64,000 nt of DNA. Source: Ananas comosus (lineage: Eukaryota; Streptophyta; Magnoliopsida; Poales; Bromeliaceae). The notes under the pieces are model-generated. The model did no database searches and was not told the DNA's origin. It was given only the letters and a program-made list of their open reading frames with translations. The translations under genes and the position numbers were made by a program. Each line of letters opens with the position of its first letter. Position 1 is the stretch's first letter. Positions 1 through 64,000 of this stretch are shown here, piece after piece. The DNA lies in the NCBI RefSeq assembly GCF_001540865.1, contig NW_017893380.1, positions 1 to 64,000 on the forward strand, written 5' to 3'.

Positions 1-811
1 CAAAATTCGACCCCTTAGCGGACATCTCGCAATTCCCGAGATCCGTCTGTCGGATTTTCGATCCGACGGCACCATCGCATTCAGCATGACGAGGGTAATA
101 AAACTACAATCTTGTTTCGTCAGATTTGGTCACAGATTCGCGACGGAATCCCTCCGCTCTCTAATTAATCCATAAGTCACACCTAGACTTATGTGAAAAC
201 CCAAAAACTATAATTCAAACCCGTATTTGAATTCCCTACCACTAGTAGGTACCAGAAACAACTCTCACCTAACCCCAGGTCACAAGCACAGAGCACGAGG
301 AGTTTTAAATGCACGACTAGCAAAGAGCGGAAACCCTCTTTTCTTAAACTCCTTTTTCTCGAAAACCGTGCATCGGATCTGAAAATCCGTCAGTGCCATT
401 GGTTCCAGAATAGCTGAACCGTTTGAAACGAGCTATTGGATCGCTATGAACGGAGTCCGATACGCGCCGAAAGCCATCTCTACTCCGTGGCTTCTCCGGA
501 AAACCGGAGTTACTATTCATTAAGTGAAACTAAAAATCGCGTAACTTCTCCGTTTTAGCTCATTTTCTCCTGAAATTTGACGAGTGTTTATATAATTAGA
601 TTACACACATAAACATCATCAACAGAGAGTTTAGTAGCACTATAAAAATCTCAGTCCTTACAGAAATAATAGATTACCGAGGAAAAAGGTGGAGCATCAG
701 AAATAGTTTCCGGTGGAGACTCAATCTCGGTTGAAGAATCTCTGCTCGGAGTAGTGGCTGCGTATATAAAAAAAAATAAAAATAAATTATTACAGCCATA
801 TTGGAAGAAAA
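1..811. other. Region downstream of the PMD gene, possible extra exon
   Basis: No independent gene is seen. On the minus strand, 757 to 678 reads as a possible second exon of the neighbouring PMD gene: it follows a CGCAG acceptor, stays open for 26 codons rich in Ser, Thr, Pro and Glu, and ends at a GTAATC donor. The rest (about 1-620) resembles the AT-rich, clause-like sequence of long Ty3 LTRs, with repeated short phrases such as CTCCGGTTTTCCGGAG, but no LTR boundary could be placed. Confidence 0.35.
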
Positions 812-2344
812 TTATAAACAAGCATTAGATGACCAACCAAGTGGATGGATGGTTTTGCGGAATGCTCGAAGTAAAGAAAGATCAAAGAAGCTGTTAGTAA
901 ACTGATCCCACGTGATATCATAGCCGGAAAGGGCTACTCCTGTATAGTTCGGACGGAAGCTTGCTAGCTGGAAGAAGCGTCTGAGACGATTTCCCATGGC
1001 CGAAAGCTTGTCAGCTTCAAATATACTCTTGGTGGGAGGACGATGATCGGCTGTGTTGGCCGTAAAAAATTTAGAAGGAGCTGGGATCGGTTGAATGAGC
1101 CCAAACTGCCGCGCTACATACTGAGGAGAATAAACCTCAGTACTCGGTAGTAATTTTGAACGCGATTTAAGCCCTACATGAAGATCCCGGGGAGCTAGAT
1201 AGGAATACCATACATCTGAATGTTCACCAGCGCGAGAAGAAGATAGCTCGCCTTGAAGGGCTTCAAATCGAGCCGGGAACCAAGAGGGGCCGGTGAGACG
1301 ATCAACAAAAGGAGCCCAAGAAATAGCTGAATCAGATGATAGCTCATAAAAAGCCTTAAAGTAAGTCAGAAAATCAGAAGGTTGACCAGAGGTCATCGGC
1401 TGTGGACAGCCGAGAGCTAGCCCATAAGAATCAAACTGGGCAGCTGAAATGGTATTGAAAGGAGATTGACATAAAGCTGGGATATAGAATTGAAGAAACA
1501 TTTGCAAAAACCAAAAAACGCCACACCCAGAGCTGATGGCAATGCCATCACCGGAAGGTAGTGACTTAATGGAATCAAAAATTTCCCTGTAAACGAAAGC
1601 AAGGAAATATGGCCCTAAGGCCAACTTATCGCCATTAGATAAACCGATGGCGATCGGAACAAAATCTCGATTGATTTTCTGCGAACGAGTGCAGAAAAGA
1701 TTATGGCACAACCAGTATAGGAGGAACGTTGTATGTTCCTGTCTGGTGACTGGAGCAGGGGATTCACCTGCAAATTTTCGAAGGAATTTGGAGTAAGCCA
1801 AATCATTAAGATCGAAGTGTGCTTCGAAATCAGACACACCATCAGGATTGTAGGCCATAGAAAGGGTGACGCCATGAGGGCGTAAGCCAACAATGGCGGC
1901 TACATCAAAAAGAGTGGGGGTTAGAGGTCCTCTTTTGAAAAGAAAAATATTAGAAACAGGGGACCAGAAACAAAGAGCGGCGGCTAGAAGAAGATTATCA
2001 GCTATAGGAGGGTGCCGAGATAATTGAATCGCTTCATAAATGCCTATTTCTCGCCAGGAGGCGCCATAAGCGGATTCTACTCTATCTAACCAGGCCAAAT
2101 ACGTTTCAGAGACACTTGGCCAAGTTCTGAGACTCTTCCCTGTCGAAGCTGATGAGTACCAAGAATGGAGATGAATAACTCTTTTCAGAGGAAATCCCTC
2201 ATCAGAGAAAGGGGAGTCAGTAGGGGATGGTATGTCTAAAAGAGAAGGTCCTAATATAAACCTAGAAGGATCTAAATCAACGAAGGGTTTGAGTATGGTA
2301 TAGTCAAGAGATGAATGAGAAGGAAGAGGAGGAACCAGAGACAT
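812..2344 (-). CDS. Plant mobile domain (PMD) protein, aminotransferase-like
   Basis: Single open exon of 510 codons starting at an ATG at 2344. Residues about 60-160 carry the PMD signature: a Trp/Leu-rich helical start (TWPSVSETYLAWLDRV), then LLLAAALCFWSP, then TLFDVAAIVGLRPHG, matching the family pattern of a Trp-Ser pair followed by a TLxDV...GL motif. The rest of the domain runs to about residue 330. PMD proteins (MAIN and MAIN-like in Arabidopsis) are nuclear factors linked to genome stability and transposon silencing; the same domain is common as cargo or coding capacity of Ty3 and Mutator-like elements. Here the upstream sequence looks LTR-like, which favours a transposon-borne copy over a host MAIN gene. 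A second exon at 757-678 may extend the C-terminus. The open frame has no internal stop, so it may be young or under constraint. Confidence 0.7.
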   Translation of the reverse strand: MSLVPPLPSHSSLDYTILKPFVDLDPSRFILGPSLLDIPSPTDSPFSDEGFPLKRVIHLHSWYSSASTGKSLRTWPSVSETYLAWLDRVESAYGASWREIGIYEAIQLSRHPPIADNLLLAAALCFWSPVSNIFLFKRGPLTPTLFDVAAIVGLRPHGVTLSMAYNPDGVSDFEAHFDLNDLAYSKFLRKFAGESPAPVTRQEHTTFLLYWLCHNLFCTRSQKINRDFVPIAIGLSNGDKLALGPYFLAFVYREIFDSIKSLPSGDGIAISSGCGVFWFLQMFLQFYIPALCQSPFNTISAAQFDSYGLALGCPQPMTSGQPSDFLTYFKAFYELSSDSAISWAPFVDRLTGPSWFPARFEALQGELSSSRAGEHSDVWYSYLAPRDLHVGLKSRSKLLPSTEVYSPQYVARQFGLIQPIPAPSKFFTANTADHRPPTKSIFEADKLSAMGNRLRRFFQLASFRPNYTGVALSGYDITWDQFTNSFFDLSLLRAFRKTIHPLGWSSNACL

Positions 2345-3482
2345 TGTTCAAAAGAAGAGAAGAGCCAAGAGATTCGGTTAGGAAAAGAAAGAAGAATTGA
2401 AAGAGACAAAAAGAATGGGAAGCTTGATGAAGAAGAAAAGGCCGTCGTATCGAACTATCGCGTCGATTACGAGTCCCGAGGTCGGCTATAATAGACGGCG
2501 GTAATTAAGATGACCTAATTAATGCCGCGTATGAGACAAAATTGAGAATGTGATCAAAGGCCGTGGATAAAAGAATCAACGGCCAAGGCTAAAACCGTAC
2601 GAAAGATTGTGTCACGAATCGCTGCAGATCTCGTCAGAAAATTTGAATTTGATTGGACCGAGAAACACGCCTCGGATCAAGCTTGCTTTCGGCAATAAGA
2701 AGTTGAAGATCGCGCCAGCTACCGAAGCGTCGCTTCGAAAGCTGCCGAGGGGGCAATTGTTGAACCAATCCAGGCGGGACAGTTGGCACACTGGGTTCAT
2801 ATTCATATTCAGGATTCAAAGCGCTTGATCGGGAGCACGGAAAAATGCGCCAGGAGATATGAGACGCGTTTGTTAGAAAAAAGTGACAACGCAAGCGCGG
2901 TTATGGCGTTCCCACGGCAGTTCCAATCGGCCGAACGTGGTCCTCCAAATCCGGAGAAGATGGCGATCGTGCAATAACTGAAACAAGAGGAAAATATATT
3001 AAATAGGCCTGTAGTACCCTGAAAACGGTCTTCGCCCTCGCGCACAAAGACCACCTTTATTTTTCCCTGCATTTCTCGCTTTTGCTTAGGAGTAGTTCTT
3101 GTAATTAGCCTCCTTGTGAGTCTGTCTGCTCTGGGCATCACTTCATCGTAAACACCTTGGAGTCTGTCTGCCCTCGGGGCATCACTCCCTTGTACACCTC
3201 GGAGTCTGTCTGCCCTCCGGGCATCACTCTCTTCTTATTAATAGAAAGTCGTTTTCGGCTCCTCAGGCCGACCAGATCTCGTTTTTGTCCTAGCTATTCG
3301 GCTCATCTCTTAGCCGGAATATAGGCCCCACCTGTTCATTCGGCTCATCTTGCCGAAGCGAATTTACTAAGGAGGTTTTCGGACCCGACCGATTTGATCC
3401 CTCATCGGTCGAATCGCTTGACCCGTCGTGGGCGCAAACTTCGAGGGTCACTATCAGCAGCCGATTTCCACCCCGACACACT
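2345..3482 (-). other. LTR-like or promoter region upstream of the PMD gene
   Basis: Read on the minus strand, the segment begins TGTGTCGGGG at 3482, contains a triplicated 42-bp repeat, then a TATA-like CTATTTAATATA near 3005-2994, and leads into the PMD ORF. The order (TG start, repeats, TATA, transcribed leader) is what a 5' LTR or a compact promoter would show. No primer-binding site and no matching second LTR were found in the window, so this is tentative. Confidence 0.35.
3119..3230. repeat. 42-bp tandem repeat, about 2.7 copies
   Basis: Three head-to-tail units begin at 3119, 3161 and 3203, each opening AGTCTGTCTGC and containing GGGCATCACT. They lie in the LTR-like region upstream of the PMD gene and have diverged by a few bases per unit. 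Confidence 0.8.
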
Positions 3483-4319
3483 TCCCGAGGAGGGTCAAGG
3501 CATCGGAAAATTCGGCTATCAACATGTTCTTAATATTTAAAGCGCGATAAACTAGTATTAAAAAAGTTGGATTTTTGGATGAGGAGGTAATAAGAAAACA
3601 TCTACAAAAATTGACGTGTAGCACCGGTCAAACCTAAATCTTTGGCATATCAAATAGGGATGAAATGGATATGATATTATCCAATCGAAGTTCACTCCAA
3701 ATAATCCGAATCTTCAGATACCCGAAAATGAATTAAGATTTTATTATCCGTCTAGGATTCAGATTCAATCATTCAAATACAGATTTCTAGTTATTATTTT
3801 TTTCGAAGTCGGATTTGAATTTAAATTTGGATTCACTATTCTTCATCTGATTCGGTTCCAAAATTGGATAATCTGAAACCGAATTGATTTTCATATGTTT
3901 TTTTATTAGGGTAACATAACTGATGAGCCTATATTTGACATTTATTTTTTTTTACATTATCAATTTTTTTTTACTAAAATAATTTATATTCATATTTGTT
4001 TAATATCCGAACCGTAGGACCATATTCTCAATTCATTTCTATCAAAACCGGATTTAAATGTAATGTAAAAAAAAAAGAGTATGGATTCGTATTTTCATTC
4101 CTTTTGTAATAATTCTAAAGGCTAAATTATAAAAAGCTTTATGTAAATATTCATTTATTTATTTATTTTTTGTCTTTTAAAAATATATATTTTGTTTCTT
4201 TAAAAATTTCAAAAATAATTTTAGGAGTACAATATTAATAGAGAGAGCAAAATAATCAAATTATGCTTACTTCTTCTATATGAAAAATTAATAATTTTTT
4301 TTTTTTTTGGTAATTTAGC
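3483..4319. other. AT-rich intergenic spacer
   Basis: Very AT-rich, with homopolymer T runs and a few repeated ATTCGGATT-like phrases around 3690-3900. No ORF, RNA gene or element boundary is supported. Confidence 0.5.
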
Positions 4320-5891
4320 CGATTCTAAAACCCGATAAAAATCCTAAACCCAGACAGTCGCCGAAAGCAACCGTAGACACGCCGGCCTCCATCTTTTCGC
4401 TTTGATCTGCCGACTGCTGCCAGACGACACCCTAATTTTATGCCGGACCGACAGAATTGTCTGCCCTGCGCAGCCGAGTGAGTAATTTCCTGGTCACAAT
4501 ACTTCTTCTCACCCCTGCTGCGGGCTGCTGCCCTCTCTGCTACCGACCCCAGCCCCCGTCCCTTCCCCTCCCCTCCCCTCCTTCCGGCCGCTCGCCGCTC
4601 GCCGCTCGCCGAACGCCATCGGAAGTCCCCGCTCGAAGAAGATCGGGTTCTTCACTCTTCAGAAATCAGAACCCTCCTCTGTCGCCTCTTCGGCTCTCCA
4701 ACGATGGATTAGTAATCGGGTGCTTTTTTACAAACCATATACAAATCATATGAATTTTTATACATTAGTTTCTCTCTTTCTTTTAATATGGACGTCCTAT
4801 CTTAATCTCTTTTTTGCTTGCTCAATTATTTATTTATTTTGGGGCATAATATAGTTTGATAATTTTTTTTTTACTTAATTAGCTTAATTTTATAGCTCTT
4901 TATTCTTATATTTTTAAGAATTATAAGTATTTATGCTAATAGCATAAATCTTGAGAGACAAAAAACACTTAATTTACTAGCCGAATTTTTGATCCCGAAT
5001 TTTTAATTGCTGAACGTATAATATCCGTATAAATCACGTATCCAAATAATTGGTGAATCCATTTTTTGGTCGTATTTTTCAACGAATTTAAAAATTAGAA
5101 GACGAATTTTATTTGAATTATACCCGTACCGAATTTTTGTCGAATCCGAATTAACTANTTTTTTTTTTTTTTTTTTGTGTTATTGTTAGTTGTTTTATAA
5201 TGCGGTAGGAATGTTAATTTTCTTAAAAAAATTAAAGAACAAAAAAAAAGATTTATTTAGGCATGGTTTAGTATTGTTGTTACTTTTTTAAAAAAATTTA
5301 AATGGAGTTTTTATATGAAATTGTGTAAAAAAGGATAGTGGATTTCTTACAATTCTTGTATTTAGTGTTTGTTTAATATAAAAATAAAAATTAGGAAGTA
5401 ATTTTTTTTCACTTTGAAAATTTTTACACAAATTTTCAAAGTGAACAAAAAAAGAAGAAGAAAGAAATAGGACTTTTTTCTTTTTGTTGCTTAAGCAATT
5501 CACTATCCACTCTCTTATATAAAAATTCTATGGTAAACTTCAATTACTGCTCATGTGGCTCTGTTATTTGAAAAGTTTCACTTTACTATTTAAATATTTG
5601 CTAGTAAAATGCTATGTTTCCCTACTTTGCTGCCGTAGTTTGTAAATTATAATGTTTTGCTATCCTATTTAATTTTCACGTAGTAAACGAGAAAATTATG
5701 ATGGAACAGAGTGTGACATACGCTAACCTAGACAACACTATTGAATTAAAAAGGAAGAAGAAGAAGAAGAAGAGTTTGAGAAGAGAATGTCTCCTCCCCC
5801 TCTCTCCTCTCATACTCTCCTTGCTCCCTCTTCAAACCCTCAACAAACCATGGTATATTCTCCTTTTCCCCACAATCCCTATCTCGTTTCT

Positions 5892-5920
5892 CCCTCCTCC
5901 TCCTCCTCCTCCTCCTCCTC
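5892..5920. repeat. (TCC)n microsatellite
   Basis: Uninterrupted CTC/TCC trinucleotide run of about nine units in a pyrimidine-rich leader-like block. It creates artefactual poly-Ser and poly-Pro reading frames. Confidence 0.85.
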
Positions 5921-6065
5921 AATTCCCAAATCCCCCTCTGTGCTATTTTTGCCCTTTTTTTTTTTTGACTTTTTTGGTGCATGTTTGGAGAGGAGAGCCT
6001 TGAAGTAGAACTAGCATTGACTTGTGGCCTCATGGAAACCCACTTGATCCAAATGTTAGATGATC

Positions 6066-6111
6066 TCTCTCTCTCTCTCGCTCTCTCCCTTGTTGTTGTT
6101 GTTGTTGTTTG
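6066..6111. repeat. (CT)n and (GTT)n microsatellites
   Basis: A CT dinucleotide tract is followed within a few bases by six to seven GTT units. They lie in the presumed 5' leader or intron of the NUS1/LEW1 gene. Confidence 0.8.
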
Positions 6112-6688
6112 AAGTACCCATTGACTTGAATCTTTGCTAGTATTAGACTTGAATCTTTGCTAGTATTAGATGTGAAGAAACCCAAAATAATCTTATAGCT
6201 AGCAAAAAGGAAAAGAAATTAAGGGGAAAAAAAGATTTTGATTTAGTTTGATTCAATGATTGGTTTTGTTTTCGATGTGCAGGTACAGGCATCTAGCTAA
6301 TGAATTTGCGAGAACCTTCGGTTCGCCTTTTCATGTATTTTGCTCTTTTGTTGCATTGGTTAATGTTTGTGTCTGTTTAAAACTAAGTTTATGCCTCAAA
6401 TTGGTGCCAAGATTTGTTTTTTGTGTTGTTGCTGTTGGAATTTTAGATGATTTGGGGCCATTGTTGAAGACTCTGAATGATTTGGTTATGAACAATATTT
6501 TTAGGGGTTATAGCCTAATTACTAATGGAGTGTCTTGTGCTGAGTGATTACTGTGCAATTGAAACCCTGATTGATGCTTAATTTGGGCTTTTAGATAAGC
6601 AGGGAATGCATTAGCAGTATCGATGTTCTTTTTATTATTATTATTTTGATTATTTTGTATTTGTGCTGCATCTTAATTTGGTGGTATT

Positions 6689-9600
6689 ATGCAGAGGATT
6701 CAATCTTCCATGATTTTGAAGTTTATCTTGGGTTTGTTTTGGTATTTACTCCATATAGTGGTGAGCTTGGTGCATATTTGGTCATATGTGATTCAACAGT
6801 TGCGGTGCTACATCATTTCAAGTGGGTTGTTTGCAAAGTATCGAAATTTCTCTCTGAGCCGTCTTCGGTACTTGGCTGTCGTAGTGGACAGTCAAGAAGC
6901 TAAGCATACCGCGAAGATCAAGCAACTTCTGTCGTGGTTGTCGGCTATTGGTGTGAAGCATGTCGCCCTTTATGATGCAGAAGGTGACAATAATTGTCCA
7001 TTCCTTTCTAAACATGCGTGTTATTGAGGCTAGTTGTATGTTCATACTATGAAACTTGTTAAGCGTAGATGAAAAATAAAGAATGACTCTATCGTGAATT
7101 TCACATGAATGCCTATTTGTCTTGGCTTCTAAACTGACTTCTCTAACTAAGAAAGTAGAATCTTTTAGATGCCAAGCCTTTGGCAAACTAAAAAAGTCTG
7201 GAGCTCTTGCTGTGTTTGGGGTGCTGCAATAAACTTTTTGACGCGAAAAATAGAAGCTCCAACATGAAGATTCTAATTCTTCTACAACATGAAGCTGTTC
7301 ATAAAAATTTAATGGAAAAGCTCACTGTGCTTTTTCAAGCAGCTTTGCTCAAGGATCACTTTCGCAGAAACTGTAGCGAGGCCAAATGGGCTAAAATCTT
7401 GAAAATTTTATTATATTCCTTTTCTAATTATTTGCTTCTGTAGAGGAGGAAAACTTACTGTGATAGATGAAAGGATTACATACTATATAATCCTACTCTA
7501 TAGAAGGCAATAATACACAATATCCTAATATAGATAAAATATATCGTAACAACAGACCCTTTAAGAAGTTAAGTAATATTGTTTTCCTGTGTAGGTGTGC
7601 TGAAGAAGTCGATTGATTTTGGTCAGACGAGATTGAGAGATCGAAGTGCGGGAACATGTCTTGTAAGTTGGATGACCTAGATTGCTGATTCCTTTATCCA
7701 TGGCGTGATTAAACATGTTTCTCAACTTTCAAATTTTAAATTTTCCTGTTCGCTTTCATGATTAATCATATATGTTTTTGACATGTAGGATGGTGATGTA
7801 AACTGTGTAACTTCTCGTAATTATGAGGAAATGTCGATAGAGTTACTTTCTTTTACTGATGGTAAAGAAGGGATTGCCAAGGCAGCTAGCTTCCTATGCT
7901 CAGATCACTTAAAAAATGATTCTGACGGCTGTGGCAGAACCGAGACTTTATTCACAGAAGCCAACATGACTAAGGCTTTAAAAGCTGTAGGTGTGTTAAT
8001 TGTTTTCATTCGTGTACTCTATTTTCACTTTAAACCTATTCTCTTAACCTTTGTGCACTTTAACATCGGAGCTAGGATGTTAATATCGCTGAAAATTCCT
8101 TGAATTTAGGTTATTATGGCCCAGAGCCTGACCTCCTCCTTGTCTATGGACTTGCCAGATGTCATTTAGGGTTTCCTCCATGGAGACTGCGGTATACAGA
8201 GATTATGTAAGTTTGTTATGGTTATTGAGTTATTTCTGTACATTTATCTAGTTCCCAAAAATATATCTAGAATAGTGGCCGTCATTGATTTTCCTATATT
8301 TTTCCTATTAACTTTTTTCCCTACGATTTTTACATTTTCAAAGGTTCTTATTTGTCCTTTTACTTATTTAAGAAGTCCTCTCTCTTATTTAAGACACTCA
8401 TTACATAGACTTCTTTGGTTGGACACGTCTAAGTGGAATATTGTGGTACTTATTTGGGACAGCTAGATCTACTTTAGCATAGTGTATCTTTCTTTTATGT
8501 CTCGATGTGCAATTTAGTACCATATTACTGATTGTCTATTTTCTTTAATATATATTTTATTCTTTTACCCTTGAAGATTCACTAGCTTGAAAATGAAAGA
8601 AATTTGTTGATTAAATGTAACATCAGAAGCCTGATACAACTTAGAAATACAGCAATCAAACTGTATGTGGGGAAAATAGGGGAACCATGCTACTCACAAC
8701 TTAGTAGTGCAGTTCATGGTTGTGGCTCAGAGCTTGCCATCGAATCTAGTGAGAATTTGTTTTTTTGTCATAGAAACTTGGGATCCTAGTTGTGCTTTAC
8801 AAATAAATATGCTAGCATCCCAAGTTTATTGAAGTGTTCTTAGCTATGGAAGTGTTCATAGAAACTTGGGATGCTAGTTGTGCTTTACAAATAAATATGC
8901 TAGCATGTTCTTAGCATCCCAAGTTTATATTTTATTCTCCTTTTCACCTTTCTTCTTTTTTTTCTGTGTGTCTATCATATTCTTTTCTTTTATAATCAAT
9001 CCTAGACTTAATTAGTTAATTGCTAATGGTTGTGTTTTTTATTCAGGCATATGGGGCCGCTGAAATCCATGAAATATATTTTTACAAATAAAAGAATGTG
9101 CTAGCTTAGCTATGGAAGTGTTCTTTTTTTGTATAGTTTTAAATTGGACTGTTTTGGAAAGGATGCCGGTTAAAATCAGGGTTTCTTTTTCTTCAAGTTG
9201 ATAGAGCTACGAGTGGTAGATTACAAGTGAAGAATTTTACTATTTCAAAAACAAAACATTTAATTATGAAGAGTGAAATGTGCATAAATCTATGTATTCG
9301 TCATCAGTAACATATTGTGCATCGTCTAGGAATCTGACCGTCACTAACTGTCGCAGTTTCCAGAGGTTTAAAGAGATCAACACAAATACTTCTGTAAGCT
9401 TATTTTTGGAAACATTTGCTAACTGTTTAGTCAATCAAGAAATTTTCCCATTTCATGCATTCAATCGAATTTTCTGTCATTCGTGCTTTTTCAGAATTCC
9501 CTGATTCCTCTGTGTTTCGGTACACATGCCACAAAAGTTGAACCACTTTAGTTTTAAAACTACTTTATCAGATGCATCCTATAATCAAATAACATAAATC

Positions 9601-11541
9601 AATTTGTTTTCTCCGTTCTTACTTTAAGGAACCACTTTGCAAACCGAGAACTAAAAACCAAGTTTCTGTTAATTTTGCCAACTGAGCCGAACTAAATTAG
9701 CCAAAATGTTTTTGTTCGGTGAGGTAATACATTTATCTGATTCCTTTTGCCCTTCTGTTTATTTTGAGAGTAAACTAGCTGATCTAGGACTTAATTATGT
9801 AATCAGATTTCTCAAGTATCTCTTGCTGTTTGAATAAAAAAAAGGTTATGTTCTTCCTACTGAGAATGGTAGTGAAAACTAAGAAGTCCTAGAGTAGCCT
9901 AGAGAAATTAGAATTTACATTTGTAATCTGCGATAGATATGAATGCAGCAATTGCATATACTGTACATATCTAATGTAGTACTTCACCTTTCTTCTTTTT
10001 TTTCTCTGTGTCTATCATATTCTTTTCTTTTATAATCAATCCTAGACTTAATTAGTTAATTGCTAATGGTTGTGTTTTTTATTCAGGCATATGGGGCCGC
10101 TGAAATCCATGAAATATATTTTTACAAATAAAAGAATGTGCTAGCTTAGCTATGGAAGTGTTCTTTTTTTGTATAGTTTTAAATTGGACTGTTTTGGAAA
10201 GGATGCCGGTTAAAATCAGGGTTTCTTTTTCTTCAAGTTGATAGAGCTACGAGTGGTAGATTACAAGTGAAGAATTTTACTATTTCAAAAACAAAACATT
10301 TAATTATGAAGAGTGAAATGTGCATAAATCTATGTATTCGTCATCAGTAACATATTGTGCATCGTCTAGGAATCTGACCGTCACTAACTGTCGCAGTTTC
10401 CAGAGGTTTAAAGAGATCAACACAAATACTTCTGTAAGCTTATTTCTGGAAACATTTGCTAACTGTTTAGTCAATCAAGAAATTTTCCCATTTCATGCAT
10501 TCAATCGAATTTTCTGTCATTCGTGCTTTTTCAGAATTCCCTGATTCCTCTGTGTTTCGGTACACATGCCACAAAAGTTGAACCACTTTAGTTTTAAAAC
10601 TACTTTATCAGATGCATCCTATAATCAAATAACATAAATCAATTTGTTTTCTCCGTTCTTACTTTAAGGAACCACTTTGCAAACCGAGAACTAAAAACCA
10701 AGTTTCTGTTAATTTTGCCAACTGAGCCGAACTAAATTAGCCAAAATGTTTTTGTTCGGTGAGGTAATACATTTATCTGATTCCTTTTGCCCTTCTGTTT
10801 ATTTTGAGAGTAAACTAGCTGATCTAGGACTTAATTATGTAATCAGATTTCTCAAGTATCTCTTGCTGTTTGAATAAAAAAAAGGTTATGTTCTTCCTAC
10901 TGAGAATGGTAGTGAAAACTAAGAAGTCCTAGAGTAGCCTAGAGAAATTAGAATTTACATTTGTAATCTGCGATAGATATGAATGCAGCAATTGCATATA
11001 CTGTACATATCTAATGTAGTACTTCACCTTTCTTCTTTTTTTTCTCTGTGTCTATCATATTCTTTTCTTTTATAATCAATCCTAGACTTAATTAGTTAAT
11101 TGCTAATGGTTGTGTTTTTTATTCAGGCATATGGGGCCGCTGAAATCCATGAAATATAGCGCCATTGTGAAGGCCCTGTATGATTTTTCAAAGAAGTACC
11201 AAAACTATGGTAAAACCATTTGTTACTTTATTTGTACGTTCCGTACCCTTATACAAGAGGAAGCCTAATGCTTATTGTTTAATATTATCTCTTCTTCTTT
11301 AATTGCTTCATTATTCCGCCTGCGGAGGCACCAAGTTTCATGCTGACTACTGGCACTTTCGAGTTTTAATGAATAATCCCTTTCCGATCTCCTTTTCAGG
11401 TTCTTAGCTGAAATGCTGATATGATAATGATGAAGAGGGGCTTCAGTTTTATTATTCGGAATTTCTCTAAATTTCAAGAGGCCGAATTACTATTCAACTG
11501 GTTGATTTTTTACAGGAATGGCAGATGAATACTGCTTCTGA
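6689..11541 (+). CDS. LEW1: Dehydrodolichyl diphosphate synthase subunit, NUS1/LEW1 homologue
   Basis: Six coding exons: 6689-6983, 7595-7662, 7789-7990, 8110-8206, 11127-11209 and 11516-11541. All have GT/AG introns and compatible phases, and together give 256 residues, close to the roughly 254 of Arabidopsis LEW1. Residues about 8-35 form a hydrophobic membrane segment. The cis-prenyltransferase-like fold follows (LRYLAVVVDSQEA, LSWLSAIGVKHVALYDAEG), then PEPDLLLVYGLARCHLGFPP and the C-terminal HMGPLKSMKY block ending QNYG. The family is the non-catalytic partner of cis-prenyltransferase in the ER membrane, making the dolichol carrier for N-glycosylation; the Arabidopsis lew1 mutant has leaf wilting. 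Start uncertainty: 6694 is also a plausible splice acceptor, so the first few codons could come from an upstream exon, and a second in-frame ATG lies at 6710. If the last intron is retained, 19 other residues replace the short tail. Intron 4 (about 2.9 kb) holds the duplicated decoy exons. Confidence 0.85.
8769..8935. repeat. Short direct duplication in intron 4
   Basis: A phrase beginning CATAGAAACTTGGGAT and running through ACAAATAAATATGCTAGCAT occurs at about 8770-8826 and again at about 8857-8914. A diverged version (ACAAATAAAAGAATGTGCTAGC) marks the junction of each 1,040-bp unit downstream, which suggests this small repeat helped seed the larger duplication. Confidence 0.7.
9047..9080 (+). 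pseudogene. Decoy partial exon 1 of the NUS1/LEW1 gene
   Basis: The copy starts at the same AG acceptor (ATTCAG) and the first 32 bases are identical to the real exon. It then enters intron-like sequence. Splicing here would give HMGPLKSMKY followed by seven unrelated residues and a stop, so the product would lose the last part of the protein. Confidence 0.75.
10087..10120 (+). pseudogene. Decoy partial exon 2 of the NUS1/LEW1 gene
   Basis: This is the exact 1,040-bp-shifted copy of the first decoy, with the same acceptor and the same premature stop. The genuine exon follows another 1,040 bp downstream at 11127. Confidence 0.75.
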
Positions 11542-11607
11542 TAGTTTTTTTCCCCCTTTTCTTATGTCATATTATAATTTATAATAGCTTCACAGAATCA
11601 TAAGATA

Positions 11608-12863
11608 CTAGTGAAGGCCCGCGCTTCGCGGCGGGAAATTTGCGTAAATTTTAAAATATTGTGAACAAATTTTTTTAATTTTAAATTAAATATAAAAATT
11701 ATATATAGTAAATAAATATATATTTATAAATAAAATTAGATATATATAAATTAGATTTAAAATTTAAAATTTAAAATTTATATATAAAATTTAAAATTTA
11801 AAGTTGTAAAATTCTCTCTCTCTCTTTTCTCTTTTCCTGACTCCTCTCTCTCTCTCTTCTCTTTCTCTCCTTCTCTCTCTCTCTCTCTCTCTTTCCCCTC
11901 CTCCTCTACTCCCACCTCCTTCCCCGTCGGTGGTCGCCCGGCGAGCCCGCCCTGCTGCCGCGCCGCGCCCGCGAGCCCCTCCGCTGCGACCGCCGGCGCC
12001 GGGCGCCTGCGCCCGCGCGCACCCCGCTGCGCCCGCGCGCGCCCGCGCGCCTCCCCCGCTGTCACCGCCGCGGCCGGCGCGTGCTGCGGGGCGGGGGTGG
12101 AGGAGAGAGGAGAGAGCCGGAGGGAGGAAAAGTGTGGTGGGGGGGTGGAGAGAGCGGGGCGGGGGGAGGAGAGGTAAAGAGGAGTGGAGGGGGACCCGAA
12201 CCCGCCGCGCGGGCGAGAGCCCCCCTGGCGGACCCGCACCCGGTGGGCGCGGGTCGCGGTGCGTTGGGGTGCGGGAGCCAGGGGGGTTTGGGGGCGTGGG
12301 GCGGCTAGGGAGAGAGGGGGGTGCGGGCTAGGGAGAGAGGGGCAGAGAGAGTGAGAGAAGGGGGGGGAGGGGGCAGCGTGGAGGTGCTCCTCTCTCTCTG
12401 TCTGCTCTCTCTCTCTATCTCTCTCTCTTCACTTCGCTCTCTGTCTGCTCTCTCTCCTCTCTCTCCCTCTCTTTCTCTCTCTGCTCTCTGTGGTCCCGCG
12501 AAGGCCTCCGCCAAACGCGGCGAGCCCCCGCTGTGCTCGGCTGGGCGCACATGGTAGGCCCCTCCCCTCTCTCTCCCTTTCCTCTTTCTTCTGCTCTCTC
12601 TCTCTCTTCCTCTGTTCTCTCTCTCTCCCCCTCTCTGCTGTATGCTCTCTCTCTCTCCTCGGCCAGAGCTGAGAGGGGAGGGAATTGCTGGGAGACGACG
12701 CTGGCGGGTTTTAGGTTCGCCTTTTATTTATATGTAATAAAATTAATATATATAAATTAGATTTAAATTTAAAATTTGAAATTTATATATAAAATTTAAA
12801 ATTTAAAGTTGTAAAATTCTCTCTCTCTCTCTTTCTCTTCTCCTGAACTCCTCTCTCTCTCTC

Positions 12864-12897
<34 letters not shown>

Positions 12898-13740
12898 TCC
12901 CCTCTCTCCTCTCCCACCCCACCTCCTTCCCCGTCGGTTGGTCGCCCGACGAGCCCGCCCGCTGCCCGCGGCCGCGCCAGCGAGCCCCCTCGCTGCGACC
13001 GCCGGCGCGGCGCCTGCGCCCGCGCCACCCCCGCTGCCGCCCGCCCGCGCGCCTCCCCCCTGTCGCCGCCCGCGGCTGGCCCCGTGCTGCGGGGGGTGGA
13101 GATATAGGGAGAGACCGGAGGGAGGAAAAGTGGGGTGGGGGTGGAGAGAGCGGGGCGGGGGGGAGGAGAGGCTAAAGAGGAGGAGGTAGGGGACCGATCT
13201 CCGCCCGGGAGCGCGGGACGGAGAGCCCCCTGGGGCGACCCGTACCGCGTCTTTGACGAGCGCGGATCGCTGCATTCCTCTGCGTGGTGTGTGGGGAGCC
13301 AGGGGTTTGGTGGAGGGGGCGGCTAGGGAGAGAGGGGCAGAGAGAGTGAGAGAAGGGGGGGGAGGGGGGGCAGGTGGAGGTGCTCCCTCTCTCTCTGTCT
13401 GCTCTCTCTCTATCTCTCTCTCTCACTCTCGCTCTCTGTCTGCTCTCTCTCCCTCTCTCTCCCTCTCTCTCTCTCTCTGCTCTCTGTGGGTCCCGCCGAA
13501 GGCCTCCGCCAAACGCGGGGAGGCCCCCCTGGTGCTCGGCGGGCGCACATGGTAGGCCCCTCCCCTCTCTCTCCCTTTCTCTCTCTCTTCTGCTCTCTCT
13601 CTCTCTTCCTCTGTTCTCTCTCTCTCCCCCTCTCTCTGTATGCTCTCTCTCTCTCCTCGGGCAGAGCTGAGCAGGGGAGGGAATTGCTGGGGAGACGACG
13701 CGTGGCGGGTTTAGGGTTCGCCTTTTATTATATGTATAGA
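11608..13740 (-). mobile_element. Non-autonomous Helitron, internally duplicated
   Basis: On the minus strand the element begins TCTATACATATAATAAAAGG (13740) and ends with a GC hairpin (CCCGC...GCGGG, loop CGCGAAGC) followed by CTTCACTAG at 11608. This fits Helitron rules: 5' TC, subterminal 3' hairpin, CTRR end, insertion between A and T (flanks A and T are present), and no target duplication. No Rep/helicase is encoded. The body consists of two related halves of about 1 kb, roughly 11750-12730 and 12740-13730, both with an AT-rich AAATTTAAAATTT tract, CT-rich tracts and a GC-rich core. It lies just after the stop codon of the NUS1/LEW1 gene, so it probably sits in or near its 3' UTR. Confidence 0.75.
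11820..13660. repeat. CT/GA microsatellite tracts within the Helitron
   Basis: Long CT-rich tracts near 11811-11895, 12390-12490, 12560-12660, 12818-12900, 13380-13480 and 13560-13655 produce many artefactual Ser/Leu- and Arg/Glu-rich frames. GC-rich blocks separate them. They occur at corresponding places in the two halves of the element. Confidence 0.7.
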
Positions 13741-14447
13741 TTTGATAAACAATGTAATCAATAAGATTCCGAGAAAATCCCACAGCTTTATAAACAATGT
13801 CGATCTTATCTTATATATATTTTTGTAATGCTTCGCGAGTCTTTTTACTTATATTACGATGCTTCTTGACATAATTACTAACCATCTGTTTTTTCAATTT
13901 TGAAAAATAATTACTTCAAATTAAATTCCTCAAATATTATCGAAATTTGGGACCAGCTCTGAAGATCAAGAAACCCTTGTGCAAAATTTTCTTTTCCACA
14001 CTGAATATATAAATTTGGTCAGTAAACTTAAATGTCAGATGACAAAATAGTGTCAATTTGATAAATTTATAGTAAGTTTCAGGAGCATTTTATTCATTTT
14101 CGGTAAGTATTTGTAAAAGTTCGCAGCCCGACAGTGTAGTTTATCTGAAATGGGATTTCAGAGAGAGCGATTTGCTGCCACCACAACTTATCTTGATAAC
14201 TATCAGTAGACAAGAAGGCTTAGAGCACCAAGGAAGAGAGCAAAATAACGCCGCAAATTTCTCCTGGACAAAATATAGACCCACAAAGTTGAACATAAAT
14301 AAAGCGCATCTATTATGCGAAACATTTAGCTACTAAAAAAAATTACACTCGCAGCCTCTCACAGGCATTGTTTCTTTCTACATGTTAGCTTGAACAACTG
14401 AACTTCATATGAGATGCTCACATACGTACAAACTAGTCAGCATATGG

Positions 14448-14482
<35 letters not shown>

Positions 14483-14592
14483 TTGCCATAGCATGCAGCA
14501 CTGCATAACGAGATGACAAACATCATTAGTTTTTACAGACAACTGATTGATTCTATGACGACAGCGTCGACAGAGCAGGATATTTCCATATT
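13741..14592. other. Intergenic spacer with a poly(A) run
   Basis: No gene was recognised. An uninterrupted A run of about 30 bases lies at 14450-14480. The spacer continues the sequence interrupted by the Helitron. Confidence 0.5.
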
Positions 14593-15648
14593 CTATATAC
14601 AAATCGGACTCCATATAGGAATAATTCTATTGCTTGTCTTTCTTACGATGGCCCGTGGGTTCTTAACCCCCCTTCCTTTTGCCCACCCCTCTTGAAGGGC
14701 CGAAGCAAAATCACCGCCCGTTTGTTGTTCGGCAAACCTCGGATAAGAAGGTCCGCCGGGTAAAGATGCAGCCGCCTTTCCAACCCTTTGGTGGCAGAAA
14801 TCGAAATCGATGGCGCTTGACTCATCCATCGATTTTCGCTAGTATTAATCTTCATGTCTAAAATGACTCTTTGATTGGATTCTGTAAGCTTGGGTTTGGT
14901 CTCATTAAGATTAATTCCTTGATCACTCATCTGGTCCTTTTCTCGATCTAGTCTTGGTTTAGGCACTACAAATGGTACGGTCGGTTGCCAAAAGGCTTCC
15001 TGATTCACGTCCCGAGAACTGATTGTCTTTTCTCCCTTCTCCTTGAAAATATGATCTGTCTCCAAAAAATCACGAGTACTACTTTGTTTCACTATTTCTG
15101 GGTGCTTATCCTTATCCTTGTCCTGCTTTGAGTTCAAATGATACAAGTCGATTATATCAGCTTAGAAGGCTCAGCCGGGGTGTAGTTAGCGGGAAGCAAA
15201 TCGTCCCAATTCTCCAACACTTCTTTGTAGACTTTACGAAGAGTGACCTCCGTGAGCCCCGTCACTTTGCATATCTCGGCCTGGGTCTTCCAGCTGGCAT
15301 GCAAGGTATATAGCAGCTGCGGATATGCTGATTGGATTCCGACGTGTGCAAAACCACTTATTGATAACCACTTCTCCAATATGAGCAGCGAGTTCCTGAG
15401 ATTTTACATGAGATTGTTTGACAAAAGAATATCACAAATATTAGATTAGAGAAAAATAAGTCATCATAGTCAGAGACAGGACATTGCACTTGAGCAGATT
15501 TATTGAGCTGGAGAAGAGTGCAGAACCTGGGTATATGAACTGACATCGAATTACTGTTGATAGGTTGGCTTAGTTTTAGAGCTTCTCCGAGTATTTTGAT
15601 GTACTTGCCAATCTCTTTCTGAGGAAGGCTGCTTGCGGTAGAGATTTC
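14593..15648 (-). pseudogene. Plant-specific TFIIB-related (PTF2-like) gene fragment
   Basis: Two exons on the minus strand match the cyclin-fold part of plant TFIIB-related factor PTF2. Exon 15648-15490 (53 codons) reads PQKEIGKYIKILGEAL then SVHIPRFCTLLQLNKSAQ. Exon 15395 to about 15150 reads INKWFCTRRNPISISAAAIY, loses frame near 15288, then resumes as KTQAEICKVTGLTEVTLRK and ENWDDLLPANYTPAEP before a stop. Downstream, 15146-14593 has two overlapping open frames in different phases, consistent with a further frameshift in a C-terminal exon. TFIIB-related proteins bind promoters with TBP and recruit RNA polymerase. The zinc ribbon and first cyclin repeat are absent, so this is a 3' fragment and probably non-functional. 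A sequencing indel at 15288 would leave the exon otherwise clean. Confidence 0.7.
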
Positions 15649-16188
15649 CTAGTAATGCACAAGATATAAAAGAGAATTTAGATGGTTATATAAAAACATA
15701 TATTGTTTATGTATAGTCATATATCTTTCGTGATTCTTAGCTAGAGTTTTTTTTAGATTTTATGGTTCTTAACAATCTTTTCCCAAGTTCTTTATGACTT
15801 TTCACTGTCAAATTGCTTAGTCAATATTCCAAACATCTAGTTGAGTGCACTAATTTTTACAGTATTGCTTCAATGCAGAGAACCCCTATCTGCCAAATAC
15901 ATATAAAAGCAGCCCCTAATAAAAAAATTTTTGGATTTCAAATATTCATCCATTTTGCTTTCAAGAGGAATATATATTTTGAGACACCAAGCTCAGTATG
16001 TTTACAATAATTAAAGAAGCAATGCCAAATCCAAGCAGTGTACCATGAAGATCATAAAAATGAGCTGATGATGTCCATTAACAATAGCTGCTGTATTTTA
16101 ATAATTGCTAAGCTAACACAGCCGCCATAATCATAGAGCCTATGCTGAAATCTTATTTTTCTGTTTACTCATAATCATATAGCGTATA
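15649..16188. other. Unassigned sequence upstream of the PTF2-like fragment
   Basis: AT-rich. It may be intron of the PTF2-like gene before the solo LTR. No exon could be supported. Confidence 0.4.
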
Positions 16189-18753
16189 TGTAACGTATCG
16201 AAACCCGAAAACGATAATCGAACTTTAATCAAATTGGTTAAAGTGTCGAGAGAAATGTATTGGTGAGTTCCATTTTGCATTCCAACATGTTTGGAAGGGC
16301 AAAAATGAGTTAAAGAGGTATTAGTATGAGTTTGGCATCGATCGGCGCGATATAGAGTCGAATCGGAGCCAAACCTGAAATCTGGAGCATTGTGTACCGG
16401 TACGCCATGATGGCTGTACCGGTACAGCAAGCGACCCGAGCACAGGTTGCTCTCGGGTTTGAGTCTGCGCGAAGGTGTATCGGTACGGGACCCGTGTACC
16501 GGTACACAACCTGCGAAACCGAGCGACCTTGCTCTCGGGTTTGGGCTTCTGCGCAGGCCCGTACCGGTACACAAATCCGTGTACCGGTACACAGGGGCTC
16601 TGGCAGCAGGGATAGGTCTGCTGCAGGATTAAAGTTGAGGAGCCTATATGCAAATGTCGCAACATGATATTTGGCCCACCCCTCTCCCATTTTCACAGCA
16701 AAACCCCTCTCCTCTCCTCTCCCTCTCATTTCCTCTCTTTCTCTCTCTAAAAGCTTGGGCTAGGGTTGGGAAAGAAGAAGAAGAAGCAAGGAGGAGAAGA
16801 AGAAGAGCTTGGAGAGGATCTTGTGGCTCTCCAACAAGGTGGACTTGGGTGAGCTCGTGGCATGGGTGAGTTCTTTTGCTCATAGAACTCTAGGGTTTGG
16901 TTTTAGACCATGGATTTTGGGATTTTGATCCTCTAATTATCCTAGAAACCCTCTAAAGGCATTGGAACACATGGAAACTTGAGTTCTTCATGGTGCTCCC
17001 ATGGTGGATCACTAGGGCACCAAGTGGATGCCCTAGGGATGAGTAGAAAGGCTTTGCGATGGTATTAGAGAACTTCTTGGTAGATTCTAAGCCATTTTTA
17101 GCTTAGGAATGAGATCAATCCAAGAGCAAACCATATAAGGCTTGGTTAGGGTTCAAATTTGGGGCTTTTGCCCTAGAATTTTTCGGGGACAAATTGAACC
17201 CGTAGAAACCTAATTGGGGGTGTCCTAAAGGCGTGGGACAACTCCGTTTGAGGATACAAAAATGTTTAAGTATAGTTCGTGTATAAAGGGGCTAATTTAG
17301 CACTATTTGGGTTTTAGGGCGCAAAGTTCGACGTTCCTAACCTTCGGGAGACATCGTATTCTTCATCCACTACTTCATTAAGGTGGGTGGTGCATTCCAA
17401 GGATACCGGAAATCTCTTTATGTCTAAGTGTCATTTTTATTTGAGCATATGAGTATAATTGAGCATTATGCATAATAGGGTTAAATTGTAAGCTTCTTGT
17501 AGCATGATGTGCATTCAAATGCATGTTAAATGTTTGTAAGTTCGTGCGAATGATATTCCCTATGTATGCATGATCGTGACAAGAACCTAGAAGGGTTAGT
17601 AAACAAAAGTGACACCTTGACATAGATTTAGCAAGTGACATTGAGGAGTCTAGAGGACTTAGAAAACAAGTGTGGTATCAATGACAAAGAACAAGAATAA
17701 GTAGTGTACATGATACTAGTAGAGGTTAGAGAATGCAAGTAAATTGGGTTAATAACATTATGACATAAACACCTTAGAATTAAGGGTCACATGTACATGA
17801 TTCTCCTTGAAGTCAAGGAATGGATTGAACTTGGAATCCTTACAGTTAAGGATTGATCGTACTCACCTAATAGTCCTTGCTCGAGGGCGGTAGCTCCCCC
17901 TCGGGCGATGTGCTCCGGAGTTGTCATCACTGGGTCGTAGCGGTTATCTCCCCAGAGGGCGGTCCCGTCGGGTTGTAGCGGTTATCTCCCCGACAATAGG
18001 GATTTGGGTTGGTGAGTTTGTGAGGGCGAAACCTACGGGCTAGCCATGAGATTGGGTAATGAAAGGTTAATCTTGCATTCATCATGAGCATTCTATCGAG
18101 CATAGTTTTATTTATCGTTCAGGCATATTAGCTGCATTTGTTAGTTGGTTATTATCTATTCTTTCTTCTATTATGCCTGATTAGACCTAGTGGGATAGTC
18201 GGCGTGGTTGGTTGCCGAACCCACTGGAAACTTTGTTGTAGTTCTCACCCCACTATTTCCACAGAGCCGGAACCGAGCGAGCCGGCAGATGATCGCGGTA
18301 AGGGCATCGTGCCCTAAGTAGAGACCGCCCGAGATGGATTTCATTTTGTAGTTGCATACCCTTTACTATCATCTTTTGTATTTGATGATTTTAGTATTAT
18401 GAACTTGTTTTAATGAATGATGTAAAGGATATTTACTTTAAATGTCAAATGTTATATTTTGGGAGAAATGAGATGTAAAAAGAAATGAGCAAGGATGTGA
18501 CAGAACTTGATTATAGTTGGATACATGTATGTGATTTAAATTTAGTTATATTACTTGTATATTGAATGGTTAATTCTTTCACCTTGGCTATTGCTTGCCC
18601 ATGTGCAAGCCATTGTGTATGCTTCCGCTTATGCAAATTTGTACTCTATTGATACTTGTGTTGAGCCTTGGGCGGACGGGGGAAGCTCTGTCCGTTCGGT
18701 GTCTGTTTGACGCTCTCGAACCGGCCAAAAGGGATCGGGCTCGGGGCGTGTCA
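16189..18753 (+). mobile_element. Solo LTR, Ty3 family A
   Basis: A 2,565-bp LTR in plus orientation begins TGTAACGTATCG and ends GGGGCGTGTCA. The flanks GTATA and GTAAA fit a 5-bp target duplication with one change. The sequence matches the LTRs of the family A element at 22.7-33.8 kb, including the palindrome array, the AGGGTTTGG leader-like part, the repeated GGGTTGTAGCGGTTATCTCC phrase near 17935-17990 and the GGGCGGAC...TCTGTCCGTTCGG block near the end. No internal domain remains, so it arose by LTR-LTR recombination. Confidence 0.85.
16394..16590. repeat. GTACCGGTAC palindrome array, solo LTR A
   Basis: Perfect 10-bp palindromes start at 16394, 16416, 16496, 16561 and 16581, and a one-mismatch copy starts at 16477. 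Arms extend the symmetry at single sites: CTGTACCGGTACAG at 16414, GTGTACCGGTACAC at 16494 and 16579. The array lies 205-401 bp from the LTR start. Confidence 0.95.
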
Positions 18754-19148
18754 GTAAACAGAAATCATATAGCTATATAGACAATGGAGTGGGCTAAACT
18801 ATCACAAACAAGTGAACAACAAAAGATCCCTACTACCACCAACCGTTACTCCGATTGGTTAAGTGCCCTGCTCCTAAATATGTCTCTGTTGCAAATCGTG
18901 CACAATTTAGGATATTTAGTTTTGTTAAATGTCTGTATAATTGATAAATAAAGAGGAGATTCAAAGTCCTAGTGCCTCCATTTACCTTTCCTGTACAATT
19001 CATAGGAAAGAGTGTTAGAGTGTATTTTATTACAATTGATTAGACCAGTGGGGTGCTTCTCTCCACAGTAGGATATGTAGGGATTTCTTCCACGTACATC
19101 TCTTATTTGGATTCCAGTAGGTATTACAAGGTTCCCTATAGTATGTCA
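18754..19148. other. Spacer between solo LTR A and the hAT element
   Basis: No ORF or repeat was recognised. It presumably continues the host sequence that the solo LTR split. Confidence 0.4.
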
Positions 19149-22100
19149 CAGTGATTTAAAAAGCGTGCCTCGGGCGCGTGCCTAGGTGCCTAGGCGCTAG
19201 GTAAGGTCGCTTGCGCCTGGGCAGCCCCTAGGCGGGCGACCTTACCCAGGTGCGCACCTCGTGCGCCCAGGCCCACGCCTATACTGAGGCACAAGGCGCG
19301 CTCGAAGCAAAAAAAAAAAAAAGAAGGGGCTGATGGGTTTGGAGTCTTTGGACTTTGGAGTCAACATCCAACTAACCCATTAAGTGTTAAAAAAAAAAAA
19401 AAAAAAAAAAACATGAGAAGCCCTGAAGTTGATCGGACTCCCTGAGGTTTCCGCTCGTCGCTCAAGCAACCATCCGCCATTATCTCTCTCTCTCCTTCTC
19501 GCTAGCTCTCCGCGGCGCCTCCGCTCGACCAAGTATCTCTCTCTTTTTTGCTCTGCAGCCTCCGCGCGATGTGCTTCGCTTGACGGCTCGAGCAAGAATC
19601 TCTCTTTCCTTCTCGCTCTCTTTCTTTCTTGTTCATTGCACATCGCGCCAAGCTGCCAACTCACATCGAGACTCCACTCAGGTGTGATCTCTTCCCCTCT
19701 CACACTATTTTTTAATTTCTCTTCCTCTCTCACTCTACCTCACGTTTTTTTTTTTTTTTTTTTTGCTTGTAAACACTAAACAGAGAGCACTCTCTCTGTT
19801 TTTTTTTTTTAAACAGTAAATACACAACTCTCTCTCTCGCTGTTTTTTTTTTCTTTTTTGTGTGAACAATAAACACTCTTTGTTTTCTTTTTTCTGTAAA
19901 CAGTAAAGATTTTTTTTTTCGTAAACAGTAAAGACTTTGTTTTCTCTATTTTTTTTCCTTTTTTTTAACAGAAAACACACTATTTTTTTCTAACAGAAAA
20001 CACTCTCTTTGCTTAGTTTTTTTTTAAAAAAAAAACAGTAACTTCAATGATGATAAGTGAATAAGTGATTAAAAAATTTTAAGTAATATAGGACCATTTG
20101 TCACTATTTCAACTTGGAAAACGACTAGTAAAAATTGTATTTTTGCTGAATTAGAAATTTTGCTGAAACATTGCTTATTTTTTAGATTTTTTTTCCATAT
20201 TTGTTGAGTTCCAACTTGCTGTTGAATTTCTTGAATGGATTCGGAAGCATCCAAAAAAGACCTGCATGGAAGTTTGTACATTTAGTAGATCAAAAAATAA
20301 AAATGATCTTATATGTAATTTTTGTCAAAAAGTAACAAAAGGAGGAATTTACCGAGCAAAACAGCATATTGTTGGAGGCTTTCGAAATGCAAAAGCGTGC
20401 TCTAGATGTCCACCACATGTGAGGGAGGAAATCAAAGACTTTATGATTAAAAGAATATCGGAGAAGGAGCAAAATAATTTCATACCTGACTTTGAAGATG
20501 TAGATAACTTCAATGACGATGACAAGGAAAATGATGTTGAGGAATTGAACTTTGGAGGAAAAAGAACGCAACGCAAAAGTAGCGGCTGTAGCGTTGGTAG
20601 TAGTAAAAGTGCAAAAAAAAAAACCAAGACAAAAGGGACCATTGGATTTGTATTTCAATTCTAATGCAGAGAAGGTAGTTCAAGATAGAAAGGATGGAAA
20701 AATGAACCAAACTAATACCAACAAAGTTTGTAGGAAGGAGTTAAGACGAAAAGCTTCCAGAGATCTAGCAAAATGGTTTTATGATGCTGGAATACCTTTC
20801 AACGCTGCTACTTATGATAGCTTTACTGTGGCGATCGAATCCATTGGACGATTTGGCATGAAATCACCTTCTATGTATGAATTACGGGTTCCTTTTCTTC
20901 AAAAAGAGGTTCAAGAAATGAAGAATTTATTGAAAGGCTATATGGAGGAATGGGCAAAGACTGGATGTACTATAATGTGCGATGGATGGAAGGACGGGAG
21001 GGAAATGACTCTTATAAACTTTCTTGTAAATTCTCCGATGGGCACTGTGTTCATTGAATCTATTGATGCCTCCAATTACACGAAAACTAGAGAAGAGATG
21101 TTTAAGTTATTGGATAGTATGGTAGAGCGTATCGGGGAGGTCACCATTGCATTGATTTGATACTCGAGGACATTGGAAAAATGCCCGAGGTGCATAGAAC
21201 ATTGAAAAGGGTAACGACATTGAATAGTTATATTTATACCTGCACTGGCCTAGTCAACATGATGAAGCGTTTCACAGGCCAAAGAGAGTTGCTTAGGCCT
21301 GGCATTACAAGATTCGCAACAGCTTTTCTTACCCTTCAACGGCTACATAAGAAAAAGAGCAATTTGAGAAAAATGTTTACATCGGATGATTGGACCAAGA
21401 GCAAATGGGCAAAGGAACAAGCAGGCAAAAGTTGCAGCTAGCATTGTAATGATGCCTACATTTTGGACTAGTATTATTTTTATTCTTAAGATTTTCGGTC
21501 CTCTCGTGGGTGTACTTTGGCTAGTTGATGGTGAGAAAAGGCTAGCAATGGGTTACATTTATGAGGCAATGGATAGAGCGAAGGAAGCAATTGCAAAGTC
21601 CTTTAAAGAGAGAGAGGAGAAATACAGTGAAATATTCAGTATTATTGATAAAAGATAGGAATGCCAACTTCATCGCCCTTTACATGCTGCTGGCCATTTC
21701 TTGAATCCTAAATTCTTTTATTCAAATTCAGAAATCGTTAGAGATGAAGAGATTATGGCAGGTTTATATAAAGCTTTGCAAAAATTGATTCCAAGCGCTC
21801 AAGAACAAGTATGCGATCAACTAAGTGTGTATCGTGAAGCACATGAGCTTTTTGGAACTAATATGGCAATTCGACAAAGGAATACAAAGTCACCAGGTAT
21901 ACAAGTGTGTGGATAAGAAAAAAAATGCAGTCATTTGTATACATTTTTATTAATAGAATATTTGAATGAACAGGGGAGTGGTGGAAATTGTTTGGATCAT
22001 CAACACCAGACTTGCAAAAATTTGCAATTAGGGTTCTTAGCCTCACTTGTAGTGCTTCCGGTTGTGAGCGAAATTGGAGTGTTTTTGAACAAGTTGCAAG

Positions 22101-22684
22101 ATCAAATCATCTTATTTATTTAATACTTAAAACTTTATATTTTCTTTATTTCAATAAGGTTGTTTGTTTATTTTGCAGCTTCATAGCAAGAAAAGAAATA
22201 GGCTCACACAAAAATGCTTAAATGGTTTGGTGTATGATCTGACGAAGGAGAAGAGTATTCTTCATCAAGTGATGAACATGATGATTGATAAATGAAGACT
22301 AATTAATACTTTTAGTGTGGCCCATTTTGGCTCGATTGCTCCAAGCTTTGAGCCCTTGACCTTGAATACTTAGTTTCTATATGATGCCTTTTTGATGTTT
22401 TTTGGGTTGAAACTTGAAACTTAGGTTTTAACTCTTTATGCATGCTACATTGCTACTTGCCTACTTTTTGATGATCTTGTGCTTATAATTGGTATGTTTT
22501 TGACGTACTGTTAGTTTGTGCATTACTAGCTAGCTTCATACATGCCTTTATTTAGAGATGAATAGGTATGTTGTTCTCTACTTTAGTTCTTTTTGCGTGT
22601 GTTATTTTGTTTTTAGCATTATTATAATCATATATCTGTTGTTTAGTTCCTTTTTTTTTCATCTTTTTTTTTTTTTTTTTTTTT
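19149..22684 (+). mobile_element. Decayed hAT transposon, 3' end lost at gap
   Basis: The likely left end is CAGTGATTTAAAAAGCG at 19149. It is followed by a GC-rich block (19165-19310) of interlocking inverted repeats around GCCTAGGCGC, including TAAGGTCGC paired with GCGACCTTA, as is common at hAT ends. A CT-rich leader and T-rich region (19440-20030) precede the transposase. The right terminal repeat is not visible because the sequence runs into a T run and an N gap at 22685. Confidence 0.6.
20235..22295 (+). pseudogene. hAT transposase (BED finger, DUF659, hAT C-terminal dimerisation)
   Basis: Domains appear in order across several frames. A BED-type zinc finger (LICNFCQKVTKGGIYRAKQH) lies near 20305-20370. 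A DUF659 domain at about 20750-21150 includes FYDAGIPFNAATYDSF and TIMCDGWKDGR. The central block (20660-21660) includes LRPGITRFATAFLTLQRL. The C-terminal dimerisation motif lies near 21975-22095 (GEWWKLFGSSTPDLQKFAIR, then GCERNWSVFEQ). The frame breaks at about 20255-20290, 20625, 21145, 21410 and 21655, and an intron-like stretch interrupts the C-terminus at about 21895-21970. The acidic catalytic region between DUF659 and the central block looks partly deleted near 21145. It is not expected to be active. Confidence 0.75.
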
Positions 22685-22701
22685 NNNNNNNNNNNNNNNN
22701 N
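22685..22701. other. Assembly gap of 17 N
   Basis: The gap joins the hAT tail to the interior of a family A LTR. It removes the hAT right end, about 1.8 kb of the family A 3' LTR, the target duplication of element A and the 5' part of element E. Confidence 0.99.
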
Positions 22702-23467
22702 TAGAGGATTTCCTCACTTGTAGAGAGATCAAAACCCAAAAAATCTATGGTCTAAACCCAAACCCTAAACTCATTTTTGTATAAGGACTCACCTTTGCCC
22801 AAGCTCCACCAAAGCCTACTTGTTGGAGAGCTTCTAGGACCACCAAAGCCACCAAAGTCCACTTCTCCAAGCTCTTCTCCACCTTCTCCAAGCTCTAGGG
22901 CTTGCTTTCTAGAGAGAGAAAGAGAGGAAAATGAGAAAGGGGGATGTGTGTGGCTGTGGGAGGGAGAGAGAGAGGTGTTGGGGAGTTAACATGTTGCTAC
23001 AATTGCAACTAGGCCCCCCACAAAGTCTTATTTGCATCAGACTTCGAAATGCTGTCTGGGGCCTCTTGTACCGGTACAAGGGTTCTTGTACCGGTACAAG
23101 GCCAGGCAGTAAGCCAAACCCGAGAGCTGCCTCTCGGGTGCGCAGGGTTTGTACCGGTACAAGGAGTCTTGTACCGGTACAAGGTCTGGACTGCACCAAA
23201 CCGAGAGCTACTAAGCTCTGGTCGCTGCTTGTACCGGTACAACCATCACCCTTGTACCGGTACAAGACGTCCAGAATGCAGTTTTGACTTCGATTCAGCT
23301 CTACTTCGCGCCGGTTGACGCCAAAACCATTTTAACACTTCTCTAACTCATTTTTCGCCCCTTTCAAACTTGTCGGGCAGCAAGAGGAACTTGTCCATCG
23401 CTTTCCTTCGACACTTTAACCAATTTGGTTAAAGTTCGAATATCGTTTTCGGGTTTAGATACGTTAC
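22702..23467 (-). repeat. 3' LTR of element A, truncated
   Basis: This is the first 766 bp of the LTR in minus orientation (starts TGTAACGTATC at 23467), cut by the N gap. It matches 33010-33769 closely, apart from scattered one-base deletions in the latter. Confidence 0.85.
23068..23263. repeat. GTACCGGTAC palindrome array, 3' LTR A
   Basis: Six perfect copies start at 23068, 23088, 23151, 23171, 23231 and 23254. Most are extended to CTTGTACCGGTACAAG. The array lies 204-399 bp from the LTR start at 23467. Confidence 0.95.
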
Positions 23468-23480
23468 ATTCTCCAACCCT
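23468..23480 (-). promoter_or_regulatory. Polypurine tract of element A
   Basis: On the minus strand AAGGGTTGGAGAA immediately precedes the 3' LTR start TGTAACG. This is the expected plus-strand primer position for reverse transcription. Confidence 0.7.
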
Positions 23481-23538
23481 TATATTTAGTTTCGTCTACA
23501 AAACTAGCTTAATTTAACTTGAATCTCATATCTCAGTT

Positions 23539-26142
23539 TGTCACGCCCCAGACGGCATCACCCGAAAACGGTACCAATTTGGTCCGGTTCGAGGGCGGCG
23601 GGCGCGACCGCCGAACGGACGGAGTTTCCCCTGTCCGCCCAAGACTAAGCAACAGATTGTGTACAACAAGTCCCCAGGAAAACAACTTGCATTCATACAC
23701 AATCAACAACGAAACGAGAGCACAAACAGGGTTATAACCCACTAGAGCAAGCGATACAAGTAAAACCATACAAGTATACAAAAGAGAGAAACTTAGCTAA
23801 TTGAGACATAATTGAAATATTAAACTTCTTTCGATATCATTTAAAGCTTTAAGCATTTAATACAACTTGCAATCTTTTTTCAAAATGTAAATACATCACA
23901 ACCTCTTCAAAACCTCACCCTATACATCATCTACTCTCAAAATGTAAGCAAAAGTACAGGGTAGAGAACTAATGCAAGTGGGAAGGGTAAAGCTATCAAC
24001 CAAACCGCTAGGGCGCTAAGCCCTTGCCACGATCCTCCCGCTCAGTCGGGGCGCTCGAGCTAGTACCTGCAACGAGGGTGTGAGAACTACGAATAGTTCC
24101 CAGTGGTTTCGGCCGCCGACTCCGCCGATCTACCCACTAGGTCTTAAGCAGGCATAGAGAGAGATATACATATATATATATGTGCAATATATATAAAACT
24201 AAATTGAACTGAAAGCAGGTATGGAAAACAGGTATATCAAGCTATGTCTCAATCTGATATCATGGATGCATGAACAATAAATAAAGCTGGGTAAGTAAGC
24301 AACTATAAACATCTACAACAGCTATCATAGTAAGCTATAAAACATGTTACTAGGAAAGCAAATAAGCTGATATGAACAATGAGTAGCTACTATGAACATC
24401 AATCGTGGGTAAGACTCAATGGGTAACCCAATCTCCAAGTGAACACAAGATTCACAAGCAAGGCTCACATATCAACCTCCGAGGGATGCCTAACTGGAGT
24501 ATCCCCGAGTACGCCTGCGGATAACAAGCGGCTATCTGAGCAGCAAGCAGGCTGCCTCTCTAGTGACCAAACTCCGGAGCGCACAACTTGAGGAGAGCGA
24601 CCCCACCAAGCGCAGACAGGCAATGTGAGCATGATCAACTCACGAGCAACAACAACCCTTTGAGGGTAATATCAGCATAGATCAATAAGTTCTTGTACCC
24701 AATCCCATAGTGTCTCAACTACACTAATAAGATCATCTCAAGTAAACATCAAACATATGCCACTCAGTATAGTTTTCTAACTAGGTGCCACTCGTCATTT
24801 AGACACATCAACGATGTTACATCATACTAATTCTTTAGCAACATAAGCATTAACCATCTCATATAGGGTCTAAGTTTTCATCAAATAATCATCATGCATA
24901 CTAGATCATGAACCAACCAAGCAAGATATATTGAGCAACTAGCATGCAAGTATAAGCAACAATGATCATTTTCTAACCCTATATGTATATGCACAATATG
25001 CGAATAGATCAAAATTAGACTTAGACATAGAAGGTGGCCCGATGACTTCGGGATGGCACTCCCCCACCTTAGGTGATGCCGAAAACACTCCGAGACGCGT
25101 TCTCGTGCTAGTCTTGTCGCCGCTTAATTTTCGTTGGGTTAGCTTTAACCCTATAGCACTTCAAATGGCGATATCTTCACGCCCACTCGTCGGATCGACG
25201 AACCGTCTTCGCCTACGCGTTTATAAGCATAAGAATTAGGTTTCTAACCCCTCAAAAGAGATCAAACCCTCATATCTTCAAAAATCCCAAAATCAAGCCC
25301 TAGGTTTAGCACCCATAGGAAGCAATGGTTTCTAGCTTCATTGTGAGCTAAATCCATCATCTCTAAACCCAAAAGGTTCCATTTGAACCATTAAAACCAA
25401 CCAAAAACCCTTAAGCCCTAGAAATCACACATTAGGGTTGAGACTTACCTCTAGGGTTTGCTCCAAAGCAAGCTCTAGCTTGAAAACGTGGAGGAGGAGG
25501 GCTTCTTCTCCTTCTCCTTGATCTTCTCCTTCCTTTTCTTCCTCCCCTTCTTTTTCCTTTTCTCCTTCTTCTTCTCTATTTCGGTTAGAGAGAGAGAGGC
25601 TAGAGAGAGAGAGAGAGGCTGTGAGAGTGAGAGGGAAAGGGGCTGAGAGAGAGGGTTAACAACTCTCTATTGTAACAATATCCAAAAGAGCCCCTCTATT
25701 TTCTGTTTTTGCAACTTAACCCGCTGTTCGTGCGCCCTTGTACCGGTACACGGGACCTTGTACCGGTACAAGGTCTGGGTGACAGCAAAAATAGAGCGCA
25801 AACCCGAGAGCTCGGGCCTCGGTTTCGCAAAGCTTGTACCGGTACAAGCCCCTTGTACCGGTACAACGCCTGAAGCCGAGAGTTACGCAGCCTGCTGCGA
25901 CGGCTGTACCGGTACAGCCATCACCCTTGTACCGGTACAGCAGCTCCAGAATGCTGTTTTAACCTTGTTTCGGTTCCACTTCGCGCCGATCGATGTCAAA
26001 ACCATTCCAACACCTTTGGAACTCATTTTTGTTCTTCCAAACTTGTTGGAATAGCGAATGGAACTTGTCCAAATCGTTTAATCGCCCACTTTGGCCCATT
26101 TGGCCAAAGTTAGCCAACGTCGTCGAATTTCGATATCTTACA
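23539..26142 (-). mobile_element. Solo LTR, Ty3 family B, inserted in element A
   Basis: A 2,604-bp LTR on the minus strand, starting TGTAAGATATCG at 26142 and ending GGGGCGTGACA at 23539, is flanked by perfect 5-bp target duplications CAGTT (23534-23538 and 26143-26147). It is related to family A: same GGCGGACAGGGGAAACTC...GTCCGTTCGGCGG end block and similar length. It is too different to be its partner LTR. Removing it with one CAGTT restores a continuous pol end and 3' tail of element A. Confidence 0.9.
25740..25938. repeat. GTACCGGTAC palindrome array, solo LTR B
   Basis: Six perfect copies start at 25740, 25760, 25836, 25855, 25906 and 25929. The flanking arms vary (CTTG/CAAG, CTG/CAG). 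The array lies 204-402 bp from the LTR start at 26142, the same offset as in family A. Confidence 0.95.
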
Positions 26143-29100
26143 CAGTTCAACTCATCGAAGAGATGAGGGTAATGTTCCCTCATTGCGCTCTCGAGCTCCC
26201 AAGTAGCTTCCCGGTCGTCGTGATTACACCAACGAATTTTAACATACGGAATCTCGCGATTTCGTAGTTTTCTTACTTCTCGGTCGATGATGTATGCCGG
26301 GAACTCCTCATAGGTCATGTCCTCTTGAATCTCGGACGGTTCAAACGAGAGAACATGATCGGGGTCATGAACATACTTGCGGAGATTCGATACATAGAAC
26401 ACGTCGTGTACTCCCGCAAGCCTCGGTGGTAATGCTATCTTGTACGCCACCGTGCCGACCCGCTCTAGTATCTCGAACGGTCCAAGATACCGGGGACTTA
26501 GCTTCCCACGGATTCCAAACCGTTTGATCCCTCGCATCGGCGAAATCTTTAGGAACACGTGGTTCCCAACGGCAAACTCTATATCTTTCCTTCGTTTGTT
26601 GGCATAACTCTTTTGCCTAGATTGCGCCGTAGCAAGTCGTTGGCGTGCAAGACGAACCTTCTCCTCCGCCTCCCGCACTACATCGGGGCCAAGTGCCGCC
26701 CTTTCGCCCACATCGCTCCAATGAATTGGGGAGCGACATTTCTTTCCATAAAGGGCCTCGAATGGCGGCATCGCGATACTTTCTTGATAACTGTTATTGT
26801 ACGCGAACTCCGCCAGCGGAAGATGATAATGCCAATTGCCCTTATAATCCAGCACACACGCTCGAAGCATATCCTCGAGTATTTGTATTGTCCTCTCCGA
26901 TTGACCATCACTTTGAGGATGAAATGCCGTTGCTAAAGTCGAGCCGCGTGCCCAAAGCCTCCTGTAGGCTCCTCCAAAAGTGAGAGGTGAAACTCGGGTC
27001 CCGATCCGACACGATAGACACCGGAACCCCATGAAGTCTCACGATCTCGTCGATATACACTTGAGCCAATTTGTCCCCCGACCAAGTAATGTGGATTGGC
27101 AGGAAATGCGCCGACTTCGTCAACCGGTCTACTATTACCCAAATGGCATCATGTCCATCTTGAGATCGGGGCAACCCGGTCATGAAGTCCATCGCGATAT
27201 TCTCCTATTTCCAAACCGGTATAGGGAGACTTTGTAACTTCCCCGCCGGGAACCTCCGCTCAGCCTTGACTTGTTGGCAAGTAAGGCACTGCGCAACACA
27301 CTCCCCAATGTCCTTTTTCATGCCCGGCCACCAATAGTGTAACTTCAAATCTTGATACATTTTGGTGCCGCCCGGGTGTATACTATAAGGGGGTTGGTGC
27401 GCCTCTTGCATGATCGCCCTGCGGATGTCCTTATTCTTAGGCACACACCAACGGTTTCTAAACCGGAGTGCGCCGTCGGTCCCAATGCCAAAATCATCGG
27501 CACTACCGCTCTCAACTTCCCCACGCACCTTTTGTAGATATTCATCTGAAGCTTGCAACTCTTTAATCTTCTCCAATAGCGTCGGTTGAACAACCAACGC
27601 AGCAAGTGTCGCCGGTACTCCCGGTGCTACCACCTCCAATCCAAGCCGTTGCATCTCCTTTTGTAGTAATGGTTGGGGTGTAATTGCCGAAGCCAAATTT
27701 TCCCCCGATTTTCTACTAAGTGCATCGGCTACGACATTCGCCTTCCCGGGGTGGTATAGAATAGTAACATCATAGTCTTTCAACAATTCTAACCACCGCC
27801 GCTGTCACATATTCAACTCCTTTTGGGTGAACAGATACTTAAGGCTTTTGTGATCCATATAGATCTCACAATGTTCCCCATATAGGTAATGCCTCCATAG
27901 TTTTAGCGCGAAAATAACCGCCGCTAGCTCAAGATCGTGAATCGGGTAGTTCTTCTCATAAGTCTTCAGTTGGCGTGAAGCATAAGCTATAACCCGCCCG
28001 TTTTGCATCAAGACACACCCGAGTCCCACGTAGGAAGCATCACCATATACCACAAAGGTCTCCCCCGGCGTCGGTAGAGCAAGCACCGGGGTCGTGGTCA
28101 ACCTTTTCTTTAACTCCTCAAAGCTTCGCTCGCATTCGGGGCTCCAAACATACTTCACCCCTTTGTGTGTAAGGCGCGTTAGTGGAGTAGTTATTTTAGC
28201 GAACCCCTCCACGAACCGCCGATAGTAGCCCGCAAGTCCAAGAAAACTACGGACCTCCGATACGCTCGTCGGGCGAGGCCAATCTTTAATTGCCTCCACT
28301 TTCTTCGGATCTACCGAAATACCATCTCCGGAAATAACGTGGCCCAAGAAAGTGACCTCCGATAGCCAAAAGTCACATTTCTTTAGCTTGACATACAACT
28401 TTTCTTTTCGGAGTATTTCCAACACTGTCCTCAAGTGCTCCTCGTGTTCTTCCTCGGTCCGAGAATATACCAATACATCGTCAATGAATACCACGACGCA
28501 CCGGTCCAATAGCTGACGGAAGACTCTCTATTCATTAAGTCCATGAACGCCGCCGGGGCGTTAGTAAGCCCAAACGGCATCACCGTGAACTCGTAATGGC
28601 CATACCGCGTACGGTACGCCGTCTTGTGCACATCTTCGGGCCGTATCTTCAACTGATGATACCCCGATTGAAGATCAATCTTTGAATATACCCTTGACCC
28701 CTGCAACTGGTCGAATAAGTCATCAATCCTCGGCAACGGGTACTTATTCTTCACTGTGACCTTGTTCAACTCGCGGTAATCCACGCAGAGTCGAAGTGTG
28801 CCGTCCTTCTTCTTAACGAATAGCACCGGAGCTCCCCAAGGTGACACACTAGGCCGTACAAAGCCTTTGTCGAGCAAGTCTTGCAATTGCGCCTTAAGCT
28901 CCTTTAGCTCCGCCGGTGCCATTCTATATGGGTCCTTCGAGATCGGCGCCGCCCCCGGGACCAAGTCAATAACGAACTCGATCTCCCTGTCCGGTGGCAA
29001 TCCCGGTAACTCCGCCGGAAATACATCCAGAAATTCGCACACCACCCGAATGCCTCCCAAATCCGGGTGCTCTTTTTGGGTTTCCACCATTGTCGCCAAG

Positions 29101-29654
29101 TAGGCCACACAACCACCTTTTATCATTTTCCTCGCCCGTGCCGCCGACACGGTCGCCGCGAAAAGCGAGCTTTTAGCTGCCTGATACACTAGCTCCTCTC
29201 GATTAGGCTCGCGAAACGTGATCACCTTACTTTCGCAATCTATCACGGCATAATACTTGGAGAGCCAGTTGGTCCCCAAGATCACGTCGAAACCCCACAT
29301 TCGGTTTAGCACCAACAGATCAATCGGCATGACCCAGTCACCTATCTGCACTGGGCACGCTACACATTCCTCGTGAACGTGAAAGGTATGCTTGACCGAA
29401 TTTACCGTCCAATAGTCATAATGGTGCACGATCTTGATGCCATGAGCCCTAGCGAATGATGCATCTATGAATGAATGCGATGCACCTGTGTCGAATAAAG
29501 CTCTAGCTCTGGTGCCTCTTATTGAAATAATACCTGCCACAATGTCGTCGGGAACAGGAATCGGCTCCTCCTGCACCTGAGTGGAAAAAACCCGCCCACT
29601 CGGTGCCTTCGATGCCTTCGGCTGACGCGATGAGGATGAGCGCCCAGCCGACAT
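26143..29654 (-). pseudogene. Element A pol: protease, RT, RNase H, integrase, chromodomain
   Basis: Protease motif [12 protein letters not shown] lies near 29490-29455. RT runs from about 29050 through [20 protein letters not shown] to the catalytic FIDD near 28480. RNase H follows ([12 protein letters not shown], then TQKELN near 27810). Then come the integrase HHCC finger ([19 protein letters not shown] near 27400-27270), the DDE core ([33 protein letters not shown]) and a C-terminal chromodomain-like segment (EVRKLRNREIPYVKIRWCNH) ending HYPHLFDELN. Frame breaks occur near 28515, 27805, 27205 and 26990. The natural stop codon was split by the family B solo LTR, so the last frame now runs about 60 codons into that LTR, to 25959. 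Confidence 0.85.
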
Positions 29655-30901
29655 CGCCGGTGGTGATCCCGCCTGCTGTCTCGGGGTATAAGGAACTTAT
29701 GCCGAGGTCGGTGCAGATGAACCCCAGCTCGGGCACTCCCGAGACATGTGGCCCGGTTGGCCACACTTGAAGCACTTTCCCTCGCGCTGCGGCCACACCG
29801 GCGGTTGATGGTTACCGCCGCAAATAACGGAATGGGAGGGTCTCCAACTCCTCGACTGCTGTCGGGGATACCGGGGGGGTTTCTTTGCACTCGGCCAGCC
29901 CCCGGTGCCACCCGCCGCCCGCTTCTTGCTCTTATCCTTTGCCTCAGCTGCGGCTTCGCGTTCCTCACGCTCGTGGGCATAGCCTTGCTCCGCCCACAGT
30001 GCTCGATCAAAGGCCTCGGCGAAGGTCGGGAGCTTGAGGATTTGCACAGCCCGATGAATCCCTGGCCGAAGCCCACGCACAACCAATCAGCCCGGTCCCG
30101 ATCATCACGGACTATATCCGGGACACAGTCGATAATGTGGGAGAACTCCCGCTCGTACTCCCCCACCGATCGGTCGCCCTGCTTCAACTTGCGGAATTTT
30201 TCTTACAACTTCCGCTTCTCCGTGTTGGGAAAGTAGTTGGCGAATAACGCCCTCTTAAACTCCTCCCAGAGCATAGGCGGGAGGTCAGAAGGTCGATCCC
30301 GCCTCACCCGCTTCTACCACACCTTGGCCGCCTTCTCGAGACAGTGTGTGGCGAGAGGTACTTTGTCTTTCTTCAAGGAATAGATGTCCTCGAAGAGCAT
30401 CTCCATTGAGTCGACCCACACCTCGACTACCGCCGGATCCATCTTCTCCCCGTCGAAGATAGGTGGGTTGAACTTCTTGAACAAAACGAGAGCCTCTAAC
30501 GCACGCTCCCGCTCCGCCTCTACCGCCGCACTATCGGGATTTGAGGTTCCCGATCCGGCCGGTATCGCCGTCACTGGTACGGCTGCGACCGGCGTCGCCG
30601 CCGCTGCTACTCCCTCGGCCACCGTCGGCACCACAACGGGGGGCGCAGGGGGTTCGACCCCCGCCTGAGTCGCCGTCGTCTGCTGCCGCTCCAACGCCTC
30701 TTGGAGCCTTTGAATTTGCTCCCCTTGGCGCTGGACCGACTCCGCCTGTTGCCGCACCACGCCAATGAGCGTGGCCAACTGCTCCCGAAACTCCCCGTCG
30801 CCTCCCGCTTCGGGCTGCACGGGAGCCGCACTCGGCTCCTCGGCCATCGACCTCGTCCGCGGTCGTCCACGAGGCAACTTAGGTCGCCCACGAGGCGGCA
30901 T
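29655..30901 (-). pseudogene. Element A gag
   Basis: It starts at an ATG at 30901 with a basic N-terminus (MPPRGRPKLPRGRPR), followed by a Gln/Glu-rich coiled-coil-like stretch and the retrotransposon gag core (PPIFDGEKMDPAVVEVWVDS). A stop after AAKVW near 30315 and further shifts near 30190 and 30085 break the frame. The nucleocapsid CCHC knuckle CFKCGQPGHMSREC lies near 29775-29730. Gag forms the particle that packages element RNA. Confidence 0.8.
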
Positions 30902-31221
30902 CGCTTCCTGAAATGAAGCAATTCACGTTAGTTGCTTAGACAGTATACTCGATTGTACCCAAACCGGCGAAAGCATACAAGTGCATTTATTCTCCTCCCT
31001 ATGCATCATGTCGTCGGCCGCCGATCACAACATAAAGGTAAGAAAACAAATAACAACTTTAAGTTAGTCTCTAACCACCTTAGAGACTTATAAGCATTAA
31101 CCCAATCATAAGCTTTCGCTATACTTTGTTCAACGTCACTCACGTTTCCTAGATCCTTAAGGTCTTTCCATTCCTAAGGGTCTCTAGGTCCATCCTATGC
31201 TTTCACCTTTGGCTCTTTTAC

Positions 31222-31233
31222 GCTCTGATACCA
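31222..31233 (-). promoter_or_regulatory. Primer-binding site of element A (initiator Met tRNA)
   Basis: On the minus strand TGGTATCAGAGC lies seven bases inside the 5' LTR end. It is the complement of the plant initiator tRNA-Met 3' end and primes minus-strand synthesis. Confidence 0.9.
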
Positions 31234-31240
31234 TCTTATC

Positions 31241-33769
31241 TGTCACGCCCCGAACCCGATCCTATTTGGCCAGTTCGAGAGCGTGATACAGACGCCGAAC
31301 GGACAGAGCCTCCCCTGTCCGCCCAAGGCTCAACAACAGGTACAAATAGAGTATAGAAATTTCGTAAGCGAAAGCATACACAATGGCTTGCACGAGGGCA
31401 AGCAATAGCCAAGAGTGAAAGTAAACAACTACACGTAAGGAATCGATTACATTTTTCATCATTTATTTTCTTTTACATCACAAGATCTCAAAATATCATT
31501 CTCGCATTTAAATATAAAGGTCTTTCACAACATACATGTTCTTTTCTTTAACAACTAAATCATCAAGCACAAAAGATGACATATAACAAAAGGGGTATGC
31601 AACTAAATAGATAAATGTCCCGGGCGGTCTCTACCTAGGGCGCGATGCCCTTACCGCGATCGTCTGCCGGCTCGCTGGGTCCCGGCTCTGTGGAAATAGG
31701 GGTGTGAGAACTACAACAAAGTTCCCAGTGGCTTCGGCAACCAACCACGCCGACTATCCCACTAGGTCTAATCAGGCATAATAGAATAAAGGAAAGTAAG
31801 TAACCAACTAGCAAATGCACTAATATGCCTGAACAATATAAAATGATATGCACAATATAATGCTCATGATGAATGCAAGGTCATAGTGTCAATACCCAAT
31901 CTCTTGGCTAACCCGTAGGTTTCGCCCTCAAGAAACTCACCAACTCAAAATCCCAATAATCGGGGAGATACCCGCGACAACCCGATGGGACCGTCCTCTG
32001 GGGAGATACCCGCTACAACCCAGTGATGTCGATTCCGGAGCACATCGCCGGAGGGGGAGCTACCACAACCTCGAGCAAGTACTAAAGTGAGTACGATCAA
32101 TCCTACATTCGAGGATTCCAAGTTCAATCCATTCCTTAACTTTAAGGAAGACTATGCTCAAATGACTCTTAACACTAAGGTTGAATGTCATAATATCTCG
32201 GTCGTTCTTGTTCTTACATTCTTTTCTATCACCAATGTCATATACACTATCAAGTTCTTGTACTCATGCCACACTTGTTTACTAAGTGTTCTATATTCTT
32301 GTTCTCATGATCAATGCCACACTTGTTTACTAAAGTGTTTAGACTCGTCGATGTCACTTGCTAAATCTATGTCAAAGTGTTACTTTTCGTTACTAACCCT
32401 TCTAGGTTCTTGTCACAATCATGCATACATAGGATCATCATTCTCACATTCTTACATACATTTAACATGCATTGAATTTATATTAGACTATATAAAAGAA
32501 CTCACAATTAACCCTATTATGCAGGATGCTCAAAACGCATAAATGCTCAAAGTATGACACTTAGACATAGGGAGATTTTCGATGTCCGTGGAATACACCC
32601 ACCTTAGAGGGTTACAGGATGCTTCGGTGAATTTCTTGAATTTTGAAGCCCTAATCCGCGTGCTGCGGCTATCTTACGGAAAACGACGTTTTTTCAATAA
32701 CTTTGCATACACTCGTCGCATTGTCGAACGAGCGTTCCAACGCGTTTAAAATCCTCAATTATGTTTCTACATGATCAAAATAGATCAAAACCTAACTTGG
32801 GCAAAACCCCTCTTTGGGATGCCCTAACATGCCATTTTTGCATTTTTCTAGATTGATCCCATTACTAAGCAAGAAAGCTTAGAATCACTTGGGAAGCTCT
32901 CTAATAAGGTTCTAAACTTCTAGAAACCATCTCTAGGGCATCTACTTTGAGCCTAGTGATCCACCATGAGAGGGGCCCAAGAATTTCATGTTTTTCATGG
33001 AGTCATGGTCCGTAGAGGATTTCCTCACTTGTAGAGAAGATCAAACCCAAAAACTATGGTCTAACCCAAACCCTAAACTCATTTTTGTATTAAGGACTCA
33101 CCTTTGCCCAAGCTCCCACAAAGCCCTACTTGTTGGAGAGCTTTAGGCCACCAAAGCACCAAAGTCCACTTCCTCCAAGCTCTTCTCCACCTTCTCAAGC
33201 TTTAGGGCTTGCTTTCTAGAGAGAGAAAGAGAGGAAAATGAGAAAGGGGGATGTGTGTGGCTGTGGGGAGAGAGAGAGAGAGGTGTTGGGGAGTAACATG
33301 TTGCTACAATTGCAACTAGGCCCCCACAAAGTCTTATTGCATCAGACTTCGAAATGCTGTCTGGGGCTCTTGTACCGGTACAAGGGTTCTTGTACCGGTA
33401 CAAGGCCAGGCAGTAAGCCAAACCCGAGAGCTGCCTCTCGGTGCGCAGGGTTTGTACCGTACAAGAGTCTTGTACCGGTACAAGTCTGGACTGCACCAAA
33501 CCGAGAGCTACTAAGCTCTGGTCGCTGCTTGTACCGGTACAAACCATCACCCTTGTACCGGTACAAGAGTCCAGAGATGCAGTTTTGACTTCGATTCAGC
33601 TCTACTTCGCGCCGTCGTTGACGCCAAAACCATTTTAACACTTCTCTAACTCATTTTTCGCCCCTTTCAACTTGTCGGGCAGCAAGAGGAACTTGTCCAT
33701 CGCTTTCCTTCGACACTTTAACCATTTGGTTAAAGTTCGAATATCGTTTTCGGGTTTCGATACGTTACA
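31241..33769 (-). repeat. 5' LTR of element A
   Basis: It is 2,529 bp, starting TGTAACGTATCG at 33769 and ending GGGGCGTGACA at 31241. It closely matches the solo LTR at 16.2-18.8 kb over its 3' half and the truncated 3' LTR at 22.7-23.5 kb over its 5' part. Compared with the latter it shows many single-base losses. Confidence 0.85.
33372..33563. repeat. GTACCGGTAC palindrome array, 5' LTR A
   Basis: Perfect copies start at 33372, 33392, 33472, 33531 and 33554. One copy near 33453 lacks a single G (GTACCGTAC). The array lies 206-397 bp from the LTR start. Confidence 0.95.
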
Positions 33770-35253
33770 CCTGGGAGTAGGACGTTGCGGCACCACCAGC
33801 TCAGGTGCCTTGGGAGGGGACAGTTTTCCCCGTGATGATTGAGGGACCGAGAGGATCGACTCATGGATCGCCTCAACGAATTCAGGAGGTGCAATCCGCG
33901 ATTTTGACGGAGAGAAGTTCTGACCCACTGGATAGTAGAGAAGTGGCTTATGCGTATGGAGAAGTTATTACGACACTTCGTGGAGGAGAGGGACAGAGTT
34001 TGGCTCGCCACACATCATCTTGACGGCGGAGCCTACCGTTCGTGGTGTTGGATATTCGGGATAACCCGAACACGGATTTGTCGGCGATCTCGTGGAAGAG
34101 ATTAAGGAGCTTATGATGGCTAAGTACTTTCCAGAGGTGTCAAGAGAAAGATGGAGCAGAATCTGCGGTGGCTTGCGCCAGGAGGAGCGACGATGGCGAG
34201 TACGAGAGGAGTTCTCTTGGCTTTTGCATTGTGTGCCTTTTGTCGTGCGATGATCGAGGACAAGGCCCGCATTTTCGAGCATAGATTGCGGCCCTCGATC
34301 TTTTGGTTGGTGCAGTCCTCAACCTTCAGACTATCGTGATGTGGTGAACGCGGTTCATCATAGAGAGCAACGGTGGAGTTGCAGAGCGCCGCGAGGGCAT
34401 AGACTAGGGAAGGACAAGAGACCCGTGCTGAGGGTGCGAGTCAGACGCACTCACCGAGGCCCCGAGGCACCCCAGAGCCGGAGCCAATCGCGAGGACGTG
34501 GCTCATTTACTCAGCGAGGATGACCTGATCATCGCCAGGTTCCGTGCTGCGTGATCTACGGAGGTCCTCATTTCCCACGGCAGTGTTCATACAGTCGGGC
34601 AGGTACTACTTGTGTGGCCAGGAGGGCCACTTCACAGTCGGACTGCCCGACGGGTCCAGCACCAGCGCCATCTTCGGCGTCTGCACCAGCTTTACCAGGC
34701 CCTAGCCAGGGACACTTTCTGCTCACCACCAGGCTAGGCGGCCACCAGTTCAGCGGCAGATGGAGGGTCATGACAAGCCCGAGCGGGCGTATGTTACGCG
34801 CCCAGACTGAGGAGCGGCGGTAGCCAAGAATGTGGTCGCAGGTATCATTTTACTTATGGTATTCAAGTACGAGCATTATTTGATACCGGTGCATCGCATT
34901 CTTCATAGATCGGCCTATTTGCCGAGTTCATGGCATCCCCTTTGTTTCCTTATTGCATCCGGGACGTGTTGTTGTCCGACCACTCTTTGGATATTAGGGA
35001 GTTTTGCCCCAGTTGCCTGTTCGGGTAGGAGATTGGATCATGCCATGGATTTGCTAGTTTTGCATAAACTCGGAGAGTTTGATGTTGTTTTGGACATGGA
35101 TTGGTTGATCAAGTACTTCGCCACTATCGATTGCAAGATCGAACGGTGACCGTTTAGAGACCGTGGCAGGCGGAGGTTGTGTACCATGGATGCCAGAGTT
35201 CGCTATTTGCGATGACGATTAGCTTCTCTCGAGCTAGACAGTTGATTAGCAGA
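33770..35253 (+). pseudogene. Ty3 element E, left part (gag, knuckle, protease)
   Basis: Plus-strand gag core remnants (DFDGEKF and a TTLRGGEGQSLARHT-like stretch) lie at 33895-34020. A damaged nucleocapsid knuckle (LCGQEGHF) lies near 34605. Protease ([10 protein letters not shown]) lies near 34885, and a VVLDMDWLIKYFATIDCK-like stretch at 35085-35140. The reading frame breaks every 50-150 bp. It stops at the AGA target site of the CACTA element and resumes at 62134. The 5' LTR of E would lie left of element A and is not in the window. Confidence 0.65.
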
Positions 35254-35700
35254 ACTACAGAAAATGATTTATAGGTGACAGTAAAAATTTGTCACTAAAA
35301 ATAAAAAATTTGTCAAATAGTTTTAGTGACGATAAATCGTCTCTATAAGTTGTCATGGTAGGTCCCGTGGCAATAGATTTTGTCACGGAAAAAAAAATAT
35401 TGTCACGGAAAATAGTATTAATGACAAGTTAATTTTGTCACTAAATATTACTTATTTTCACCAAATAATATTTACGAAATGGTTGAACATTAAAAATAGT
35501 AATCTTAGGTGAACAACATATGCCATCACTAATAGTTAGTGACATCATTATCTGTCACTAAATTTACATTTATGACGATGATTATTCACTACACACTAAT
35601 ATTTAGTGATAATAAAGCTTGTTACAGAATATTGCATTTATAACGATAATATTCATCACCGACATATTGTCACTAATATTAGTGACAACAAAACCATTAT
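35254..35700. repeat. CACTA subterminal repeat cluster (copy 1)
   Basis: More than a dozen variants of GTCACTAA and TTAGTGAC alternate in both orientations. The counterpart in copy 2 is at 53899-54350. Confidence 0.75.
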
Positions 35701-37436
35701 TTATGATACAGTTCCAAACAATCAATTGATATTTATGATAAACAAATCGACGAGATTTTTAAGCTCTAATAATGAAAAGGCATTAATATTCTCCATTCGT
35801 CATACAAAATAATCCCAATATCTCCAATTTTTAAGTACATAACAAGAGTTTTCAAATTCAAACTAAATGATTCAATCTAAAATAAGTACATTTGATATAC
35901 ATGGTCCACATCAAATAAAGGATTGTCGAATACTAACACTACACTGCGTAAAAATTGCACCACTCATCCTTACCTGCAATGAATAAAAAATAAATATAAT
36001 TAGACAAAATTAAAATATGAAAGAAGATAAAATAAAAAATATTAATGTTAAGATAAGTATGATCCAAGTGGGGCTACATTTCTTTTTCTCAATGTATGCT
36101 CTTTCCTCATCTTCTAATGATTTTAATTTAATTTAACAAAATAAAGCTAGAAACTAACTGAAAAATAAAGCTAGAAATAGATGTCTAGAGTGGCAAATGA
36201 TAGATAGATCAAGAAATGCTGCAGAGTTTGCAATCAACTCAAAGGTCAAACGATGAAGACCAGTTTTCTAGGCCGACGAAATAGCAAAGCAATCCTGTAA
36301 ATATTCGATCTCCTCTTTAATCTTAATTTGTTGGAGTATGACAAACTCTCTTTAAGCCCGATGAGGACATCAGGGCATGTTCAGATAACCCAGCTATTTA
36401 TTATCAATTTGATATTGGTTTCAGAAAATCAAACCATGAAAACAATTTTTGTGGATTAGGAGAGAAATATAATGATAAGTAAATGAGCATTTTAAAGTCT
36501 TTATATACATTTACAAGTCGAGAATAACAAAAATGTACTTAACACATATCTAAACCCAAAGTCAAACAGCATTGAAGACACTAATTAACCTACACGAGCT
36601 AGCTAGTCATAATTTTTTTTGCCAGTAGAGTCTCTCTATTACAAAGAATTAATTGATACAGACCAACTGAGGAGATTGCCAACCATACAATTGTTCTCAT
36701 TGCTATGTTTAGGACATGAGTCATTGTTTAGACCAATCAATAAAACTGATGACTCTAAATATTCCATCAACCACTCCAGGAGCATAGGCTCACCTTCATA
36801 TGTGGTCCAAGCAACAATGATCAAGTAAACAATAAAATACATGTAAAAATGATAGAAAACTTATCTGAACTAGAACATTTTGAATCTACTAGCTTATCTG
36901 AACTAGAACATTTTGAATCTACTAGCTATATAGATTTCCTCTTGTGGTTGTAGGAGTTTGATTTTACTCCCTAACAGGGTATTTACAATCATGAGTCTTC
37001 AGTATAATGCAATCACCAACAAGGAGATTTATCATATTATGAGAAATAAGGTCTGAAGGTCTGTCTATTATAGATTTTAGAATCATTTTATACTCCACTA
37101 ACTAGTCATCATAAGCTCCATAAGGAAATGAAGTTCTAAGACTAAATATAACCTTTTAGAGTACCAAACATAATGCCACATCAAAACTACACAGAATGAT
37201 TATTGGAGGAAGCACAACTATAGTAGAAGTCCTCCAACAGCTATTCTGCTATATTAAAGCAGAAACTTCACTTTGGAGCTTCCGCTTATGAGTCTCGAAA
37301 GCTCATTTTAGCTTCCCACAACAAACACAGTCTCTTATTGCCAAACACTTGGTTGTGCTCCTCCGATCAGATAACATTCTCTATAATTCGCGCCAAATAA
37401 TCACTTAAGTAATTTTAGAGCACAGGGGCAAATCGA

Positions 37437-39180
37437 TTTTACACTTACAGGATCTCAAGTGAGCCCACAAGTCCAACCGACTTTGGAATCCCCCTATTAC
37501 TTGGTTTCTATCAAGAAGCCTGTTTTCAAGGGACGATTAGACAGAATAAAAAGAGATGTAGCAGAATAAAACAAGTGCATAATAAATATTAACTTCAGGT
37601 GTCTAGTGTCATACTAGCATTGAAAAAAATTTTTGGTATCGAACACGATAACTGGTTCTTGTTTAAATGGCTGCAGGAGCACACCATGAAACTAATTATA
37701 GCTCTCCAAGCAATGAAAATAAGCCACACTAGTTTATTATAGGGCTTTACATGTATAACCTGCGAAAGCATTTGTTACATACATACCCTGGTACTCACAT
37801 CCAATTTTGGGAAGTTTGGTTTCTTATCTTTTCGTAGATAAAAGATATAGATCAAATTTTACACGTGCGTATATATAAATACAATTTTTTCAGGGTTACA
37901 TATGTAGAAACATCTTTACAACATTCTGTGTATGGACGGGTGAATGAGAAGAAAAGATACTCACAAATGTTGTGCATTGAGGAGTTGATCCAAGCCGGAG
38001 ACGCATTCATCGACACTGGAGAGTTCCATTCAACTGATTATCAGCAAGGTCTAGCCAAGAGAGGTTCGAAAGCTTTCCCAATGTAGCAGGTATCCTTCTA
38101 TGAACTTGTTGAGTTCAGCGTCCTGCAGCAGAAATTTAAGAACTAATTATATGCATCAATTGGTCATCAATTTGCTATTTACATGATAAAAAACTAGAGA
38201 GCTATATGATATCGTAACCTTACAAGAAGTGAGTTGCCGTAGATTGCCTAGTTCATCTAGGATGGTACGGTGAAGCTACACTTAAACAGGATCCTATATA
38301 ATAGTTCAGATAGAGTAGTAAATTAATTAAATGAGTTACTTAAGAGCAAAAAGTTATCATAACAAAAGGCATGGATTGTATTATAATAGTAGCTGGAAAA
38401 ACATACAGGTGAGTTAGCTGTGTCAAGTTCCAAGTGCTGGTGTGAGTGACATCCAAGTTTTGATTATAGACAAGTCCCTGCAGTTAAAATTGTTAGTATC
38501 CTAATTTTTTGCTAGTGAATATTTGATTGTTATCAGGATAGGAGAGCTGAATTCATAACCGCATTGATCAACAAATGGAAAATTACTAATTTATCCCTGA
38601 AATTTGTTCTGTGCCGCAAAGTAAGTCCTTATGTTAGATCAGAGAGATGTCTCGTATCAGCACTGTCGGTAAACTCTTATTTGGATAAAGTTGAAAATGA
38701 GAGAAAAATTGAAATCAAGGTTAAACTTCAGGTTCAATTTGCAATCTATGCAAAATTTAGGTACTAGATTGAAACTCTTGAGAATCAAAATGAAATGGAA
38801 TCATTTCACATATACAGATGAAACTCAAATAACGAATTTTAAACGGAGGTCACAAGGACTACAGAGTATCTTGTGATGAAAAACTTACAAGGTTTGCAGT
38901 TGATCAAACTTCCTTATTGTCGCTTATGTACCTTCAAGCCCATGCTAATAATTTCCTGAAAACATCGAAACTGGGTCAAGAAAATGGCAGCTGTTATTAG
39001 ACATATGACAACTGAAAAGTACTAAAACTCACAGTGTGGTCACCTCGACTTGGTGCAGATCACTCCATCCCAGCGTTCGCTGCAGGGATCTTTCGACTGC
39101 TGCCAACTCGGTGGCGTGTTTTTCCATTGCTTCATCAACGACTTCAGAGCCGAAACTGCACGTGTATTTCATTGGTTTAA
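37437..39180 (-). pseudogene. Captured LRR receptor kinase ectodomain exons (copy 1)
   Basis: A series of short minus-strand exons with GT/AG-like borders resembles LRR VIII-1 receptor kinases (At5g49760/HPCA1 type). The N-terminal cap (SKDPCSERWDGVICTKS) ends at 39041. A repeat at 38955-38889 contains MGLKV and LIN..QL-like residues. Others at about 38482-38405 (YNQNLDV, WNLTQLTHL), about 38280-38220 (DELGNLRQL) and 38125-37958 (LGKLSNLSWLDLADNQLNG, LDQLLNAQH) follow. The last, ending at 37457, reads GGIPKSVGLVGSLEIL. These receptors sense extracellular signals at the plasma membrane; here the transmembrane and kinase parts are absent. Frameshifts make it non-coding as it stands. Its position inside a CACTA element indicates transduplication. 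Confidence 0.7.
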
Positions 39181-39314
39181 TCGGCTATCTTACGAGCCGA
39201 AACTGCCGTTGAAGCCTTGGTGTGAATGGAAAATAGCGAAGTATTTTGTGAGGAATGTTTTTACTCTTCCATTAAAATAAAAAGAGTAGAATGTAACCAA
39301 GTTTTGCACAGCAA

Positions 39315-40447
39315 TGAAAGTTTGAGGAGCCACAGTCTATCTAGATTGTATCTATCACCTAGAGCGTGGTGAATAGGTGAACGCCAAAAAACCACAAATC
39401 TCGATGCAATAAAAAATAAATGCGGAAAATAAAAGCACACCGAGATTTACGTGGGAAAACTCCAACTTGGAGAAAAACCCACGGACCGAACACGCGAAAA
39501 AATAATTCACTAGAGAAAGATTACAAGTGATTACGACTCCACGGACTCAACTCTCTTAACCTCCTATGAATCTTCGCGCTACCCCTCCGGGTTGTCCACG
39601 CCCTCATGTTCGAGTCCAACGCCTCCACTCCGAATCCACGAAGCTTCAATCACGCCAATCCACGAGCCCACTCGAATCCATGAGCCCACGATCGAATCCA
39701 CGAACCGCCGTCAAATACGCCGAATCCACGACGCCACCATGACGAATATCATGAATATGGTGATCCTTCGCTTTGGAGTATTGTAGAAAACCAGGGAATA
39801 GAACTCAAGCTAAGCGGAGATCAAATCGACATATTAATATCAAATTTCAATATCTCGATTTGATCTAAAAGAGGCTTTTGTAGAAAATAGGTTTTGATGA
39901 AATCGAGCCTCTAGGGTTTCTCAATATGTATTCTTATGATGCTTGATCAGTTAGAGAAGCCCAATAGCTTATTTATAGACTTTAGAATCAATTGGAGTCG
40001 GATTAGAAAGATTTCACGATTTTACACTGTGTACCGGTACACTTTAGGCTGTCACCGGTTACACAATGACGGAACGAAAAACCTGACGAAACAGTGAAAT
40101 CGGTTACATCCTTGATGGTCGTACCGGTACACATTTTGTACCGGTACACTTCTGATGCTGTACCGGTACACTTTGCAAATTTTCGCCGTTTCGGATTTTG
40201 CAAAGTTCCGATGCACTTTCTAATCTGTTAGACAATGATATTATGATTCTAATGTCTACAACTAAGTATGAATCACCACAATCATGAATTAACACTTTAC
40301 CTAGACATCGTGATTCACGGTGTGAGTTATTGTGAGTTATTTTCCAACTTCTTCGAAATCTTGAATTCTTCGATCTTCGACAACACGCACTGATTCTTCA
40401 AGACTCCGACTCACTTCACGAAACTTGCCAACACACAAGACTTAACA
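39315..40447 (-). repeat. 3' LTR of the Ty1 gag-only element
   Basis: It is 1,133 bp on the minus strand, from TGTTAAGTC at 40447 to CAAACTTTCA at 39315. It contains a cluster of CGAATCCACGA-type short repeats (39600-39735) that is shared with the partial 5' LTR at 43740-43905. Confidence 0.8.
40031..40169. repeat. GTACCGGTAC palindrome array, Ty1 LTR
   Basis: Four perfect copies start at 40031, 40121, 40138 and 40160. Degenerate copies are at about 40051 (CACCGGTTAC) and 40098 (ATCGGTTAC). The array lies 278-416 bp from the LTR start at 40447. The decamer is the same as in Ty3 families A and B, although the LTRs are otherwise unrelated. Confidence 0.95.
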
Positions 40448-42407
40448 ATCTCCCCCTTTGGCAATTTCGTGACAAAACTCACACAAACTCAAAAATTACA
40501 ATTTAAAGAAAAAACAAAGTTCAATGTCATCACCAAAACATCGAACCCCTCGCATGTAGTCCAAATACAATTCGAAACTCAAAAGTACATCATAAACTCC
40601 TAAAACAGACTCTATGACTTAGACGCAACTAGGAGTCTTGAAGTCTTGATTTCCTGCAAAACAATTTATCCAAAAACACTGTAGAACCTTAACAACATTA
40701 GATTCTTATACCTTCTCCACCTTTGTTCTCGATGATCACGTCTCCCCCTTTGTTCTTGAATTCATCCTCTTCTCTTTTGATTTCATTCCTTCTTCTCATT
40801 TGTTCTCGATCAACACTTGTTCATCTATACTCTCCCCCTTTTTGTCAAAAATTGCCAAAGACAAAGCATATAAAGAAAAAACTTACTAGAAAGCATAAGA
40901 GAAGTTATGTCATAGTCATAGGCTTAAAAGAGAATGAAAGACAAGCAAAGTACACATCATTTGATTCGTTGCAGCACTCGAGATTGACGTGCTTAAACTT
41001 GCCAAGAGGCTATATAATGCGGCCTTCCGATGATCCTCAAAATATATTAATTTCATAAAAATTAAAAATTATACTCCAAAAATTATTATGATGAAGATAA
41101 AATATTATAGGATTTCAACATGCATCGAATCATCAAAATTATGTTATAAAAAATAATCTAATGATTCAAAACTATCAAGATGTAACGGTTCATGAAAAAT
41201 GATTTTTAGAAATTCAACAAAATTGACACCAATTTATCGCAATATGTTCAAAATAGAGATTTAACTAATATGGCACCGGGGGTGGCTCTTTGAGCATCTT
41301 TTCACCTTACCACCTTATAACTCCGAAAATTCTAAAATATTCAATCAATTTTTTTTTTCAACCTTTTTCGGTTAATCAATTCAATCTTCATGTGGTAGCT
41401 TCACACACTTGCCGGACGACCGGGGTGGTAGCTCTTTCCTACATGTGGTGGTAGTTTTCACACTCCTTTAGGATGTAACTCTTTCCACATCTTTTAAACA
41501 TAAGAGTTTTTTCTTTTTCTTTTCCTTTTTTTTTTTAAAAAAAATTTCAAACTCCCCCTAAATTAGACAATCTCACAATTGAAAATATTTTGACAAATTT
41601 TAGTCTATTAGAGAATATCCATCCATCATCTCCAACACACACAACCAAGATGAATTAATCACCAAGAGATCAAATTTGATTTCAAAACTTTGATGAATAT
41701 ATGCATTAAGAGATCATATATCAAATTATCATCAAAATAATAAAAAGTGGAGTAAAACCGATAATTAATATGAATTTAACTTAATATGATTGTGAAGATA
41801 AAACCCGTTTACACAATCTTTAAAAACTTTCTCTCCAAAAAAAATGATTCTCAATCATCTCCTCTCTCAAAGATTTTGAAATTCCCAAATACCTTTCCTA
41901 AAAAAAATGATTTTTAACCGAATAAAAGCCAAAGCACCAAAAATCGTCTAAACATGTAATGCAATGATTAAAATTAAACAACAAGCACCAAACAAAGCAT
42001 TACACTAAAGATAAAAAATGACTAAGACGAGGAGCAAGGAAAGATATCACCTTTCCGGATCCAAACTTGTCGGATCGTTGGTTTTCTCGACTTGTCGACG
42101 TTAGGTGCCGTTTGTTTAGACTTTTGATCAACCGTTGGTGTTTTCTTCGGTTGAGGCTTAGGTTAAATTTGTCGTTGAGGCTTGTGCACCTGTTTTGCAT
42201 GAACTTGGCGTTGTGTATTAGAAGTCCGGTTCTTTTGAGGTACTCGACTGACTTGATTTTTCTTATGATTCCGCGGGGGAAGTCGAGTTGTAGATAATGC
42301 CGCTTGAGGTTTAGAGAGTGTTGATCGATTCTTCATTTCCTTGTTTGAGCAATTTGATCATTCTTTTCTTCGTCACTTGACGATGATTCACTTGATGTTG
42401 AATCATC
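40448..42407. other. Non-coding interior of the Ty1 element
   Basis: AT-rich, with CTCCCCCTTTG phrases at 40447, 40741 and 40831 (purine tracts on the element strand). A short open frame at 42200-42000 on the minus strand may be the decayed gag tail. No pol domains are recognisable. Confidence 0.5.
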
Positions 42408-43424
42408 TCACGTCTTTGCTTGCATAGCCTTTTGTCTATACGTCTTCTTTGAAGGACAATCTGTCGCAATGTGGCCGTAGCCTTTGCACTTGAAGCATTG
42501 GATCTCGCCATCAAATACATCCTTTTCCTTTGATGACTTTGCACGTTTTTTATCCTTAGACTTTGAAGATGAAGATGATTTAGACAAAGATTGTTGCTTG
42601 GACGATGAAGCCTTGTCCAATCTATTCTTGTTCCGGAAATTTCGACGAAACTTCTTCGTAAGAAGCGCCAATTGTTGTTCGAAGTCTGCAATTGACAAAT
42701 CATCGTCGGAACTTGAGTCTTCGTCCTTCTCCTTAGTAGATTTCAATGCAACACCTGTGCTTTTAGAAGAAGACTTGGAAGAAGATTGATTAGTAGAAAA
42801 GGTCATTTCGTAGGTTTGTAAAGCACCTACTAATTCCTCGACTTTCATCTCGTCCGGATGTTTGACCGTTTCGATCGCGGCTACTTTAGCCCGAAAACGT
42901 TCCGGAAGAGTTCGAAGAATTTTACGAACAACTTTAGAATCCGGAATTTTCTCTCCTAAATTAGCACATGTATTAATAATATCTTGAAGCCTAGTGTAGT
43001 AATCGGTAAAAGATTCATGCTCCTCCATACGAATAGCATCAAATTGACTAGTCAACATTTGGAGCTTTTGAATTTTTACTAAACTAGTACCCTCATGTGT
43101 AATTTGTAGAGTATCCCAAATTTCCTTTGCCGTTTCGCATGCCGAAACCCGAGTAAACTCCGTTTGCGATAAAGCGTTGAATAAAGCATTAATTCCTTTA
43201 CCGTTAAACGAAGATGACTCGTTTTCATCTTTTGTCCATTTGTTCCGTGGTTTTGGCTTTTCAACATTATCGATCTTTTCTATCGGATGTTTCCACCCAA
43301 ATTCAATTGATTGCCAAACCCGCTCATCGATAGCAATTAAAAAAGCTCTCATGCGAACTTTCCAATAGGCATAATTCGTGCCGTCGAAGAGCGGAGATCG
43401 ATTAATGTTACCACTTTCGGCCAT
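42408..43424 (-). CDS. Ty1-type gag polyprotein
   Basis: A 338-codon open frame starts at an ATG 25 bp inside the PBS. It begins in the style of copia gag (PLFDGTNYAYWKVRMRAFL), continues through the gag core (AKEIWDTLQITHEGTSLVKI, FTDYYTRLQDIINTCANLGE, KILRTLPERF) and a Ser/Asp-rich linker, and ends with the CCHC knuckle CFKCKGYGHIATDC. It would form the capsid and package element RNA. The intact gag without pol suggests the element can supply its own particle but needs another element for reverse transcriptase and integrase. Confidence 0.85.
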   Translation of the reverse strand: MAESGNINRSPLFDGTNYAYWKVRMRAFLIAIDERVWQSIEFGWKHPIEKIDNVEKPKPRNKWTKDENESSSFNGKGINALFNALSQTEFTRVSACETAKEIWDTLQITHEGTSLVKIQKLQMLTSQFDAIRMEEHESFTDYYTRLQDIINTCANLGEKIPDSKVVRKILRTLPERFRAKVAAIETVKHPDEMKVEELVGALQTYEMTFSTNQSSSKSSSKSTGVALKSTKEKDEDSSSDDDLSIADFEQQLALLTKKFRRNFRNKNRLDKASSSKQQSLSKSSSSSKSKDKKRAKSSKEKDVFDGEIQCFKCKGYGHIATDCPSKKTYRQKAMQAKT

Positions 43425-43448
43425 TAGATAACAATTTATCTAGATCCC

Positions 43449-43460
43449 GCTCTGATACCA
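43449..43460 (-). promoter_or_regulatory. Primer-binding site of the Ty1 element
   Basis: TGGTATCAGAGC on the minus strand, two bases after the 5' LTR end, is complementary to initiator tRNA-Met. Confidence 0.85.
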
Positions 43461-43462
43461 AT

Positions 43463-44002
43463 TGAAAGTTTTGAGGAGCCCAAGGATGTATCTAGATTGT
43501 ATCTATCACCTAGAGGGGGGTGAATAGGTGAACGGCCAAAAAATCACAAATCTCGATGCAATAAAAATAAATGCGGAAAATAAAAAGCACACCGAGATTT
43601 ACATGGGAAAACTCCAACTTGGAGAAAAAAACCTACGGGACCAACACGCGAAAAAATAATTCACTAAGAGAAAAAATTACAAGGTAATTACCGACTCCAC
43701 GGACTCAACCCCTCTTAACCTCCTATGAATCTTCGCGCTACCCTCCGGGTTGTCCACGCCCTCACGTTCGAGTCCACGAACGCCTCCACTTCGAATCCAC
43801 GAAGCTTCAATCACGCCGAATCCACGACGCCACTCGAATCCACGAGCCCACGATCCGAATCCACGAACCGCCGTCAAATACGCCGAATCCACGACGCCAC
43901 CATAAAGAATATCATGAATATGGTGATCCTTCGCTTTGGAGTATTGTAGAAAACCAGAGAATAGAACTCCAAGTGAAGCGGAGATCAAATCGACATATTA
44001 AT
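43463..44002 (-). repeat. 5' LTR of the Ty1 element, partial
   Basis: It matches 39315-39835 and ends at the N at 44003, so the half with the palindrome array is missing. Small indels between the two LTR copies are frequent. Confidence 0.75.
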
Positions 44003-44003
44003 N

Positions 44004-44455
44004 AATTTTCTGACACTGTGCATTTTCTGTTAAAATAACAGCCTCGATTCACACAGAAAATTCAAAATCTTCTGTTCTCGCTCCGATTTCCGCACGAGCC
44101 GTTCCCGACTTATATTTTACTTCTATAAGTCCAATAAAAATAGTATCTCACACTATTTTTATTTATACCCTTATTTTAAAATCCGGTATGCTACACGGTC
44201 CCTCCCTGCCAGGGACCGGTTCCATCACGCAACCCCGCTGCGCCCAGCCAGGGGAACCGGTCTCTCACCTGCAGAGACCGGTCCCCAAGAGCAACATCAG
44301 CCCAATGATGCAGTTTGCCTCATTTACTCTTGCGGACTCAACTCCAAGGCACTTTTTGTGCTTTGGACATTCTCAACTCCGACAAAGGGTATACTTTCGA
44401 CAATTAGTCGATCCAGGATGAAGTACAATCCTCATATTTCGAGAATTCACTTCCT
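44004..44455. other. Unassigned LTR-like fragment with ACCGGT sites
   Basis: The fragment follows a single N. It holds GGGACCGGTTCC near 44211, GGAACCGGTCTC near 44253 and AGAGACCGGTCCCC near 44272. This is the spacing style of the family D array, so it is probably the start region of another LTR, truncated on both sides. Confidence 0.4.
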
Positions 44456-45461
44456 TACAATTACACTTTCTCTCCAACATATAATTTGAGTTATTACAAT
44501 TTATTACACATTTGATACATCTTGTTCTTTCATTTCCCTCTACCCCTAGGCTATGCCGACTCGGGTACCACTATCTCTGGTCTCTGGGTAGGGCGCTATC
44601 TATGAAGCTACGCCTTTGCCTTGTGCCGCCGCGCCGCTCACGTGCAAACCGGTAACACCCCAAAACAACGTGTGGTGAGAACCAACTCCATGGTTCCCCG
44701 TGGGTACGGCCACCCAAGGGAAAAGATCGACCAATAGGTCCAAGGAGGCACTGCAACAAGTTAGTCAAATAACATATAACAGATATATATTCAATATTAA
44801 ACTAAATGTCATGCCTCGCAAAATGCAATATGCAATACCTGTAACTCTATGCAACTAGATTACTTGATTCTACTTCATATTATTAGCCATTCTTTTACTT
44901 TATTAGCTATTCTCGATCATTAGCTTTTCTCTAGTCTTTACTTAGTTACATTACGCTCATCGGCGATTCTTTCCTAAGGTTGCTCATACCTTAGCCATCT
45001 ATGCCACTCGACTCGGTTTTGAGTCAATCCTCTGCGGATAGTCCGCACACTGGCTGCTCAACAGCCCATCGCACTCGATGACTGAGCCACCCGGCGGCGA
45101 AGTCGTCGCACATGCTCAGCTCTGGCTTAAGTCACCCTGCGGCATAATCCACAAATCGGCTCAACCATCCGATGGCGAAATCGTCGCACACGCCACGACG
45201 ATGGTTCTTTAGCCCTGGGCGGCGAAATCGTCGCACACACCCCGCACCACTCTAGGTGTTCCACAAGTCCTAGGATTCCGGAATCCATTTCACAGTACTC
45301 AAGGGTTGGTCTTAACCCTATGGAATTGACCTATCTAGGTCCAAGCCTTTACTCGACCTAAGTTAATGCTTTAGGTTCGTTGCTTTCATACTCTTAGCCT
45401 AGGTTTATTAACATTAGGTCCATTATTCTCGTCTACCTAGATTCACTTGACTCTAGGTTTA

Positions 45462-47979
45462 TGTAGCACACTGGACCTTTGCAAATTGCGAGGTTCGAGT
45501 GTTCGATTTGTATTTCGAACTTTTCCACACTTGGTGGAGGGCCGTCGATGGTATACCGGCCTAAAAGTTCGATCTCGAGAGTTTTGGCAGAGTCCTGAGA
45601 GTTTTTACTCTCGGGGACCGGTCCCTGATAGGAGAGACCGGTCCCCTAGTGAACAGTGCGCAAGCAGCCGGCGAGGCAACCGGTCCCTGGCTGTCGAGAC
45701 CGGTCCCCGAGCGCGTCTGCGCGGGGAGAGACCGGTCCCGCGCAGGGAGAGACCGGTTCCCGAACGTTGGATTTTCGGGGGCAGGCTGAGAGACCGGTCC
45801 CAGGTCGGGGAGACCGGTCCCTCTGGGCGAAAACTGCCCAGACCGGGCTGATGTAAATTTGAGTTTTTGAGGGGCCTAACCGGATTTTGTTACCTTAGAG
45901 GCTATAGGCAGCCTCTCCTCCCCTCTGACTCTCATTTTCTCTCCCTCACACTCTTCCTACACTTCTAGAGAGAGAAAGGGAAGGAGAAGAAGGAGAAGAA
46001 GAGGAGAAGGAGCTTGCTTGGAGGCCTTGGAGCACCACCTTCTTCCTCATTTCTTACCTTTGGAGGCTTGGAGCTTGCTTTTGGAGCTTTGTGGTGGATC
46101 AATCTTCAACCCTTGAAGATTTTGAGCTTGGTTTGGAGCATCCTAGAGGTAGGTGGCAAGGTTCCTTCCTCTAGATTTTAGTTTTGGAGCTTTTTGCTTG
46201 TCTAAACCCTAGATTTTGGATTTTAGGGTTAGATATGGGGATTCTTGATTTGAGGCTTCTTGATCTCATTTGAATGGTTTGGAACCTTTATATAGGTTAG
46301 ATTGGGAGACCTCTACCTTCCATTTGAGGATTAAAATAGGGTTTTTCACTTGAGGTGAGTTTTCTCCAACCCTAGCTTGAGAAGCTTAGTGTTTGAGCTA
46401 TTTGCTCTTCGTTTCGTTTGGGTGACCCTATTTTTGATGTTTCTAGGGTACTAGGAAGCTTGTGGATACCTTCGTTCGGCGAAACGAAGAATTCGATTTT
46501 GGTGGGTTTGACTTCATGAAAATGGGGCAAAATGGTCCCTTTGCCTTCTAGACTTTTGTAAAGTATTTTTGAATGCAAATTCATACTAAACATGATTTAT
46601 ATGAATTTTAAAACACTTAACATGCATGCCTCATGTATCGTAAAATTTGTACTCCATATAGTAGAGCTATATGTGTAGATTGCATGCATTGTGGATACTG
46701 CTTGGTTTTGCAAGTTGAGAACATGTCTCCATGCTAGAATTGAGTGAACTATGCATCATGAACATATTAATGCCATGCTTGGGACTCGTTGAACAAAAGT
46801 GTCATAAAGGGGCACTTGGAATTAGTAAACTATGAAAATGCAACTTAGAGACATAATGATAGGCCATTGTACATCTGCTATATATTCCATGTTAGAGACA
46901 TGATGACATAGAGATAGGCCTTTGGGACATTCGATACATTCCTTGTTATTAGACCTGAGGACTTGGTACTTGCGACAGATCGTTTGACTACTTGCCATTG
47001 TGCTCATTCGCACATGCTTGTAAGGGTCGCTCCCTACAAGCCGGCACTCTGGAGATAGCCATCGCGATTCATATTCGCCGTGCGGGATTGGGCGCCGAAG
47101 TGGATTGCCGTGGGACAGGCTCATTCCTAGGGTGGGGATGATGACTACCACGGGGCCATTAGGCTCGGCACCGGCCAGACAGCCTACGGGTGGGTCTCAG
47201 GGCCATAGATAGCCTTCGGGTGGGTCTCTTCAGATTTGACTTTGAGCATTCATTATGACATGTGGACAGATGACGACTTAGTGTACTACTTAGACATGGA
47301 CTAGAATAGTAAACAACGGAACTTTACTATTTCGCATTGTGAACATTATGATAGTTGGAGACTTTTACTTCATGCATAGTTGCTTCATACTTATGCTAAT
47401 TATGCTAAGTAGAGATATCATGTTGTAGTAAATTACATTTTTACTTACCTTTCGCTTTTCTACTTTTATAGTCACTGACATCTTTTGTAGTTTTGGGCCT
47501 TGTGGCGCATTCACTGAAGTCAGTAATTGCCCACTGGGAACTATTTTTAATAGTTCTCACGCCCCTGTTTTATGGTTTACTTTTCAGAGCCTTCGGCACC
47601 GGCGGAGGCACGGGATCGCGGCAAGGGGATCGCTTAGCTAGCTAGCGAGGAGCGGTACTTTGCCTAGGTGGTTTACTCTTTCTTTTTGTAGTTGAGAGAG
47701 TGAGAGGTTTTGTCTCCAAGTATAGAGACCACCTATGCATCTACCTATAGCACTTGTATCTGGGATTTCCTTGTATCACTTTATGTTTTATTTAGTGGAT
47801 TTACAGTTTTATCCTTATCCCTTGTTGTAGCATTTAGACATTTATTATGCTCTGATACTCCTAGATGTCTTTTATTATTGCTTTTATTATTGTTGTTTTT
47901 AGACGCCTTATACGTTTTAGACGTATGGCGGGTCAGGGCACGCGCCGGGCGGGCTTCCGCTGGGTCCCGGGGCGTGACA
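45462..47979 (+). mobile_element. Solo LTR, Ty3 family D
   Basis: A 2,518-bp LTR in plus orientation, starting TGTAGCACACTGG and ending CCCGGGGCGTGACA, has perfect 5-bp target duplications GTTTA at 45457-45461 and 47980-47984. Removing it restores the colinear match with the second family C LTR at 52650. Its layout parallels family A (palindrome array, CT-rich stretch, leader-like AGGGTTTAG region). Confidence 0.9.
45616..45819. repeat. GACCGGTC palindrome array, solo LTR D
   Basis: Perfect 8-bp palindromes start at 45616, 45636, 45698, 45730, 45792 and 45812. Variants are at about 45678 (AACCGGTC) and 45751 (GACCGGTTCC). The best site extends to GGGGACCGGTCCCT. The array lies 155-358 bp from the LTR start. 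The core is the same as in families A and B but the arms differ. Confidence 0.95.
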
Positions 47980-50236
47980 GTTTAACACTTTTCATCACAT
48001 AACCTAGGTTTACTTTAACACTAGGTTCATTACCTTTAACTCACAACCTAGGTTAACTTAACTCTAGGTCCAATCTCCACCTATGTTCTCTAACATTAGG
48101 TTTAATGCCATTCTTGTTAACCTATGTTCATTAACACTAGGTTCATTATCACTCTTGTTCAACCTAGGTTCACGACTCTAGGTTCAATGCCACTCGATCT
48201 ATATGTATACATATGTCCTTTACTTAGCATTCTTACATTAGCATCCCTATAACATGCTTATCATACATGTACTTAGCATTTTTACCATGCCATCATCTAT
48301 ATTCTTAGCATTAACCACATGCTTGCATTTATTAATTCTATATAATGCTTATCATACAATTACTTAGCATTCTTTACACTATGTCATTATGCATCGTTTG
48401 GTAGCCTAACTTAGCATTCTCATACACATGCTCTATCGATAGTTACCACTACATGCATCAATGATAAACATTTAACTTAGACATACAGGCGACCTAGTCG
48501 CTTCGGTAAACACAACCCACCTTAACTCGCGTTCCGATTGCTTGTCGACACTTGCAATTGGCCTCCCGCGGCACCGGTATCCGGCACGGCCCAATATTGC
48601 AACTGCGCCACAACCGTGCTCCGCTTCGCAGCCCCGGAAATTATAGGTCTTCGGTTATGTGCCACGGTGCACCAAATCCATTTCCACGATTTTACGACGT
48701 CGCCTCGGCCCTCCAGGCGGAAACGAAGCTAAATCGTCAGTTTCTTCAATATCTTTGTAACGGCTCGACGGATTGCCGAACCGACTTCGCCAACGCGTTC
48801 GTTTACCTAGCAATTAGGTTTACGGAGGGTCAAATGAGATCACACTCATCTATTTACAAAAATCCCACTTTGGATGCCCTAGATGCTACTATTGCAAAAA
48901 CCACCAAATCGATCTTCGATTCATGCAATAAACATCTATCTAGCATCAAAGGAGCCTACTAAGTTCACTTCTAGAGCATTTAGACCCATCTCTAGAGATC
49001 TACCATGAGAGGGTAACAAAGCTTACCTCTCCAAGCTTCTCCAAACACAAGGAAGAGGAAGGAGATGACGAGGATCCCTTTCTTGAACTTCCTCTCCTTC
49101 TTCTTCTTCTACTCTCCTTCTTTTTCCTCTTCTTCTTCTCTCATTCTTTTTCGTTTAGAGAGAGAGATGGATGGATTTGGGGTGATACGGTGAGGGAAAG
49201 AGAGATAGAGGTGTTATAACCCGCTCTATACACTTAACCCATGCAACAATTGCACGTAAGCCCCTCAACAATGTAAGTGTTGCACAGCCCAAACTGGGCC
49301 ATTTTCGGGTGCTGGGACTGGTCCTTGGACTTGAGGGACCAGTTCCCGAAGGTCAAGAAAAACAGCATTCCAGACTTAGCCAAATTTTCAGCTTTTTCAG
49401 CTTTCGGGGTCCGTTTTCACTCCGTTTTCGCTCGTTTGACCTCTGATTCTTTTCAAATCGAACCGAGACTCTCCAAACATGTTTTCGAACATGTTTTCAT
49501 CATATTTTCATCCACATTGATGCTGGATTTAGCTCACGGACCAACATGGCCTTTCGGGTTCCGTTTTCGCGCCTACGCGCACTGAAACGCCCGATTGCTC
49601 CTGAACTTCACCGAACTTCACCGGGACGATTCAAATGGCTTTCCAACCAAATGTACACCGTAACTTCATGATTTTAGAAGTTCAGTATGTTACATTCTCC
49701 CCTCCTTTAAAAGAGTTTCGTCCGCGAAACTCAAACCGTGCCTCAATGCGACTTATCGAACAATTGAGGGCACTGATGCACTTTCCTAGTTCGGAATGGC
49801 TTTACACTTTTTGGAACTATCCAAGAGGCCCAATACGGAGAGTACAATACCAAATTCGTACAACTTTGCAAGGTGAATCTCGCAAAGTGCATTACGGTCT
49901 TCGTTATTCTTGGTGGTAGCGCAAGTCGAAACTCAACGACTTTATGCGCTCCAATACCATTCACAACCTGGCACGCAAGGACTTTTCTTTGCATTTACCT
50001 TCCCCCCCAGGGTATTCCGATTCGATCACCATCATTGCTTAGGAGCAACATTACTGGTGTATCGCTTCATCATGGGTGCTTCAATCACATTTGGATCTTT
50101 GCTCTATTGAGAGATGGCCCACTCCGACGCATCTCAAATCTCAACCCACAAAAGAGCATTATCCTCAAGTTCTCCAACTTCTCCAACATAACCCAGCCCG
50201 CCTTGGCAAAATTCATACTCTGGGACTGGTCTTGCC

Positions 50237-51061
50237 CTAACTGGGACTGGTTGCCCCGCACTGCGCAACCCTTCGCCTCGGGGCAACCGGTCCCTCCCTT
50301 TTGGGACCGGTCCCCGAGAGCATGCTCGCGCAGACCACGTTCGGAACACAATGCACGATACGAAAAAATTCCCGCTCGTATTGCCTAACTGAGCGATCTC
50401 CTTGCCGCAGCTTTTGGAATCTTTCCTTAAGCTTTCGCTTTTCACTATCTGGGAAATAGGCCGAGAACACCAATCCCCGAAATTCTTTCCAAGTCATAGG
50501 AGGGAGACCAGGCGATCGATCTCGCTTAACACCTTTCCACCACACCTTCGCCGACTGTTTGAGACAGTGCACGGCTAGGTTTACCTTGTCCCACTCCAAC
50601 GTGTACAGATCCTCGAAGAGTGTTTCCATAGAATCAATCCACATCTCAACGACCCACGGATCTGCATCCTCTCCATCAAAGGTAGGCGGATCAAATTTCT
50701 TGAAAGCCTTGAGGGCCGCCAAAGCTCGTTCCCTCTCCGCCTCCACCTTTGGACTAATAGGGGTTGGGTCACCCAACCCCGATGGAAACGTCTCCGCCGC
50801 GGCTCCCGGCCATTCTCGACAAGCCGCAGCCGATGCCGCCACTAGCTGATCCACCGTTTCTTGGAGTCTTTTCATTCGCTCCTCCTGGCGCATAGCAGCC
50901 TCCTGCTGCCGCTGCACCAGATCAGCTTGTTGCCTCATCACTCCCACGAGTGTGGCCAATTGATCGCGAAGCTCTAAGTCTCCGCTCACGTCGGTTTGCT
51001 CAGGGAAACCACTTGCCCCCTCCCGCGCCGATCTGGACGAAGATCGCCTACGCGGTGCCAT
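50237..51061 (-). pseudogene. Element C gag, 3' truncated
   Basis: A 274-codon frame from an ATG at 51061 has a basic N-terminus (MAPRRRSSSRSAREG), a Gln/Glu/Arg-rich region, then the gag core (PPTFDGEDADPWVVEMWIDS, TWKEFRGLVFSAYFPDSEKR, RQGDRSVRQYEREFFRIVHC). It is similar to the element A gag in order and residues. After about residue 240 the frame enters palindrome-bearing LTR-like sequence, and the nucleocapsid knuckle is absent. Confidence 0.75.
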
Positions 51062-51404
51062 CGTCTCCTGAACACGACAACTCGATTAGTTCTCGACCAA
51101 CTTGGGTCGAACACGAGACTACTAACACCGACTCAAAAGCCAATTGGGCGAAAGTAACACAAGGGCGTCTATTCTCATCACTCAGTTTCATGTTGTATGC
51201 ATCCAACATGAACACCCTCGGTTGAGAATAAACCACACCTTGAATCTACCTCTAATATCCGTCTTAGAGATTTATAACACAACCAAATCCATAATCCTTT
51301 CGCCACAAGTCACATGTCCTAGTCTCTCACGAGCCTTAACCTCTATGGTTTCACTATCCTAGGGTCTCCTAGGTTCACTTAAGCCATCACATTCTCTACT
51401 TTAT

Positions 51405-51416
51405 GCTCTGATACCA
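51405..51416 (-). promoter_or_regulatory. Primer-binding site of element C
   Basis: TGGTATCAGAGC on the minus strand lies seven bases inside the 5' LTR end, as in element A. Confidence 0.9.
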
Positions 51417-51423
51417 CCTTATC

Positions 51424-53898
51424 TGTGACGCCCCGACACCCGCCTATTTGGTCGGATTCGGGCACGCCGACAGACCGTCGAACGGACAGAGTTTCCCCTG
51501 TACGTCCTAGGTGTCGCAATCAATACAATTCACGATGTTCCAACTAGGAACAGAAATCAACATACAGATTGCATATGGAAAGGTATCAACAAATTAAACA
51601 CATCCTATGTTATTACAAACATTCACATTGATACATTTGCTTACATCACAATTACACTTTCTCTCCAACATACAATCTGAGTTATTACAATTTATTACAC
51701 ATTTGATACATCTTGTTCTTTTATTTCTCTCTACCCCTAGGCTATGCCGACTCGGGGTACTATTATCTCTGGTCTCTGGGTAGGGCGCTATCTACGAAGC
51801 TATGCCCTTGCCTCGCGCCGCCGCGCCGCTCACGTGCAAACCTGTAACACCCCAAAACAACGTGGGGTGAGAACCAACTCCATGGTTCCCAGTGGGTACG
51901 GCCACCCAAGGGAAAAGCTCGACCAATAGGTCCAAGGAGGCACTGCAACAAGTTAGTCAAATAACATATAACAGATATATATTCAATATTGAACTAAATG
52001 TCATGCCTCGCAAAATGCAATATGCAATACCTGTAACTCTATGCAAGTAGATTACTTGATTCTACTTCATATTATTAGCCATTCTTTTACTTTATTAGCT
52101 ATTCTCGATCATTAGATTTTCTCTAGTCTTTACTTAGTCACATTACGCTCATCGGCGATTCTTTCCTAAGGTTGCTCATACCTTAGCCATCTATGCCACT
52201 CGACTCGGTTTTGAGTCAATCCTCTGCGGATAGTCCGCACACTGGCTGCTCAACAGCCCATCGCACTCGATGACTGAGCCACCCGGCGGCGAAGTCGTCG
52301 CACATGCTCAGCTCTGGCTTAAGTCACCCTGCGGCATAATCCACAAATCGGCTCAACCATCCGATGGCGAAATCGTCGCACACGCCACGACGATGGTTCT
52401 TTAGCCCTGGGCGGCGAAATCGTCGCACACACCCCGCACCACTCTAGGTGTTCCACAAGTCCTAGGATTTCAGAATCCATTTCACAGTACTCAAGGGTTG
52501 GTCTTAACCCTATGGAATTGACCTATCTAGGTCCAAGCCTTTACTCGACCTAAGTTAATGCTTTAGGTTCGTTGCTTTCATACTCTTAGCCTAGGTTTAT
52601 TAACACTAGGTCCATTATTCTCGTCTACCTAGATTCACTTGACTCTAGGTTTAACACTTTTCATTACATAACCTAGGTTTACTTTAACACTAGGTTCATT
52701 ACCTTTAACTCACAACCTAGGTTAACTTAACTATAGGTCCAATCTTCACCTATGTTCTCTAACATTAGGTTTAATGCCATTCTTGTTAACCTATATTCAT
52801 TAACACTAGGTTCATTATCACTCTTGTTCAACCTAGGTTCACGACTCTAGGTTCAATGCGACTCGATCTATATGTATACATATGTCCTTTACTTAGTATT
52901 CTTACATTAGCATCCCTATAACATGCTTATTATACATGTACTTAGTATTTTTACCATGTCATCATCTATATTCTTAGCATTAACCACATGCTTGCATTTA
53001 TTAATTCTACATCATGCTTATCATACAATTACTTAGCATTCTTTACACTATGTCATTATGCATCATTTGGTAGCCTAACTTAGCATTCTCATACACATGC
53101 TCTATCGATAGCTACCACTACATGCATCAATGATAAATATTTAACTTAGACATACAGGCGACCTAGTCACTTCGGTAAACACAACCCACCTTAACTCGCG
53201 TTCCGATTGCTTGTCGACACTTGCAATCGGCCTCCCGCGGCACCGGTATCCGGCACGGCCCAATATTGCAACTGCGCCACAACCGTGCTCAGCTTCGCAG
53301 CCTCGGAAATTATAGGTCTTCGGTTATGTGCCACGGTGCACCAAATCCATTTCCACGATTTTACGACGTCGCCTCGGCCCTCCAGGCGGAAACGAAGCTA
53401 AATCGTCAGTTTCTTCAATATCTTTGTAACGGCTCGACGGATTGCCGAACCGACTTCGCCAACGCGTTCGTTTACCTAGCAATTAGGTTTACGGAGGGTC
53501 AAATGAGATCACACTCATCTATTTACAAAAATCCCACTTTGGATGCCCTAGATGCTACTATTGCAAAAACCACCAAATCGATCTTCGACTCATGCAATAA
53601 ACATCTATCTAGCATCAAAGGAGCCTACCAAATTCACTTCTAGAGCATTTAAACCCATCTCTAGAGATCTACCATGAGAGGGTAACAAAGCGTACCTCTC
53701 CAAGCTTCTCTAAACACAAGGAAGAAGAAGGAGATGACGAGGATCCCTTTCTTGAACTTCCTCTCCTTTTTCTTCTTCTTCTCTCCTTCTTTTTCCTCTT
53801 CTTTTTCTCTCCTTCTTTTTCATTTAGAGAGAGAGAGAGGGATGGATTTGGGGTGATACGGTGAGGGAAAGAGAGAGGGAGGTGTTCTAACCCTCTCT
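51424..53898 (-). repeat. 5' LTR of element C, cut by CACTA copy 2
   Basis: It ends TGTGACG... at 51424 (plus reading) and is intact up to 53898. There the CACTA left terminal repeat interrupts it at the point corresponding to about 49228 in the other LTR. The roughly 470 bp of LTR start, including the palindrome region, are missing. Identity with the 3' LTR is very high over about 2.2 kb, so element C inserted recently. Confidence 0.85.
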
Positions 53899-54350
53899 CA
53901 CTACAAGAAAATGATTTACAGGTGACATTAAAAATTTGTCACTAAAAATAAAAAATTTGTCACTAATAGTTTTAGTGACGATAAATACCATCACTATAAG
54001 TTGTCACGGTAGGTCCCGTGGCAAATAGATTTTGTCACGGAAAAAAAAATATTGTCACTAAAAATAGTATTAATGACAAGTTAATTTTGTCACTAAATAT
54101 TACTTATTTGTCACCCAATAATATTTATGAAATGGTTGAACATTAAAAATAGTAATATTAGGTGACAACATATGCCGTCACTAATAGTTAGTGACATCAT
54201 TATCCGTCACTAAATATTACATTTATGACGATGATTATTCACTACACACTAATATTTAGTGATAATAAAGCTTGTCACAGAATATTACATTTATAACGAT
54301 AATATTAATCGCCGACATATTGTCACTAATATTTAGTGACAACAAAACCA
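53899..54350. repeat. CACTA subterminal repeat cluster (copy 2)
   Basis: It is the same arrangement of TTTGTCACTAA and TTAGTGACA units as at 35254-35700, with fewer small deletions. Confidence 0.75.
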
Positions 54351-55689
54351 TTATTTATGATACAGTTCCAAACAACCAACTGATATTTATGATAAAAACA
54401 AATCGACGAGATTTTTAAGTTCTAATAACGAAAAGACATTAATATTCTCACATTCGTCATACAAAATACCTCCTAATATCTCCAATTTTTTAAGTACATA
54501 ACAAAGAGTTTTCAAATTCAAACTAAATGATTCAATCTAAAATAAGTACATTTGATTACATGGTCCACATCCAAAATAAAGGATTGTCGAATAACACTAA
54601 CACTGCGTAAAAATTGCACCACTCATCCTTACCTGCAATGAATAAAAAATAAATATAATTAGACAAAATTAAAATCTGAAAGAAAGATAAAATAAAAAAA
54701 AATTGATGTTAAGGGTAAGTATGATCCAAGGGCTACATTCTTTTTCTCAATGTATACTCTTTCCTCATCTTCTAATAATTTCTAATTTAATTTAACAAAA
54801 TAAAGCTAGAAATTAACTGTAAAATAAAGCTAGAAATAGATGTCTAGAATGGCAAATGATAGATAGATCAAGAAATGCTGCAGAGTTTGCAGTCAAACTC
54901 AAAGGTCAAACGATGAAGACCAGTTTTTCTAGTCTACGAAATAGCAAAGCAATCCTGTAAATACTCGATCTCCTCTTTAATGTTAATTTGTTGGAGTATA
55001 ACAAACTCTCGTTTAAGCCCAGATGAGGACATCGGGGTATGTTCAGATAACCCAGCCTATTCTATTATCAATTTGATATTGAGTTTCAGAAATTCGAAAC
55101 CATGAAAACAATTTTGTGGATCAGGAGAGGAAATATAATGATAAGGAAGTAAATGAGCATTTTAAAGTCTTTATATACATTTACAGTCGAGAATCACAAA
55201 AATGTACTTAACACATATCTAAACCCAAAGTCAAACAGCACTGAAGACCAGTAATTAACTTACACGAGCTAACTAGCCATAATTTTTTTTGCCAGTAGAG
55301 TCTCTCTATTACAAAGAATTAATTGATACAGACCAACTGAGGAGATTGCCAACCATACAATTGTTCTCATTGCTATGTTTAGGGCATGAGTCATTGTTTA
55401 GGACCAATCAATAGAAAACTGTGACTCTATATATTCCATCAACCACTCTAGGAGCATAGTCTCACCTTCATATATGGTCCAAGCAACAATGATCAAGTAA
55501 ACAATAAAATACATGTAAAAAAGATAGAAAACTTATTTGAACTAGAACATTTTGAATCTACTAGCTTATATGAACTAGAACATTTTGAATCTACTAGCTA
55601 TATAGATTTTCCTCTTGTGGTTGTAGGAGTTTGATTTTACTCCCTAGCAGGGTTTTTTCAAGGTTACATATGTAGATACATCTTTACAA

Positions 55690-56275
55690 CATTCTGTATA
55701 TGGACGGAGAATGAAGAAGAAAAGATACTCACAAATGTTGTGCATTGAGGAGTTGATCCCAGCCCGGAGACGCATTCATTGACATCAGGAGAGTTCCATT
55801 CAACTGATTATCAGCAAGGTCTAGCCAAGAGAGGTTCGAAAGCTTTCCCAATGTAGCAGGTGTCTTTCCTATGAACTTGTTTGAGTTCAGCACCCTTGCA
55901 GCAGAAAATTTAAGAACTAATTATATGCATCCATTGGTCATCAATTTGCTATTTACATGATAAAAAAACTAGAGAGCTATATGATGATCGTAATCTTACA
56001 AGAAGGTGAGTTGGCGTAGATTGCCTAGCTCATCTGGGATAGTACCGTTGAAGCTACACTTAAATAGGATTCTATATAAAAGTTCAGATAGAGTAGTAAA
56101 TTAATTAAATGAGTTACTTAAGAGCAAAATTGTTATCGTAACAAAAGGCATGGATTGTAATTATAGTAGTAAGCTGGAAAATCATACAGGTGAGTTAGCT
56201 ATGTCAAGTTCCCAAGTGCTGGTGTGAGTGGACCTCCAAGTTTGTGATTGTAGGACAAGTCCCTGCAGTTAAAAT
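55690..56275 (-). pseudogene. Captured LRR receptor kinase exons (copy 2)
   Basis: Cleaner than copy 1. Minus-strand exons read LSYNHKLGGPLTPALGNLT then an in-frame stop and LTHL (56267-56195), CSFNGTIPDELGNLRQL (about 56060-56005), and LNSNKFIGKTPATLGKLSNL continuing WLDLADNQLNG to QLLNAQHL (55900-55735). These are successive LRRs of an LRR VIII-1 type receptor kinase. The exon for GGIPKSVGLVGSLEIL and the N-terminal cap found in copy 1 fall in the two deletions. The kinase domain is absent. Confidence 0.75.
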
Positions 56276-56576
56276 TGTTAGTATCCTAATTTTTTTGCTA
56301 GTTGAATACTTGATGTGTATCAGGACAGGAGAGCTGAATTCATAACCGCATTGATCAAACAGATGGAAAATTACTAATTTATCCCTGAAATTTGTTCTAT
56401 GCCACAAAGTAAGTCCTTATGTATTTCATTGGTTTAATCAGCATCTTACGAGCTGAAACTGCCGTTGAAGCCTTGGTGTAATTGGAAAATAGCGAAGTAT
56501 TTTGTGAGGAATGTTTTTACTCTTTCCATTAAAATAAAAAGAGTAGAATGTAACCAAGTTTTTGAACAGCAAAGTC

Positions 56577-59500
56577 TCAAACGCGAGATAGAATCTATCC
56601 AACAGATATGACTATTGGAGTGCTTGAGATTTTCTTAGGGCTCATGTAGGAGTTCAAAAGCTAAACAAAGTATCAAATGTTTCACCTCTAAACTTGATTA
56701 ATAATGGGTAAGCAACAAAGGTACTAAAAAGGACAAAATCTAAGGATATAGTAACAGGCAAGCAGAGCATATCTCTTCTGAAATTTCCTTCAAAGCATCA
56801 AATCTGCCATCACATTTAAGTTATCTAACCGACCAAAGAGTTAAAGAAAATATGACAAACAACATGTAATCGAATTTCTGTGGAAACCTCGAAAATTGTC
56901 CTGTTTTATATCAGTTTCATATTTGATTAGACTGAAACGAGTGCGGAAACATACATTCTCCAGCCTGTTTCACTAAAGGCCAATTTCAATCGGTAGTGGT
57001 TGAGACTGGTTGAACTATGGAAGCCAGCACATGCGGAGCTAGAATTATTAAATCACGAAATTCCAAATCTACTCACTGTGAAAATCTTGGTGCTCAATAC
57101 CTTTAGACCATGTTTTCCAACTCTACTCTTCTATTCTGCCAACATTTTATTTTGGTGAAAATGTACTGTGACCACCTCAGCCATAGGACTTCGTAAAATA
57201 GAAACCAATCCACGACCACTCCCTAGAACTTTGATACTTTCTTTTATTCACATTTTACTATTCTAGTCTTATGCGTTTTGCATGTCATGCACAAGGAGAT
57301 TGTTTAGAAGAGATGAGGATCAGGAAAGGACCTATGATTCTAATTTCTTTTGCTTCAATTATGGGGAGAAGGCGGAGAGGAAAAACAAGGGCAGTGTGGA
57401 AGGTTTATAGTCGAAGAGAAAGGATGTCATAAATTATGAGAACTCGATTTCGCGTGTTATCTAGCTGGAGTCGATTAGCCAATTACTGTATAATTGCAAG
57501 TGGGAAATCTCATGATCTCACAACTTTCATGCCAAACCAAATACAGATTCTGTTAACGTTATTTAGAATCACATGTTCCATCAAAAGAGAAATTTATGCA
57601 TGAAACATAAGAAGTAACAAAAAAATTAAAAATAATAAAAAAATAGCATGGGAATTTGCAACCTACTCACTTGTTAAGCTTCTTCAGATGGACTGGGAGA
57701 TGTTGAAGAAACGTATGCCGAGGTCGGTGGTCGAAGATGTGGCCTAGAGGGGAGGCTATAATGCGGAGCCCCAAGCTCGTGTTGCGGAGCTCGTCCACCT
57801 CAATCGCCGGAGATCTTTCCGGTGGCGATCGCCCGAGATCTTGACACCCTTTCCAATCTTACAAGGTCTTTTTTATAGGCTTACCACCATAGTGTATGCA
57901 GGAGGACAAAGGTGTCAAGATTGAAGCAGTTTTCAGCAAAGAACCAACATATATGTTTAGAAAACTAACTCAAAACTCAAAAGTAGATGCCCAACATAGT
58001 AAACTAAATGAAGAGAGAGGAAATAAGATACTAGCAAAGAACCGACATACATACTAAACAAACAAACTAAAAACTAATATCTAGAATGGCGTACAGAAGG
58101 ACAGCATAGTTAAGATTAGACAAACAATTGGTTAAAATAATCATCCATCTAACTAAATTAGAGATGTCTATTATGCAAGGTGAGATATCAAGAGAGCAAC
58201 ACAAGAATAGCAAACAATCGGCACATATATTCATCAAACTAACACAAAAATAGACATGCAAGAAGGCAAACAAAACTAGTAGCTTTTAGCATATAGGCAG
58301 GATATTGGCTCATCAATTGAATTCCAAAATGATGTTTATGATAGCAAAATGAACAAGCAAGGGAGCAAAACAAAATTCAACAAATATAATTATCAAACTG
58401 AACTAATTGTAATTCTGAAAATAACCATGTCACATTGTCATCAATCTAACTCAAAAAATGGATATCTAGGATGGCAAACTAAACTGGCAACTGTATAATA
58501 AGATTCAATGAAGTAAGTGTCATATGAGTTGAATATAGCAGCAACAACTTTAACCATTATATGGACCATCAAATTCTAACTAAATAATGATAGAATATGA
58601 GATATGATAAGCCAAATTAACCCTCAAATGCTACACAAAAAGATGATAAAATAATTACCAAACTAATCATCAACTTAAGCACCAAACTGACCATAAAAAT
58701 CCCCAAAAACCTTAGATCGTGGGAAGCTCCAATTCCGACAATGGATCCAAAGAGATCACCATAGATCCTGGTACAATCCTTGATTCATCTTCATAATTCA
58801 CCACCTGTAAAGGAGTTTTACGAAGTATCCCTTGATTTATAGCAACGTTCGAAGATTATCTGGTTGTGTTTATGGCAACTTATTTGATTTTGACCTCATG
58901 GTTTCAGTAGTGAAAGCATGTAAAAGTGCGGTGATTCCTCAGATTTTGTCCTTATTTGATTATATTTTTGGTAAATTTATTTCATTAGGTAAGTAGTTTG
59001 TTCCAGATATGGCTAGAGAATTTTGATATAAGAAAATGCCTAATCTCTTGTTTAAAGCACTGAGCTGCTTAGAAATAAGAAGTTAAACTACAACACTACA
59101 AGGCAAGAAATTCTTTTATTCATGAGATAAGGGAGAAAACTCATTTGCAACATTTATCATATCATGTATCATAAACATGATGGTTGGTAATCAGATAAGC
59201 CATAATAGTTTAATTTATGACACTATTGAAACATTTGCATGCCATGTGACAGAGGAAATTTAGTTGATAAATAAATGATTTGTTTATCAAAATTTCTCAC
59301 CAATTTTCACTGAGCCCCATTAAAGAAGGAATAAAACCGGCGCCTCCTCTATGGAATCAACAAGCAAAACCCTGTATCTGTTGCTCTTCATCTATAAATA
59401 GTTTTAAGTAAATATTTTTTGTCAGAACACATTATTTTACTAAAATTATTCTCGAAACTAATGGTGCAAGAAGGAATAAGATGAATATCCATCTATCATC

Positions 59501-61311
59501 ATAGTCTATAAAGTTGATTGTCATTATCAATTTACTATTGATCATATATAAAATACTTAAGATTTATGGTCATTCCCTATCAGGTATAGGCTAATAGATG
59601 CCTTTTTATAGTCTTGTAATTTACAGAGTATGCAGTTGAAAAAATAGCATTATTGAGAGATCGACATAAGACTCCTGGGGATAATTTCTTGTTACTAACT
59701 AACATATCTACCATTAATTCTATCATCAAATTAGTTCATTAATTATACTTTAATATGTTTTTTGTTCTTTTCTCCCAATTTTTTCCATTGGGATGAGTTT
59801 GATGTTCAAGAGAAACTGCCATCTACTCATTCACATAATACAGCTTAAGTAAATTATTTTTGCAATCTTCTTTTCTAGGTCTTATTCTTGTAGTAAGATT
59901 AAAAGTAACGAGTAAAAAAAATAAGGTTTATTGAAAGTCACTCTGATGGGATCGGGACCCATAGGTCAAGCTAATTTAGTTCATTATGTATTTATTGTAA
60001 CAGTAACAAAATGACAAAAGCTCTGAAGTCTATTGAGATTCATTTAAAGGACATTTATTTAATACTGCTACCTACTTGTTTTATAGGTGAAAAATAAAAC
60101 TTTCAGAGAAGTTTCCTTACAGATGTTAATTCTTATCTATTGCTCTCCGGACAAGCATCACCTATTGCTAGATTTTGACAACCCTATTAAACAACAACCA
60201 GTAACTAATATTATTTGATGTTTGGATGGAAGACTTTTGTCTTCGAAACAACCTAAAAGCACAAATAATTAATGATTAATGACATCAAATGATCCAAAAA
60301 ATTAGACACCACAACAAGAGTTTATTGCAATTAGGTCACAAGTTGATAATACAGAAATACAAAAACATAAGTGGCAATTCTCACCCTATCATCCTTAAAC
60401 GTTAGGTAGTTCGATCAAAATCGGTGATAGTTGAGATTAGCTCAATATATTTTACCATAAACAAATGCATAGTTTATCCTACGAACCATATAATTACTCA
60501 ATGCATCTTAATCTACTAAACATTATAATCTAAGCTAAATTAATACCTAGACCTCATTATAGACCATATGATATGAAATTTTGATCCTTTTATGATATGA
60601 AATTTTGATCCTTCTCCATTAAATAGAAAGTAATCACAAAGAAAACAATAATTAGCAGTAAATTCTGTTTTTAAAAAAAAGATCAGATAATCNTCAATGC
60701 TCATAAAAGGCTTCTACAAACATTTTATATAGTTGAGTATACATGAGTATAAATCATGCATTAACACGATTCATTTGCATCAATCAGGGTGCTTAATTTA
60801 TATATTCGATCCATACATCACAAAATGGTGTTTTAATATTTTATATTCAACAGAAGTTCAGTGAGAACCATTCCAAGTAAACCCAATTCGATTCAACTAC
60901 GAACCAATATACCCATTACTGCATATTTATGAGTGCCCAAGACTAATCAAGAATTATTTGAATAACAAAGTGATCTGCTAAAAGAATAAATGAGTGGGCA
61001 GCTTAGCCCTGTCCCATGATGAAGGAAAGCTCATCTTAAACGAATTGTGAGCTTAGGAGATAGGTAGGATTATCAATTCGCTTCATCATATGCCGAAACT
61101 ACACAATATTGTCTTGCTTCTCCTACAAACCATTACAGATTCCAACACAGAATTCTTGAATCATCAGCGGAACATGTAGATCATTTATAGCATTCCGACA
61201 TAGTTTATCACTTTCCTCACAATTTTTTTGCAATTATTGCAAAAACTAACAATTTCCTGATCAAAATTTAAGCAGGATAGGTCAAATTCTTGATCCAAAT
61301 TTTGAGCGTTC
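56577..61311. other. AT-rich CACTA interior
   Basis: No long ORF and no transposase domains were found. A short GC-rich block at 57710-57860 (CGCCGGAGATCTTTCCGGTGGCGATC) resembles the GC-rich sequence at 61800-61835 and could be captured 5' leader sequence. A single N lies at 60693. Confidence 0.45.
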
Positions 61312-61454
61312 TCAATGAAATGAAAAGAAAAATATATCTAAAGTCCGAAATCTATGCCTACAAAAACTCCACATAGAAGAACACAAGTAAAACAGGTGAT
61401 CAATAAAGAAGTACTTTGTTTCCAAATTGAGAAACGAAATAGCAAAAATCTCAC

Positions 61455-61800
61455 CAGTTACGCTGCCCCCCTTCCTTGAACTCCTCCTCAAGTAACCGCT
61501 TCTTCTCCTGGCCAATCTTCGTGAGCTTCGAGGAAAGAACACGAGAAGCAGCGCTCTGAACCTTTTTACGACGAAAACAATGATCAAACGGGCGAAGACG
61601 AGCCCTAATCGGCGAAGAACGACCCGAGAATGGCCGAAAAGAGGAAAACGAACGAATCGAGAAGGGGACGGAGAGGGATCCGACCTGTACCTAGCTGCGA
61701 TATGGATCGCCGTCACCAGGAACCCTAGAATCACCCCGGAGAGGTCCAGGGAGAGGCGCTTGTACGCCCTCGTCGCGATCGCGCTGGAGAGCGCCACCGC
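61455..61800 (-). pseudogene. Captured TMEM19/PGR-type (DUF92) membrane protein exons
   Basis: Exon 1 (about 61797-61691) reads SAIATRAYKRLSLDLSG then FLVTAIHIAAR, the first membrane helices of the plant DUF92 family (PGR, VTE6-like). Exon 2 (61555-61455) continues ALLLVFF; after a frameshift it reads SSKLTKIGQEKKRLLEEEF then KEGGQRNW, ending at a GTGAG donor. The intron between has GTAC...CAG borders. There is no ATG and the remaining exons are absent, so this is a fragment of the 5' part of a host gene carried near the right end of the CACTA element. Family members are integral membrane proteins; VTE6 is a phytyl-phosphate kinase in chloroplasts, while PGR is less well understood. Confidence 0.75.
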
Positions 61801-61967
61801 CGGCGATCACCGGAGATCTCGGTAGGAACGAGAGCTAGATACAAATGGGAAGGGTTTGGGAGAAAATAAATGTCGGGGTATGCCAACAATAGGTGAGGTT
61901 TGGAACTTAAAATATAACATGCTAATACGAATAAAGAAAAAAGTTATTGATATTTTAAAAAACATTA

Positions 61968-62033
61968 GTTGTGGTATAGTGGTTAAGAGGGATAGAAGAG
62001 ATGTATAGGTTGCGGGTTTAAGCCCCAATCCTT
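61968..62033 (+). pseudogene. tRNA-like sequence (possible SINE remnant)
   Basis: TGGTATAGTGG at 61972-61982 fits an A box and GCGGGTTTAAGCCCC at 62012-62026 approximates a B box, spaced about 40 bp apart as in tRNA genes. The flanks do not form a clear acceptor stem, and the B box deviates from the canonical GGTTCGANTCC, so a functional tRNA is unlikely. Confidence 0.4.
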
Positions 62034-62133
62034 AATTTTTTGTGACAGTTTTTTTTTTTGTTTTGTAACTAAAAATATCTTTGGTGACATACGAAATTCA
62101 AATCCGTAGCAAATGCACTACTTTTTTGTAGTG

Positions 62134-64000
62134 AGAGGCTGCGTAGCCTATTTGGCTACTGTGGTGTTGAGGGGTGACGTCGACACTCCTAGGATTGAGG
62201 ATATCCCCGTAGTGCGGGAGTTTGGAGATGTGTTTCTAGCGGAGCTACCATGCATGCCACCTGATAGCGAGATTGAGTTTGTGGTAGATCTCGTCCCCGG
62301 GACTACTCCAATCTCAAAAGTGCCCTATAGGATGGTACCAGCTGAGTTGAAAGAGCTGAAGGCATAGTTGTAAGATCTTCTGGATAAGGGTTTTGTGCGA
62401 CCGAGTGTGTCACCTTGGGGAGCACCGGTCCTATTTGTTAAGAAGAAGGACGGATCACTTCGCTTGTGTGTGGACTATCGTGAACTTAATAAAGTCACGA
62501 TTAAGAACAAGTATTCGTTGCCGAGGATCGATGACCTATTTGATCAGCTTCAGGGATCTAGTGTGTACTCCAAGATCGACTTGCAGTCGGAATACCACCA
62601 GTTGAAGATCAAGCCTGAGGATGTGTCGAAGACGGCTTTTAGAACACGGTATGGGCATTATGAGTTTACTGTTATGCCGTTTGGGCTTACTAATGCCCCA
62701 GCAGCCTTTATGAATATGATGAACCGTGTTTTCAAGCCTTATCTAGACAGGTTCGTCGTGGTGTTCATCGACGACATTTTGGTCTATTCTCGGAGTGATG
62801 CGGATCACGAGGAGCATTTGAGGCTAGTACTTCAAGTGCTTCGGGAAAAGAAGCTCTATGCCAAATTGAAAATGTGTGAGTTTTGGCTTAGAGAGGTGGC
62901 ATTTTTGGGCCATTTGATTTCAGGATCAGGTATAGCTGTAGATCCTAGGAAAATTAAAGCAATTAAGGATTGGCCGAGGCCGACAAGTGTTACCGAGATA
63001 CGGAGTTTCATTGGTTTGGCCAGCTACTACCGACGGTTTGTTGAGGGATTTGCAAAGTTATCCACTCCCCCCACGAGGCTCACGCATAAAAGCACCAAGT
63101 TCATTTGGAATGATGCGTGTGAAAGAAGCTTTCAAGAGCTGAAGCAGAGATTGATGACTGCCCCGATCTAACCTTGCCTACTGCTGGAGCAGGGTACGTG
63201 ATTTATAGCGACGCTTCCTTTAATGAATTGGGTTGTGTTTTGATGCAGGACGGGAAAGTGATCGCGTATGCTTCTCGCCAGTTAAAGGAGTATGAAAGGA
63301 ATTACCTTACTCACGACTTGGAGTTGGCGGCCGTAGTCTTTGCATTGAAGCTATGGCGCCATTATTTTTATGGCGAGCGGTGTGAAGTATATACGGATCA
63401 CAAAAGCTTAAAGTATTTATTCACTCAGAAGGAGTTGAACTTGAGGCAGCGCAGATGGTTGGAGCTACTCAAGGATTATGATTTGACTATTTTTTACCAC
63501 CCGGGCAAGGCTAACATGGTGGCGGATGCGCTAAGTCGGAAATCGGCGAAAAACTTAGCAATGCCTATGGTTACTCAATCGGCGTTGATCGAGCAGATAA
63601 ATCGGTTGGAGTTGGAGGTGGTGACTCCTGATACACCTTTGAGGTTGATGGCTTTGGTGGTGCAACCTACCCTTTTGGAGAGAATCAAAGAAAAGCAAGC
63701 TCACGATGTGGAGTTGCAAAGGCTTAAAGCTAAGATTGATGATGGTTGCACCGGTGACTTCACAGTGGATGGTGTTGGGCTGATGCATTTCGGCGGGCGG
63801 TTGTGTGTACCGGCGGATCTCGGTATTAAAGAAGACATTCTTCAAGAAGCACACCGTGCACCTTATGTGATACATCCGGGAGGCACCAAGATGTACAAGG
63901 ACTTGAAGTTGCTTTATTGGTGGCCCGGGATGAAAAAGGACGTTGGTGAGTTTGTTGCTAGATGTCTAACTTGCCAACAGGTGAAAGCTGAGCATCGAGT
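62134..64000 (+). pseudogene. Ty3 element E, right part (protease end, RT, RNase H, integrase finger)
   Basis: It continues element E after the CACTA right end, starting with the AGA target duplicate (62134-62136). It reads [10 protein letters not shown], then RT ([40 protein letters not shown], catalytic FIDD near 62770), RNase H ([32 protein letters not shown]) and the integrase HHCC finger ([19 protein letters not shown]). It runs off the window. Defects: two stops at about 62366 and 62372, where homologues have Gln codons (C to T changes), and a one-base loss near 63171. Apart from these the frame is open for about 1.8 kb. It belongs to the same Tekay/Del lineage as element A but in the opposite orientation. 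Confidence 0.85.

Follow-up and report, generated by a model that had tools for sequence, protein, structure and literature searches.

Paired ACCGGT-centred boxes in Ty3 and Ty1 LTRs of Ananas comosus: candidate enhancer arrays for a dimeric host factor

Why do LTRs of different retrotransposons at one plant locus carry arrays of short boxes centred on ACCGGT, and what might read them? We addressed this question in a window of 64,000 nt of Ananas comosus DNA (contig NW_017893380.1, positions 1 to 64,000), to which all in-window counts below refer. A sequence-only reading had placed six such arrays here, and the motif positions bear out its coordinates. The box GTACCGGTAC is present in 26 perfect copies (five in LTR A, six in the B LTR at 23 kb, six in B', five in the B LTR at 33 kb and four in the Ty1 LTR) and is absent from the rest of the window. 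Thirty first-order Markov shuffles yielded a mean of 0.03 copies and a maximum of 1, which rules out chance or low complexity as the origin of the arrays. The window contains 30 perfect palindromes of at least 14 nt, of which 19 are boxes; 15 shuffles gave a mean of 4.9 and a maximum of 10. Within this window, comparison with shuffled controls shows the palindromes to be far commoner than chance. The accompanying claim, that perfect palindromes centred on ACCGGT occur in all six LTRs, holds for these five arrays but not for the array in LTR D. There the box is GAGACCGGTCCC, unlike GTACCGGTAC; among its eight ACCGGT sites GACCGGTC is complete in six, an A opposite a C is retained in six, and a 12-bp perfect palindrome is found in just one.

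LTR A (16189-18753, plus strand; TGTAACG start, GGGGCGTGTCA end) is of the Ty3 type by homology to LTR B (72% identity over the whole LTR of 2.6 kb). It is probably a solo LTR, with flanks (GTATA/GTAAA) that would make an imperfect target duplication. Its array (16394-16590, plus strand) comprises three pairs of boxes, at 16394 and 16416, 16477 (variant GTATCGGTAC) and 16496, and 16561 and 16581. Element B lies on the minus strand. Sequence comparison delimits its 5' LTR at 31241-33769, followed by the primer binding site TGGTATCAGAGC, and the two B LTRs are 95.7% identical (33013-33769 compared with 22702-23468). The 3' LTR array (23068-23263, minus strand) has pairs at 23068 and 23088, 23151 and 23171, and 23231 and 23254; the 5' LTR array (33372-33564, minus strand) also has three pairs, with the box at about 33452 broken by a 1-bp deletion. 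Between the LTRs, separate open frames (25959-30922, minus strand) match Pfam families for reverse transcriptase, RNase H, integrase zinc finger, SH3 and chromodomain (PF00078, PF17919, PF17917, PF17921, PF24626, PF00385), and the frame at 30314-30922, which has no Pfam match, is assigned to gag by its position. Integrase followed by a chromodomain (PF17921, PF24626 and PF00385 in that order) is the mark of a Ty3 chromovirus, of a putatively Tekay-like sublineage. B' (23539-26142, minus strand), recognized by its LTR ends and both AACTG copies of the target duplication, is a solo LTR within element B. Its array (25740-25938, minus strand) again has three pairs, at 25740 and 25760, 25836 and 25855, and 25906 and 25929. 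The LTRs of both A and B' are homologous to that of the chromodomain-encoding element.

The Ty1 element, T, contributes a 3' LTR of 1133 bp (39315-40447, minus strand); its 5' LTR is cut and its internal part lacks ACCGGT. Boxes at 40031 and 40052 (variant) and at 40121, 40138 and 40160 form the array (40031-40169, minus strand). Judged by its sequence, T carries the marks of a Sirevirus: three identical polypurine tracts AAAGGGGGAGA upstream of the 3' LTR (40841, 40751 and 40459, minus strand), the primer binding site TATCAGAGC at 43457 and, near the LTR 3' end, the polyC-rich signal CACCCCCCTCTAGGTG at 43519, which reads CACCACGCTCTAGGTG in the 3' LTR copy. On its own TATCAGAGC is weak evidence for a Sirevirus because it also adjoins Ty3 LTRs (31230, 51413). 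The gag of T, the part that was scanned against Pfam, matches PF14223.

LTR D (45462-47979, plus strand), a solo LTR of 2518 bp, has a 5-bp target duplication, GTTTA, and sits within a repeat of which an uninterrupted copy lies at 51648-53898. Four pairs of GAGACCGGTCCC-type boxes make up its array (45614-45821, plus strand; gaps of 20, 42, 20, 32, 21, 41 and 20). Two more D-type arrays lie on the plus strand, one at 44193-44285 (E44: 44193, broken, 44212, 44253 and 44274; gaps 19, 41 and 21) and one at 50222-50314 (E50: 50222 and 50243, both decayed to ACTGGT, and 50283 and 50303, both with ACCGGT intact; gaps 21, 40 and 20). These two arrays had been overlooked, as had the pairing of boxes and the degenerate sites that complete arrays (16477, about 33452, 50222 and 50243). 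The LTR of a further family, F (about 51424-53898), was considered as a control and is uninformative because its first part seems to be missing; the repeat match stops at 53898, with another repeat beyond.

The arrays had been thought to occupy a fixed position in LTRs of unrelated families. The first ACCGGT falls at LTR base 208 in A, 208 in B (23 kb) and 207 in B', at 156 in D and at 281 in Ty1, so that the position is shared only by A, B and B'. We attribute this to descent, since these LTRs are homologous (69-73% identity over the array region). The lack of relationship applies to T, whose matches to A, B (23 kb) and B' are all short and overlap the boxes, but not to A, B and B' among themselves; with these three LTRs D has the end GGGGCGTGACA and short blocks of sequence in common.

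Comparison of the homologous LTRs reveals that the box cores are strongly constrained. In the alignment of A, B (23 kb) and B', no change is seen in 59 of 60 core columns, whereas only 40% of the array spacer columns are invariant. The three LTR comparisons give core substitutions at 1/60, 1/60 and 0/60 positions versus 98/345, 119/337 and 98/335 outside, and none of 429 shifted masks reached the observed core conservation.

Boxes are also paired, 17-24 bp apart, in each array. Within pairs the spacing averages 20.4 bp (SD 1.4, range 17-23) over 19 short gaps, taken from A, B (23 kb), B', T, D, E44 and one of E50; the remaining short gaps are 20, 20 and 24 in B (33 kb) and 21 in E50. The gaps of A, B, B', D, E44 and E50 are short and long in turn, while T has one pair and one triple. 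Under random placement the pairing has a P of 0.02-0.17 per array, for a 17-24 bp bin that was chosen post hoc and for arrays of which A, B and B' are not independent. The longer gaps show no significant helical phasing (11 gaps, R 0.48, p about 0.08). The array of T lies upstream of a TATA box, TATAAATA, located 53 bp after the last core, and a weak TATATG follows the last core of A by 54 bp; a scan of the LTRs of B (23 kb), B' and D found no TATA consensus at the right place.

The symmetry itself turned out to be limited to about 12-14 bp. Its extent was assessed on 21 perfect-core sites from four LTRs (23 sites minus 2 variant cores), with the near-duplicate B copy at 33 kb and D omitted. 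Outward from the core, the arms pair at 18, 15, 9 and 8 of the 21 sites, so that the symmetry extends beyond the 10-bp core by no more than one or two bases and pairing at arm position 3 is no longer above background (9/21, mean 7.0, p 0.21). Shuffling right arms across elements leaves an excess (position 2 alone, 15/21 versus a mean of 8.0, p 0.0009), whereas shuffling within elements does not (depth 2, p 0.22). Arm pairing thus reflects family-specific arm types. B (23 kb) has CTT on the left in 5/6 and AAG on the right in 5/6; T has GT on the left in 4/4 perfect cores and a variable right arm. The notion that arms vary yet stay self-complementary does not hold in general, given these counts and the mismatch that D retains. 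The covariation argument built on it is not supported either, in view of the within-element shuffle, the variable right arm of T and the same mismatch in D.

A dimeric DNA-binding factor had been one of several suggestions and, with the strong core constraint, appears to be the best of them. We consider it probable, going by the sequence, that the arrays act as U3 enhancers of the LTR retrotransposons and that a dimeric host factor binds their boxes, as transcription-factor sites, in cooperating pairs. This putative host protein, most likely a dimer, would read the half-site TACCG, or GACCG in D-type boxes, with one putative dimer on each dyad of 10-14 bp. The end of the symmetry at arm position 3 would correspond to the size of the protein footprint. 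At 20-21 bp apart, or two turns of the helix, two dimers would sit on nearly the same helix face and so could bind cooperatively, and the bound pair would presumably activate, rather than repress, the promoter just downstream, near the probable transcription start. One factor might serve both the Ty3 chromovirus (A, B and B') and the Ty1 Sirevirus (T), the box having been gained independently or through exchange of short pieces, and D may rely on a sister factor or on one whose specificity has shifted. The wider proposal, that Ty1 Sireviruses and Ty3 chromoviruses parasitise one dimeric host factor, with dyad and spacing acquired independently and a sister group shifted to GACCGGTC, is offered tentatively and may well be wrong. 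SBP-box (SPL) factors recognize a GTAC core within TNCGTACAA; GTAC occurs twice per box in A, B, B' and T, preceded by G and not C, and is absent from D boxes. A 10-bp core kept at 59 of 60 columns and common to two superfamilies offers a short bait for the candidate factor. Should one host factor drive both, very different elements of large plant genomes may come under a single switch.

Among the alternatives, an unlikely but still the best surviving one is that the symmetry serves RNA, the U3 copy at the 3' end of the genomic RNA forming hairpins for dimerisation, packaging or silencing small RNAs. Sense strands do fold more stably than dinucleotide shuffles (z -8.5 in A, -12.8 in B at 23 kb, -7.7 in B', -6.5 in T and -3.5 in D), but any set of palindromes folds, and so does the antisense strand (z -5.6 to -12.4). 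Shuffling the spacers around fixed sites shows what the spacers contribute: A and B still exceed the expected stability by about 4 SD, the contribution in B' and T is about 1 SD or less, and native D falls 1.4 SD short of its spacer-shuffled versions. In maize, small RNAs are reported to accumulate on the palindrome clusters of Sireviruses (Bousios 2016, cited in PMC10760457); against an RNA role here, arm pairing stops after one or two bases and D has its A-C mismatch in 6/8 sites.

We give little credence to a silencing or anti-silencing platform, in which the methylation machinery would read the boxes as CCGG-rich islands or an anti-silencing protein encoded by the element would bind them. 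The arrays of A, B, B' and D are indeed GC islands (0.55-0.69 versus 0.42-0.43 in the rest of the LTR), and the decay in E50 is C-to-T, as expected for methylated CCGG. However, the CpG observed/expected ratio of the T array (1.24) is not above that of the rest of its LTR (1.28), the B array minus its boxes is CpG-poor (0.44-0.46), and CG elsewhere in the LTR is often kept as well (14/25, 15/25, 14/19, 11/19 and 15/22, versus 6/7 or 6/6 in cores). Moreover, a trans factor of one element leaves the same box in Ty3 and Ty1 unexplained. It seems equally improbable that the arrays arose by mutation without selection, through template switching in reverse transcription that corrects palindromes and copies boxes along the LTR. 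The likeness of arms within an element (as in B at 23 kb and T) and the array-wide box change in D, which fits concerted change, speak for such a process, but it accounts neither for 59 of 60 core columns being fixed while the LTRs differ by 28-35% elsewhere in the region nor for the 20-bp pair spacing in three LTR sets. Plain descent of one functionless ancestral array in all families is very improbable: it suits the homology of A, B and B' and what D has in common with them, but not spacers that have fallen to 40% invariance around intact cores, nor T, which matches only at boxes. An explanation by insertion targets was dropped, as PMC6911290 deals with a weak palindrome preference at insertion sites and not with arrays.

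It had been stated that no system of this kind was described. Repeated palindromic motifs are, in fact, known from Sirevirus (Ty1) LTRs, with a CGG-CCG core, 200-400 bp into the LTR and upstream of TATA (Bousios et al. 2010, PMC2829016). Like the boxes here, these RM boxes are multi-copy palindromes with CGG/CCG triplets in the upper half of the LTR, upstream of TATA. Our arrays start within that range in T (281) and in A, B and B' (207-208) and just outside it in D (156), and they precede a TATA box in T and the weak TATATG in A. According to Table 3 of PMC2829016, RM half-sites are CGGTC/GACCG in Osr10, Osr8 and Vitis, as in the D type, and CGGTA/TACCG in Inga, the form found in A, B and T. 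Under the tentative wider proposal, the recurrence of TACCG/GACCG in Sirevirus boxes of other monocots and eudicots would mean that a single conserved family of plant factors might act on large parts of plant genomes. The order of half-sites differs: here ACCG and CGGT overlap as a CCGG core, instead of CGG...CCG, which does occur between paired boxes, and the box sequence of our arrays is absent from that Table 3. RM boxes number at least eight per element (PMC2829016), whereas T has five in its 3' LTR (four perfect, one variant), and the accessible text of that paper makes no mention that we could find of the pair spacing seen here. It calls the RM motif Sirevirus-specific as against classic Ty1 elements; the Ty3 families here are non-Sirevirus, element B having a chromodomain and A and B' homologous LTRs.

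Other plant systems are more distant. Maize Sirevirus clusters of CACCGGACNNNGTCCGGTG are likewise CCGG palindromes in the LTR cis-region with strong predicted RNA structure, but have a longer motif with an internal spacer and small-RNA data, and belong to maize Ty1 elements (PMC10760457). The heat-responsive element of ONSEN, bound by HSFA2, also consists of symmetric LTR promoter sites for an oligomeric host factor; it differs in its motif (nTTCnnGAAn), in binding HSF trimers and in a promoter without CG and CHG, of which the boxes here consist (PMC3907296). The Tnt1 BII boxes are short LTR promoter boxes said to bind defence-induced host factors, but the box is different and we found no paired dyads in the accessible part of PMC3316501; the symmetric box I of Tnt1 is also a short box in a plant LTR promoter (as cited in PMC2829016).

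Clusters of GACCGGTC are not LTR-specific: of at least 120 IMG/VR stretches with paired GACCGGTC, 17 among the 120 listed have four or more within 250 bp. In IMG/VR, TTGTACCGGTACAA matched 66 stretches, once in 65 of them and twice in the other, and none of the 66 has four copies of GTACCGGTAC. A scan for paired GTACCGGTAC returned six stretches, three of which (L067, L068 and L070) hold at least four within 250 bp; frames were examined in L067 and L070, and in both the repeats lie within open frames. In the open-access literature covered, TTGTACCGGTACAA was not found, and GTACCGGTAC occurs in 40 papers that, judged by title and opening of the abstract, do not deal with retrotransposons. Titles and abstract openings likewise revealed no comparable array in Ty3 LTRs, nor did PMC6911290 and PMC3212565. 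Overall, boxes of this kind are already described for the Ty1 kind, and what may be novel is that one box is common to a Ty3 chromovirus and a Ty1 Sirevirus within a single genome.

The unit from which the arrays are built is GTACCGGTAC, more than ACCGGT alone. All 26 copies of GTACCGGTAC in the 64-kb window lie within five LTR arrays, compared with a mean of 0.03 per shuffle in 30 first-order Markov shuffles. Similarly, ACCGGT is present 50 times against 7.3 expected from first-order Markov shuffles. The sequence-only reading had counted six arrays of ACCGGT palindromes. Five LTR arrays indeed share GTACCGGTAC, whereas the sixth, in the solo LTR D, carries a different box, GAGACCGGTCCC, found six times in the window (five in D and one at 44274) and never in shuffles.

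The arrays reside in several elements. Element B belongs to the Ty3 chromoviruses and runs along the minus strand. Its 5' LTR (33769-31241) is followed by the primer site TGGTATCAGAGC and then by a frame in the gag position that matches no Pfam family, RT, RNase H, integrase and chromodomain; the 3' LTR extends from 23468 down to a run of Ns at 22701-22685. Among the best 120 of 7783 matches to a piece of its integrase, the nearest named protein comes from pineapple, at 73% identity over 92%, so the source of this plant DNA is probably a monocot fairly close to pineapple. Element B itself contains the solo LTR B' (target duplication AACTG), and the LTR A spans 16189-18753 and shares 72% identity with B along its length. 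D (45462-47979, duplication GTTTA) sits in a repeat that has an uninterrupted copy at 51648-53898. Element T, of the Ty1 type, contains three AAAGGGGGAGA tracts, TATCAGAGC and a polyC signal, three features given as Sirevirus marks in PMC2829016. Comparing the two LTRs of B over 33323-33769 and 23020-23468 shows 9 substitutions and 11 runs of gaps, eight of which are single bases absent from the 33-kb copy. This pattern may reflect long-read assembly errors, in which case the broken box near 33452 is possibly an error too. The window also includes a tandem repeat at 8943-11158 (period 1040 bp, copies 99.8% identical), a duplicated 1-kb unit at 11721-13736 (86%, with smaller repeats inside) and a repeat pair at 35254-38634 and 53900-56422 (92-94% identity in pieces), the first member of which harbors a perfect 22-bp palindrome, TTGTCACTAATATTAGTGACAA, at 35667. 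Open frames at 20549-21160 (plus strand) and 812-2347 (minus strand) encode DUF659 and plant mobile domains and are probably DNA-transposon or domesticated transposon genes.

The families had been considered unrelated, and this holds only in part. A, B and B' share 69-73% identity through the array region, and A and B can be aligned over the entire LTR. The similarity of D to A, B and B' is limited to short blocks: one pairs A 519-624 with D 451-555 (74% identity, partly CT/GA-rich), another lies near base 2040-2110, and a few others involve B and B'. These blocks, together with the common LTR end GGGGCGTGACA, suggest that D is a distant relative. The matches of T to A, B (23 kb) and B' are confined to short hits overlapping boxes, and no matches were found between T and either B at 33 kb or D. 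The arrays thus form three groups: A/B/B'; the D type, including the arrays at 44 kb (44193-44285) and 50 kb (50222-50314); and T.

Within A, B (23 kb) and B', 59 of the 60 core columns (the 10-bp palindrome centers) are invariant, compared with 40% of the spacer columns in the array span. The three pairwise comparisons gave 1/60, 1/60 and 0/60 core substitutions against 28-35% outside the cores, and none of 429 circular shifts of the site mask matched this conservation. Conservation thus targets the cores and not the surrounding region.

The arms flanking the cores behave differently from what had been proposed, namely arms that vary between sites yet remain self-complementary. Among 21 perfect-core sites from A, B at 23 kb, B' and T (two variant cores, the 33-kb B copy and D were excluded), arms pair at positions 1-4 outward from the core in 18, 15, 9 and 8 cases. 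Position 2 exceeds the across-element shuffle (15/21 versus a mean of 8.0, p 0.0009), while pairing to depth 2 shows no excess over the within-element shuffle (p 0.22), and positions 3 and 4 taken singly are at the background level (p 0.21 and 0.14). Summed to depth 4, 50 of 84 positions pair, with p 0.003 in the across-element and 0.09 in the within-element shuffle. T combines an invariant left arm (GT, 4/4) with a variable right one; six of the eight D boxes retain an A-C mismatch. The alignment of A and B does reveal two-sided changes at homologous sites 2, 4 and 6, so symmetry-keeping changes exist, but they are few. Covariation is therefore weak, and a dyad of about 12-14 bp is the better fit.

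Gaps between neighboring boxes alternate between short and long: 22, 61, 19, 65, 20 in A; 20, 63, 20, 60, 23 in B (23 kb); 20, 60, 20, 59, 24 in B at 33 kb; 20, 76, 19, 51, 23 in B'; 20, 42, 20, 32, 21, 41, 20 in D; 19, 41, 21 in the 44-kb array and 21, 40, 20 in the 50-kb array. T differs, having a pair and a triple (21, 69, 17, 22). Degenerate sites at 16477, about 33452, 44193, 50222 and 50243 fill out the pair scheme. The 19 short gaps, counted without the 33-kb copy of B and the decayed pair at 50 kb, average 20.4 bp (SD 1.4), approximately two helix turns; the 11 longer gaps show no significant phasing (p about 0.08). Random box placement yields an equal number of short gaps with P of 0.02-0.17 per array. 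Since the 17-24 bp bin was picked after inspecting the data and the families are partly non-independent, pairing beyond chance is only suggestive. Between pairs, A, B and B' have CCGAG...CTCGG inverted repeats (16435-16470, 16510-16550, 23105-23215 and 25800-25890) with an invariant CTCTCGG side, as in CCCGAGAGGCAGCTCTCGGG of B. At 44003-44205 on the minus strand, an LTR-start-like TGTAGCATACCGG sequence directly follows a half box (GGGACCG) and reaches a single N at 44003, adjoining the Ty1 5' LTR; a D-type box here appears to have been disrupted by an insertion.

As to promoters, TATAAATA lies 53 bp past the end of the last core in T and TATATG 54 bp past it in A; B (23 kb), B' and D yielded no TATA consensus at the corresponding place. 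In A, B, B' and D the arrays form GC islands (0.55-0.69 versus 0.42-0.43) within GC-poor LTRs, while that of T is not clearly so (0.45 versus 0.42). RNA folding of five arrays is strong (z of -3.5 to -12.8 for sense and -5.6 to -12.4 for antisense) owing to the palindromes themselves; spacers add about 4 SD in A and B, little in B' and T, and nothing in D.

Viral contigs of IMG/VR served as comparison DNA. None of the 66 stretches bearing TTGTACCGGTACAA has four GTACCGGTAC, yet at least four cores inside 250 bp occur in three of six stretches with paired GTACCGGTAC and, among 120 matches listed, in at least 17 with paired GACCGGTC. Short-core clusters therefore exist elsewhere in nature as well; those described here stand out by lying in LTRs, by having fixed cores and by being shared. 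In the two contigs whose frames were read, GTACCGGTAC repeats lie inside open frames (L070, 4222-4406, reading VPVPRTGT; L067, 1222-1572). A GC-rich contig has a dense GACCGGTCGG-type cluster (L144, 8150-8700) with 20 GACCGGTC in the locus.

On balance, we favor a reading in which the arrays are U3 enhancers and a host dimer binds them in pairs that cooperate. What was observed directly, in one 64-kb window, is the excess of boxes, the constraint on their cores, the size of the dyad, the pairing and, in T, the promoter-proximal place. From these we infer a factor, its cooperativity and activation: the host dimer would occupy boxes as cooperating pairs within the U3 enhancer, and such dimers would activate the LTR. 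The boxes keep CCGG, a methylation target, whereas the ONSEN promoter is free of CG and CHG, according to PMC3907296. This paradox deserves attention; a factor preferring or tolerating methylated DNA would resolve it.

The sequence-only reading knew of no described system of this kind. That does not stand, as PMC2829016 and PMC10760457 indicate that such LTR palindrome arrays are already known. The former documents palindromic boxes for 13 Sireviruses, of which 12 have CGG-CCG cores; the boxes are located 200-400 bp into the LTR, ahead of TATA. The latter finds CACCGGACNNNGTCCGGTG not only in maize Copia but in Helitrons too, and refers to small RNAs that cover Sirevirus palindromes. The exact box, its pairing and its occurrence in Ty3 chromoviruses were not seen among the open-access papers listed. 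Sirevirus boxes in Table 3 of PMC2829016 share the half-sites CGGTC/GACCG and CGGTA/TACCG with the boxes described here, but in the reverse order.
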